Shown here in pieces: positions 1 through 64,000 of a stretch of DNA of 64,000 nucleotides (position 1 is its first letter; the number at the start of each line of letters is the position of its first letter). Location: contig WION01000046.1 of assembly GCA_015039365.1 (NCBI GenBank), positions 210,981 to 274,980 on the forward strand. The letters are read 5' to 3'. The stretch is from Amanita rubescens. Taxonomy: Eukaryota > Basidiomycota > Agaricomycetes > Agaricales > Amanitaceae. Under the pieces are notes generated by a model. It saw nothing but the letters and a program-made list of their open reading frames with translations, was not told where the DNA came from and did no database searches. The translations under genes and the position numbers were made by a program.

Positions 1-1505
1 TGCGATAATGGCACGGTCGTATCCTCGGGCGTGGTCATCGCGGGAACAGAAGGACCTGCATGCCGCGGAAATTGGGAAACGGCCTCCGGTGATTTAATGG
101 ATCCGATAAGGCTTTCTGAATGTCGAGGTTGTGACGATGATGGCGTAGGTGTTCCTTGGTCAATGACCACAGTGGGGATAGAAGGGGCATCTGAGGATCG
201 ATGTATCTCGATAGCATGGTGATGCGACTCTTGTTGCACAGCAGTTGATTGTGGCAGTGCCACGCCTGCTGCCACCATCGATGCTGGCTTTTGTACCTGT
301 CTCATAGGTGCTGGATGGCTAATACGTTTGAATCGCTCAGTCCGGTGTTCGTCGATGTCGCCATACTGAGAAAAAGCAATTAATATCAGGCACAGGTGGA
401 TTCCACCGATGAAGAGGAAAGCAGATACGGTGATTTTAACCTCGAGAGATAGAGAGCTAAGACCGTGGCCATTGGTCGATTCGCCTGGTGTTTGCCAGAC
501 GACAGACATGAGACATATAATGAAGAGGATGATGGACCTGGAGTGTCACATTAGGGTGAAATAAATAGAAAGGAATTGCAGTAATACCATGAGAGCCAGA
601 CGAATGGTAGAGAAAGTAGGATAAAAATGTTCCACCAGCTGCTACGGGATGAATTAACCGCATTCTGAGGACAAAGTAAGGGCCGTAAGACTAAAATATG
701 ATCGTAGTTTTAGTCAATTGCTACTAACCTGAGCCCACTCCATCACTTTGTATGGTCTTCGCATTGTTTCAAATCGGATGACGTATAAGCAACCAAATAT
801 GAGACTCATGAGGGCCCCGACAAGGGACATGAGCGCTGTACATTGTACGAGACGGCTGCCGTATCCACCTAGCTGGAGGAGACCATAGATGGCGCTTAAA
901 CTTTGTCAATTTTGAAGATTTTCACTTGCGCATCAGACTCACGAGAGTAGCAACACTGAGACGATGTTGAGCGTTCCCCACTCCTTGACTACTGAATCGA
1001 CAAAAGCACTCCAAGAATCCTTCACTTCTCCCCAGTGTTTGGGTCTCCAAGAACGGGGTGGAAGACCGCTCGCGTAGCGGAAGGCAATTTCATTCTCTGT
1101 CAAGCGTGCGCCACGGAAAATTTGATTAACGCGGGTGCGGTAGAAGAAAGGTAGGAACAAGAACATTGAGAAGTACAGGAAGCGGGGTATGGTTGCGAAC
1201 ATGCGAAAGAGGTGCTTAATGTCGGTGGTGGTATTAATGATAGGGTCTGCTGCGAGAGGATCGAAATACCCGGGGAATTCTATTTGCCCATCATTATTAA
1301 GCGATCGATTGTGCTGTTGTTGCTGTTGATGGTGTTGCTGCTGTCGGTGCTGTCGTTGCTGTTGCGCGCTTGGGGACTGTGCATCTTCGTTTCGTTCATC
1401 TAGGTTTGGAGAATCACGATGCGAGTCGAAGGTGAATTGAAAAGGTTCTTGATTTTGTTGTTGCCGATAGATCGGGTCACTTGGAGCAAGAAGAGGTGAT
1501 GCCAT
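1..1505 (-). CDS. Polytopic membrane protein, 3' end beyond window
   Basis: I do not recognise the family; function unknown. Four exons read in frame on the minus strand: 943-1505, 729-894, 588-664 and 1-537 (running off the left edge), with GT-AG borders, giving about 447 codons so far. The N-terminus is Gln-rich and low in complexity. Roughly five hydrophobic membrane-spanning stretches follow: one near FLYFSMFLFLPFF, one across the exon 1/2 junction, one in exon 2, one across the exon 3/4 junction (WWNIFILLSLPFVWLSW) and one in exon 4 (FLFIGGIHLCLILIAF). A hydrophilic Ser/Pro/His-rich tail then begins and continues out of the window. The start is the ATG at 1505. The exon 3/4 junction is the least certain: without that intron the protein stops at 551. 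A membrane location is well supported. Confidence 0.72.
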
Positions 1506-2327
1506 GACAAGGTGAAAATCATCAGGATTGGCGCCGAGGGTTATATACTCCTTATCACCGTGGGAAGTCTGATTTCAGGCACAACCGTTAACAACCCATT
1601 TTCATCGTCTTGTTCTGGATATTGGGAGTGGCGTTGATGAAGGTGGGGCTGATGAAGATGCAGTGGACGCTTCGGCTCCGGAGACATTCCTATAGTACGC
1701 CAATCATGGACGAGAGAACAGCCTGTCTCAATTAGCGGACCTAAAAGTCACATAGCTGTACCTCCAACGGAGCCATATAAACAGCAATACGGGCTCTGAA
1801 TCCGAGAAGTCCTAAGCTGTTTCCGACGAAGGAGATGAGCGTGTCGTTGCTACAACGTGGCAAAGTCGGAACATACCGGCGCGGCTTATATAAAGCGTTA
1901 CAACCTCGTGACAGTTTTTTTGGTTTCACCCTTTCATTCCAGGCCTCCTGAATCAAAGCTGCAAGTGCAGGTAGGCAGAGACACAGAGACGTAAAAGGTT
2001 CAATAACGGAGTTCTCTTCAAGGGCGAATTTTATAAACCCTCCACATTCATACCTTTCCATCCAGTGGCACCGGGTGTGTGGTGGCTGGCAGAAAAAACC
2101 CGTCTTTGAATCGTCTCCCTCCCGGCTGCGCAATCGACCACTCCATCACTCCCTTCAAATATAAAAGGATCCAACGAGATATCGCTCGTGGGATCCTTTT
2201 ATATGCTCACGTCTCAACCCCTATCTTTCAAGATGGCGTCTGTCTGTCCGCCTGATGTGCGTCACTATTTCGCCTCTCGCCTAGGTGAGACTTCTCTTCT
2301 AGTCGACCTTGTCACTGCTACCCCTAC
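1506..2327. other. Intergenic stretch, no gene supported, contains a palindrome
   Basis: This lies between the membrane-protein start codon at 1505 and the end of the kinase gene at 2328. The minus-strand open frame at 1741-2133 has no recognisable domain, and I do not accept it as a gene. The only clear structure is the long palindrome at 2159-2204, listed separately. Confidence 0.5.
2159..2204. repeat. 46-bp near-perfect palindrome (hairpin)
   Basis: The outer arms ATATAAAAGGATCC and GGATCCTTTTATAT are exact reverse complements. Inside them AACGAG and CTCGTG pair with one mismatch around a 6-base loop. It sits 124 bp beyond the stop codon of the kinase-pseudokinase gene. It could be a short palindromic element or a 3'-end hairpin; nothing in the sequence decides between these. 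Confidence 0.7.
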
Positions 2328-5111
2328 CTAACCAACACTATACCCAATCACAGACGATTGCCTCGACCTTATACTCGCTTGACTCGAAGTCCGATAATGA
2401 AGCGCCCCCCTCCTCTTCAAGCTCCCACTCCCCTTACTCACCTGCCTCCACGCATACATCGACTTCAACACATCCTGTATAGCCGGTCTCTGCGTTGGTT
2501 CCTTGGTCCAGCAATGTCGGATCAACCCCCACTCGTCATCGCTCAACGGCGGATCGATCAGTCGAGGTGGGTACACCCCGCGAGAGATGAAGACCATGAT
2601 TTGGACTTTGCTCGAACCCGCAAAAGGTACGGTATCATAATGGATCTGGTAACTCTTTTATTTTTCGAGCCGAATTGCATGTTGGTGATTGCTCACCTCG
2701 TAATAGAGAGACCCAAAGGCATAAATATCCGACTCTGGCGTCGCATTGTCGGGATCGTACGCTTCTGCGTCAGAAAACATGAATAACTCGGGGGGCAGAA
2801 AGCTGTAGTGTTGCGCTTCAAGCTGTTCGTAACGTTGGGTTAACCCAAAGTCGGAGATTTGGACGTGAAGGTCAGCATCCAACAGTATGTTGTCCTAACA
2901 GGAAGAGGTGAGTACTACATCCAACAATGCTGTGATGAAGGTAAAGTACCCCACGAAGACTGCCATGAACCACGCCTTCGGAGTGGATGTAATGAATGCC
3001 CTGGGCAACTTCCAGGAGCTTCCACGGAGGTGAGTCCATCGCGACTAAATGGGGAAGGAAGAGGCGTACACGTTTTTGTACCTCCGATGCCGACGGGTTC
3101 GCCTTCTTTCTCCACTGAGCCAGAGTCCCGTTCGCCATCAACGGCGTCACGAGAAACGACTGTGACGCTGGTGCATCATCGTAGATCCCCAAGAACGGTA
3201 GTACGAACTCGTGATTGAGAGATTGCCACATCAGGGCTTGTCGACAGATACTCTGTACGTACATCAACACTGGCCATCGAGAGATTCAAGGTGCGACTGA
3301 CGACAAAATTGGTATGACGACTTTTGTGCAACGCTTCTAGCGAAACAGGTGAGCCTTCCAGTACGCCTTTGACACGATCGGCCGAGACGGAGAGTCCAGT
3401 CAAGAACAAACATCTCGGCATGATAGGCATCTTCGTTATGATTTTGGTCATTAACCGCCTTGCCCGGCGGTTAAGGTCCATCTTCGCATCGGGGGTTACT
3501 AGGCAACGATTACGAAGCATGTGAAGCATGAAATCCAACAGGTTGTCAACGTCAGAAGCGTGAGTGAGCATTGGCGAAACAGTCACGCAATCTTCTTTAG
3601 ATAGCCAGTTGCGCATAAGCTCGATCGTTTTTGCGTTCACGAGGGACGACCTAGGCTGCTTTTGCCTAAGAATCGAAAGCAACACCGAGACGGGAGAGCT
3701 ATCCGAGTTGCGCTGCATAACCGTTGGAGAGACGGACATTTTTTCAGCGATATCTTCTATCGTGGGTCGTTTCGCCGCGTTCGCCACCCAACAGGATTGG
3801 ATCAACTCCCATGCGGCGTCGCTTAGAGGCGGTTCTTCTCGTCGGGATGGACGGTCTCCGTGAGAGATGAGTCTCATGATTTGAACCTCCTTTAGACCCT
3901 CGAAAGGCATGACATCGTAATGGATCTAATTGACATCCGTTATTTGTTATACCAGGTGCGTAATACTGTGACTCACCTCGTAATAGAGACAACCAAACGC
4001 ATATATATCCGACCTTTGCGTTCTCGCCATCATCTGTTCATCCTCATCAGAAGATCCGCCAACGGCGTCGCCTTCGATAAACCCAAACAGCTCTGGAGCC
4101 GCAAAGTTGTAATGCAAACATCCTGTTCGGGTGATGGTAGTTTCGGAGTGGCGGGTTAGACCGAAATCGGTGATTTGAACGTGAAAGTTGGAGTCCAAGA
4201 GGATGTTGTCCTGAGGGGTGGGTTAGCATGAGGTGAGTGGAGAGAAGGACAGTGTACCCCGCGGAGATCTCCGTGAACGACGCCTTCAGAGTGGATGTAT
4301 TGGATGCCTTGTGCTACCTCTCGGATCTTAACTAGGATGAGTGTGCGCTAGGCAAAGGAGGAAAACTTTGTGCGCACGCGTTCTTGTATCTCGGCAACAG
4401 ATGGTTTTATATCTTTTCTCCATTGGGAAAGTGTACCGTTCTTCATATACGGCGACACGAGAAAAAATTGCGTTGCCGATTCCGTTTCGTAAATCCCCAG
4501 AAAAGGGAGTACGAATTTATGTTTGAGAGATTTCCACATTAACGCTTCCCGACAAAAATCCTGTCCGCATTATTAAGATATATATATACGAGATTGTATC
4601 GAAGGGCAACTCACGATATTATTTTGAGTTTTAAACAACAATTTCAGCGCAACCGCCTCCCCTCCGAGTTTTCCCTTGAACACATGACCGAACCCACCGC
4701 CACCTAGGTACTCCCGATTATCCTTCATCTTAATCCCAGTGACGAACAACGATCGTGGCATAACAGGTGTCGTTTTGATGATTTTCATCATCAACCGTCT
4801 CGCGCGCCCATTAACGTCCAGCTTGGTCAAATGACCGTGATGTAAGAGGTAAAGCAGGAAATCGAGTAAAATGATGATATCCGAGGCATTGGATAGTTGT
4901 GATGCGATGTTGACGTAGTCTTCTGCGAGTAAGAGGTTGTAAGTGAGCTCGATGGTGGAGGTGTTGACGATAGAAGCGATTGAAGATCCGTGCTGTTTTT
5001 TTGAGTTTAGATTTAGAAAAAGGGAGAGGGTGTGCTTCGTACCTTGTTTTCTCTGAGGATGGAGAGGAGTAATGTGAGAGGGGGTGTGTGTCGACTTGGA
5101 TTGCGGGGCAT
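2328..5111 (-). CDS. Tandem kinase-pseudokinase protein (two TKL-type kinase modules in one gene)
   Basis: The start ATG is at 5111 (exon 1 5043-5111, exon 2 4615-4992, both phase 0). Module A has a helical pre-kinase region, a GGGGFG loop, VALK lysine, HGDLRG catalytic Asp, ITDFGLTR and an APE-type motif, so it looks catalytically competent. The C-lobe exon then runs without a stop (3910 to about 3300) through a short linker, SVLLSILRQKQP, into the pre-kinase region of module B. Module B is degenerate. Its glycine loop is deleted (SADR runs into VKGVLEG), VALK is VSLE (Lys to Glu) and HGDL is HGSL (Asp to Ser). ISDFGL remains, and the APE-type motif reads PPE. The C-lobe ends SDDEWGLIRHCW...QRPAIQDV with a short basic tail. 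Likely a cytosolic protein in which B could regulate or bait A; that is inference. No transcript supports the joins. Confidence 0.75.
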
Positions 5112-6600
5112 TGACTCACAGTTGTGGTCGAGACACGTGGTTGCCTCGTGTACGTTAGCATTTTTTTTTCCAAATACAGGAATGGGCGCTTATAAGCTGG
5201 TGGGGTTGGAGATTGCGTCATCCGGCGACTGATAAGCGATGTTTGCGGGGTGGTGTTGAGGGTAATGTAGTGTGTAGTGGTATCGGAGAGATTGGTGAGC
5301 GTAGAACGGAGAGAGAGGTGAAAGCGTAAAGGATGACGCGATGACGTGCGTCGTGTGTGCCACGTGTCAACCTGACCAGTGGACTACTTTACATCCGCAA
5401 CGCAAGCGTCTCCTTAGTGACTCGCTGCATCTTCAGAGACTCGACGCTACTATTTCCCCCTACTCAATTCATCGTCAGCAAAGGTACTATGGGATATCAT
5501 CATGGTACCGTTTTTCATCGCGCATATACACATCACGAGCAAGTCTCATTGTCGACATTAGGCTCCACGATCCCGCGAATGATGGGAATGAAGTCAACGT
5601 ATTCAGCCCTGCGATTGATGGGTACGGGGCTCAAGTAACCGCCAAGTGATGAATAGCAGAGGAGAAAGTGGTTTCAGATATACCTCCAAGTGATCTCGGT
5701 CATCTCCCAAGAGACTACATCATTCCTATCGCCCATACTGCACGATAGCTGCGGAAGAAAGTATAATTGAGTGACCAATGCACTATCGGGGGCGGCGCGG
5801 CGGGAAGAACACAGCTATAGGGATCAACACAGGAATACACGCACGAGTATAGGATATTCAAGTTATCTCGGCGTCGATGTCCCGCTCTCGAAGTTTTTGA
5901 CAATGACATCCGTTTCACTTTTTTAAAACTATCCACGACTCGTGCTTAGCTACAAACATCAACTAATAGCAGTAATTCGTACCAACCGGTTTGTCGCAAA
6001 GTCTGCCTCTATGTTTTTGGCGAGTGACGTTCCTTGTTGTCATCCGGCGGGCTTGTTCCTGGTGAGCTCCATAGTTTCACGTTGTTTATGTTAGGAACGC
6101 TCGTCATTTGGGACGTTGGTGACCTGATAGGGCGGCTTTGCATTCACGGCGCCCTCGACCCGTTGGACAAACTATTGATTGCCGCTGGATGAGTCTGGGA
6201 CAACTTCATGCCGTATGTACGTCACGGTACCCGAGCTTGGCAAGTATGCGACCCTGTTAACCTTAACAGCCTATTATTTTATTTTGGATTTAGTCTGGAA
6301 ATATGTCATTGTTGTTGATGACCGTGAACTCCTGCCCTCCATGGCTGCGATAAGTGAAAGCGAATGCAACATGCATGGCCTCTCAGCTTCGTATGTACTA
6401 TACGGCGAAACACAGTTCAGATTTGAGGCCGCGTGGAATATGACCCCCGATCACTTCGCTTGTCTTGATTGACAAGCATCACGCATCATAGCACTAACAT
6501 TTATGTAAATAAACAAATTTTCGGCTCGCAAACTATTTAACGCACTTCTTCTGTTGCCCGTTACACGTTGCCTTGCCCACCCCGTCTACGCCGAACAGCC
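5112..6600. other. No supported gene
   Basis: This is the upstream side of the tandem kinase gene. Overlapping short open frames at 5341-5649 and a 97-codon frame at 6179-6472 show no recognisable domain or convincing splice structure. From about 6480 the sequence becomes similar to 11.6 kb, the left edge of a segmental duplication. Confidence 0.45.
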
Positions 6601-7250
6601 ATGCGTTCCTTCTTTTCGGTCTCTGCTCTCTTCCTTGCCGCCTCCGTCGCACTGGCGCAAAATGAATTCACGATCGATACTCCGTAGGCAGTCATTTATT
6701 ATCCCAAAAGTCTCTCATCCAATATATGCGCAGGTCTAATGCAGTTGTTTGTCAGACCGTTCTCATCAATTGGAGAGGAGGCATGCGTACGTGTTTAACC
6801 ATCTTCTCCTTACTACCCTGTCACTCACCAACGGTCACTTCAGCCCCGTATTACCTGGTTCGTTACTACTGATATTATATTTTATTGGTATACAACTCAA
6901 CCTCGGAATTCTGTTTTTATTACTGTAGAGGTGAGCACGCTTATTACAATCCCAATCAGTCGCGGACTAACTCGGGTGTAGCGTTCTTCCCGGGTCTCAA
7001 CCAGGTGGTACCGCTATTGAGAGTTTCCCCCCGAACTTGGGACATTCCCAGATTTGGGATGTCGATATTGCTGCCGGTGGGTTACATAGTCGCGGCCTAT
7101 CGATGTTCTGTAAACGGATTTATGTTAGGAACGCAAGTCGGTTTGACCCTCCGTGACGGGACAGGAGCTTTTACGCAGAGCGCACCCTTCACCATCAATC
7201 CAGGACCTAGTACGTTCAAAATGCTCCTGATTTGTGTAGAATTTGTTGAC
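6601..7250 (+). pseudogene. Decayed small secreted protein gene, Kre9/KNH-like Ser-Thr-rich family
   Basis: The ATG at 6601 opens a clear signal peptide (MRSFFSVSALFLAASVALAQ) and mature start NEFTIDTP. An intron (GTAGGC...GCAG) leads to SNAVVCQTVLINWRGGM, and later pieces give IWDVDIAAG and GLTLRDGTGAFTQSAPFTINPG. These match the pattern of small secreted basidiomycete proteins with a Kre9/KNH-type beta domain (xVxCQPVxxxWxGG, WxVDIxAG, LRDxTG). The DIAAG and LRDGTG parts lie in different frames, and no credible intron joins them, so the gene looks frameshifted near 7085-7120. A second degenerate copy is at 11749. Confidence 0.6.
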
Positions 7251-7569
7251 GTACTTTTCAGATAATGATTGTTTGACATACTAACAGTCTACCGTAGTGC
7301 GGTCGAAAAATGGCCTCGTGTAGCTAGTCTGTTTCTGAATTGATTCTAAATAAAAAAAGCGTTATCATTGTTCCGTGAGACGTAGACAATGATACGACGA
7401 TGTGACAGTGAAGCGTGAGGGAGTACTGTATACGCATTATATGTGGGGCTGCCTGACACTTGCGTGAATAGCGACGTGAGCAGCATAAATTACGAACAAA
7501 CAGTATCGCAGCGCTACATTTACGATATTCTTTATAAGTGAGCTGTCCCGTGTTGGCCGAACGTACAGC

Positions 7570-7960
7570 TCAACGCTCCTGAACCTCAGGTAGCCTAGAA
7601 TAGACACGGTGTAACCTATGCGCGTGTGGATCTGGCCCGTTGGAGGCACGATTGTTGGTGGGGTGTTTGGTCTTGTGCCCATGAAATTCAGGACTCTTTT
7701 GCCAGATATTTGTTGCATTGCTCTTTTCTAGTGACCACGTCCCATAATCCATCCACCATGGAACATCCCGGACTTCTGAAGAACGGCGGAGCCGGGACCA
7801 TTCGGGGCAAGAAACCGAAGCCCTTTGCAAGTCATCATTATCTTCCGGATATCTTTGGTCGTTTCGCGCCCTAGTAGCACCGTTGAATCAAATTCCATCT
7901 CCTTCACTCAACGGCAGCTCATGCTGTCGGGGAGGATATGCTTCTCGAGATACATCTCTT
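7570..7960 (-). pseudogene. Relic of the 3' end of a kinase gene
   Basis: The minus-strand reading includes ATNIWQKSPEFHGHKTKHP and ends YSRLPEVQ. This parallels the tail of the kinase at 12686-14508 (ATNIWQK..., HKTKHPANK..., YSGLPEVQ). Nucleotide similarity continues into the C-lobe region up to about 7960 and then stops. No kinase catalytic exons remain. It is the partner piece in the segmental duplication with 12.7-13.26 kb. Confidence 0.7.
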
Positions 7961-9102
7961 GTAAATCACGGGTAGGCCTTTCCAAAAGAGAGTGTGTGTT
8001 ACTAGTAGTAGGCTGCGTTGGCGTCCGACGGATAGGACGCACTTGATCGCAGCTCTAAGACTAGGGCGATCCCGAAAACTTGATGAGTAGGCGACCGACT
8101 TGAGCGGCAATTTGTCAATCAGTGTGGGGAAGGGGATTGAGAAACGCAACAGGATGGGGAAATGAAAGGAGTGGACGAAAAGCTTCCGCACACGTATGAT
8201 GACAAAACCGCCAGTTTGATCGTTGGACCGTATATACGGAAATCTCCGAGCTATTCCTCATGATTTTGATAGCCTGAACAATACAATTCGAGCACAAGAG
8301 CACAGCTTATTTCCACGAACCTGAATCGGTGTCCATGCGCTTTCCTTCGGTTAAGCTAGGTAAGATTTTAGCTGAAAATGGATTGAATGCAATACATACT
8401 GTCTAAAACGTTTCGTGACGCAGTACTAATAGCACGCTAGTGTCCTTGAAACATGAGAAATGGGTCCAGTTCCGACATGTCGCATGGCGTGCCGGCTTTT
8501 TTACAAGTAAGCGTAGTGAAAGCGGCTATCACTGATAGGCGAAATACTACATGTGACGCGGAGGGCCAGAATTTCGTCGTTCGACCAGCCTGCCATCGGC
8601 TCCGCCGAAGTTCGATCAGAACGCCACGGACAGACAAGGAAGGATCATCCTCAACTCCGACAAGTCTTCGAACTGCTTAAGACAGCGTGGATCTTCTTGC
8701 AAAAAGTGAGATTTAGACCTCTGCATCGCATCAAGATATTTCCTTTAGCTGTATTATAAGATGCATACAGGACTTAATCTGCTATCTCCGCTACCGTAGG
8801 CTTATGTGTCAAGTAAGGTCACTGGTGCTTCCATTATAGTGCAGACGGGATTGCGGATCCCTTCGTTTCATCTATTTCCAGATAGTAACTACCCTTCCCA
8901 CGAATGCTCCACTTCTCGCTCTTTCCATCCCTTCTTCCCCGCCCGTTTCTTTCCTGCTTTCTTTTTCACGGCAAACACGTAATGCTGTCATTTTTGCCCT
9001 GCATCACCCCTTCCGCCGTCTCTGCTACGGTCAAGAGTCAAAAAGATTTAAAGGAACAGTTGCTCGCCAGCGTCTCCATCCTACTAGCCCGCGCTGCGCA
9101 TA
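7961..9102. other. No supported gene
   Basis: This stretch lies between the kinase relic and the DUF6534 gene. Short open frames at 8453-8680, 8553-8759 and 8904-9158 have no recognisable domains. The last overlaps the real start of the downstream gene in another frame. The final few hundred bases are pyrimidine-rich and plausibly hold the promoter of the gene at 9103. Confidence 0.45.
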
Positions 9103-11301
9103 ATGTCCCCATCTCTCGGAAACACGTTAGTATCCTTCTACATTCAAGACCTGACTGACTAATATTCCGGTGATAGACTGGGGGCCGTATTCATAGGCGT
9201 AGTAGTAGCTTCAGCGTGAGGGTCTACTTTGCTGCCTAAACCAAATACTGACTACTAAATTATACGAATATGATAGTCTGCTTGGAGGTCAGTTCGTCAC
9301 TGCTGGATCCCCACTTCACGGCTAATCCGCTTCAAGTGTCTCTCATACAAGCATGGTATTACTATACACATCAGAACGACAGATGGCCATTCAAGACACT
9401 GGTAAGCACTCATTCATACCCTTTGTATAGAGCTTGATCTTTCAGGTCTCTGCTGTTATGATCTGCGACGTCATTCATCAAGCCCTGATTACGCATACAA
9501 GTCAGTCCGTTACCGTCTTCGCTCCTTGAATTCAGGCTAACGCGAGCAGTTTATACTTACCTAATTACATACTTTGCAGAACCTGCTCAGCTAGAAAATA
9601 TCGTCTGGTACGTTTTCTTATTACCGGGTATATGAGCATGGCTGACGGCCTCTTGTTATAGGAGTCTTGTCGTAAGTGAAGGTTATCTTGCCCACATGCA
9701 TCCTATCGTAACTCGCTACAGGTCGAAGTTTTGTTCAACGTAAGTTTTGTTCATTTACAAGACATGAACCCAATAACGTTACGATTGTAGGGCATCGCGT
9801 GTCTTCTTGTCCAAAGGTACGAAACTTGGACAAAATTGTCCGATTTAATTTTTTCACCTTCTCCCCGATAGCTTCTTGACTATGCGCGTGTGGCGTCGTA
9901 AGTATCCTCGTGTGGCCTATTGTTTTGGGAAACGCTAACTTCGATGTGTCAGTGAGCGAACGTAATATTTGGGTGACTTCTATCATCGTGAGTCAAGTGT
10001 TACGCCGTCGTCATTGCCCCTTCATTCGTGACCTGAAAAATGACATTGGCAGGCTGCTTTCGTCGTTTCAGAGTTCGGTGAGTCCGTCAGTAATTTCGCT
10101 CGTCAATGTGACTCACAGCGTGGTAGCATGTGTTGTCGGTTAGTATCGGAGTCTTTATAAAAGGACACTCATTGAATCTTCTTTTTTTTTTGCAGTATAT
10201 ACGGGTTTAGGGTACGTGCATAATATTCTATCATTTGCAAGAGCAGCATTCACGCCGGGTCACGTCCTCCAGGTTCACCGTGAAAACCTTTCTCCAACTG
10301 GCGAAATTGAAGGCAAGCCAAGCTTTTTCTGGAGGTCAATACAGCTTAGTAACGTCTATCAACAGCGACTGTCGATAGCAGTAAACGCCCTGGCCGCAGC
10401 TGGAGATGTGTCAATCGCAGTCGTATTATGCACGCTGCTCCATAAATGTCGAACGGGCTACCATAGGTGATGTACTAACTTTGAGCCGCTACTGGTATGT
10501 ACTAACCGTGAATCAGGTCCGATACCGTAATCAACAAGCTCGTCAGTGAGCCCAGTTGACGTTCATACTGCCAAACTTACATTTGGTAGATTCTGTTTAC
10601 AGTTAACACTGGTCTTCTCACAAGGTCCGTTTTTCTTGAAATCGTACCTACGTTATCGGGCTAACACGATTTTCCTAGCCTATGCGCCCTCGCGTCCTTG
10701 ACTTCGGTTGGTTACATTCTGGTTCATTTCATTTTCGCTAACTAATATCCTAGATCGTAGTCGGAGGGGATAATTTCGTTTATATTGCTTTCTTCTTCTG
10801 CCTTGGGCGACGTAAGCTTCTCCCCGCCCTCGTTTCACTCGCGGTTAATATTAACGGAGAAAAGTCTACTCCAACTCGTTGCTGGCCACGTTGAATGCAA
10901 GAAAGATGTTTCGATGCACGGACTTTATCCCAAGCAATGGAGAAGATCGTCCGCTTTCTTTGCGCGATGTACCCAAGACAACAACGATTAGTTCTAGAGT
11001 AAGTTCCCTTCCTGTTTTAAGTCGTGGTAGTAGCCCGCTGGTGTCTTCGAATACGGTGTCACTGCGTGGCGAAAATCTAAGCATTTAATGTTGCTGACTT
11101 CCTTCACTTGAATAGCGCGCTGATGACGTCTCAATCAGGATAGACACTAGCAAAATTACGGAGTCGGAAAAATATCTGGCTGGTGGGGATATCCGCCAGA
11201 GCAGTTTGGAATTGGCGATGGATGAGAAGGAAGACTCGACCGGTAGGCGTTGTTCCCTCCTTTCGAACGTATCGATACTGATCGTCTCGGAAGAATATTA
11301 A
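9103..11301 (+). CDS. DUF6534 seven-helix membrane protein
   Basis: This is a multi-exon gene with introns of about 50 nt. Exon 1 is 9103-9125 (MSPSLGNT), joined to LGAVFIGVVVASA at 9177-9215. Later exons give YGYDSLLGGQ, WYYYTHQNDRWPFKTL, VSAVMICDVIHQALITHT, EPAQLENIVW, VEVLFNGIACLLVQSFLTMR and VWRLSERNIWVTSII. Further on come AAAGDVSIAVVLCTLLHK, CRTGYHRSDTVINKL, LFTVNTGLLTSLCALASLTS, then GGDNFVYIAFFFCLGRLYSN and SLLATLNARK. These are hallmarks of the DUF6534 integral-membrane family common in Agaricomycetes. The last exon continues ISSR-RADDVSIRIDTSKI and stops at 11299-11301. Seven helices are expected for the family; the function is unknown. Exons between 10190 and 10340 are the least certain. 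No disabling mutation was seen. Confidence 0.85.
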
Positions 11302-11640
11302 ACGGCGCAGACTACCCATGAAAATGATGAAGAGGAGATTCTCGCTTATTTTTTTTATTGTTATGGTCGTTGCAGGGCATGGGGCTGTCGTTGCTTGAAG
11401 TAATCATGAAAGTTGCGTACATATGTTTTTATTATTTGGTGCATAGCGCGTACGAAGTTCATTCACCGTGACGTTCTTGTTTTGTCCTTCGTTCACGTTC
11501 GAAGAAGGGTATCAGGGTGCGACTGTGCTAAAGGATTCTATTACATAATAATATAGTTTTTCCCGTCTTGTAATGGGTCACTTAGGGTAGGCACGGACTT
11601 TCCACAACGCCGATGACGATATCACGGCATGAGACAGATT
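11302..11640. other. No supported gene
   Basis: This is the 3' flank of the DUF6534 gene. It contains an AT-rich T-run (about 11350) and no recognisable coding sequence. The next segment begins the second copy of the duplicated block. Confidence 0.4.
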
Positions 11641-13262
11641 CCAAATTTAAATAAACGACTTATTACCGCTCGCAGGTTATTTACTTAGCGCACTTCTTCC
11701 AATGCCCGTTACACGTTTCCTCGCCCACCCCATCTACTCCGAGCAGTCATGCGTTCCTTCTTGTCCGTATTTGCTCTCCTCCGAGCCTTTACCGCCTCCG
11801 CAAATTTAACTGACTCCGTAGGCTGTCATTCATTACTACCAGTATCTCATCAAACATGTCACTGCAAGTCTAATGTAGTTGCTTGTGAACGCGTTTTCTT
11901 CACTTGGAGAGGAGGCGAATGTACGTCCTCAACGGTCACTTAAGCCCGTATTACCTGGTTCGTTATTGACATTATTCCCCATTCGTATCAACTTGACTAC
12001 GAAATTTCGGTTTGATTACTGTAGAGGTGAGCACACTTATTATGATCCTAATCAGTCGCGGACTAACTTTGGAGTAGCATTCTCCCGGGGGATACTCTGA
12101 CGGATGCCCCTCTTAATAATAGTTTCCCTCCAAACTGGAGACGTTCCTTGGAAGATTGCTACCGACAGTGAGCTACATAGGGATAACCGATCGAGGTCCT
12201 GTAAGCCCATTTATTCTAGGAACATACATCGGTTTAACCCTCTGTGACGGTGACGGGACAAGCTATTGCGCAGACCGCACCCGAAGTTCACCATCGATCC
12301 GGGAACTAGTACGTCCGAATTCTTCCGATTTTTCGAGTTTATTGACGTAATTTGTAGCTGATGAATCTTTGACAAACCGGTAAGCACTCCGCTGTAGTGC
12401 TGTCGAGAACTGGGCCTCGTGTCACTGTTTCTGAATTGATTCTAAATAAAATAAATCTAGTTTGAGGCGTATAAAATGGATACGAGTGCGTAAAAGTGAA
12501 GCGCGAGTGAGTACTAGGTACGAATCATATATTAGGCTGACTGAAACTTGCGTGATGCCTGAGCGACGCGAACAAAATAAATTACGAACAAAACATCCTT
12601 TCAATCAGAAGCCACGCTTCTCGTGTCGCAGCGTTATATTTACGTTATTTTTCATAACCGTGTTTGCAGAAACTACGGCTCAACGCTACTGAACCTCGGG
12701 TAGCCCAGAATAGACACGCTGTAGCCTATGAGCGTGTGGATCTGGCCTGTTGGAGGTACGTTTGTTGGCGGGGTGTTTGGTCTTGTGTTCGTGAAGTTCA
12801 GGACCTGCGGGATAACCCGGACCCTCCGCCCTGGCAGCGCCATTGGAAGGACCAAATCGATTTACGGGGTGCGTCGGTGAATGGCCTGGCAACTCCTCAT
12901 ATGTTGAGCTTGGAGGATGACTTGGCGCAGATCTCGAACCTGGAAATCGGAACATCTTCCAAAACGTCTTGATTTTTTGCCAGATATTTGTTGCAGTACT
13001 CTTTTCCTTTCCTAGTGTCCGCGTCCTATGATCTGATCTACCACGGGACGTCTCGGGGCTCTGAAGAACGGCGGATCCGGGACTATTTGGGGGTACGGAC
13101 TGATGTCTTGTCCAAGCCATCATTGTCTTCCGGATATCTCCTATCGCTGGTCGTTTCGCCGCATCCCGCACCCAGCACCATTGAATCAAATTCCATGCCC
13201 TGTCACTCAATGGTGGTTCATGCAGTCGAGGAGGGTGCTCTCCTCGAGATATCATCTTCATG
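11641..13262. repeat. Segmental duplication, copy 2 (partner at 6.48-7.96 kb)
   Basis: It repeats the order seen at 6.48-7.96 kb: leader, secreted-protein start, AT-rich spacer, then a minus-strand kinase 3' end. Here the kinase part merges into a complete kinase gene (12686-14508). This suggests copy 1 arose from a segment cut within such a gene. Confidence 0.72.
11749..12340 (+). pseudogene. Decayed small secreted protein gene, second copy
   Basis: The ATG at 11749 starts MRSFLSVFALLRAFTASAN, a signal-like peptide corresponding to the copy at 6601. After an intron (GTAGGC...GCAAG) the frame reads SNVVACERVFFTWRGG. Downstream pieces (RGEHTYYDPNQSRTN, YIGLTLCDGDG) are broken into different frames with early stops. 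Divergence is greater than in the first copy, and I consider it non-functional. Confidence 0.6.
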
Positions 13263-14508
13263 ATTTGAATGTCCTTTGACCCCGCGAACGGCATACCATC
13301 GTATTGAATCTTCGTTATCCCCCTTTTAGGATTGATACCAACACATTTATTAATTCTTACCTCGTAATAGAGACAACCAAAAGCATACACATCCGACTTT
13401 TGCGTTCTGGCCGTGGATAGTAAACCATCGTCCAGAGGCAAATCTCCTTCTGGGGGAATTCCGAATAGCTCGGGAGCGGCAAAGTTGTAATGTCCCGCCC
13501 CGGAACGGGTAACCGTAGATTCCGAATACCGGGTTAATCCAAAATCGGCGATTTGAACGTGAAAGTTAGCGTCCAAGAGAACGTTATCCTGAAGAAGACG
13601 GTTCAGCATTTCAATTTAGTGCATTTCATGCAGCTTACCCCTCGCAGATCGCCGTGAACTACACCTTCTGAATGGATATATTCGATTCCTTGGGCCACTT
13701 CCAATAGCTTACAGGGAGATAGGTGAGCAGCATGAATCGCCGAAGGATGAAAGTCATACAAGTCTTTCTACGTCAACTGTCGATCGAGGGACCTTCTTCC
13801 GCCATCTGGATAGAGTACCGTTCTCCATATATGGAGAAACAAGGAAAAATTGTGATTTTGATCCGGTTTCATAGATGCCTAGGAAGGGTAGGACAAATTG
13901 GTGATTGAGAGACCGCCACATCAGCGCTTCTCGACAGAAGTCCTGTTTGAGCGGATATCAATCAACGGTGAACGACGTGGTGGGAGTTATTTACGACGTA
14001 CGACATTGTTATGCGTTTTGTATAAGACCTTCAGCGCAACAGCCCGCTTTCCTAGTTTGCCCTTGAAAACGAGCCCGAACCCTCCACCACCTATGATTTC
14101 ACGATGGACCTCCGTCTTAACCCCCGTCACGAACAATGACGCTGGTATAACAGGTGTCTTTGTAATGACTTTGAACATGAATCGCCTCGCGCGCCGGTTG
14201 GCGTCTAATTTTGCATCCTGATGCGATAGGTGACCGTTACGCAACAGGTAAAGCATGAAATCCAGCAGAATCTTGACGTCTACTTCGTCCCTTAGCTGAG
14301 CGGCAACATTGACGTAGTCTTTCATGAACAACAGCTGGCGTGTTAGTTCAATGGTCTCCCGATTTACGACAGACTTGATAGAGGACCTATGCTACTAGCT
14401 TTATGTAAAAGGAATGGATAAGTTTGAACGCTAAGGCTATCGCACCTTCTTTTTCTTAAGAATAGAAAGCAACGATGGAAGAGGTGTGCTGTGTGAGTTG
14501 TTCTGCAT
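12686..14508 (-). CDS. TKL-type protein kinase with proline-rich tail
   Basis: Exon 1 14446-14508 (MQNNSHSTPLPSLLSILKKKK) and exon 2 14002-14391 (390 bp) give the pre-kinase region and an intact GGGGFGLVFKG loop with VALK. Exon 3 from 13942 carries FCREALMWRSLNHQFVLPFL. The next exon has EYIHSEGVVHGDLRG. The DFG exon has IADFGLTRYSES and FAAPELFG. The C-lobe has PLSDRAWNLIQWCW...KRPAIGDI. All catalytic residues are present. The C-terminal tail of about 150 residues is Ser/Pro-rich and ends SGLPEVQ. It has no Hsp70, DUF6699 or SH3 domain. Substrate and pathway are unknown. This gene donated, or shares ancestry with, the relic at 7570-7960. Confidence 0.8.
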
Positions 14509-15738
14509 GGCAAGACGCGATTCGGATGGGGGTTGAGAACAGAAGCGATAAAGCCACGTGCGCCGGCCTTGTAAGGCTGGTTTTCCAGATTCGAGTCAGG
14601 TTCTTATAACGGGGACATTTGGTTTTTGCCGCTCAGGGCTTCCAAGGCGCAGATTGCGATGCTGGTGCCATATAACCGTGGCACAGCCTTGGGGGCCAAG
14701 GTTGTTGTATATCCGGGTGGGAATATTTCCCTCCAAATTAGGCATTATCTACGTAATCGCACACGTAACGAGTTATCGGATTCGTAAGCCAGTGATTTAA
14801 TTGTCCTGCTTTCCTTATACCTCGATTCCGACACGCAGGACATAGACATATACGGTGCTATTCTTCCCATCGCCCCACGCACTCGCTTCATTCTCGACTT
14901 CGACATGAATGTTGTATCTTCAAATAGACCCGCACAGCTACATACCTATACTACCTGTATGTGTTTGTCAGCTGATGACGTCCTGTGCTGTAGAGTAGTA
15001 CCATAAGAGGAACAAGTTAAGAAAATACAACAAAGATTCTCTAATCAGGGAAACACGCGATCACCTGCGATCGACGCAGTAATAGCAGACACATACGCAT
15101 TATGCCTCGCCCATTCGCGAGGGTCGATGCAGATCCCCAGGTTCGGATTAGCAGGATCAGTGGGAGACTTCGTAATTGTATGCCAGCTACTTAAACACAG
15201 AGCGCCGTAAGTCATTTGTTTCTATTTCGTTGTTACTTCCCTTTTGATTCAAGCTCGAATTCCTCCTTTCACGCATATCCGTATGATACCTTTCGGATTC
15301 ATCTCAGTTCCGAAAACTGCGTGCGACTACAACAATGGCTTGAACAATCGCCTTGCACCGATCTGGCTTCTTCACTTCACACGCGGGTCCCTCGTGTTGA
15401 CTCTTTTAGCACGGGGCTGATGCTTTCCCGGCATTGAAGAGCCGTCGTTTCCCGCGTGAAAAGACCAATGTGATTGGCGAGATGTGTGGTGACGCACGAA
15501 ATTATGTTCCGACGGTAGCCTGCTGGAATATCCAAACAAAACGTGCTGGTCAGAATCGTAGAATACTTCACGATATCGAATAAATATTTTCCACATAAAT
15601 ACATTCCGCAGAAGATGAAGTCCATGTTATGTTACAGACTGCTGATAAACGTAGGCTACATATTAGGTGACTAAATATTATCTATTATCGTCCTACTTCG
15701 CCATTCAGACTCTGCTTTTCGAGAAAGATGGGCAAAAC
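14509..15738. other. No supported gene
   Basis: This stretch separates the single-kinase gene from the end of the kinase-Hsp70 gene. No open frame here has recognisable domains, and I see no tRNA-like or repeated structure. Confidence 0.4.
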
Positions 15739-18318
15739 TTACCATTGCCATCCCCATTCTTGGTTATCATGAAGCAGGACGCCTCGTACCTCGGTTTTAT
15801 CCATTTCGAGGCCTACTTCAAAATCTACCAGACGATCGATAAGTCCTGCCTAGGGAAGCGTTGCACTACGTTACCTGTATAGAATCCACCTGATTGATAC
15901 ATCCTCGCGTTTTGCTTGAAAGTTGGTAACGAGGAGAGATCGATTGCCCATTTACAGCGTTCGCCGATTGTGCCTTCGTCAGCGTATCTCATGATTTTGT
16001 CTTCATCACTTGCGAAAATCGTTACGACAAAAATGCAATCTATAAAGATAACTATGAGCGGTTCGGGAGAATACGTAGGTATAGTACCTAGCGCGTTCTT
16101 TGAGAATTTTCTAGGTGAATTGTCATTAGGATTAAGATTCCATTTCGACGAACTAATCACCGGAATAAGGATATCGACCGTTGCCTGTATTGGCAAGATG
16201 AGATGAGTTCCGCAATAAAACTATTATGCGCACCCTTTCCTGAGAATAGTCCCCTTTTCGAGCAGGTACCGCACCCTAGCGAACTGTCAACTGAGGTCCG
16301 GCCACATTTTCGCAATATACCTATTTTCGCAAATTGCAGTACTTCCATAATTATTCATGACATACTCAGGCCTCCTTAGCACGTCTTCTCGCTCTGCAGG
16401 AAGCTTTACCTTGCATCCAAATAAAATCAATAAAGAAGCGCCTCAGGAAGAATAGAAAACACACATTTATCATATACGAGCGAGGTGCCATGACCGACGA
16501 TACGAGTTGCTTCTCTAACAAGCCACATTGAACTGCTCCACGTAAAGTCGCAGTGCCCGCATCGGCTGGCCTTGAGATGGTTGCAATCTTTGACCCGAAC
16601 TGAGTCTAGATACTGATCAGCACATTCTTGGGAAACCTCGATGAGCGTACCTCGATGCGTTGTTTCAGGTACACGCTTCCAGCACCTCCTACAAGAAAAA
16701 GCGCATCAATTGACTCAGTCATCTTTTCGATTTGCTGTTCAATCAAAGTGAGAACCTATGGTGCAATACGAAACGTAAGAGTGGAAAGGATGGCAGGTAT
16801 GTTAATAGCAACAAACCTGATTGATGACGGGATCGAAGACCATATCACGGAGCAGTTTCCCAGGTATGCAGAGTTGACCGTTTATTAGGCCGACCGAAGG
16901 GTCATTTGGATCCTCCCGGTTAAAGCAAGTGAAATGGAACATGGTGGCTATGAAGATCAAATCAGCTACTTGCAGAGACTTCCATAAACTTACACACTTA
17001 CCATCGTCATCAAGACCTAGATACGTCAGCTTCTCAGTCTCAGCAAACGAATGGACTATAAGGGTCATGTAAAGTTGTCGAGGATGCCGACGATTTCTGT
17101 ATATTATACTGACCGAAGTAAGCCAAAGATGCGGCGTCGAGATGCGCTGGGTGGTCGCTTAGAAGAATCTGTGATGAACGTAAGCTGAATATCCATCCCA
17201 GGCTCAGGCACAATCGACCTTACTTTAACAAGACCTCGAAATCTCATGTCCATAGAAATGCTGCCGCAATCGGAACTCGATTGTTTACACATCTCGGCAA
17301 TTTCAGGATTTTCCGTTTCACCGATCACCTATATATCTATGTCGTACTTTGCCACATCATGCGTTGGGAAAGCTAATCACCTTATAAACCTATCAAAGCA
17401 CGGTCAAGAAAAAGGCTGGTATAGTCAATTGGGCGTTCTTACGGCAAGAGTGCAACTTCCTCCTCCCGCGTCGACAATCATGAAGTTCTGAGACAGGATT
17501 AAGCGGTCTATATCTGCGTGAAGGGAACAGTAAACTGCTGCTGCCTCGTTCTCAGCGATAATGTGAAGACGATCTCGCCATCTATGATCGCTATTCCTCT
17601 CCTTTTGGACTAATCCAGCTGTGGTAGCCGCTTCTCGCATTATCTTGCGACTCTCTTTGTCCCATGTAGCCGGTACTGTCAACCAAATATCCGCATAATC
17701 TAAAAAGGATGAGAAGACATTCTAAAGACAACGAAAACGAATGTACTCAGATCAACAGCACTACCTGCTTGCCGTACTATTTGATACTTGGCGTATTCCC
17801 ATAATCGTTCCAAATAGTCAACGATCAAGTCAAAGGCCTGTTTCCTTGGCTATTATCCGAGGAAATTGTCACTTTTTCAGATGAACGAGGGAAATAGGGA
17901 CGGACTGGTAAACTTGGTAATCTGGCGGACGCTTCATTATGCAGATTTTGTGGTTCCATGAAACATTTAAACCATTCACAACGTACAGTTCCATGGATCT
18001 GACCTGCGCTCTTGGCTTCAAGGCCCCAGGCTAAGACGCGACCCTTCCGGTCGTATAGCAGGCAAGTGGGTATCTACGTATGGATAATTAAGTCATGAAA
18101 CGTTATGGACAAATCGCGCGTACCTCTCTCAAAGTTTCAAGAGATCCGTGTTCAATTTTGCCCTCGGAAATACGTGAAAATGCGTATGCCTAAGCAGTGG
18201 ATGAAGTTATATACATCATATCATCCTCAACATGAGGCTTGACTCACAACTCCAGAAAAAGTGGTACCTATCGCATAACAATAAGGAACGGTTATTGCTT
18301 CGTCGAGTCGTCACTCAC
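15739..18318 (-). CDS. HSPA12-like Hsp70 half of a kinase-Hsp70 fusion gene
   Basis: This continues in frame from the kinase half at 18319. The kinase C-terminal exon ends KITIAIDFG, and a 20-nt exon at 18248-18267 supplies TTFSGV, completing the Hsp70 phosphate-1 motif. Later exons give AYAFSRISEGKIEHGSLETL, IPTCLLYDRKGRVLAWGLEA and GTVRCEWFK. The next give LIVDYLERLWEYAKYQI, ADIWLTVPATWD, RLHIIAENEAAAVYC and FMIVDAGGGSCTLAV. Then follow FHFTCFNREDP, GLINGQLCIPGKLLRDMVFD, DALFLVGGAGSVYLKQRIE, RPADAGTATLRGAVQCGL, VMAPRSYMIN, ILRKGQRSISLFRKFSKNAL and a final EVGLEMDKTEVRGVLL, stopping at 15739. All phases I checked fit, so this half appears intact. Two oddities: the second phosphate loop reads GGGSCTL where a relative has GGGTCDL, and GGFAGS is shortened to GGAGS. 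HSPA12-type proteins bind ATP; chaperone activity is uncertain. Confidence 0.78.
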
Positions 18319-19975
18319 CGAAATCGATTGCGATCGTTATTTTCCCTTCGTTCTCTGCACGTGACGGAGTTCGAGGGACAGGTGGTGTGCGGGTACGGGT
18401 AGATAATGGTGGTGTGGTAGATACATTACCGGGGTTGAAACCAACGAGGAGTTTGGTGGTCAGAAAGGAATTCGATCCGTCCAACAAAGATGCGCCATTG
18501 AATGAAATTTCATTGATAGAATGCTTGGATATAGTTCCAAATTGATCGAAGCGTGGCCATGGACTTTGCAACGTCCGAGATTCTGAATTTGGAGTATTAG
18601 AAGTAATAGATCTCCATGCTCTCATTCGGTTTGCGATGTCTTTCATCATTGGCCGTTTGGAAGGTTCCTTCTTCCAGCAACGGTGAATTAACTTCCACGC
18701 CTCATCACTCAAAGGTGGTTTGTTTAATCGAGATGGACGCTCCCCTTTAGAGACGCGCTTCACGATCTGAATGTCCTTTATTCCCGCAAAAGGAATAGTG
18801 TCGAAATGAATCTAGGCGGCTCGTTGTTTAGCAAGAGAATCAGCTTCTTGGCTCTCACTCACCTCGTAATAAAGACAGCCGAATGCATATATGTCCGCCT
18901 TTTGGGCCCTGTCCAGCGATTGGGCATCGTCGGCATTATCGGCAGGATAATCTTCGAACAACTCGGGGGCTGCGGAGTTGTAGTGTAGTGCCGCTCCTGA
19001 TTGAGTAACGGAAGAGTCTGAATGCCGGGTTAATCCAAAATCGGCGATTTGAACATGAAAGTTGTCGTCCAAGAGGACGTTATCCTAACGGAGCGGATCA
19101 GTATTAGAACAAATAATGTGTCAGGTACAGTACCCCGCGAAGATCACCATGAACTACGCCTTCTGAGTGAATGTATTCAAGACCTTGAACCACTTCCATC
19201 ATCTTATAGGGAGTGTGAGTATAACGGACAGTCGAAAGAGGCAAAGTCATACCCGTTCTTCTATCTCAACTGTTGATCGATTGGTTTTCTTCCGCCATTG
19301 GGATAAAGTACCATTCGTCATGTATGGGGATACAATGAATAATTGTGATGTTGCTTCATTTTCGTAAATCCCTAGGAACTGGTAACACGAACTTGTGATT
19401 GAGAGATCGCCACATCAAGGCTTCGCGACAGAAATCCTATTTGGGCCGAGATTTATAAATGGGTCATAAGATCGATGGGCAACGTACAATATTGTTATGA
19501 GTTCTGTACAACACTTTCAGCGAGACGGGTGCTCCTTTCAGTTTTCCCCTTAAAAACGAGCCCAAACCCGCCACCATCAATGTATTCGCGATGAGCCTTC
19601 ATGCTAACGCCTGTCACGAACAATGAAGTTGGCACGACGGGCGTCTGTGTCATGGCTCTGAACATCAATCGCCTTGCACGCCGGCTGCTATCCGGTTTTG
19701 CGAAGTCTCCGCTGCGCAGCAGGTAAAGCATGAGATCCATTAGATTCTTGACGTCCGAGGCATTGCTTAAATCACTGGAAAGGTTGGCGAAGTCCTTCGT
19801 GAACAGCAGCTTGCGCGTCAGTTCAATAGTTGAAGCATTTATAACGGACGTAATCGGATTCCTCGGCTAATATCCTTAGGTTAGGCTTTTGGAATTTCTA
19901 ATGTCGGCGCACCTTCCTGCCTCTAAGAATCGAAAGCAGTAACGGGAGGGAAGAGCCGTCTGAATCCTCTTCCAT
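18319..19975 (-). pseudogene. Kinase half of a kinase-Hsp70 fusion gene, two frameshifts
   Basis: Exon 1 is 19913-19975 (MEEDSDGSSLPLLLSILRGRK), and the six-exon layout matches its relatives. Exon 2 (19488-19866) is 379 bp, which is not a multiple of three. Near 19546 one extra C in a C-run shifts the frame just after FGLVFKG. Exon 3 (19253-19436) is 184 bp against 183 bp in two sister genes, because of one extra base near 19380. The first Gly of the loop is Asp (IDGGGFG). HGDLRG, IADFGLTR, APELFE and the C-lobe (KRPMMKDIANRM) are intact, and the last exon runs straight into the Hsp70 start (IAIDFG). If the insertions are real the kinase is dead, although the Hsp70 half is open. Assembly error is the alternative. 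Confidence 0.72.
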
Positions 19976-20440
19976 AACTCCAAGACACGATGGGGGCTAA
20001 TACGAGAGGGATCAAACCACGTGTTTGCCTTCAGTTCTTGCCCTTGCACAGCCGGTGGTGTCACTACGCGCCTGGTCCAGGTGCGGCGCTTCCGAATCCC
20101 GTGACTGGTGACATAAAATCGGCAGCCCTTAGAGCGCAGTGTCGATTTATCAAGCAAGTGGAGATAAAGGGGGGCCGTGTATCTGTTTTGGCGTGTATGT
20201 TCGGTTACCAACTACGGCATGGTTCTCACGACATGCACAGTCCGCACCACAGCTCGCACCACAGCCTGAACCGCATCGCTCACGCTGGTCTTTCCCCTTC
20301 TCCTGGCAGTCCTTTCCTACTGCCTCATGACGTCATAACCACATAGCGGTGGGATATTCATGATGATGATCTTTGGCAATTAGCAACGCCGCATCATATG
20401 ATCCAAGCATCGTGTAAAATCACTGAAATATTTGCTTCAG

Positions 20441-20516
20441 AATTCGAATTCGGCTTCGAATTGGACAGCGCAGAGGTGCGAGGCGTCATAGTACACAAAG
20501 AACAGCCATGGAGAAG
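20441..20516 (+). pseudogene. Orphan terminal exon of an HSPA12-like Hsp70, inverted
   Basis: The plus strand has TTGCTTCAG, then 76 bp encoding EFGFELDSAEVRGVIVHKEQ, then GTACGT. The minus-strand fusion gene has the matching exon (20994-21069), also 76 bp and also followed by GTACG, encoding FELGLELDNVEVRGVLVYQD. No other Hsp70 exons lie nearby on the plus strand. This is a fragment left by an inverted duplication. Confidence 0.65.
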
Positions 20517-20965
20517 GTACGTCCCGGTATTTCCTCAAGCAAATGGTTGACGAACTGCGGCCTTAGATTTTTCTTGAGATTTTGTCTTGGTTGGGTTTGG
20601 ATAGCGTCTATCCGTCGTTCTCCAGACGATTGGACTTTTCCATGCCCTCCTTTTACCCCCTGATAGCATGAATGGACGATGTCTTCAATTGCTACTTCCA
20701 CGCCAATTCTTAGATTGAAATAATGTCAACTATACACGACACCTACGGTTTAATCAAGTGAAATATGCTGATATGTACATTCATGCTATCCAGAAAGAAA
20801 AATGAACGAAGAATGCATACTACCCTGATACAACATGAGACGGAAAGATCAAAAGAAACAGAAAAACAGGCCAGAACTATCCTGCCAACAGATCCAGGGT
20901 ACATTACCGAATGCGTCATCTCAGTTAAAAGAAATCCAATGCGATGCTAAGCGATTTGTGAATCA

Positions 20966-23540
20966 TCAGCTCTGAGAAAGAAGCCGGGCGTACCTTTCCA
21001 ACGGCTTGTCTTGATATACCAGCACGCCTCGCACCTCGACGTTATCTAACTCAAGGCCTAGTTCGAATTCTGAGGCAAACATGTTAGGGGTTTCGCTTGA
21101 GAAGGTACACGGGACGTTACCTGTATAGAATCCACCATACTTATGTTTTTTTGCATTTTTTATAAAAGTAGGTAAATTGGTGAGGATCGACCGTCCATTT
21201 GCAGACTTCCGTCGTCTGGCCCTGGTCAGTATATCTCATAACTGTGTCTGATTCATTTGCGTAAATTGTCGTGACAAATATGGAATCTGTGGGCGCGTCG
21301 TAAGCAGCCTCTCGGAACAAAATACTGACAAGCCTACCTAGAGAGTTCTGAGAGTATTTGCTAGACGATGTCAAGATTAGATCCTAAGTATTTTGCTATT
21401 ATGTAACTATTCACCAAAATTTCGCTGTTGATCGTTGTCTGGGAGGAGATTGAGACATAAACTCCCCTATGACATTTCTGTACGCACCCTTTTCTGAGAA
21501 CGGCGCCCTTGACCTAGTAGATATTGCAATCTAAGGAATCGTCAATAGAGTTCCATCGTGAATTCGTTTTGAACCTTGCCTATTCTGACAAATTGTTTTA
21601 CCCGCGTCATTCTTCTCGAGGTATGCTGGTCGCTTCATCCGGTCTTCATCCTCAGCCGGAAGTTTGACCTTTGATCGATGTGATTAATCAAGTATGCTTG
21701 GTGAAATAAAGAAAAAAAACATACTTTTATCATATATGAGCGCGGTGCTATAACTGATGACACCAGCTTGCCTCTTCGACAAACCATATTGTGCTGCGCC
21801 TCGCAACGTCGCCGTGTCCTGAATCAGGTGGTCTTACGATGATCTTAATCTTCGAAGAGAATGTTTCCTTGATTCCGGCCTGTCAGCGTTCTTCCGGAAA
21901 AAACCTTACATTGTACAAACCTCGACGCGCTGCTTCAGGTACTCGCTTCCAGCAAAGCCTCCAACAAGAAGTAGGGCGTGAATTGGCTCTTCTACCTTAT
22001 TTAATTGCTTCCTCGATTAAGGTTAGGACCTATCGGTCAAAGGTCAGTGCAGTGAGTGACGAAAATAAGGAAAACAAACTTGATTAACGACCGGATCGAA
22101 GACGTTCTCCCGAAGCAGCGACCCGCGTATGTGAAGTTGACCGCCTATCAAGCCAATCGCCCGATCATCCGGATCCATAGCATTGAAGCAATTGAAATGG
22201 AACGTAAGATCTGTATAGATCAAGTCAGCTGTTCGATCGCGATTCCGTAAACTTACCATCATCGGCCCGGCCTCGGTAGTCCAACTTGTCACTCTCGCTG
22301 AATGAAAGCACTATGATTGTGTTCGATGAAACGCTGGTAACGATCGTATTCGGTGCTCACCGAAAGACGCCAAGGACGCTCGATCAAGATGTGCAGGGTG
22401 ATCAGACAAAAGAAACTGTAATGGAGCTGTGTTCAGTAATCGTCCTATAAAAAACGCACGAGAGCTCACTTTCACCAACTCCCGGAATCTAAGGTCCAGG
22501 AAAATGCTGCCGCAATTAGCACCCGAGCGTGCACACATTTCAGCAATCTCAAGTTCCGTCATTAGACCGATCATCTATATTCGCATTTTACCACTTAATC
22601 CACAGCGTCAAAGACGCAAATTACCTTGTAAATCTAAGTATCGCTTAATCACCAAACCAAACCGAAGGGGAGGATAAGATATACGTACCGCAAGATCACA
22701 AGTTCCACCACCCGCATCGACGATCATAAAGTTCTGAGAGGGCGCAAGACGATGGACATCCGTTAGAAACGCACAATGAACAGCTGCCGCTTCAGGCTCA
22801 GTGATAATATGAAGACGATCCCTCCACGCAACGTCGCCCGCCTTGACGCTATGTACAAGTCCAGCGTTTATCGCAGCCTGTCGCATGATATCACACCCCT
22901 TGGCGTCCCACACAGCCGGGACTGCCAACCAGATTTCAGCGGTATCTAGACAAGACGTGATGATCAGCCGAAAACAAAAAAGAGCAAAAAAAAAAATGTA
23001 CCCAGGTCTGCGACGGCACCGACTTCTTTCGTAATCTGTCCTTTGGCGTATTGCCACAAGCAATACAAAAAGTCAGTGATCACGTCGATAGCTTCCTTTC
23101 CTGGCTATCGTGATACGATCAATTACCACCCAAGAAGAGTTAGTTGGGCTAGACGAACCGGTAAACGTGGTAACCGTGGATCAGCCGTTCTGTCGCGCAA
23201 CGTTTTTGGTTCGAGGTATAGCTTGAACCATTCACAGCGCATTGTACCTTCCGGAAGCGGGTTCGTATTCTTAGCCTGCGAGTCCCCAAGACCGGATTCG
23301 ACCGTCTTGGTCGTATAGAAGGCATGTAGGGATCTAGGGAGACGACTGTCAAAGGTTGTACGAGAAATCAAAGGATTGAACACACTTTTCGGAACGTTTC
23401 CATATGCCCCGGCCAATTCAATATCTGCCGAACTTTTCCGCCAGTGGCACGTGTAGAACCATAAGCCTAAGAACGTGTAAGCTCTAACACCATCGTATTA
23501 TCAAAAGACTTGAGACTTACGACACCAGAAAACGTAGTAC
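20966..23540 (-). pseudogene. HSPA12-like Hsp70 half of second kinase-Hsp70 fusion gene, frameshifted
   Basis: It follows the kinase half at 23589-25318. A 20-nt exon (23521-23540) encodes TTFSGV. Downstream exons include IPTCLLYDQDGRIRSWGLA, EGTMRCEWFKLYLEP, VITDFLYCLWQYAKGQI, AEIWLAVPAVWDAKG, RLHIITEPEAAAVHC and FMIVDAGGGTCDLAV. Then come GGQLHIRGSLLRENVFD, GAVLRKGQRSTAKF, MRYTDQGQTTEVCKWTV and LELDNVEVRGVLVYQD. Comparison with the sister copy at 15739-18318 shows three single-base insertions: near 23275 (before AKNTNPLPEG), near 22011 (in LTLIEE) and near 21820 (after RPPDS). The Hsp70 half is therefore degenerate although its active-site motif is better preserved than in the sister copy. 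The end at 20966 assumes read-through of the last donor. Confidence 0.68.
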
Positions 23541-23588
23541 CTATAATAAATTAGTAAAACGCCCAAGCACGTAGCATTGGTGACTTGC

Positions 23589-25318
23589 CAAAATCAATAG
23601 AAACGGACATCTTCCCTTCGTTTGGCCGTGCCGGCGCCAAACGAAACGGGAGAGGAAATGTTTCCGGAATATCGGCCGTATTACCATTATGGTAATTAGA
23701 CCCTGACGCACGTGACTGTCGGGTATTCACAGAAGCCGATCTCTGTTGCTGCCCCGGACCTGGCGAAGCCCCGCTAGAAGATCCCCCGCTATTGGAATGT
23801 CTATTCGTCGAATCAGATTTATGCGATCTTCCCGAAAGTTTATGTCCAAGATGACTACTTCCGGACGTGGCCGAACCTGGACTTTGAGGAAATGTGGCGG
23901 TGGGTGACATTCCCTGGGGAATTCTCCAGGATTTCATGATTTTGACGACGTCTCGGATGCCTGGGCGCTTCCATTTCTCGTGTGCCCAGCATTGGTGGAT
24001 AAGTCGCCAGGCGTCGTCGCTTAGGGGTGGGTCATCTAGTCGAGGTGGACGTTCGTTTTTGGAGACAGCCCGTACGATGTGCATGGCTGCTGCTCTCTCG
24101 AAAGGAATGGTATCGTAATGGATCTGTGCAATCCAGGGTTCGGTAGGGCACCGGGATGTTTGTTATCGCTCACCTCGTAATAAAGGCAGCCAAAAGCGTA
24201 CATATCTGACTCTTGTGACCTGGCTGTTGATTCTTCTGAATCGGAAAATTCGCTTTCGTTGTATCCGAATAGCTCTGGAGCAGCAAAGCTGTGACGCAGT
24301 GCTCCCGTTCCCGTTGCTGTAGCTTCAGAATGTCGTGTTAATCCGAAATCGGTGATTTGGACTTGAAGCTCGGCGTCTAGGAGAATGTTGTCCTGAGAGA
24401 AGTTAGTCAGCATATCGACAATATCAAGATTTGAGAAGGTACCCCGCAAAGGTCACCGTGGATAACACCTTCGGAGTGGATGTAGTGGATTCCTCGTGCG
24501 ACTTCTACTAGCTTTCGTAAAGAGAAGAGTCAACAACCGAAACCAGTGTTAGGATGAGAAACGTACACGTTTTTCAATATCCAACAATGATGGTGCTTGT
24601 TTCTTCCGCCATTGTGATAGTGTGCCGTTCGTCATATACGGCGAGACGAGGAAGATGTGACCCGCTGCTTCATTTTCGTAAATCCCCAAAAAGGGTAACA
24701 CGAATTTGTGATGAAGAGATCGCCACATCAACGCTTCACGACAGAAATCCTGATTTGGATATACCGAAATGAGAAATGGAATGGAAAGAGATTGATGGGG
24801 TAACAGTACGACATTTTTGCGAGTTTTGTATAGCACTTTTAGAGCAACAGCTTTTCCTTCGTGTTCGCCTTTGAACACGAGCCCGAATCCACCCCCACCA
24901 ATGAGATCGCGATCGCCCGGCATGGTGAGACCTCCCGTTAGGAACAGGGATCTTGGCAAAACGGGAGACCTTGATATGATTTTAGACATTAATCGTCTTG
25001 CACGGCGGTTTGTGTCCACGCTTGTATCTGGGTTTGAAAGGTAGCGGTTGCGTAGTACGAAAAGCATTAATTCCAACATATTCTTGGCGTCTGAAGAGTT
25101 GTTGAGCTGTTCTGCGGCATGGGCGTAGTCTTCGAGTGATAATAAGTTTCGTAAGAGGTCGATGGTTGATGAGTTTACGACGGAAGTGATGGGCGATCTG
25201 GACTGCGGATTGTCAGCTAGGAAGGTATGCGAGCATTCTAAAGATGACGCACCTGTCTTTCCCTCAACATAGAAAGCAGTGCTGGAAGGGGGTGGTTGAC
25301 CGAATTGCGGTGCGCCAT
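23589..25318 (-). CDS. TKL-type kinase half of second kinase-Hsp70 fusion gene
   Basis: The exons are 25253-25318, 24810-25202, 24567-24749, 24443-24511, 24174-24392 and 23589-24123. Exons 1-5 (66, 393, 183, 69 and 219 bp) match the lengths in the inverted sister at 38380. It starts MAHRNSVNHPLPALLSMLR. GGGGFGLVFKG, VALKVLYK, VIHGDLCG, ITDFGLTR and APELFGYN are all intact, so it should be catalytically competent. A Ser/Gly-rich linker ends NEGKMSVSIDFG, the start of the Hsp70 domain. The donor after it reads GCAAGT, so this fusion intron is GC-AG. Without splicing there, the protein stops after 11 more codons, giving a kinase without Hsp70. Confidence 0.8.
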
Positions 25319-26735
25319 AGTGATAGATGTGCACGCCGTCTAATATGTTTTCCGTAAGAGCTTCACATCAACTAATATTCTTATCAAGTTACCCGCTCGA
25401 ATGTGTTTGCTTGACGAGAGACAGTGTGCGATAGATCCAAGACTAGGGGTGATCCAGTCGCGGCCTAGGGTTAACTGCTGTCGTAAGATGCGCGAGCAAC
25501 GTGGTGGTGAGCTGTTGAGAGCGAGGGTTTCTCAGCGCTTAGAGAAGTGAACGCGTGACTGCTTGGTGATGACGAGGGTAAGTAAGCGCTAGTTTCCGCC
25601 TAAGTGATTGCCTCGCCGGCGCTGTGTCATTGCCGTGTTGCCGCAGGAGAAGCACCCTCGTGACAGTGTGACATTCAGGGTTCAACACGCCTTTCCAGCC
25701 TTGCATCAACCTTTGTATATCCCATCGCCTTATTCCTTCGTCGGACAATTGGAACCCACCAAATGGTCACTTCATGTATCGTACCTGGTCCGTAGTTCAA
25801 CGTCCTCTTAAAGCATGTCCATCTCTATTGCAATGCTACTTGTATATAAGACCGATCGAATGTGCAATTGAAAACAAGGCTCTCCATGGATTGATGATCC
25901 TGTTCCTGATAAGACGATGATGGACTGCCTTGTTGGGGGACATGAGTGGCAGCGAGAGCTGAGCGACGGTGTTACGGTGGCCCAGACTGCCGCAGCACGA
26001 CGCCCTTCAACGGATCACACTCTGCTTTAAGGGGGTGCGTTCAGATCGATCGTATTTTAACTTGAGTTGTTTGAGCCGTACCCTAGGCGGCGGGACTAGG
26101 CTGTGGGGTGACTCGCATCTGTATACAGTATCGTTCTTTTCAGCAGTTTGGATAGGTGAGGCATCCGTCATTGGAGATGGAGACGCAGACTGATATACGC
26201 TAGATCCTTCATCCAGTGATGACTTTCAGAAACCAGATCGACAACAACTTACTACCATTCCACGGTTCCTCCATGCCCGATAAAGATTCGAATGAGAAGC
26301 GATTCCCAGTCTCTCGCGCGCCCCGCAATTGGTGGTATAAATCCAAGCACTTCATGATCCGCGGCACTAGGATGTAATGATGACACAGGTGACAATGCCA
26401 ATTTGAAATCCGCTATAATGGACTGTTCAGCATCAAGCGCATCGCGCGTTGGTCCGAGTCCGAATCCTTCGACAGTTACTGAATGCTACGCTGATTACTA
26501 CCTATGCTTATTGAGTTATCATTCTGCTGCTAAAGATAAATGAAAGCATGTGCAACGGGATTTCGGGGGATTGACGTGAAAGTACATCATTGCAAAAGAA
26601 AAAGAGTACATATGTGGACCATTTGCGAATGGGTAGCTGAACATCGCAATTTTACAAGTATTAAGCACTCTAATTTAATCATTTAAACTCTTAAATGAAA
26701 TCAACAAATGCTAGTGATTATAGGGTGTCTATATA
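25319..26735. other. No gene; holds one copy of a dispersed repeat
   Basis: This is the upstream flank of the kinase at 25318. About 25480-26215 is a repeat shared with 31741-32310. The rest, to 26735, is AT-rich with no recognisable coding sequence and contains no continuation of the neighbouring Hsp70 vestige. Confidence 0.5.
25480..26215. repeat. Dispersed repeat, copy 1 (partner 31741-32310, same orientation)
   Basis: Shared blocks in the same order include GCGCGAGCAACGTGGTG, CGCGTGACTGCTTGGTGATGA, CCTTTGTATAT, AAATGGTCACTTCATGTATC and CCGTACCCTAGGCGGCGG. Copy 2 has several internal deletions. No transposase frame or terminal repeat was seen. The two copies flank the interval holding kinases 26736-30301. 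Confidence 0.72.
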
Positions 26736-28614
26736 TCAGAAGGACAACCTAGGCTCTCTAAACCACCGTGCTTTGTAAAGTTGGCGCTTACCCAAGTCAA
26801 TCGCAACGGATATCTTGTTTTTGTTTTCTACAGGCCGAGTTCTTGTATTCCGGCTGGAAGTTGATGGTGCCCTGATGGTATCGGAACTATGGTAACCGGC
26901 GTCGGCCATAAGCCTCCTAGGTCCGGTATCAGATGCATGTGACCTATTGATTCTGGCCGAGCTGGGAACTTTAGAACAAAAATTTATATCATGATCAGCG
27001 AGATGAAGAATGTTAAGCAGTGGACAGTGGGAAAACAAACGAGGAAGATTGGGTGTGAAGTTTTCTTTTTTTGCGTTGAGACGTTTGAGTTGCAGCGGGT
27101 GCCGAACCGGCAGAATGGGTGTCGGGACCTAAATTTAGAGCGCTACGGGTAACGTATGTACTAATCCTCTCCGCAACATCTTTCATTCTCGGTCGTGAAC
27201 CAGAATCGTGATCCCAGCAAAGCTGAACGAGATCCCATTCAGCATCTTCCATTCTTGGCTTGTCTAAACGTTGTGGTCGTTTCCAGTTTACAACGCGCCA
27301 TATAACGGCATGATGGTTTATTTTCGCAAATGGCGTGGCATTGAAATAAATCTATGTAAGTGTCAATATCTGCCAATGCATGAACAAATGGCAAGTTCGA
27401 CGTACTTCGTAATAGAGACAGCCGAACGCGTAAACATCCGTTTCATGTGTTTTCTTGCTCTTTTGTTTGTCATCTTCACCAGAGGAATCACTTTCCTGCT
27501 GGTTACAAATACCGAATAGCTCCGGAGCAGCAAAACGTAAAGTTAGTGGCGTGGTCGATCTAGTGGCCGTCACGTCTGCACGTATCGTTAGTCCAAAGTC
27601 AGCGATTTGTGCGTGGAACGCCATATCAAGTAGTATATTCGCCTAAGGGATAAGATGCATAAGAGTACCATCAAGCTTTCATGTATATGGAATACTGACC
27701 CCCCGTAAATCGCCATGAATAATTCCTTCAGAGTGGATATACCGAACGCCTTCAGCCACCTCCGAAATCTAACAGTATATTAACAGATTCTAAAATACGA
27801 AGCGTATGAACGCACCCTCATTCGTATCTCATCCACACCTGGTTCAAGTTGCTTGTTTCCTCTCCATACATCCAATGTCCCGTTTTTCATGTACGGTGAT
27901 ACGAGGAACAGTTGTGACTCCACCTCAAATATTCCCAGTAGTGGAAGAATATGTGGGTGAGAGAGTGATCTCCACACCAACGCCTCTCGACAGAAATCCT
28001 TTTTAAAAGAGGAATTAAGGCTAGGACACGTATTAAATAAAGTTGAACAGGAACTGACATTTTGATGTGATTTCTTGTATATTACTTTCAGGGCAACTTG
28101 CTCCGTTTTATACTCACCTTTATAAACATATCCAAACCCGCCCACGCCAATGACGTTGCGCGGAGTCAACTCGGCTACAACGCCCGTGATGAAAAGAGAC
28201 GTCGGTATGACTGGTGTCCGGGCTAATAGCTTGAACATAAACCGCCTGGCTTGTCGGCTTGATTCCGGAGTCTGCAGGTAATCGTTATCGAGCAACTTAA
28301 AAGAGTCAACTCAAGCTTAGATTGACGCAGGGGAGCTTACATAGAGGACCAAATCAAGTAACCGTTCAACATCAGAGGCATTGCTGAGTTCTGTGACGAC
28401 AGTACCGTATCTCGGTAGGGCCAACAATCTACGCGCAAGGTCAACCGTAATATCGTTTACTTTCAAGCCAATCGGGGCAATTGGCTAGCAGATATGAGTG
28501 AAAAGCTGCCGCATCTGAAATTACATGCCTCTTCTCTGAGAAACACAAGCAACGACCGTAGAGTTGGGAGTGTACTGCTAGCGGTTGATATACGAGTTCA
28601 GAGTCGATCAACAT
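26736..28614 (-). CDS. TKL-type kinase with vestigial Hsp70 start
   Basis: The catalytic exons are intact: GVGGFGYVYKGEY loop, VALKVIYK, IIHGDLRG, IADFGLTI and FAAPELFG. The C-lobe (EWDLVQLCW...SRPRMKDVAERI) is more diverged than in its neighbours. The tail ends NKNKISVAIDLG followed by a GTAAGC donor, exactly where relatives splice into TTFSGV. No TTFSG exon or any other Hsp70 exon lies downstream, so only the first Hsp70 beta strand remains. Read-through gives a stop at 26736. The start is uncertain. The exon from ATG 28614 keeps phase 0 but is out of frame with the conserved LLxxLRE start peptide, so the N-terminus may be altered. Exon 2 is split by an extra intron (about 28293-28340). Confidence 0.68.
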
Positions 28615-28679
28615 GCTTACGGGAGTGGGCTTAAATAGAATAACTCTCCATCAGATCTAAGACATAGACCGAAGCAGAC

Positions 28680-30301
28680 TTACTGGGGTTCATGTAGTGG
28701 TAACAGAGAATCGGATTGGGTCTCAACGGACAATGCTTCATTTGTTTGCACTGGGAAGTTGACGAGTGGCTCGACCGAAATCAAAGATCGTGCAGTTATA
28801 TTTACTCGTCGCACGATTTGCTGCCGATGAACATTGTCAACCTGTCCAACCTGATATTTGTTCCGATATGCACCGTATATGATCCCCAAAAATTTGCGGT
28901 CCCTACTGTTAATCCCTGTATCGGACCCAATGCCATGATAATGTCCATGGTACGAGATCTCCGCTGCTTGCTTTCTATCCAGCAGCAACTGATCAAATCC
29001 CACTCATGCCACTCATGGGTGGGTTACTCTGGTACGGTGGACGCTCCCCATGAGTGACCGCCCTCATGATTTGCGCATACTCTTCACCCCAGAAAGGAAT
29101 AGCATCATAATAAATCTGCATAGTTCGTGAATTGAAAACTAGCATACTCATATTACTCGCCTCGTAATAAAGACAGCCATAAGCATATATGTCCGACTCT
29201 TGCGTCATTGTTGTCACAAATTCTGACTCTGATCCGTCACTGTTTACGAACAGCTCAGGTGCCGCAAAGTTCTCATGTAAGGCTCCATATCCGGTGACCA
29301 CATGTTCCGAATGTCGAGTTAATCCGAAACCAGCGATTTTGACACGGAAATTCTGGTCCAGAAAAATGTTCGCCTGGAAGAGGGGTTCGTCAGGATACTA
29401 ATGAATTGGGTTTATATGATAAATAGTACCCCACAGAGATCACCATGAACTATGCCCTGTGAGTGAATGTAATGAAGGCCCTCGGCGACTTGAAGTAGCT
29501 TTCGTTCGGGATCGGTATCCGTGAATCACTAAATGGGGAAGGTAATGATACGTACACGTTGCTTTACTTCCACCACCGACGGTACACGTTTTTTGCGCCA
29601 CCGAGCTAGGGTGTCATTGGTCATATATGGCACTACGAGGAAGAATTGCGACGCTGCTTCATTTTCGTAGATCCCCAAGAACGGTAGCACAAAATCGTTA
29701 GGAAGGGATCGCCACGTCAACGCCTCTCGACAAAAGTCCCGAGTCTGAATTTTTGGAGCGAAGTCATAGGAAGAAAATCGAGACATAGACGAGCAAAAAC
29801 TTACAACATTATTACGGGTTCTGTACAGCGGTTTCAGGACAACGAGTTTTCCATTGTGCTCGCCCTTGAATAAGTGTTCTACATCGTGATTGCACGAGAT
29901 GGTAAGATCAGATAAGAACAAGGAGCTGGGCATGATAGGTGTTGATGACGTGATTTTGAACATCAGACGCCTTGCTCGGCGGTTGGCACTGTCCGCATCC
30001 ATTCCCAGCTCCTGAAACACATGGTTACGAATGGCATAAAGCATGAATTCCAGCATAGTCTCGATATCCAGAGCATCGACCAGTTGCTTCGCGACCTTGT
30101 CGTGGTCTTCTTCTTTGGATAACAGGTCGTGCAGGTCTTTGATAGTTTCAATGTCCGCGATAGATGATATGGGCGAAATTGACTACGTATAGTCGGTTTT
30201 TAAGCACGGGCACCTTTCACGATATACGAGTGTCGTACCTGTCGTACCCGAAGCTTTGAAAGTAGCAACTTGAGGAGGTGATCGATGGAATTGCGATCCA
30301 T
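28680..30301 (-). pseudogene. Degenerate pseudokinase gene
   Basis: The start is at 30301 (MDRNSIDHLLKLLLSKLRVR), followed by the usual pre-kinase region. The glycine-rich loop is missing: SCNHDVEHLFKGEHNG replaces the usual xRDxIGGGGFGxVFKG. VVLK keeps the lysine and IVHGDLCG keeps the catalytic Asp. DFG reads GFG (IAGFGLTRHSE), losing the Mg-binding Asp. In the C-lobe the sequence around 29010-29025 contains a small duplication (GAGTGGCAT-like) that shifts the frame just after NPPMSG. The expected DLISCCWIESKQRRSR continues in the next frame. The protein therefore ends early at the stop near 28993, or further down if frameshifted. It cannot be an active kinase. A binding-only role is possible but the frameshift argues for decay. 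Confidence 0.72.
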
Positions 30302-30567
30302 TGAATGGAGCATGATGGCACTGAGCAGTCAAGAATGAGGCCCCTCGGAGGGTTCTCATAATCGTGTGACTACCGAGCTAACTGTGCGTTCGTGGCGATA
30401 GCAAATAACCCCGGTAGTTGCGCCACACAATGTACGAAGGGCGCCATCGCTGGGCAGAGTTCACGTAAGTCGTTGCGATCCCTTGCGACACGTCCGAGCG
30501 AGCGCTTACATAACGGCAATTATTCTGTCCTTCGAATTCACCGTCAAAAGATCAAGTCTGCTACGGC
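30302..30567. other. Upstream flank of degenerate kinase; no gene seen
   Basis: This interval lies between divergent features. No coding signal was recognised. Confidence 0.35.
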
Positions 30568-31195
30568 GTGGCAAATGAGAGCTTCATCACTCAAAAGTCT
30601 GCGCCCGTGCTACACAGAGAAGAAGACAAGAAGAAAGAGGAAGGCGATAAAGAGGAAGAGGCCCTTACTCTACATACCCACGGTGCACGCGCCAGCGATT
30701 CAGTGATAAAGAATGCCCCTAGTCCCTCAGATGCGGGCGGTGTAGGCGCTGGTGGTTCTGGCAGTGGGGAGAGGGGCACCAGGGGCAAAAGCGGTAAGGC
30801 TGGGAAGAACCACGGACCAGCTCCGGCTCAGGGCCAAAATCGACAAAGAGACAAAGATGTGACGGTCGGGTAGGTGCGGGAACGGCAACAAGCGATGCAC
30901 AAGTAGGCCGAGGGTAAACCGAGGGCGCAAGTACTCGGACAAGAGGAGGTCGGAAGGCACGCAACTGTTCTATATTTAGTTACATCCGAACGGTCGTTCC
31001 GACGCTCGCCGACAATCCCAACAAAAGAGAAAGGCAAAGCAAAAACCCCGTCCGGCGCTCAAGGACAGAAAAAATCTGTCGAGGTAAGAGTATCGCTGTC
31101 GTCTCCAACTGAGGCGAGCACGGAAGCTGGTACTGACATGGAGGGAGGAGACACCGTGGAGGCAACCGGTCAAATACTACTCTGTTTCAACCTGT
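30568..31195 (+). CDS. Hypothetical charged low-complexity protein, spliced, tentative
   Basis: I do not recognise it. An open frame from ATG 30568 reads MANESFITQKSAPV, then a Lys/Glu-rich stretch, then a Gly/Ser-rich stretch ending near DKDVTV, with a possible donor (GGTAGGTGCGG) at about 30868. A second open stretch (about 31018-31195) with similar composition reads TKEKGKAKTPSGAQGQKKSV and ends in a TAA after ILLCFNL. Joining them would give an about 170-residue disordered protein, but the splice is a guess and there is no homology support. Confidence 0.28.
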
Positions 31196-31609
31196 AATCA
31201 CCGAGCGTGTCATGTGTGCGCGTTGAGGTTACGTGCATTGTACGAACAGTTGGGTTGCGCATTTTGCAAAGTGTGTGTTCAACTTCATTTTTGTCGAGTG
31301 ACTAACGCCCAATAGGAACCGCAACAAGCCGTCGTTTTTACTGCTACTTCAAAAAGGCTATGATTTAGAAAGCATATCTCATCGCGATGGCAGGCTTTCT
31401 TCCTATTTCGAGACGCAGGAAATGATAGAGGATACCGTGCTCATCTTGCTGGGATTCAACTGCTCGATCCCGATTGTGATTACATTGGGAATGGATGGGG
31501 AGACCTAAAGTTGCATACGATTTAGCGATCAACAGGTCGTAGACAGTAAGCTATCGTTCAAGCACTTGATACTGCCCGTCTGATCAACTCCCAACTATAG
31601 CTTACAACA

Positions 31610-31744
31610 CCTGCAAAGGCACTAACGTCTCTTCTGCCACCCTTAATATCACAGCTGCGATACCGAGCACGTCGGCGAATGGAACTACGGCGAGTGTCGA
31701 CTTTGGCTTAGGTTTCGCATCAGTCACCGATGAAGGTTTCACGT
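31610..31744 (+). other. Possible last exon of a small secreted-type protein, orphan
   Basis: After a candidate acceptor (CAACTATAG at about 31601-31609) the frame reads YNTCKGTNVSSATLNITAA, then Thr/Ser-rich sequence to DEGFT and a stop. The composition (several Asn-X-Ser/Thr sites, no charge clusters) suits a secreted protein. No upstream exon or signal peptide was identified. The dispersed repeat copy starts directly after the stop codon. Confidence 0.25.
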
Positions 31745-32310
31745 AAGCTGCGCGAGCAACGTGGTGTGTTGAGAGCGAAGGTTTCTCAGCACTTGGAGAA
31801 GTTGACGCGTGACTGCTTGGTGATGAGGGTAAATAAGCGCTAGTTTCCGCGTGAGCGTTGATTGCCTCGCCAGCGCTGTGTTATCGCCGTATTGACACAG
31901 GAGGTCTTGCATCAACCTTTGTATATTCCATCACCTTATTCCATCGTCGGACAACTGGAACCCACTAAATGGTCACTTCATGTATCGTGCCTGGTCCGTA
32001 GTTCAACGTTCTCTTAAAGCATGTCCATCTCTATTGCAACGCATAAGATCGATCGAATGTGCAATTGAAAACAAGGCTCTCCCGTACGGTGGGCAGCACG
32101 ACGCCCTTCGTGATCGATCACACTCTGCTTTAAGGGGATTCATCGCGTGCGTTTAGATCGATCGTATTTCAACTTGGGCTGTTTGAGCCGTACCCTAGGC
32201 GGCGGGACTAGGCTGTGGGCCGACCCGCATCTGCATACAGCAGTTTGGATAGGTGATGCATCCGTCGTTGGAAATGGAGATGCAGACTGATATACGCTAG
32301 ATCCTTACTC
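31741..32310. repeat. Dispersed repeat, copy 2 (partner 25480-26215)
   Basis: Direct-orientation, shortened copy of the repeat at 25480-26215, with several internal deletions. It ends about 170 bp before the start codon of the dual-kinase gene. Because the genes next to the two copies point in opposite directions, it is not a conserved promoter in a simple sense. Confidence 0.7.
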
Positions 32311-32477
32311 CAGGAAAGTCATCTTCCAGAAACTTGTTGAGCCATGTTCCAAAATAGGAAGGTGGTGGTATAGGGTCAAGATGTGCGTGCGCCGAAAAGC
32401 TGTGCACAAGTGCCTCGCGAATACCTCGGGCTTTCTCCCTGGCATCCGTCACACTGTTTTACTAGTCAAACTCGACA

Positions 32478-35400
32478 ATGGACGATCCATTCAGCGACCG
32501 ACCTGCGGCAGTCACTACTAGGGACATGCTAAGAGAGAGAGATGGCAGACAAGTGGGGGAGCGCTTTTTGGACGACTCGGACTCGGACTCGGACTCGGAA
32601 ACGATGGAAGAACTGGGTAATGGAAATGAAAGTTGGAACAGCAGTTCACCAAGAGGCCCAGTGGGGATGGAAACCTCATACAATACGCACCATGTTCTCG
32701 AGAGCGATATGCTCTCATCGCTTCTCTCTATACTCAATGCTAAGAAGGTGCGTAGCAATTCTAAGCGCATGTTAACTCTGCTCAAGACATGTAGCCCGGA
32801 TCCTCTATCACGTCCGTCGTAAACACCAACACTACCGATCTCATGCGCAAGCTGTTATCTGGGGAAGACTACCTCAGCAGCGCGGCAAAGCTAGATCGTA
32901 CCGCGGACTCCCAAAATCTTCTCGACTTCATGCTTCACATGCTTCGCTATCGTCTCTTACCAAATCAGGATGAATCGGTGGACTTCAACCATCGGGCACG
33001 GCGATTTATGTTCAAGATTATAGTGAAAAAGCCTATCACACCATGGTCCTTAATCGCAACTGGAGTCAGCCAGCCGGCGGAGCAGGATTATATTGGCGGT
33101 GGTGGGTTTGGGCGCGTTTACAAGAGCGAGCTGAAGGGGGAAGCCGTTGCGTTGAAAATATTGTACAAGTCCGATAATGATGCTGTAAGTCCAACGTGTC
33201 CTTCCTATAACATAACTTCTCATTTCTGTTCCAGCTGGCCTTTTGTCGAGAGGCATTGATGTGGGGATCGCTAAAGCACAAATTCGTTCTGCCATTCCTG
33301 GGAATCGACGAACACGAAGATGGAACAGCCTATCTTATCTCTCCCTATATGGAGAAGGGCACTCTAGCTCAGTGGCGGAAGCAGGCAAATCCATCGGTAT
33401 CCGGGATAGAAGAACGTGTACGTCTTTTCTTTAGTTGACTCGCAGATGATCTCACCCTTCTGAAAGATACTAGAAGTGGCTCTAGGCATCGAATATATTC
33501 ACTCGGAGGGCATAGTTCATGGCGACCTCCGTGGGGTACTCTACCCAGAAACATGCTATTTTGAGATACTGACCATTTTCTTTAGCAGAACGTTCTCCTT
33601 GATGCTAATCTTCACGTTCAAATTGCAGATTTTGGGTTAAGCCGACTCTCAGATGCAACCATTACACGATCTGGGGCGAAACATATGCACTTCGCGGCCC
33701 CGGAGTTGTTTGGACACCTCGAGGCCGGCAACGACCATTCAGCTGATAATTCAGCCAGGACCCAAATGTCGGACATCTATGCGTTTGGATGTCTTTACTA
33801 TGAAGTGGGTTATAATTAATAAGCAGGCGCTCTTACTGAATTACCCAGATCCATTACGACAACATACCTTTTGCCGGCAGACAGGGCTTACAAATCATGG
33901 CCTTTGTTTCTCAAGGCATACGTCCGCCTCGACTGGACGACCCACATTTGAAAGATGAAGCATGGGAGTTGATCAAGCGGTGCTGGGCGAGGATGCCGTC
34001 AGAACGACCGGCAATGAAAGACATCGCCGAAATGATGATGTCCGATCCAGACCGTCATCCCCTCCTATTTCTGCTTTTCGTTCTGAAGGATTGGAAGGTA
34101 TGGCAACATCAGAAAGCGCACCCACGCAGTACTTAAGAGCTTGTAGCCCGGATCTTGTATCACGTCTGTCGTCAACGCATCGATCATCAATCTTGTGTGT
34201 AGAATCTTATACAGAGAAGACTATCTCAGCATTGTGGATCAGCTTAACCAAGCCCCAGATGTCCAGAACCTATTGGATTTCTTGCTTCACTTACTTCGCG
34301 ACCATCGCTTGTCCAATTCGAATTCAATAGACATCAACGGGCGAGCGAGGCGATTGATGTTCAAACTCAACTCAAAGATACCTGTCATCCCACCGTCATT
34401 GATCGTAACAGGAGTCAACATGCCAGCCGAGCGCAATTACGTTGGTAGCGGCGGATTCGGGCGTGTTTTCGAGGGCAAACTGCGGGAGGAAGTTGTCGCT
34501 CTGAAAGTATTGTACAAGTCTGATAACGACGTTGTAAGTCGTTTACGTCGTTCTTATACGGATATTGTTGATTGCTCTCCAACAGTCCTTTTGTCGAGAA
34601 GCGTTGATGTGGGGATCTCTTAAGCACAAGTTTGTGCTACCGTTTTACGGAATCTACGAGGTTTCGGATGGAAGAGTGCCACAATTTTTCCTTGTCTCGC
34701 CCTTCATGACCAATGGTACTCTGGCCCAATGGCGGAAGAAAGCAGATCCATCAGTATCCGAGATAGATGAACGTGTATGGCTCCTCTACTTTGGCCCTTT
34801 ATTGACACTTACTTCGCTTCGAAGATACTGGAAGTGGCACAGGGTGTTGAATATATTCATTCAGTAGGCGCAGTTCACGGTGACCTTCGCGGGGTATTCT
34901 ACTTGAAACGCGCTGCATATGACTGCTGATAATTCTCTTAGGATAATATTCTTTTGGATGCTAATCTTCGTGTTCAAATCGCTGATTTTGGATTGACCCG
35001 ACTCTCGGACGACACGAATACCCAATCAGGGGCTAAACATCTTCACTTTTCGGCCCCCGAGTTATTCGGGTTCTTCGATAATAATGATCTTAATGATGTT
35101 CCGGCCAGAACGCAAATGACGGATGTCTATGCGTTCGGGTGTCTTTTTTACGAGGTGAGTCGTAATAAACACGCTGATACTTGTGCTGAACTACCTCAGA
35201 TCCATTATGACAGTGCTCCTTTTTCTGGTAAAACGGACTTACAAATCTTGGGCCTCCACGCTCGAGGGGAACAACCGCCTCGACCGAATCATCCACCGTT
35301 GAGTGACGGAGCATGGGACATGATTCAACGATGCTGGGGGAGGGATGCGTTGAAACGGCCAAGAATGAAGGGTATCACGAAATACATGATATTGTTATCT

Positions 35401-35901
35401 CAAGATCCTACCACCGAGATGGTACGAAGTGTAACATCCACTGAGTTTTTCTATGAAGAATAATTTACTAATGTTTCCGATCGCCTGTCAGCATCCCCCA
35501 TCAACTGTGCGCGTTTATTTTTACTGGTGACATTAAAATTATGCCTCACTTATATATTCCAGATACCACACCAATCTATCACTGGTACAGTGGAATCATT
35601 ATCCCCGCCCGCTCACTCTTCTAACACGCGTTCTATTACAGCTGTGTACAACCTGCCACTGCATGACTCACTTGATCCGCAATCGGCTGGAACCATGTTG
35701 ACCACCAGTGCGACTCTTGTTGAACGAGAACGTCGCAACTACGACATTTATCCAATATACGAAGAACCATCTGTTGCGCCAGCACGCCAAAGTACATCCT
35801 CAAGACAGCTTTACTCACCTACGCACATAGAATCACACGTGGTAAGCATTGGGTTTATTGCCCTGGGATCCGGGTTGAATCACATCGCTTTAGGACTCTG
35901 A
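32478..35901 (+). CDS. Dual TKL-type kinase protein (two active-looking kinase modules in one gene)
   Basis: Exon 1 is 32478-32747 (90 codons), including a DSDSDSDSE run from a GACTCG repeat and the conserved DMLSSLLSILNAKK. Exon 2, 32795-33184, gives the pre-kinase region and GGGGFGRVYKSE with VALK. Then come IVHGDLRG, IADFGLSR and FAAPELFG. The exon 33849-34097 (249 bp) encodes the first C-lobe and ends FVLKDWK. It splices in phase 0 to 34147-34533 (387 bp), which starts PGSCITSVVNASI, the pre-kinase region of module 2. No stop intervenes, so both kinases lie in one protein. Module 2 has GSGGFGRVFEG, VALK, AVHGDLRG, IADFGLTR and SAPELFG. The tail (IPHQSITGTVESLSPP...) is disordered and ends at 35901. 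All catalytic residues are present in both halves. Confidence 0.78.
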
Positions 35902-35949
35902 TAACAACACCACATATCCAATCCTTTATCGGCGTCTATCCTCTGAATC

Positions 35950-37290
35950 GCTACATTCACTGGAGGATTCTTATCGTGGCATGAGTGTTTCCTTTTACCA
36001 CGTTCAGCTTGAGTCGTTGAAACGAAATGCTATAGTATAACATAGACGTATTGGAAAAACCGGGGGGTAATAAAAAGAGTTTGACAGGACGATCAAAAGC
36101 TGAGACGGATTCTTATCATGGTGTAAGTATTTTCTTTTACCATGTTCAACTTGAGTCATTGAAACGAAATGCTATAGTATGACCTAGACTTATTATTGGA
36201 AAAACCGGGGGGTAATAAAAAGAGTTTGACAGGACGATCAAAAGCTGAGACGGATTCTTATCATGGCGTAAGTATTTTCTTTTACCATGTTCAACTTGAG
36301 TCATTGAAACGAAATGCTATAGTATGACCAAGACTTATTATTGGAAAAACCGGGGGGTAATAAAAAGAGTTTGACAGGACGATCAAAAGCTGAGACGGAT
36401 TCTTATCATGGCGTAAGTATTTTCTTCTACCATGTTCAACTTGAGTCATTGAAACGAAATGCAATAGTATGACCTAGACTTATTATTGGAAAGACCGGGG
36501 GGTAATAAAAAGAGTTTGACAGGACGATTAACGGATGGTGTGAGTATTTTCTTTTACCATGTTTAACTCGAGTCGTTGAAGCGAAATGCTATAGTATAGC
36601 ACAGACTTATTAGGGCCGGAATGCAATGTTGTCAATGTTTGTAGACGCCGCTTCTCCGAATAATATATTCACTAATGTTTCTGGAGAGGGATTCTGATCA
36701 TGGCGTAAGTATTTCCTTTTACCATGTTCAACTTGAGTTGTTGAAATGAAATGCTATAGTATAACCCAAACTTATCGGAAAAACCGAGGGGTAATAAAAA
36801 GAGTTTGACAGGACAATTGGATGGCGTAAGTATTTTCTTTTACCACGTTCAACTTGAGTCGTTGAAACGAAATGCTATAGTATGACCCAGACTTATTAAA
36901 ACCGGGCCGGGAACGCAATGTTGTCAATGTTTGTAGACGTCACTTCTCCGAATAATAATTTTTTTCACTAATGTTTCTGGAGATGGATTCTGATCATGGT
37001 GTAAGTATTTTCTTTTACCATGTTCAACTCGAGTCGTTGAAACGAAATGCTATAGTATAGCACAGACTTATTAAAACCGGAAGGCAATATTGTCAATGTT
37101 TGTAGACGCCGCTTCTCCGAATAATATATTTACTAATGTTTCTGGAGATGGATTCTGATCATGGCGTAAGTTTTTCATTTTACCACGTTCAACATGAGTC
37201 ATTGAAACGGGATGCTATAGTATAGCACAGACTTATTAAAACCGGGGGATAATAAAAAGAGTTTGACAGGACGATTAAAAGCTATGTTTC
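35950..37290. repeat. Nine-unit tandem array with two alternating spacers
   Basis: A core of about 60 bp (GTAAGTATTTTCTTTTACCA, then GTTCAACTTGAGTC and GAAACGAAATGCTATAGTAT) recurs at about 35975, 36119, 36265, 36410, 36536, 36701, 36822, 36998 and 37162. Spacer A carries GGGGGGTAATAAAAAGAGTT plus TGACAGGACGAT. Spacer B carries GTTGTCAATGTTTGTAGACG plus CTTCTCCGAATAATA. Units with spacer A have a period of about 144 bp. The array begins just after the dual-kinase gene. Each core starts with a perfect-looking splice donor after ATGG, so the unit may derive from intron/exon sequence of a kinase gene. No open frame spans the array. Confidence 0.85.
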
Positions 37291-38379
37291 AATCTGCCAC
37301 CAGAAGTAGACGTACACCGTCCCCAGTGCGCAGACAGAATTCTTTTATGAACCACATTTTACTAATTTCTTCAATGGCATAGACTCCGTTCACCCTTTCC
37401 CCTATGGTGCGCATATTGAGTTCTGTGGACAAACATTTATCTTTTGTATATCAGTCTGCATCGTCACCGCCCGTGAGCATTCCCTTTACCTAGTACAAAC
37501 TAGTATACTTAAATGCACCTCAGCCCCCAATGCGTTATGTGAGCATTTCGTTTTTTGACTTCCGGAAACTGAAATAGGCCATCATAGGACCCTAGCAATC
37601 CCAGTACTTTTTCACCAGCTCCTTCTACCGTACGCAGATCTAGAGTTATTCTCCAGACAACATAATGATTTATTTTTTGTATGTCAGTATACGTCATCAC
37701 CCGTAAGCATTCCTTTTACCTACGAACTAATAATAATATACTAAACACACCTCAGCCCATAGTAGTCGATGATCATGGTAGGTAATTTTTCTCTTTTCAT
37801 ATCATTCATTATCAGAGTATTCATACGTCCCATAGGGACTGTGATTCTTGTACAGTTAGTCTGACCCATCAGGTTCTTTAACATCTTTGATTCTACCGTT
37901 CAGCAGTGCCGAATCAACGGCGCAGGTAAGTAATTTTCCATCCAAGTTACAGAATCTAAGGGTGCGAGCTTACCGTAGAACGATTCGGATTCATCCGTCG
38001 ATCAGGTTAGTTTTTCTTTGATCTCAATGCCATCTGTAACCTTCTAACTGCCAACCATGCATCCCCCTTTCAGACGACATTGTCTACTGCAGAGATTCGT
38101 GATGGGCCCCCAAGGTAAAGTCAGTTCGGCCTGTTGATGAAATATAGCTAGAAGTATAGCAGATTTCAGGAGGAAATGCTGACAGCGAGAGATCCCGCTA
38201 TGCATGTGCCACGCAGAAAGTTAGAGAAAGCGGAGGGCAATAAAGGGGAAGAGGACCCTGTTTTCCACGTGCTGCTTCGGGGACGGGGGAAAAATGAGAG
38301 ACATGAAAGAGGTACTGAGGAAGAGGTACCTGCTCCGCACGCGACCATGGCGCACCGCAACTCCGTCCCGCACACGACC
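37291..38379. other. No supported gene; short repeated intron-like blocks
   Basis: Blocks near 37455-37520 and 37684-37760 resemble each other (GTCAGT...TCACC, GTAAGCATTCC or GTGAGCATTCC, then CACCTCAGCCC). Several donor-like and acceptor-like motifs occur, but no coding exon was recognised. The last 200 bp hold the upstream region of the kinase at 38380. That includes a 33-bp direct duplication that doubles the start peptide MAHRNSV (ATGs at 38347 and 38380). Confidence 0.4.
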
Positions 38380-39901
38380 ATGGCACACCGCAACTCTGTC
38401 AATCACTCCCTTCCACCACTGCTTTCTATGATGAGGGAAAGACAGGTGTGTCATCTTTAGGATGCACGTATGCCTTCCAGCTGACGGTCCGCAGTCCAGA
38501 TTCCCCCTCACTTCTGTCGTAAATGAATCGACCATCGGTCTCTTACGAAACGTGTTATCGCACGAAGACTACGCCCTTGCCGCGGAACAAGTCAACAACT
38601 CTTCAGACATCGAGAACGTGTTGGAATTACTGCTTTTCGTACTACGCAACCGTTACCTTTCAAACCCAGATACGAACGTGGACACGAATCGCCGTGCAAG
38701 ACGATTCATGTCTAAAATCATATCAAGGTCTCCCGTTTTGCCAAGATCCCTGTTCCTAACGGGGGGTCTCACCATGCCTGGCGATCGCGATCTCATTGGT
38801 AAGGGTACTTTCGGGCTCGTGTTCAAAGGTGAACACGCAGGAAAAGCTGTTGCACTAAAAGCACTATACAAAACTCGCAAAAATGTCGTACGTTACCACA
38901 TCAATCTCTTTCCATTCCATCTTTCATTTCGATACATCAAAATCAGGATGTCTGTCGTGAAGCGTTGATGTGGCGATCTCTTCATCACAAATTCGTGTTA
39001 CCCTTTTTGGGGATTTACGAAAATGAAGCAGCGGGTCGCATCTTCCTCGTCTCGCCGTATATGACGAACGGTACACTATCACAATGGCGGAAGAAACAAG
39101 CACCATCGCCGCTGGATATTGAAAAACGTGTATGTTTCTCATCACAGCACTGGTTTCGGTTGTTGACTTTTTGAAAGCTCGTAGAAGTCGCACGAGGAAT
39201 CCACTACATCCACTCCGAAGGTGTTATCCACGGTGACCTTTGCGGGGTACCTCCTCAAATCTTGATATTGTCGATATGCTGACTAACTTCTCTCAGGACA
39301 ACATTCTCCTAGACGCCGATCTTCAAGTCCAAATCACCGATTTCGGATTAACACGACATTCTGAAGCTACAGCAACGGGAACGGGAGCACTGCGTTCCAG
39401 CTTTGCTGCTCCAGAGCTATTCGGATACAACGAAAGCGAATTTTCCGATTCAGAAGATTCAACAGCCAGATCACAAGAGTCGGACATCTACGCTTTTGGC
39501 TGCCTGTATTACGAGGTGAGCAATACCAAATATCCCGGTGCCCTACCGAACCCCGGATTGCACAGATCCATTACGATGTCATTCCTTTCGAGAGAGCACC
39601 ACCCATGCACATCGTACAGGCTGTCTCCAGAAACGAACGTCCACCTCGACTAGATGACCCACCCCTAAGCGACGACGCCTGGCGACTCATCCACCAATGC
39701 TGGGCACACGAGAAATGGAAGCGCCCGGGCATCCGAGACGTCGTCAAAACCATGAAATCCTGGGGAATCCCCCAGGGAATGTCACCTACCACCAAGCTTC
39801 CTCTTTCAGCCACGTCCAGAATTCCGCAACGAACAAGCAAATCCCATTCGGCGAATAGACATTTGAAAAGCCAGGGATCTTTTAGCGGGGATACAACCTG
39901 A
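38380..39901 (+). CDS. TKL-type kinase, inverted near-copy of the 23.6-25.3 kb kinase, no Hsp70
   Basis: The exons are 38380-38445, 38495-38887, 38947-39129, 39178-39246, 39297-39515 and 39566-39901. Exons 1-5 have the same lengths as in the minus-strand sister, and even the introns are similar. The loop is GKGTFGLVFKG, with VALKALYK, VIHGDLCG, ITDFGLTR and FAAPELFGYN, so catalysis looks intact. The tail diverges after SHSANRHLKSQGSFSG and stops at 39901, well before any Hsp70 start. It is thus a truncated version of the fusion architecture. ATG 38347, 33 bp upstream and in frame, is an alternative start, and the frame is open back to an ATG at 38176. Confidence 0.85.
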
Positions 39902-40236
39902 TAGTAGTCACGATTACCAAGACGTATAGTCCGCGCGTGACATGCTTGAGCGCACCCAAAAATTTCACTCGTAGCGGGGTATACCTACACATCGTTAATA
40001 CACACTACTTTCAATTGACATAACACGTCCTAAGTTATAATATAGTTCTTTATAGGAGATTGGTGAGGATGGGATGTAATCCAATAACAAAAAAAAACAA
40101 ACATTAACGAGCCTTGAGCCTTGATTGAAAGAGAAAAAACAAATGAAGCGGAGGGCCGGAAAAAAATAGTAGAATAGGATGGTGGCACATAACCTTTCGC
40201 AAAAAAAAAAAAAAAAAACACTGAGAACGCTCTCCT
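39902..40236. other. No gene; shared 3' flank of convergent genes
   Basis: This lies between the stop of a plus-strand kinase and the stop of a minus-strand gene. It contains AT-rich sequence and an 18-base A-run at about 40202-40219. No coding signal. Confidence 0.5.
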
Positions 40237-41815
40237 TTACGCCCGTTGAGTTGTCATCGTCGGCGAACCAGCAGTAACAGGCACAATAGACGCTTCCAAT
40301 CGTTCTTCCAAACCTTTTCCAAACCCTTCACGTTCAAACTCTCCTCCAACATCATCGAATATGTTCAAACTATCCTGTCTCGCAGGACCACCACCGTGTT
40401 TGCTGCCCGCCCCATTCGGACTTATCGGAAAGCCTCTAAGACTGCCAGTCGCACTCGCCGTGGTCGGATGTTGATGACCATGGTGATGATAATGGTGCCC
40501 CGTTAAACTGAGCAAATGCGGAGGCGGATCGATTGAGGAAGCGGATGTTGTCAACATGGATAAAGGAAGCGTCGAAGCGGGTGTTGACGTAAGCAAGTCT
40601 GAATAAGACATGAAGGAGAGCCGTTTGTTGGCTCCGTGGCTTGGGGAGGGAGGGTGGGAGGGGCTGGTTGTGGATAAGGGACTGATAAGAGGGGATGTGG
40701 CAGTTGCGCCGGTACTCGGGGCCGTTGTGGTGGCAACCGCAACCGTTGCTGCGCCGGCTGTTCCAGCGAGTTGGTGTTGTTGGCGTTTCGTTTCGTACTG
40801 GTGATCATCATGTGAGGTAGCGGTAGGTGAGTCTGATTCATCATCAACGCTCGAGGTGGTTGTAAAGTAGGTCGAGGTGGGGGTGATGATCGAAGGGGTG
40901 CTTTCCACATGTAAGCGATCATGTTGTTCAGGCTCCGAAACAAACTGGGTTTGGACGGACGGACGGCCGGCGGGGATACCGGAAGGGTGGCTTTGAGGAG
41001 AGCCAGAGGTGGTCGTCGCGATCGCGGACATCGAATGAGGGTTCGGCTGGGGAATACTCAGCAGGAGATCAGCCCTTTGCCCAGCGTGGCCGAAGGGCCC
41101 AGAGCCGAGACGTAGGCCGAGGGGACTAGGACTCCGACTCCTGAAGCTGCCGATCGGACTTGCGAATCCGCTGCTCCTCCCTCCATATGGGTCCCCAAGA
41201 CCGGACGAATTGGCAGGGGTAACCACTGAAATCTTGTCACCAGACTCCGGATCCTGGAGACCAGTGAGGATAGTTGCGGCCGAGTCCAAGACGGAGGGTA
41301 CGGAGAGCTCAAGATGTTCTGTTGTCTTTGCTCTTGGAATGCGGTGTGGATTAGAAGAGTTTGGAGGGGAGGGAGAGACCAATGGTTCTATATCGCGCTC
41401 GAATATGGCCGAGGAGGAAGAGTGGCTGTTAGAGATAAGGGGTATGACGTGAGTTTGTGCCACATATGGCAGTTAGGTTAAAACGACGTACACGGAGGTG
41501 GGAGAAGATGGGATGGAACCTGGCGAACGTGAGCCATGCCTTGCGTCTGAAGTTCTGAGCATTTGAGATGCGCGCCTTGGGGAGCGAAAAGAGGTTGAGG
41601 TGACATGTCGTAACTCTAACTGCGGTTGGTGTGATTGAGTTGGAGAGTGGTAAGCGGGAGGAGCTGAGTCGAGGTACGTTATAAAGAGATTTGTAGGAGA
41701 GTAAAAGGAAGATACTTACAATGGGGAGAGTCGGATGACATTTGAGATGATGGTGGAAGGTCGGAGGACATGGGTGTGGCTGTGCTAGAGGAGCGGTAAT
41801 ACGAGCACGTGGCAT
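40237..41815 (-). CDS. Conserved fungal Ser/Pro-rich protein (LSFMSYSDLL family)
   Basis: Three exons fit in phase: 41720-41815, 41492-41619 and 40237-41425. Exon 2 gives SPGSIPSSPTS, and the junction completes V-HSSSSAIFERDIEPL. Downstream landmarks are KRLSFMSYSDLLTSTP and, near the end, EFEREGFGKGLEERLE. These motifs recur in uncharacterised proteins across Dikarya. The rest is low complexity (Ser/Pro/Thr, His-rich patches). It is probably a disordered cytosolic or nuclear protein; no enzymatic domain is seen and the function is unknown. The start at 41815 is chosen because it keeps phase. The ATG at 41771 is in a different frame. Confidence 0.72.
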
Positions 41816-42184
41816 TGACTCTTTGGCCTAGACTCTCACGTTCAAATAACCGCCTCGACTCTCACGTTCTCCTTCCAGGCCCGATGCCTAGACGTTTGGA
41901 TTCATGAATCTCAACCCGCACTGTTCGGTCATTACGGAGTGTATGGAACTCGTACTAAGTAACCCCGGTGGGAAGGGATTCAGAAGCACTTACGTTGTCG
42001 TCACATTGCACGTCACACAGCGTGACACAGCAGCAAGCCTGTTCCCGCCATCACCTAGATTTGCTCGGCTACGCTCTTTTGCACTGAGACGCTCTCTCTA
42101 TCTCTCTCGCGTTCTCAACGCTGTACACTCACAGCCATCTACACCTTGTTTCTTTACACTCATTGACTTACTTCAGTCAATCAA
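41816..42184. promoter_or_regulatory. Divergent intergenic region between two conserved genes
   Basis: It separates the divergent starts at 41815 (minus) and 42185 (plus). It contains pyrimidine-rich stretches (TCTCTCTATCTCTCTCGCG at about 42091-42109) typical of fungal promoters. No specific element can be assigned. Confidence 0.4.
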
Positions 42185-43529
42185 ATGTCCGTACCGGGCT
42201 CTCCATGGGCCGACATGCCTCATGGCATAGACATCAACGCCGGGCCCATCATCCCTCCCCCACCAGGGGCGACGTACCAACAGCCAAGGTGAGCCGGTAT
42301 TTTACCTGGCCTCGCTCTACTCTACGTGCGTCATGCTGACGAAGTACCTACGCCACACAAAAGAGTATCCAACGGTACTCCTTACCCCCAGTATCCCACT
42401 TACCTCCCCGCGGATCATCCCTCTACACCCCCTTGGGCCGCATCTTCCTTCCCCCCAGCTACCAGTTATCCACCATGGGCAGGAGCAGGAGGGGCACCAC
42501 CCTACGCACAGACACCCGCCGGCTCGTTTGGGCTACCAAGTCCTGCTTCCTTTGGACCGGCTACCCCAATGTCAGGTTACACCCCATTGTCGTATGTCAC
42601 CCCCTCCATGTCCGCTCAACCGATCGCCGCCACTCCCTACTTCAACGCTGCCGCCAGACCTGCGGGAGGCGCGCTTGGCTTAACCGCCTCACCTATGCTG
42701 GATGGCTATGGCTATCCACTCTCTCGAACACCATCAGGCGGCGGGGGCGGACGGAAAAAGAAACGCAGCATCGCTGGAGGGATCATTGGCAAATCCGCTT
42801 CTGCCGGCAGCAGAAGTGATTATCAACTCTGGAGTGGACCAGAGGTCTACAGTCTCAAGAACCTAGCGAGGAGACCGAGGGATTGGAGACCTGATTATAA
42901 CCCTCGCTCCGGGATCGCGTCCTATATCTCGTTGGGGAAGCATAGATCTGATGTTCCTGGTACGTCCCTCCCTGAAAAAAAAAAACTTTAACGCTGACGA
43001 CATACTGACGTTACGTTGCGCAGAGTACACTGATCCGGTCAAACGGACGCTCAACGCCTTAATTTCATACAGACCCGGGGAACCTTCCATGTACTGGAAT
43101 CTCCGATATTCGCCGCAACCCGGATGTATCGATTTTATGAAACTCAACCGGGCGTATAACAATATCGATATGGTCCAACTCGCGACGAGTCCACCTGCGG
43201 ACCAGATGCGGCTTTACCATCCCAGATTACCGTGGTACATTGACGTGTTCAGAATGACCCCTAACGGGATTACGATACAAGACGTTTTGTTCGCGATTTA
43301 TAATCAGCTCGCGTCCCAGATACATCAACGACATTATTATAATGAAGAACTGGACGATGCTCATCGCGGCGTGTTGAGTGCCGCGTTTAGCGATCGCTGT
43401 GGGAATCGGAGAAGTGAATCAGAAAGAGGGATTTTACAGATTGATTTTTTGGCGGACAAGTTTGTTTTGTTCGGTCTCGTAAAGGGAAAGAATGGGATGT
43501 GGGAGTTGAAAACGGGTGAGGAGGACTAA
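42185..43529 (+). CDS. DUF6699 domain protein
   Basis: Three exons: 42185-42288 (MSVPGSPWADMPHGIDINAG), 42364-42959 and 43024-43529, all phase-compatible. The N-terminal half is Pro/Gly-rich and disordered, with a basic GGGGGRKKKRS patch. The C-terminal half is the folded domain. Landmarks are DPVKRTLNALISYRPGEPSM, LPWYIDVFRMTPNGITIQDV, IYNQLASQIHQRHY, LSAAFSDRCGN and a closing FLADKFVLFGLVKGK...MWEL. These follow the DUF6699 pattern, a domain frequent in Agaricomycetes and of unknown function. The same domain is fused to a kinase in the neighbouring convergent gene (44390-46601). Confidence 0.8.
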
Positions 43530-44389
43530 ACCGTTTCGCGTTGCACGTTTTTGCTTTTCTCTCTGTCTCTCTCCAAAACTGATTATACCGCTGTGTTTTG
43601 TTTGTGCTTTTTTTGTTGTACGTTTTCTCTTAATGTATCAATACATATTGTCTTTAAGAAGCTTTGTTCACGAGTTCTGATTCGCATCACGCGCCAAGAT
43701 GACCGGTGTCAAGTGGAAATAGAGTGGTGAGAATAGAACAATAACCAAGGGACCTATTTTGGGTTCGTTTGTGCATTCATCAGTCACAATCGCGCATCTT
43801 GGAGCGTGGTGGGAATCCCTCGTGGGAGGGTCAGGAAAGGAGATATTCAGGGGTGTAATTCAACGCGGGGTTATGACCCTGCAGAACTTTGCTGTGCAGT
43901 GGCACTGCAAAATCGTATATGGGCGCAGCGCGAGGCTTCCACGTGGACGGTGATCTTCCTTCGGTCCGGGGAACGCGTATAAGCGCTGACAGCGCTCATG
44001 CTTTCCAGTTTGACTCGAACTTTGAGAAACGCCGACATCAATGACATCAAGCCACATTAACCAAGACGGGGTCATTAGTGGTGCCTGCTGCGGCAAACTG
44101 GTACGCAGCTCTTCTTTTCTCGACCTGACTGACTCGGAGATGTGATCACTGATTGGGCGTTCCAAGTAGTTGATCCAACGTTTTTGCTCTCTTAACCTGC
44201 CCTTGGGTGTTTGAGCTACGAAAGCTCTTTTTGCGACATCATAGAAGTTGATATTGCGCCTGAGTCTGTTCCCACACGCTAGCCAGACCATGTACGGTCA
44301 TAGCCACCATATCTCTGATACCAAATGGCCCGTTGATCATTACAGCGCAACAAAACACTAGAGTCATCCTCACCTCATGCATCTGCAGG
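43530..44389. other. No gene; shared 3' flank
   Basis: This lies between convergent genes. The first part is pyrimidine-rich 3'-flanking sequence. The open frame on the minus strand at 43860-44291 has no recognisable domain. Confidence 0.45.
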
Positions 44390-46601
44390 CTACATAGGTT
44401 CCAAGTAGCTCTCTGGGACAAGACTATGATGACCTTCCCTGCCTTTCCTTGTATCGTCCACGATGGCCCACCCGTCTCCTCGCCCCCCAACAACAGTTAC
44501 AAGCTGACCTTCCTCCAGTCCCATCTCATTGTCTCCCTCAGGCTCGAACGCATATAATGCGCGATACATCCCAGCAGGACGTGATGTATCGGCTCGCGCC
44601 GCATCAAAGTTCTTACGATCCGAAATTATGAGTCTCAGTACCTCCGGCGGCCCGTCGCCCGTCCCAACCAAACCCTTGAACCATACCTTATCCAAAAGAT
44701 AATCCACTTTCCTAATTCCTCCATTCCTCAAAAACCGTTCCCTCAAAGGTTCATTCGCGCACCGCTTGTAGAACGCCTGGTTCACTTTATCCTTCATCTC
44801 GGGATCCAGCCTTTCCCGATCACTGTGGGTGATCTCCTCATGCAGCGTGCGGTGAATCTGAGATAATACGTTTCCCAGACTCATAGTAGGATGTTCAGGG
44901 AGCGAAATCGTCCCCATCTGTTCGCGGTAACTGTATGGGTGGGACTCGAGGACGACAGGCCATTCAGGAATCTCATCGCATACAATTTTAAGGCGGGACA
45001 CTGGGGGACACGTAGCGGGTTGAGCTAGGGTATCAACACCGATAAATGCTGGCTGCCCATGGACGATTTGCATGGGTAAGTACTGCGATGAGAGATTGAA
45101 TATGAAGCCATTGCTAGGCGTTTGACCATCGAGGAACGGATGGATAGCAAATGTGCTGTAGGGTGCGCTACCTCGAGATGGTGTCAGATTGGACGGGAAC
45201 AGGACGACTGTCGGACTGGCAAATAGGGTTATAGCTCTCATGCTTTTTGTGACGTCTTTTATTCTTGGTCGTTTGGATGCTTTCCTCTCCCAGCATCGCT
45301 GAATCATGTTCCATGTCAAATCGCTCAAGGGCGGTTCATCTAGTCGAGGAGGAAGTGCGCCTCGAGAAACGAGTGTCATGATCTGTATGTCCTGTTTGCC
45401 TGAAAAAGGTATGCTATCATAATGAATCTAGAGATTTCTGCAATTAAGAGCGTGAGCATATTTATTATTATGACCTACTTCATAATATAGACATCCAAAT
45501 GCGTAGATGTCCGACATTTGTGTTCTGATCGGAACATCATCATCAGAAGGGTTGTCATCTTCAGAGAATCCGAGTAACTCTGGAGCTGCAAAATTAAGGT
45601 GTAATGAGCCCGATCGAGTATTTGTAGATTCAGAGAGTCGAGTTAATCCAAAGTCAGTGATTTGAACATGAAAATTGGCATCCAAGAGGATGTTATCCTG
45701 AAGAGAAGAGTCAGCATTTCAAATTAGCATGTTCTACGTGAGATACCCCGCGGAGGTCGCCATGAACAACGTCTTTTGAATGAATGTATTCGATACCTTG
45801 TGCCACTTCAAATATCTAAAGAGCGTGAGAGTCGACGAGAGTCAGAGAGGAGAAAAAGCTCACGAGTTTTTCTATCTCTGTTGCAGACGGGTTTACTTTC
45901 TTCCGCCATTCAGCTAGGGTACCATTCTTCATGTAGGGCGAGACGAGAAAGAATTGTGGTGCTGTTCCTTCCTCGAGTACGTATATTCCTAAAAACGGCA
46001 GCAAAAACCTGTGCCTCAGTAACCCCCACATTAATGCTTCTCGACAGAAAGCCTATCGAGTCAAAATTAAAGCGAACGTTATAACATTGCGACGTGAAGG
46101 ACTCACAACGTCGTTACCAGACCTGTACAATACTTTCAGCGCAACGGCGTTCCCCTGCAGTTTCCCTTTGAAAATGCGTCCAAATCCACCGCTACCGATA
46201 TAGTCGCGCTCAACCGGCATGCTGACTTGTGTCACCATCAGGGATGGTGGCACGACGGGCATAGTTGATATGATTTTGAACATCAGTCGTCTTGCTCGTT
46301 TGTTTATGTCAATGGATGCGTTCGGAAGGTTTGACAAACAACGGTTACGAAGCAAATGGAGCATAAAGTCCACCAGATTCTTGACGTCGGAGTCTTGCCA
46401 TGGCCAGTTTGCCGCAACGGTCACGTAGTCTGTACTGGATAACAACCGGGACATGTGACCAATTGTCGATGCGTTTACGACAGACGCGATAGAGGATCCG
46501 GGCTATGGGCTGTTGAGCAGGCTGTAGTATTCCGCGCTTTTGCCACACACCATTTGTTGGCTGAGTATTTTGAGTAACAATGAGAGGGTATCGTGCTGCA
46601 T
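44390..46601 (-). CDS. TKL-type kinase fused to DUF6699 and SH3 domains
   Basis: Exon 1 starts at 46601 (MQHDTLSLLLKILSQQM) and splices to PGSSIASVVNASTIG. The frame is also open upstream to an ATG at 46811, as in the dual-kinase gene, which has an extended N-terminus. The kinase has GSGGFGRIFKG, VALKVLYR, VVHGDLRG, ITDFGLTR and FAAPELLG, all intact. The C-lobe (TWNMIQRCWERKASKRPRIK) continues in one long open frame (44390-45379). First comes a DUF6699 domain (FAIHPFLDG, VSRLKIVCDEIPEWPVVLES, MSLGNVLSQIHRTLHEEI, NQAFYKRCANEP, KVDYLLDKVWFKGLVG). Then comes an SH3 domain (YRALYAFEPEGDNEMGLEEG, DGWAIV, SLVPESYLEPM). Within this window no other kinase has these domains. SH3 suggests recruitment to proline-rich ligands. 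Confidence 0.85.
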
Positions 46602-46811
46602 GTCGTATGGTAGCTGGACACGATCCACCTCTGCTTGGTCGAGCAAGACTGAACGATGGGTAGAGTAGAGGCTGTGCAGCAGAGTTGCTTTAGCGCTCAA
46701 TCGTGTGAATGGCTGAACGTCGGTGTCGGTCGGATAACTATATCGGGAGTGACCAGTGCTGACATGCCCGGCTGACATACGCTTTTTGAAGTACGCGACA
46801 TGAACTTCCAC

Positions 46812-48115
46812 TACCTTCCCTGAGAATACGTTTTGCGACTTACATATGCTTCATGGGTGCTCTTTGGACTCGCTTTGGAAGCCAATCCATCTAATCATTA
46901 TCGGTTGATTGCAGGATAATATCACTGGTGCCATCGTTGGTTCCGTTCATGATATGATGCGTAGGACGGTCAGCGAGTACTAGAGCTGGGAAGATAACGT
47001 TGACCAAGGATCGCTGTGACGTCACACTTACCGTCGCCCTCTACTCAAACTACTTTTACTTCAAAAACTACCGGGCCCTAGTAGGCTACTACCCCGTCAA
47101 TACCTCTCGGTACGCTCGTCGACCCATTTCCCTCTATCAAAACTAACATGTTTCAGACTTAAAAAACGGAAAACGTGAACGTGAATGATCAGGGCGCAGT
47201 CTACGCCGCTCGATACGCACGGCTCTGTGTATTTGAACGATATGTTGGACTCGGGCGGGCTTGTCATTCATGATACGAGCGAAAGGAAGAGCCAACACCA
47301 CGGGTGAGGACTCTTTTTTATCGCTTCTTGGGCTACTATGTAACTAACGGTTGGCATGCAAGGTTGAGCACTCGTGCTGATCAGTCCGTTGAACCAGATT
47401 GATTTATCACACGCGGAATGCCAACATATCGTATCGGTTGCGAGTGCGCGTCAATGCAACGGGCACTCTGCAATTCCTCCCTCGCTCTGTCACAGAACAA
47501 TTCCGGTACTATAAACGTTTTCTTCCGATTTCGTCATGCCATATTCATTATTTCTTTACAGAATCCAACTACGAGAGCAAATAGACAGCTAAAACGCACA
47601 AAGCATTCGATGGACAAGAGTAGTAGGAGCTGATATTCTCCGTGTCGGGCAATCTACCAGAGTGAGCCTCCGCATGTAACAATTGGCGGTAAACCTTTTT
47701 ACCTGACGACGATACCGTCAGCTGGGCTACGGTTGGATTATATGTGGGTGTATTGAAGAAAGGGATGCAAATGTGCATGAATGCTGGGAGTAATCAAGGC
47801 CGTTACCTGAGAACGGATTGTGTCGTTTTTTGCGCATTTTGATGCATATATGAGTAAGTCTCCCTTTTTTTAGAGTTCTGAGTACGAGAGCCGAGTGTTG
47901 ATGAGGTACAGGTTCGAATGTTCGGGCTTGACGGCGGAACAATGACCAGTACAACTCGACGCGGACTAGGCATAGGGCCTATCACCGTAAAATATGCATA
48001 CATGATGCACTTTTTTCGTCCACCTATTTGGCTTTTCCATTGTAGCACCACACCACCTGCACGGAGAAGGCGCATAGGCCGATAATCTTGGTAATGTACG
48101 AGACAGTCGGCTTGA
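46812..48115. other. No supported gene
   Basis: Several short open frames (47399-47584, 47727-47954, 47803-48204) lack recognisable domains. No transposon or RNA gene structure was seen. Confidence 0.4.
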
Positions 48116-48752
48116 ATGGGGACCGGCGACGACAGGCTTAAGAGGTGTCTAATCTCCATCCTTTGCCTTGTTTTACACCTCCATCCGGACCGACGCCTAC
48201 ACACTCTCCCTCTTGTTCATCCAAGTGGTGCGTCTGCTTGGATCATCCACCGCCTGCGTCTCTGCAACCTGCCCCTTTTCCCTGCGAGAGCGCTAGTGAA
48301 CCCACCTACGAAGGTGCTACTGCCGAACGAAGGCTGGTTTTTCCAGTTTGGGCAGTATCACAACTGTTGCCTTACCGCGCCTCCGATGCATCATTATTCC
48401 TGGACCGCGTCAAGCCTTGGCCAGCATCAGTTGTCATTGACGGTGTTGAGGAATGGCCGGTGGTTCGCATAATTGACGCGCAGGTGCGGAAAGGGAATGC
48501 GCTATCTTGTCCACTTTTTAGATCAACCTGCGTCAGAAGACCGGTGGCTCTCAGGGTGAAAACGAGGCCTTGGATCAATCACGCCTGCTTGATACAGTGT
48601 TGGACGAGCCACGGGATATCCCGTGGATATCCCTGAATCCACGCGAACGTGGACAGGCTATGGATAATGTGGATATGGATTCGGCCGCATATAGTAACTG
48701 CTATGGATCCCGTCGTAGATATGTATTTGAATGCCAGTATACTATTTTATGA
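48116..48752 (+). pseudogene. DUF6699-like relic
   Basis: Pieces of a DUF6699 pattern appear in order but in different plus-strand frames. VNPPTKVLLPNEGWFFQF corresponds to IHPFLDGQTPSNGFIFNL of the kinase fusion. PASVVIDGVEEWPVVRII corresponds to the CDEIPEWPVV strand. LNPRERGQAMDNVDMDSAAY corresponds to the LDPEMKDKVNQAFYK helix. Introns could join some of these, but I could not find a clean set, so a relic is more likely. A 16-bp perfect palindrome CACGGGATATCCCGTG lies at 48610-48625. Confidence 0.45.
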
Positions 48753-49480
48753 GGTAGATTCAATAGCAACAGCGGGCTGGGATAAGTCTGCTTCGTTATC
48801 GGCGTAATCTGAGTCGATCTCCCCTTCTGCATCCATATCAAGTAACTCATGGAGTTCCATTTCCTCCATTAAACCACGCATTAACGAGCCCTGGAAGGCC
48901 CGAGTCCAGTAGCCATTTTGAAAGTCAAACATATCGGAGATTGATGCTTGAAATGCTGTGCCTGGTTCCATTTCAACAGTTTCGTTTAGATCCTCGGGCG
49001 ATAAGTGAGTGGAGATAAGGCGATTTGTGATGGACGTGAAAGATTGTGACGATCCTTGCGCCGCTACTGAGTCAGAGGTTCCAGATGCTGCATCATCGTC
49101 ACCTTCAGCCTCATCAGAGACCATCGGCCCGGGTGCTGAGGCCGAGGCATCACAACTTGCCACGGGCTCCACTCCAGATACTACCGTTGCCACGCCACTT
49201 CCATGCGAAGTGAGTTTGCGCTTCAAGCGCTCCTTCGTAGTGCCTCGCTTGTGGTTTTCATCTCGTAGGTGCATGCGCAGCTCGGCAAGTTCAGTCATGG
49301 CCTTGGATCACAGCCTTGATCTTCGTCGTGTAAGTATTATACCAAAAAGGCTGAAGAGCCGTTCACAGGAAGCGGAATTTGCACAGATGGCAAAAAGACG
49401 CTTTGCAAGCTTTTGGAGTGGTGTTGGTTCACTCGTAATAATACCTGCCCACATCAATTGCGGATCTGGATTCTCGCCCT
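48747..49480 (-). mobile_element. hAT-family transposase relic (C-terminal part)
   Basis: The minus strand encodes the hAT dimerisation region: PDPQLMWAGIITSEPTPLQK, then LAKRLFAICANSASCERLFS, LFGIILTRRRSRL, a TGA stop where Trp is expected, then SKAMTELAELRMHLRD. An acidic C-terminal extension ends at 48747. The in-frame TGA and the lack of an N-terminal DDE region or BED finger show a dead fragment. Terminal inverted repeats were not identified. Confidence 0.72.
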
Positions 49481-49914
49481 GTCAATCATGGCGTAAATAG
49501 GGTTTTTCGGGAATAAAAGGTATGTTCCGAGGCCAAACGAAGTGAAGGACTCGGTTTTATTCCGGCAAATTCCGTCCAAGTGAGTTTTCCAAATCGCATT
49601 TTTTCCTTTTCCGTAAATTCTTAAATGCCGGTAACTTCCGATGCCAGATGCGCTCTCATTAACTGTACTTGAGAAGTGGGCCACCGCATCGCGTGGCATG
49701 GTCCGAGGCCACATTCACGTGCACTGCCTTACAATATGTCCATAATATATGTTAAGAAATGCAACTTGGAGGGTATGGGCCGCCAGGCGGCAAATCCGAG
49801 GCCTTTTTTTAAAAACTGTCTGACCAGCCTTATGCTAGGGAACACTCAGGTGTGTCATAAATTCTAACAAGGCTATAAATTAAGTACTATGATGTTTATC
49901 TTGCACATCTTCAA
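49481..49914. other. Junction between hAT relic and Helitron; contains a GC hairpin
   Basis: The stretch downstream of the Helitron ORF holds an inverted repeat GCCGCC-AG-GCGGC (about 49780-49792). Such a hairpin is what a Helitron 3' end would carry, but I could not place a CTRR terminus with confidence. Confidence 0.35.
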
Positions 49915-52900
49915 TCATATCTTTGTGTAAATAGCTGTAATGGCTTCTTTGTTATGACACAAGTTTAAAGAATTAGGAAAGTTGTGCAATGCACCTTCAT
50001 ACAACAAATTATTTTTTGTGGCTACTCCATCATGAAACCATATCATGTCATTGTTAAAAATGACACGTGCTGTAAAATGAGAGTCACCATAATAAACAAT
50101 TCCTTGCAGTCTATATGTATATTCCTCATTGTTTATAGATAACTGAAATGTATCATCAATCTCAATTTGCTGAAGTGAGAAATCAAGTGCTATAAAGGGA
50201 AGAGGATGAAGGAACTTGTGTGAAATTACCAACTTCTCTGAGCATGATGAGCAAGTTATATTAGACTCTTCTTTTAATTCCTGCATCCATTGTGCAACAG
50301 ACTGACACATAGTTGAGCCTATTGTAAGCAAGCAACATGTATTGTTGGACCTTCTCCTTTCAGAAACATGTCCATTATTACATATAAAGTCATTCTGTAT
50401 TGTTGTTATTGGCATAGAAAATAAATATTCAATAAGTATTGATATTGATGTGAATTGTCCCCAACTGAAATGGGAAGGAGCAAGATGATGTAGATATCGT
50501 CTCATGTCATCCCTTGTAGAATTCAAAGTCTTGTTTCCAGATGCATGCTGTATAAAATTTAATGACAACTTTGCTAAAATATCATTCATGTTTCTGAATT
50601 CATCAATATAAGCATTTCGATTACAAGACCAGATTGAATGTAAGATGCATAGAACAGCATCATAAGCACAGCTATTCTGGTGCCATGAAGTTCCAACAGG
50701 AATTAATGATTGAACATCTATATTAACACTATCAGCATTATTTTTAGAATTTGAATCAAGTTTATTGATTTTTGTTCTGTGTTCTTTTTCTGGTGTGATT
50801 TCTTTTCTCTTGATTGATTTGAGAGGAGTAAAAGGTGTATTCATTGACATTTGAGTGTTAGGGACTGTGGAAGGCATGGTGGAAGGCATAGAGTCCGTTG
50901 TGACAATTGTCCAAGGTAATTGATCAGATATAGGATCAAGCATAGGGTCCTTTTTGCTCCATTTAATTGCAGGATGCACAGTGCTTGGGATGTAAGTCAA
51001 TCCTTTATGCTCTCTATATGTGTGGATCAATGCATTACGTCTATCACCATCAACTAATTTTGGTAATTTACCCAAATAGCGTAATTTTGTGATTTCATCC
51101 AATAGTTCAAGGTCACGAAATTCTTGTCTCAGTGCACCAGATGCTTTCCCTGTTATTTTTTTGGGATCAAAGCCTTGCAAAATGACAGTACCCTCAGATG
51201 TAGCACTTCTTGAAAGAGCAGTGTAATAGGCTTGATGAGATCTGCAGTTGTTCAAGTCAACTGGATTCATGGGTCTGGTTTTTCCCTGTGAGGCATAATC
51301 TGTCATTGCAAAATTTGGCAACACTTCAATTTGTGATCTGGAAATTGTTACCTTACTACCATCTGGTAATTTACAAGTTATGTTTACTGTAGACCTTGTC
51401 AAAGGTACAATGTTCTCTGAAAGTCCATCTAATTGTACTGGCTTTGGGGGAGATTTCAACTTTACATACAAGACATCTAATATTCTCTGGCCACATTGTC
51501 CCTGTGATGATTGCCAGCCAACAATAGATGCTTCTTGGCCATTTGTAATACATAGCTCAGTGGCTATATTGCACTTGATCATAACAGGAAGGCCTAGACA
51601 AAGTGATAGTTTTCCTGGAACAGGTTTGTCTGCACTAGAATGTGGCAAGTTCCATAATACTTTTTGTTGATTTGCTGTCAGTTTGGTCAACTTTCTTTTT
51701 GCTGACTTTGTTTTTTTACTTTTTTCAACATCTTCTGTGATCTTTAAGGTATCTTCAGAGTAAAAATCAAACACTTGCTGTCCAGTGTGTTGTGCAAATA
51801 ACTGACATCCTAGTTTGTTTATCTCATCTTTTTGAGAGTTCTTGGCAGTTATTATTGAAGTAAATTTGAAATCTGGATCATTTATACAAGGCCTGCCTGG
51901 AAGTTGGGATGTTATCCGTGTTCTGAGGAACTGTATATCTTCTGGAGTGCAATCCTTATATCTCATATTTTCTAATGCTTTGCGATATCTATTATCATCT
52001 TCTGATTGAGTTTTTTGTCTCATATTTTGTCTCAATATGACAACAGTAACAACCTGATGCCACAAGGCTCTGCCTATGGCATCTTCTTGTGCTTTCTTCC
52101 ATGTTCCAAATTGGCCTACAGTTCTGCTATACAGTGAGATGTTTTCACCTCCAACAGGAGGGGGGAGCTGTGCAAAGTCACCAGCAAAAAGCATATTCAA
52201 GCCTCCAAAAGGTATAGAAGGCTCATTCATCACTTTACATAATTGTGCACTGATTTTATACATATCATGGCAAGATAGCATTGAAACTTCATCCATAAAT
52301 ATATAATCTACTCCTAGTAACCTTGTTCGCACCTGTATCAATGTCTTAGTTGCATGGGTAGAGTTATTATTCATATCATTGATGCCAAAAACTGAATGGT
52401 ATGTTGATCCTGACACCAATGCAGCTGCAGTTCCTGTTGGAGCTACTATGATGAATCTATGAGCTTCTTTTCTGCTTTCAAAGAATTTTGACACAGCCTT
52501 GAGTACTTGTGATTTTCCTGTCCCTCCCATACCACCTATATACATTTTCAAAGGTTCTGAACTAGGTATGACAACATGATTAGCAATAATTCTGAAAGCC
52601 CTCTCTTGTTCCTCATTAAGACTGAAACCTTTACATATAACACCCATAGAATTATTATGTTCTGTGGTGTGAAATTGTTTCTCCAGATATGCTTTATCCA
52701 TTATTTGTACCTTATTAGGTACAAAAGATTTAGGCACTACTTGTTTTGCATTGTGGCATTGTGCTGTTTTCTGGTCTATAATACTTTGTTTTTTACCTTG
52801 CAACATTGCTTTCCACTTTACAGGAGGTAAATGACTGCTGGAACTGACTTCATCCTCAGTAACAGATATTGGTTCAAATGCTTCACTCAACCAACCAGTT

Positions 52901-55314
52901 CTTTGAAGAACATCTTTGATTTCTCTAGCATCCTTTAATCGATTTGTCTCTGCTTTACATACTTTTTGAATGTCAAAATCCTTGAACAAATCTTCATTCT
53001 TTGACTCATCATATGGATCATGTTCAAAGGTTATCTCATCACCCTCACCATCATCAAAGCAGTTTACAGGAAGCTCATTATGAGTTGCACCTGCTTTCAT
53101 CTGGGCATGGAAATCATCTCGTGCATCATAACATTCATACTTGATATTGAAATTTCTCATGAGTTGCATCTCTCTTTTTGTGAACTCGTGCTCAGTAAAT
53201 GTTTCATCCCAAGTTTGTGTTTTTGATTTCAAATCCAATCCAGATCTCCATGGCTTGAATAGTGCTAACATAGTGAGGCAATAAAATTCCCTATCACCTT
53301 GATCACATCTGGGAAGGACACGACCTATAAAGTTTACAACTGAGTTGGCTTTTGAAGGTTTGAGATGACAAACATGTGATACATAAAGAGGATGCTCCTT
53401 CTGAAACCTATACATGTTCTTGCTCAATGTTTTGTTGTCATTTAAAGAGCAATGTTCAAACAGGTCATCATCATGTTCATCATTTCTCCATGAATCATCA
53501 TTGCAAGAGTCATCTGAATATCTTTCACCAGTACTGAAGTCATTTTCTTGATCATGTGATTGTAAATCAGCAATGCATTCACCTTTCAATTCTTCAGTTG
53601 TACATTGTCTTTTTTTGCTATTCTGGCTATTCTTTTTACGATCACACCTTAACACCCATTCATACAAACACATATTATTCAATTCACTGGGCCTATATAT
53701 ATAGTCATAAACAGGAGATATACCTACAATCTTTTGTTTGGATTTTATTAGAGCAACTTTGTCCACATGTGTTGATGAAGCAACTTGTTCCCATGCCCTT
53801 TGAGCCTCCACTACATAACTGTGCCAATAGAATGGGATAAATGTGTGGTTTGTATAGTGATCTGGATTGTCTAGTAGGTACATGCAAACCATTGGTGCAC
53901 CCATTTCTGTTTTTGTTGAAAGGGCATTAACAATCTTATTAATAAGCTTCCTGCCTTTCTCCTTTTCTGACAAAGAGCTGGCTATCACATCATGATTCTT
54001 GTCAAACACACCACGGATGGCTTCAAATATGACATGTGTTTTAAGACTAGTTTTAGTAATATAATCTGATACATATAAGATAACAGCTTTTAATGCAGTG
54101 CCTGACCACAAACAAGTCACATCTGTATTACACCGAAGAATATATGTCAGAACTGGGGTGAAGAAGTTTATCCAAGGCTCATGTTTTTTAATGTTTAGTG
54201 CACCTGTTTCAGAATCAACTTCTGTACAAATATAAATCGGTCGTGGAAATCTTGCTTTGCATTTACCATACTTGTTGTCTTTGCATGATGTATATTTCTT
54301 GTTGGATGATCCATCTTTATTTGTGCCCCTATCACAGTTATGCACATTTGACCTACTAACAAGGTCATCAACAACATTTTCAAAATATTTCCACCACTGT
54401 GAGAGTTCATCACACTTATCACAGTTTTCATCAAGACTATGTTTAGATTCGCATAAAGGTGGTGGAGGTTGAGGCAATGTCTCAGTTGGATCTTTGTAAG
54501 ATTCTTGTTTGGAAGATCTAGTGACATTTTCAAGCACTTCTGCTTGTGTTCCTGTCATGAATTCACCAATATGGCAGCTTTCCAACCAGGCTATCAAGCG
54601 CTTTTGCCAATCAGAATTGGTATCCAAAATGCGTTCTCGCATTTCTTGTGGTGTCAAATTCCCCATAAGCCATATAAGCATATGAAGGTGAAGTGCCAAT
54701 CTTCCCTGTTGTTCAACTGTTCCATAGTATGCAATTACATCACCATATAGACCTTGATGAATATCATTTTCTCCTATCCCTAATATCTCTGAAATAAATA
54801 ATCGCACAAGAAAGTCAAAGAATCGTGCTCCAGCTACTGGATTCTGGCAGACTAATCGCAATCGTGCATCATATGGTAGTATTTCTACTTCAAACTTCTC
54901 CTTTTTATCAGCAAAATAGATACACAGAGGATGTTTAACATCAGCAGGAGATATTGTTATATACCAGAATGGTGCACCCCTGTGATATATCAAAGACCAA
55001 ATTTCATTGCGCATCCATTTTTTACTTGTATTTGACCCTTTCACAGGTCCAGCAACATGATCAAGATCCTTGATTATCTGGAAGCACTTATGTTCTTCTT
55101 CTGTCTCAGGTTTAACAATCTCATCATTATTCATACGCTCCAGTAAAGCCTTCAGTACATTATTGTCAAGTGTGAGTATTCGTTGTCTAATGTCATTGAA
55201 TATATGCTTATCAGCCAATAAAAAGCTTTGGGTAGAAGCAGTTTTTATTTGCTCATGGCTAAAAGCTATAAATGGAAAATCATGGTCAAGTTGAAACCGC
55301 TTATTATATACACC
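49915..55314 (-). mobile_element. Helitron Rep-helicase, 5' truncated, with C-terminal cysteine-peptidase-like domain
   Basis: One open frame of about 1,800 codons, much more AT-rich than its surroundings. Coding starts in mid-domain: in-frame sequence FQLDHDFPFIAFSHEQIKTA precedes the TTG at 55218 with no ATG, and a TAG at 55315-55317 closes it. Counting from 55218: Helitron Rep domain with HUH motif LHLHMLIW (about 175-182); Cys-rich region (about 255-325); paired tyrosines LYVSDYITK (382, 386); Pif1-type helicase with Walker A GGMGGTGKS (about 895-903), Walker B FMDEVSM (about 974-980) and AGDFAQLPPP. The last 255 residues contain NSCAYDAVLCIL (Cys about 1517) and GDSHFTARV (His about 1714), the layout of a papain-like or UCH/OTU-type peptidase. 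The element cannot be autonomous without its 5' end, but the frame is uninterrupted, implying recent arrival or selection. Confidence 0.88.
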
Positions 55315-55320
55315 CTATTT

Positions 55321-55345
55321 GAATTAGGGTCCTGGGTTTAGGGTA
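55321..55345 (+). repeat. Interstitial telomere-like sequence
   Basis: TTAGGGTCCTGGGTTTAGGG lies only about 10 bp outside the point where the Helitron frame is cut. TTTAGGG is the unit of the terminal array in this window. This is compatible with an old chromosome end or telomere insertion at this spot, but two units could also occur by chance. Confidence 0.55.
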
Positions 55346-55689
55346 TTACTGAGGGGGGTCCAGGTTACGATTTGGCGGACAACATGGCACAAAAGTTGAA
55401 AATAATGCGCGGATGATTTATTAGTATCGACATACATAAGACATGTGAAACATATATTTGCCTCAAAAGCATCCGCGGATGATGATACTAAGTAGGATTG
55501 CTCATGAATTCATGTGAAATATATCCACGAATTGTGAAATATATCCGCGAATTGTAGTGTCCCAATTGGCGGCTGACAATTGTACATACAATCCTGTATA
55601 GCAGAACATTTACTATCAGTCATTTTGTCCACTAATCAAGGTGCTTCAATGGGCAGAACATTTGACAAGGTACTTATATCATACTTAGA

Positions 55690-56021
55690 TCTGCAGGAAA
55701 ATATGCCGCCAATCATGACAGTGTGATTGGCGGAACATTTAACAATGTACATATATGATACTTACATCTGCGGGAAAATACTCCGCCGATCATGACAGTG
55801 TGATTGGCGGAGTATTTTTCTAACTTTATCAGTGGGAAATACTCCGCCGATCATGACGTCTCAATCGGCGGAGTGTTTTGAATTGTACATATATGATACT
55901 TACATCTGCGGGAAAATACTCCGCCGATCATGACAGTGTGATTGGCGGAGTATTTTTCTAACTTTATCAGTGGGAAATACTCCGCCAATCATGACGTCTC
56001 GATCGGCGGAGTGTTTTGAAT
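55690..56021. repeat. 138-bp tandem repeat built of palindromes (CCGCC-ATCATGAC-GGCGG)
   Basis: Five inverted repeats of the form ACTCCGCCGATCATGAC followed by (AG)TGTGATTGGCGGAGT occur at about 55705, 55790, 55846, 55922 and 55978. The full unit (GTACATATATGATACTTACA, then TCTGCGGG, palindrome, ATTTTTCTAACTTTATCAGTG, palindrome, GTTTTGAA) is repeated with a 138-bp period (GTAC at 55747 and 55885). Each palindrome can form an 8-11 bp stem. Confidence 0.85.
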
Positions 56022-57379
56022 GGCAGATGAGGTACTGTTTATGCCGCTGAAACGATCAGAAGAAGGCCGATGCGGAAGTGCGTTCGGCCAAAGGGGCTTC
56101 GGAGGTCAGTCCTGGGGGTGCCTCGGAGGCAGAGAGGGTGCCGAATGCGAAGGTGAACGAGTGGAAGGTGTCCGAAGCACCGAGGAACAAAGGGAACGAA
56201 AGGAATCGAACTCGGAGCAGTAACGGGGTGATAATTCGCTAACTACAACTACGTACACAATGGTATATATACTACGGAGGCATGAGGTGACCATGTGATG
56301 AATCCTGCACCGAGTCCGAGGCCTGTGCATGCATCCGAACACAAACGATCATCCTCCGGGATCGAGCATAGGCTCGGAGTGCTTCGGGGAGCTTCGGAAG
56401 GTTTCGGAGATCGGTTCCAACGTAGCCGGAATCGGCTCGTTACACCGCGCATCTCATCGTCTGGAACGGCGGTCGTTTGTTCTCTGTCTTCAAGTTTGCA
56501 CAATCAAACCAGCACTACAATGTTCACTTTTAAAAATTGAGAGCAACGATTATCTGCCGATGATGATGTCCAAATGCGCGGAAGATCTGACACGTTGACC
56601 GCCATATGTACTATGGTGATAGTCAGCAGCTTCTGCTCCATTTGTTTCATGTCCACAATATGCACTGGGCAACAACATTTTCCGCTGATGATGACATTCA
56701 AATGTGCAGAAAATATATAGTAAACTAATTATTATCAAAGGTCCACGACGTGGTGGACAGATCAAGAGCATTGGTGGTGGCTGAGGTGTATTGGTGCGTA
56801 TTGTAATTGCCTGGATCTCCTATCGTAGACGGTTCCCTGACTGCATGCATCTCATTAGCGACCATCAAGAGAAGAAAAGAGACGATAGGGGATGTCTCGC
56901 TATGGAAGAAAGACAAATCCAATACCGATGTTCATATCATCACAACCATCTGCTGTCTTACATCGTCATTACATAAATGAAACCCTATCAATGGACATCG
57001 CACTGGTCCTGGATCAACCTATATCATTGAACATGTTGCGCCATGTGACGGATCATTATCCACTCAATAACGGCTGAAACACGATATGAAACAGTTAACG
57101 CATCAACCCTTCCTGCGCTTACACCTATACAGTGTTTCATGATACAGCAGCGAGCGCTCCCTTGATGTCGTCTTTGCATGAGGCTTGATGGGAGCTACAA
57201 AGCGATGTCGATATTGATCAATCGATGTCGGTAAGCGCAATCCACCCTTGGTACACATGTCTGCTTGCCAACTAATCAAAATGCGTTAGCAGCGTTACAC
57301 ATAAGGGTCAGCGATGATAAGTTAAGGGTCAGCGATGATAAGTAGCGCACCATTTACTCTCGCCAATTCCCTGAGCATC
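56022..57379. other. Subtelomeric spacer, no supported gene
   Basis: Short frames at 56020-56223 and 56295-56598 lie in sequence rich in TTCGGAG/CTTCGG micro-repeats and have no domain. Near 57303-57345 a 21-bp unit (AAGGGTCAGCGATGATAAGT) is duplicated in tandem. Confidence 0.45.
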
Positions 57380-57450
57380 ATGCCCTCGCGAAGCGAGGGC
57401 ATGGTGCGGCGCCCCGGGCCCGAAGGGCCGAGGCGCGTTTTCGGGTGCGC
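57380..57450. repeat. Two adjacent GC-rich hairpins with GAA loops
   Basis: ATGCCCTCGC-GAA-GCGAGGGCAT (57380-57402) is a perfect 10-bp stem with a GAA loop and contains the unusually stable GCGAAGC mini-hairpin. It is followed by GCGCC...GGGCCC-GAA-GGGCC...GGCGC, a second stem also with a GAA loop. They stand at the left edge of the CT-rich satellite. Confidence 0.75.
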
Positions 57451-58640
57451 GATCTATTTTTGGTCGCGATCGCGACGTCATCGTCGCCCCTTTCCTTTTT
57501 TGTCATCGTCGTCATCACCCCCCCTCCTCTTTCGTCATCGTCGTCGTTACCCCCCTCGTCGTCGTCGTCGTCCCCCCTTTATCCCCCATCGCGGCCGCTG
57601 TCCCTTTCCCTTTTTGGCAATCGTCGCCCCGCATCCCCCCCAATTTCCCTCCTGCCGTTGTCATCGTCACCCCCTTTCACCCCCATTATCCCCCTCCCCT
57701 CATCGTGCGCGATCTATTCTTAGTCACGATCCGATCGCATCCCCTTCCCTCGTCGTCGTTACCCCCCTCGTCGTCGTCGTCGTCGTCGTCCCCCCTTATC
57801 CCCCATCGCGGCCGCTGTCCCCTTTCCATTTTTGGTAATCGTTGCCCGGCATTTCCCCCACAATATCCCTCCTGCCGTCGTCGTCGTCACCCCCTTTCAC
57901 CCCCATTATCCCTCATCGTGCGCGATCTATTCTTAGCCATGATCCGATCGCACCCCCCTCATCGTCGTCGTCGTCGTCCCCCCCTTATCCCCCATCGTGG
58001 CCGCTGTCCCCTTTCCATTTTTGGTAATCGTTGCCCCGCATCCCCCCCAGTTTCCCTCCTGCCGTCGTCGTCGTCACCCCCTTTCACCCCCATTATCCCC
58101 CTCCCCTCATCGTGCGCGATCTATTCTTAGTCACAATCCGATTGTATCCCCTTTGTCGTCGTTACCCCCCTAGTCGTCGTCGTTGTCGTCCCCCCCTTAT
58201 CCCCCATTGCGGCCGCTGTCCCTTTCCCTTTTTGGTAATCGTCACCCAGCATCCCCCCCAATTTCCCTCCTGCCGTCGTCGTCGTCACCCCCTTTCACCC
58301 CCATTTCCCACACCCTGCGCAATCTATTCTTAGTCACAATCCGATCATGTTCCTTTCCCTTTTTTGTCATCATCGTCATTGTCCCCATTTGTCCCCCATT
58401 TCCCCGCAATCACGATGCATCACCCCTTCCCTTTTTGGTCATCTTCGTCGTCACCCCCCCTCGTCGTCGTCGTTATCCCCTCATTCCCCCCACTGCGGCC
58501 GCTCTGTCCCCCATTGCCCTCGTCATTGTCGTTGCCCCTGCCCCCCATTTCCCCTTGCCGTCCCCCCATTTCTTCACCCCCATCATTGTGATCTATTCTT
58601 GGTCGTGATTGGATGACTGGCATTGTTATGATTGTCATTT
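57450..58640. repeat. CT-biased degenerate satellite, units of about 195-260 bp
   Basis: The block GCGCGATCTATTCTTAGTCA starts, with variants, near 57447, 57707, 57920, 58114 and 58317, and a weaker copy near 58588. Between the blocks lie CGTCGTCGTC runs, CCCCCCTTATCCCCCAT, GCGGCCGCTGTCCC and TTTTTGGTAATCGTTGCCC. The plus strand is almost purine-free over long stretches. Open frames here encode only Ser/Pro/Arg repeats and are not genes. Confidence 0.85.
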
Positions 58641-60473
58641 GGTCTCCCACGTCTCCCCTCCCTTGTCACCCCTGATGTTTCCCATCATTACCCCTCGTCA
58701 TGCCTGATTGCCCTCGCTCATCGTCAGTTTCTCCAGGTTTCTCCTCATCCGAGTCATCACGTCGTCGCTCCCCCCCATCGTCGTCATCCTTCGTCGGCTC
58801 CTCATCACGCTCGGCTTTCGGCTACGTCTCCGGCCCGATCACTTTCCAAAACGGGCACAGACACACAACCCTCTGCCCACGCCCACGTCAACGCCTCTCC
58901 TCCTCATCCCTAACATGCAACTGCTTGACTTTGCGTCGGCGGTTGCAGTGATGACTTGACTTTGCATCGGTCATCACGCGTTAGGGTTATAGGGTTGACT
59001 ATGCGTCGCCCTATGGGATCTGCAAACTGGCCGTTCCCCTCGACAAGGTCGGTATATATTCATGCCTTATAATTGTTAAACCCACTCATTCCACCTTACA
59101 GTGCTCCCGCCATCTCCTGGCTATTTTTTAAGCATTCATAGCCTTGTCTCGTCAAACCGTCTTTCATGTAGGTACGTTCTCGTCTCACATGTTTTAAATT
59201 TAGTAATCTAATCGCGTTTGCTTTCCCAGCTCGTTTAGTAAACCTCGCCATGCCCCTTGCGCTTTTTCTGCATAGACTGCATTCAAACAACTGTGAGCGT
59301 CCCGTCTCGGCAAATTTGTACTTACAATGCTAACCAAGTTCTTAGATCACGCATATATCTACTCGAAAGCTCCACCCACCCATGCCGCTTCATCCTACCG
59401 CAGACGGCATAACACGTCGTCTAGAGATAGAGAGGGTGGTGCTTCTGTATTACACGTTCACACTGCTTGTTTTCACTCTACAGGTACTAAATATATCTCG
59501 TTTGCCTTGTATCCATTTGACTGCCTCAAAAAGTAATAACATAGTTCCCTTACCTCTTTCCGTGCGTTGACAACTTGCCTTTGCATTGGTTGTTGCGCAT
59601 TTGGCCGAGGTTGACTTTGCGTCTCGCGTTTCTCTTGGGAGCTGCATCTGACGTATTGCAGGCGTGAATGAAAGTGACGGCTATTGCCAACAGCAGAGTT
59701 TTTTCGTCTGTAAAGCAGGTCAACTTTTCCCTGCGACTAAAAGCACCGTAACACCACCCTCAAACTTTTCTCTTTATACAGGTACTCCCTCAGTCTTCCT
59801 GTTCGCGCTGTAACCAATGTTTTGCGCGTTTGTCAGTAAGCCTTCCAAATTTGGCAAGTCGTTCACTCCCGCTACCATCACGTACTAAAACGGAGCTATA
59901 TTTTTGTCTGTAAAGCAGGTCAACTTTTCCCTGCAACTAAAAGCACCGTAACACCACCCTCAAACTTTTCTCTTTATACAGGTACTCCCCCAGTCTTCCT
60001 GTTCGCGCTGTAACCGATGTTTTGTGCAAGCTTTCCAAATTTGGCAGGTGGGTCACTTCTCTCCTCCCGCTACCATCACGTCCAATGTCAAGAATTCAGT
60101 TTCTATTACAGATTCTGTATGTTTTCCTTCTTTCTCTGATTTAAAACATCGCTAAATGCTATCAGTGACGCTTCAAACCCTACACCCAAGCAAGCGTTTG
60201 ACTTTGCGTCAACGCATGTATCGTTGACTTGACTTTGCGTCGGTCTTCCATGGGATACAAGGTTGACTTTGCGTCGCCTTGTCTTGTGGGTCTCTGGCGC
60301 AATTATCTCGTGCCTGCTTGCTGAAGCAGCGTTAAGGTTCTATTTAGATATCCAACGTTAAGAATTCGCCACGCCGAGATTCTGTACGTTTTTCTTTTTT
60401 TTCTACTCTAAAACATCTCTAATATGCTATCAGTGACGCTTCAAACCCTACACCGGGTTCTTTTGCAGGTCTC
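58641..60473. repeat. Subtelomeric mosaic with TTGACTTTGCGTCG motifs and duplicated blocks
   Basis: TTGACTTTGCGTCG or close variants occur near 58922, 58956, 59004, 59609, 60187, 60228 and 60261. A block of about 130 bp (TCTGTAAAGCAGGTCAACTT, CACCGTAACACCACCCTCAA, TCTTCCTGTTCGCGCTGTAA) occurs at about 59705-59830 and again at 59910-60030. A second block ending GCTATCAGTGACGCTTCAAA occurs at about 60090-60175 and 60350-60450. A degenerate telomere-like TTAGGGTTATAGGGTT lies at 58981. No gene is supported. Confidence 0.75.
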
Positions 60474-61895
60474 TCAGCAATGTGAATCGCGCAATCGTCT
60501 CAGTGCCTGCAAAGCTTCTTTTGTTGCTCCTGGACGATTCTCTTCCTGCCTTTTCTGCTGAAGCAAGCTAAAAGCTCGCACGGCATCCGACTTGGGTTTC
60601 TTTGCCGAGCTACCAGTCACACTTTGCACCTTCTGTCTAGCCTCCTCCTCCTTGTGAGTGACATTTGGAAGATGTCGTTTCAATGCGTGGAAAACGTCTA
60701 ATGCTGAGAAAGCAGGTGGTGCAGCTGTTGCTGATGATGGTTCAATATCGGGTGCGGTTGGTGTACCCGACGGCGGTATGGCGGGTATTGAAGGCGGTTG
60801 CATGACGTCCGTACGTATCACTGTTCCCGACTGCATGGCGGGTTTTGATGATTGTTGCATAGGTAACAAAACATTCATGACATCGGGTGCGGTTGGTGTA
60901 CCCGACGGCGGTAGTGATATAGCGCGCCGTGGTGCTGCTGCCAAAGTACCTGACTGTGGCATGGTAGGGGGTCGCATGACGTCCAATGCTTGGGTATGTA
61001 TAGCCGTTCCCGACTGCATGGCGGGTTTTGATGATTGTTGCATAGGTAACAATCTCGGCCAACGAGAATAAGACCCGCATGGGTCTTTGCCATTCTCGTC
61101 ATTTGCACCCAAATTCTTCTCTTCTTCGGAAGCTGCGGGCAAGCGGCGATGCAACGGGTATTCATGGAAGTGATGGTTGATGTAATTTTTGTCGGATATG
61201 AGGGGTTCGTCATTGGTACCTACACTCGAAAACTCTGCTTTTTTTGGTGATGGTGGGAGTGATGATGTATCAGAATATTCGCCAGGCAATGATCCTGTCA
61301 AGGAGCAGTCGTAGCCGCTGTGGGGCACTGCATATTCCCTATCTGTGGCTCGAAACATCTTTGCAATGTCGTCAGGAGTGATATCGACACCCCATGTCCA
61401 TTTTAGCGATGGGCAGGGATCGCATCCAGGTATCTTTGCCGTTGCCGCTGTTGATGTTGTTCCCGCTGCCGCTGTCGATGTTGTTCCCGTTGTTCCTATC
61501 CCCGACGCAACGTAACTGGCCGATGTATTTTTAGTTTCCTTCAATAGAGCCTCTTCGTACAGTCGGTTGTATGTGTATGCCCGACGTGCGTAGTTCCGTT
61601 GCGTGTAATCGAAAGAGCTTTCATGCAAGTGTGTCTGATTTCGCAATTTATGCAGATATCGCAACGCGTTCATGCCTACAGTCCGGTATGCTGCACAATG
61701 ATCACAGGGCAAGGAAGAAGTGGCAACAGGTGCCAATTGTCGATGACTGCTAGGCATTGCGGCCAAGCCTTGCTTTGGTCTCCACCATGAATTCTGATAT
61801 TTTCGGTGGATTTCCATGCATTCGCAGTACTTTACCCTCCCCCACGCTTCCTGGCAGGATCCTGGCTGACTCCATGGAATCCACACGGAATCCAC
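60474..61895 (-). CDS. Unrecognised 473-codon ORF with internal repeats
   Basis: I do not recognise this protein. The N-terminal part has Cys pairs (KYCECMEIHRKY, SSLPCDHCAAY) and a charged, Tyr-rich stretch (FDYTQRNYARRAYTYNRLYE). The middle is Thr/Ala and Ser/Pro-rich. The C-terminal half contains two copies of LLPMQQSSKPAMQSGT and of PPSGTPTAPD, then a basic region (KKPKSDAVRAF, LLQQKRQEENR). The first codons lie inside the palindromic TGGATTCC repeat, so the Met at 61757 may be the real start. An uninterrupted 1.4-kb frame in a subtelomere otherwise poor in frames argues for a real gene, perhaps one carried by a subtelomeric element. No domain supports a function. Confidence 0.45.
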   Translation of the reverse strand: MDSVWIPWSQPGSCQEAWGRVKYCECMEIHRKYQNSWWRPKQGLAAMPSSHRQLAPVATSSLPCDHCAAYRTVGMNALRYLHKLRNQTHLHESSFDYTQRNYARRAYTYNRLYEEALLKETKNTSASYVASGIGTTGTTSTAAAGTTSTAATAKIPGCDPCPSLKWTWGVDITPDDIAKMFRATDREYAVPHSGYDCSLTGSLPGEYSDTSSLPPSPKKAEFSSVGTNDEPLISDKNYINHHFHEYPLHRRLPAASEEEKNLGANDENGKDPCGSYSRWPRLLPMQQSSKPAMQSGTAIHTQALDVMRPPTMPQSGTLAAAPRRAISLPPSGTPTAPDVMNVLLPMQQSSKPAMQSGTVIRTDVMQPPSIPAIPPSGTPTAPDIEPSSATAAPPAFSALDVFHALKRHLPNVTHKEEEARQKVQSVTGSSAKKPKSDAVRAFSLLQQKRQEENRPGATKEALQALRRLRDSHC

Positions 61896-62095
61896 ATGGA
61901 TTCCACATGGATTCCTTGCAAAAAGGAAATTTCTGTGGAAATTCTACCAGGATTCCATGGAGTCCATGTGGATTCCATGCTCAGTCCAGGCACATTCCTG
62001 GCAACAGGCAAAAACATGATTTACACCTGAATTCCTGGTAGACTGTCTGGAATCCATGTGGACTCCATGGATTCCATGTAGCAATATATGCATTA
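61850..62095. repeat. Inverted and direct repeats of ATGGATTCCA/TGGAATCCAT
   Basis: GGAATCCACATGGATTCC and variants (ATGGAATCCACACGGAATCC, AGGATTCCATGGAGTCCATG, TGGAATCCATGTGGACTCCA) occur at least eight times in both orientations. They include two larger self-complementary stretches at about 61870-61915 and 62046-62080. They overlap the 5' end of the 473-codon ORF. They could be transposon ends or regulatory palindromes. Confidence 0.7.
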
Positions 62096-63790
62096 AAAAA
62101 TATGGAAAAAATTCCAAAAAATATAGAAAATTCATAAGATCAAACCTATATAAAATTTATTATCTTAGGACACTTGGATCAGTATCAGCTAACCATACAA
62201 AAGCCACAGACTATTGCTATATGACATTTTGCCATCTATGACTAGCAGTTGGAGTGTGGCAGTGGTTGCTGATGACCTGACATAACATTTCAGAGCGTCA
62301 GAGGTCATGAATAGATGTGAGAAGGTTGTCATGAGGGTTCTGTAATCACTGTGTGGGGGTCTTTGAAATTTGGAGATGGATACATCAGTGAGCAGTGGTT
62401 AGCAGAATATTGACAGCTAGTGATCAATGGTGGCCGCTGACATGCCAGCAATTCAAGTTATCAATATGGTCTACCTCATTACCATCACAAGGAACCACTT
62501 GCAACCACCTGCCACCTCCCTCTCAAACCTACTAGCTTATGCATACCTCCAGCAACCACATCTGTTAGCTGAAAAGGCTGGGCATCTAAGCAGACTTTAA
62601 GGATCTCAATTATCAGTAGTACAGAAGTGACCTACTGGATGACCATCAGCTAACACAGCAAAAGTCTGATTGCATCTGATTCTGTCTGACACACTGATTG
62701 TCTGACTGTGTCTGACTGCCTGACCATCTAAGAGACACTGATGGATGCTGATACACTAATTGTCTGACTATCTGACTATCTGAGAGACACTGTTGCATAA
62801 GTTGTCTGATTGTCTGACTGTCTAAGGGGCACTATTGCAAACTTGAGTTCTTTCAATATATGTATCCATACTAGTTTTACATAGCCCTAGTCTGTCTCAT
62901 TGTATCACTTGTTTACTAAACCATTGATTTGCCAGATGGTTCTAGTGTGGAAGCTTAGTAGGTACAGCATTTTGCAAACACACCAGTCAAATGAGGGAAA
63001 CAACTACAAAGTTGCAAAGGAGTAGGCTAGGTCCTGATTGTGCTGCAGAAATAAATACAGTAAAGTTGTGTACACCCCACTACATTATACATATCAGATT
63101 GCTGACCACAGGTACATACTTGGAAATCTGGGCCACTGCTGCACACGGCAGGTCCGAGGCCAATTATCAAGTGAGTGTGCACATGATTGTTCGGGAATTA
63201 CCGGCGCTTACCAAAAAGGAAATAATTGCGTCTCAAGTTTCGGAATAAAACCGAGGCCTTTGTTTCACTCGGCCTCAGAATGTAACAATGCATGTGTCAG
63301 CAAAGTAATCAAGGTAGAGTAAGCAAGGATAGGCGGCATTCGGATGAATGAGGAGGCTTGTCTGCTAAGCATGATTGTGTAATGTGGGAGTCCATTACTG
63401 TAACAGCCACCATTCCCACCAAAACAGTATTTTGAAAATATCTTGTGTTTGGTTGTGTTTTGCACTGCAATTCTTGAAGAGATGTGATCACATAATGTTT
63501 TTGGATTTTTGACAATTTTTTGGATTTTTTCAATTTTCTGTCACATCTGAAAAAGTGTTTTGCAAATATCTCATGTTTGACTTTGTTTGGCACTGTCATT
63601 CTTGTATATTCTGAATCACACAATCTAGGTGCATCTTTTTTGTCACAGTCACATTTACATGTCACACACCTCATGTTGTCACAAATTCTATAAAAGGAAA
63701 TCATATTATCTTATCTGTGATCTTATCTTATCTACATCATCATACTGCTATTTAAGCTTACCTAAGCTTACCTATGAGATCATACATATA
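62096..63790. other. Subtelomeric spacer; GTCTGACT-rich simple repeat
   Basis: Between about 62660 and 62830 GTCTGACT/TCTGACTGTC motifs recur many times (TGTCTGACTATCTGACTATC). AT-rich sequence surrounds them. The minus-strand frame at 63309-63704 (131 codons, a few Cys, CVTCKCDCDKK) is unrecognised and probably not a gene. GGTCCGAGGCC-like words near 63150 and 63250 also occur near 49715 and 49797. Confidence 0.45.
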
Positions 63791-64000
63791 TTTAGGGTTT
63801 AGGGTTTAGGGTTTAGGGTTTAGGGTTTAGGGTTTAGGGTTTAGGGTTTAGGGTTTAGGGTTTAGGGTTTAGGGTTTAGGGTTTAGGGTTTAGGGTTTAG
63901 GGTTTAGGGTTTAGGGTTTAGGGTTTAGGGTTTAGGGTTTAGGGTTTAGGGTTTAGGGTTTAGGGTTTAGGGTTTAGGGTTTAGGGTTTAGGTTTAGGGT
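63791..64000 (+). repeat. Telomere, TTTAGGG heptamer array, chromosome right end
   Basis: About thirty head-to-tail TTTAGGG units run to the window end. One variant unit (TTTAGG) sits close to the end. The G-rich strand runs 5' to 3' toward the right edge, so this is a right-hand chromosome terminus. The unit is the seven-base form best known from plants. Confidence 0.97.

Follow-up and report, generated by a model that had tools for sequence, protein, structure and literature searches.

A 64,000-nucleotide stretch of Amanita rubescens DNA (here the window; C396:210981-274980, the end of a 274,980-bp contig) carries eleven protein kinase units of one family, in genes that join the kinase to further kinase units, to a pseudokinase or to partner domains of other kinds. 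We read these genes, with a probability of about 0.5, as part of a large, soluble FslK/TKL-type family in which units have been copied head to tail and linked to other genes, and whose products would serve as signalling switches. The anatomy of the genes, the open frames that run across the joins, the repeated occurrence of the joined forms and the unfused relatives of the partners in the same genome are all directly observed. Haplotype comparisons show the predicted joined proteins, including a catalytically dead kinase half, to be under purifying selection. The fusions are predicted from genomic sequence and gene models.

Kinase units and gene architectures of the window

The original prediction had placed eleven kinase domains of one family within about 44 kb, and this count stands: a motif scan found 11 DFG-type motifs, and custom spliced alignment guided by one family member yielded 11 spliced models, between window positions 2328 and 46601 and on both strands. 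The genes, relics and landmarks, in window coordinates, are as follows.

2328..3718, minus strand: unit 1b, a pseudokinase sharing one open frame with the last part of 1a
3719..5111, minus strand: unit 1a, an active-like kinase, first half of the kinase-pseudokinase gene
6503..7957, minus strand: relic copy (70-74%) of B's 3' end together with the DNA downstream of it
12686..14508, minus strand: B, a lone kinase that carries a ~140-residue tail, 518 aa (spliced model)
16645..19975, minus strand: C, kinase-Hsp70 (kinase 18614-19975, Hsp70 16645-18343), with a frameshift in kinase exon 2
21918..25318, minus strand: D, kinase-Hsp70 (kinase 23926-25318, Hsp70 21918-23613), kinase without a stop, Hsp70 part frameshifted
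26787..28579, minus strand: E, kinase (27154-28579) followed by a remnant of the first Hsp70 exon (26787-26819)
28921..30301, minus strand: F, pseudokinase relic with GFG, without a G-loop and with a frameshift in the C-lobe
32478..35905, plus strand: G-H, dual active-like kinase, ends guided by the NCBI protein P0001, 3' end approximate
38380..39901, plus strand: I, kinase alone, an inverted 92% copy of D without the Hsp70
42293..43529, plus strand: unfused DUF6699 gene near J
44390..46601, minus strand: J, kinase-DUF6699-SH3, 653 aa (spliced model)
63791..64000, plus strand: telomere repeat, TTTAGGG x30, at the contig end

The common exon layout and motifs that had been proposed were also found. 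Nine of the 11 units have six exons, F differing in its last boundary and C having a shortened third exon; the exceptions are 1b with five (the first intron is missing) and E with seven, and the five genes tabulated have introns of 44-59 bases. HGDL(R/C)G is kept in 10 of the 11 units, the exception being 1b, whose HGS lacks the catalytic aspartate and which is also without a G-loop and the lysine (Lys to Glu). The aspartate of DFG is likewise kept in 10 of 11, F alone having lost it. All five architectures first proposed were borne out, namely kinase alone (B, I), kinase-pseudokinase (1a-1b), dual kinase (G-H), kinase-Hsp70 (C, D) and kinase-DUF6699-SH3 (J), with three of the joins (1a-1b, G-H, J) inside single open frames. 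Five genes or gene parts, 1a-1b (772 codons), G-H, B, I and J, are free of internal stops as modelled, and both in-window kinase-Hsp70 genes are frameshifted. The use of both strands, the inverted duplication (D/I), the relics (6.5-8.0 kb, the Hsp70 of E, and F) and the pseudokinases (1b, F) are all present as described.

The source assembly (75.7 Mb, 786 contigs) contains many regions twice. Contig C5 is 96% identical to window 1-5929 and collinear with the window over 1-11.5 kb, where C5 ends, identity being 80-90% in 6.0-8.6 kb and 96% elsewhere; because the two are collinear at 96% identity, such pairs were treated as two haplotypes. With 40 places scored per search, no second copy was found for window 41-47.5 or 26.4-31.3 kb, regions that may be hemizygous, collapsed or unassembled. 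Window 56-62.5 kb is a repeat occurring on many contigs. A Helitron is present within the window. One of the seven NCBI proteins returned for the contig, P0024, maps into the window at ≥88%.

Joins between kinase units and partner domains

Within the kinase-pseudokinase gene, a single open reading frame (3176-3925) links the C-lobe of 1a to the N-terminal module of 1b; the NCBI model P0024, which is partial, comprises unit 1a alone and stops at this join. The allele on C5 is identical at 758 of 772 aa and has no stop, and the two haplotypes are separated by 34 synonymous and 14 other changes (dN/dS 0.117; by half, 0.159 for 1a and 0.097 for 1b). That 1b is dead yet conserved suggests that it has some role within the protein.

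The last exon of G continues into the first exon of H (33849-34097), and neither unit is catalytically degenerate. P0001, a single NCBI protein of 1034 aa from an 84,890-bp contig, is 92.4% identical to G-H over 764 aa, and the model that it guides over a longer span, starting at 32478 and ending at ~35905, has 794 of 909 residues identical. Eleven further copies with both kinases and one partial copy were found at 81-93% DNA identity, haplotype pairs being counted. Pairwise dN/dS among six dual-kinase copies is 0.15-0.39 for each kinase half, and the guided model contains one stop in two of the five copies other than G-H.

In C and D, the C-lobe exon leads into the Hsp70 start (IDFG) and further Hsp70 exons follow, while the Hsp70-start relic of E amounts to 11 residues in a frame different from that of the E kinase end. 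Approximately 2 kb past the left end of the window, at C396:202.9-208.8 kb, lies a gene in which three kinase units precede an Hsp70 whose start is in frame with the last kinase exon; an allelic copy is on C5, and NCBI holds a partial three-kinase model of the gene (P0002). Its unit 1 is active-like, unit 2 has lost the lysine (Lys to Arg) and unit 3 the G-loop. Across the two haplotypes, the 1104 modelled kinase codons contain no stop and differ by 64 synonymous and 15 other changes (dN/dS 0.067), and the 322 modelled Hsp70 codons differ by 15 synonymous and 7 other changes (dN/dS 0.132). The Hsp70 partner is of the HSPA12 type, with 41-54% identity in the 120 matches listed of 302, some of them named heat shock 70 kDa protein 12B, and it carries the ATPase motifs IDFGT(T/A)FSG and DAGGG(T/S)C; a Pfam scan of the D model gave no match. 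HSPA12-type Hsp70s without a kinase fusion occur in many Agaricomycetes among the matches listed, and unfused relatives at 67% lie in the A. rubescens genome itself, with no kinase in the 0.9-1.1 kb upstream.

In J, one exon (44390-45427) encodes the end of the C-lobe together with both partner domains, all within an open frame of 345 codons (Pfam E-values: 7.3e-24 for DUF6699, 5.8e-9 for SH3_9). Unfused DUF6699-SH3 paralogues at 88% are found on C599, C559 and C604, and their DNA similarity to J begins at window 45156, 77 bases past the last aligned kinase codon. The inverted pair D and I is 91.9% identical over 1436 bases (dN/dS 0.355 for the kinase part only), and this similarity ends in the linker, which is why I is without the Hsp70; the break falls in the kinase linker in both D/I and J. 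Since each unfused DUF6699-SH3 copy has a stop between DUF6699 and SH3, either form may have been the donor and the transfer may have run in either direction. Contig C13 (820 kb) bears a second kinase-DUF6699 locus, whose parts are 0.1 kb apart and whose kinase model has one stop; on C782, which is near-identical to C13, kinase and DUF6699 are 6.7 kb apart, and the near-identical models suggest that the two loci are allelic.

The family across the genome and among mushrooms

An exon-2 search found at least 150 family copies on 54 contigs, among them 27 on C396 and 23 on C5; these are lower bounds, 150 of 556 candidates having been scored, and both haplotypes are counted. Same-strand neighbours lie 1341-1522 bases apart in 31 of 89 cases (25 pairs and 3 triples) and never closer, 3 are at 2037-2426 bases and 55 beyond 2.5 kb. 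Because the units of the modelled fused cases are spaced at 1337-1380 bases, tandem genes are, judged by spacing, common in the genome. The family had also been described as subtelomeric. The contig is indeed capped by (TTTAGGG)x30, and the cluster ends ~17 kb from this telomere, but the 27 copies scored on C396 range from 15 to 257 kb along its 275 kb, the other 123 of the 150 are on 53 further contigs, and of the 12 contigs listed as having long telomere arrays two (C396, C70) bear scored copies. The term fits the end of one array and not the family.

Four catalytic residues were scored in the Amanita rows: of the 11 later tandem domains that could be assessed, 6 have lost one or more of them, compared to 1 of 9 first domains and 3 of 42 single domains (later vs first plus single, 4/51, Fisher p = 0.0011; later vs first alone, p = 0.07). 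Left out were winC, P0024 and 7 domains with a gap at a tested residue; as only the four residues were scored, unit 3 of the triple gene, with its lost G-loop, was counted as intact. Three of the six residue-losing later domains form one clade, and since the rows are related, catalytic loss in later domains is best regarded as a tendency.

A kinase search in which 7996 candidates were scored returned 84 proteins at E 1e-20 or better, 53 of them from Amanita and the others mainly from Mycena and further mushrooms; all named relatives of the window kinases are from mushrooms. Their annotated partners are WD40 (P0010, P0013), TOG (P0027), haem peroxidase (P0034), a G-domain (P0037, P0040, P0045) and NPHP3_N/NACHT (P0039, P0049), with SH3 and fungal lectin partners in Mycena relatives, and the kinase is at the C-terminal side in the NACHT, G-domain, TOG and peroxidase fusions. 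Scans of the J exon, of P0001 and of P0002 detected no NACHT or NB-ARC domain in these three. The proteome search proposed for the domain combinations of the window thus recovered kinase-WD40, NACHT-kinase and G-domain-kinase relatives. No kinase was present in the 120 matches listed of 302 relatives of the Hsp70 part (precomputed Pfam annotation; lengths 0.55-1.75 of the query), and the DUF6699-SH3 part of J had no match at E 1e-5 among 1206 candidates of the same length range, J itself not being among the proteins found; both partner searches would miss shorter, longer or unannotated fusions.

The proposal of one kinase module with changing partners is supported within the window and also beyond it, by the triple kinase-Hsp70 gene on both haplotypes, the second kinase-DUF6699 locus and the WD40, NACHT and G-domain relatives. 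Partner labels change 29 times on a 71-row tree, against a mean of 35.5 after shuffling and with none of 200 shuffles reaching so low a number, a weak measure given a quick tree and kinase-only rows from possibly cut gene models, such as P0024. Judged by the starred branches of this tree, Hsp70 (4 rows, among them E with its relic) must have changed no fewer than 3 times and WD40 (2 rows) no fewer than 2. P0002 (for which the fuller triple model was used), P0051, non-Amanita rows and domains covering <200 model positions were left out.

Known systems and competing explanations

By motif, the window kinases fit the FslK group, a fungi-specific kinase lineage near tyrosine kinases that is expanded in Agaricomycetes (PMC3937382). 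They match PF07714, RIPK1 and tyrosine kinases are among the solved sequences closest to them, all 11 units read HG(D/S)L(R/C)GxN and lack AARN, and in all 11 the fourth position of the GXR(L/M) motif is a proline, as read by eye from the models. The likeness thus covers the PF07714 type, the occurrence in Agaricomycetes, the missing AARN, the GXR proline and expansion in some species. In the FslK report, however, extra domains are given for only 16 of 241 members (PMC3937382), whereas tandem and partner-joined forms are common in the A. rubescens family. In the full text of open papers, with subscription journals mostly outside, we found no paper on such pseudokinases or kinase fusions in mushrooms, judged by title and start of abstract, and no mention of DUF6699; in the same open full text, no work on A. 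rubescens genome kinases was found by title, and one paper on the FslK family was recognised by title among those listed.

The plant tandem kinase-pseudokinases Yr15/WTK1 (PMC6170490) and Lr9 (PMC10260399) resemble the fungal genes, which are predicted to encode tandem units in one protein (1a-1b, G-H, triple gene), in having two kinase units per protein and often a dead unit, as in 1b and in units 2 and 3 of the triple gene, though not in G-H. Lr9 has a further C-terminal domain, comparable to the partner-joined fungal units (PMC10260399). The likeness is one of build; the fungal genes belong to another kingdom and differ in having up to three units and Hsp70 or DUF6699-SH3 partners. Animal Janus kinases have been compared with plant tandem kinases (PMC6170490). 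They combine kinase and pseudokinase in one chain, as does 1a-1b. Their FERM and SH2 domains and their receptor binding distinguish them from the window genes. Fungal NOD-like receptors list PKinase in a domain table (PMC4986451) and kinases among their N-terminal domains (PMC10197012). Similarly, relatives from Amanita thiersii and A. polypyramis combine this kinase with an NPHP3_N/NACHT-type domain, but the kinase there is C-terminal, and no nucleotide-binding domain was detected in the J exon, P0001 or P0002.

We propose that the basic unit is a short helical N-terminal module plus a kinase, duplicated head to tail, and that its short C-terminal linker would be the point at which it becomes joined to HSPA12-type Hsp70, to DUF6699-SH3 and elsewhere to WD40. 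By analogy to plant tandem kinase-pseudokinases and animal JAKs, each protein may act as an intracellular signalling switch with one intact kinase domain as output, the pseudokinase or pseudokinases and the partner domain being the putative regulatory or sensing parts.

Several other explanations have to be set against this proposal. That the fusions arose from gene modelling or misassembly is highly improbable: the joins do rest on genomic sequence and a custom spliced aligner guided by one member, but they recur on two haplotypes and in many copies, three are spanned by single open frames, and the NCBI model of the dual kinase, P0001, is independent. A more serious contender, although we hold it unlikely, is a birth-and-death array made by tandem and segmental duplication, in which unequal exchange and transposons left the joins behind and few of the partners so joined would be functional in themselves. 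The frameshifts in C and D, the relics (the Hsp70 of E, F and 6.5-8 kb), the gap between kinase and DUF6699 of 0.1 kb on C13 vs 6.7 kb on C782, the Helitron and the 29 label changes on the tree all count in favour of such a process. It does not sit well with the low dN/dS, between two haplotypes, of 1b and of the Hsp70 part of the triple gene, nor with retention of the dual kinase in 11 further copies.

Over whole units, selection is purifying and not diversifying, which would also agree with an expansion that serves fruiting-body or ectomycorrhizal signalling and not recognition, an alternative that we hold equally unlikely. A developmental or ectomycorrhizal role has been proposed for FslK and raised for Laccaria TKL kinases (PMC3937382, PMC2838846), and the FslK expansion in Agaricomycetes (PMC3937382) and the TKL excess in Laccaria bicolor (PMC2838846) are in keeping with it, but by itself it leaves copy number, pseudokinases and partner turnover unexplained. 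We consider it rather unlikely that tandem kinase-pseudokinase receptors with integrated partner domains arose in mushrooms without any link to those of plants, as a set of intracellular guards or sensors for recognising nonself, parasites or partners that grows by amplification in arrays and is renewed when host genes become attached to the kinase linker. The best support for such a recognition role would come from the NACHT-kinase relatives; purifying selection between haplotypes points to function, not to recognition.

The reading of the family as linker-joined signalling switches bears on several questions. Kinase arrays of this kind may be under-annotated, as is suggested by the single window gene matched by a returned NCBI model. 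Because partner genes occur here both fused and unfused within a single genome, they offer material for studying domain capture. Plants are already known to have disease-resistance proteins of the tandem kinase-pseudokinase type, one of them carrying a joined domain; a fungal kinase group of like build, in many copies and under purifying selection, would allow convergence in the design of receptors or switches to be tested.

Kinase units and candidate partners

The kinase unit of this family comprises an N-terminal helical module and a kinase, and in three related NCBI proteins (P0012, P0008 and P0016) the unit is preceded by at least one extra helical module that has no kinase of its own. A part of another gene was found at the left end of the window.

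1-1574, reverse strand: part of a multi-copy gene, with many copies at 73%

Over 81 residues its product matches the tail of the kinase protein P0030 at 65%, and the gene may be either a further captured partner or a model artefact.

Spacing of the kinase and DUF6699 parts was compared on two near-identical contigs. On C782 (stretch L053, 1520-8219, reverse strand) about 6.7 kb separates the kinase from the DUF6699 part, whereas on C13 the same two parts adjoin each other.

Repeats and a Helitron near the kinase genes

Two further features accompany the kinase genes.

35965-37283: arrayed repeats of ~145 bases in AT-rich DNA, directly behind the dual-kinase gene G-H
49915-55314, reverse strand: Helitron; its open frame spans 1799 codons and carries two recognisable domains, Helitron_like_N and PIF1 helicase

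Helitrons can carry gene pieces about; this one has the kinase cluster on one side and the telomere on the other.

The telomere and adjoining DNA

63791-64000: telomere repeat, TTTAGGG

Unlike the usual fungal repeat, TTAGGG, this motif has an additional T, and among the matches listed it also lies at the ends of contigs C70, C76, C89, C109, C162, C183, C225, C228, C579, C602 and C604. Stretches within 56000-62500 match many other contigs at 92-100% identity, and this DNA adjoining the telomere is a young, dispersed repeat region.
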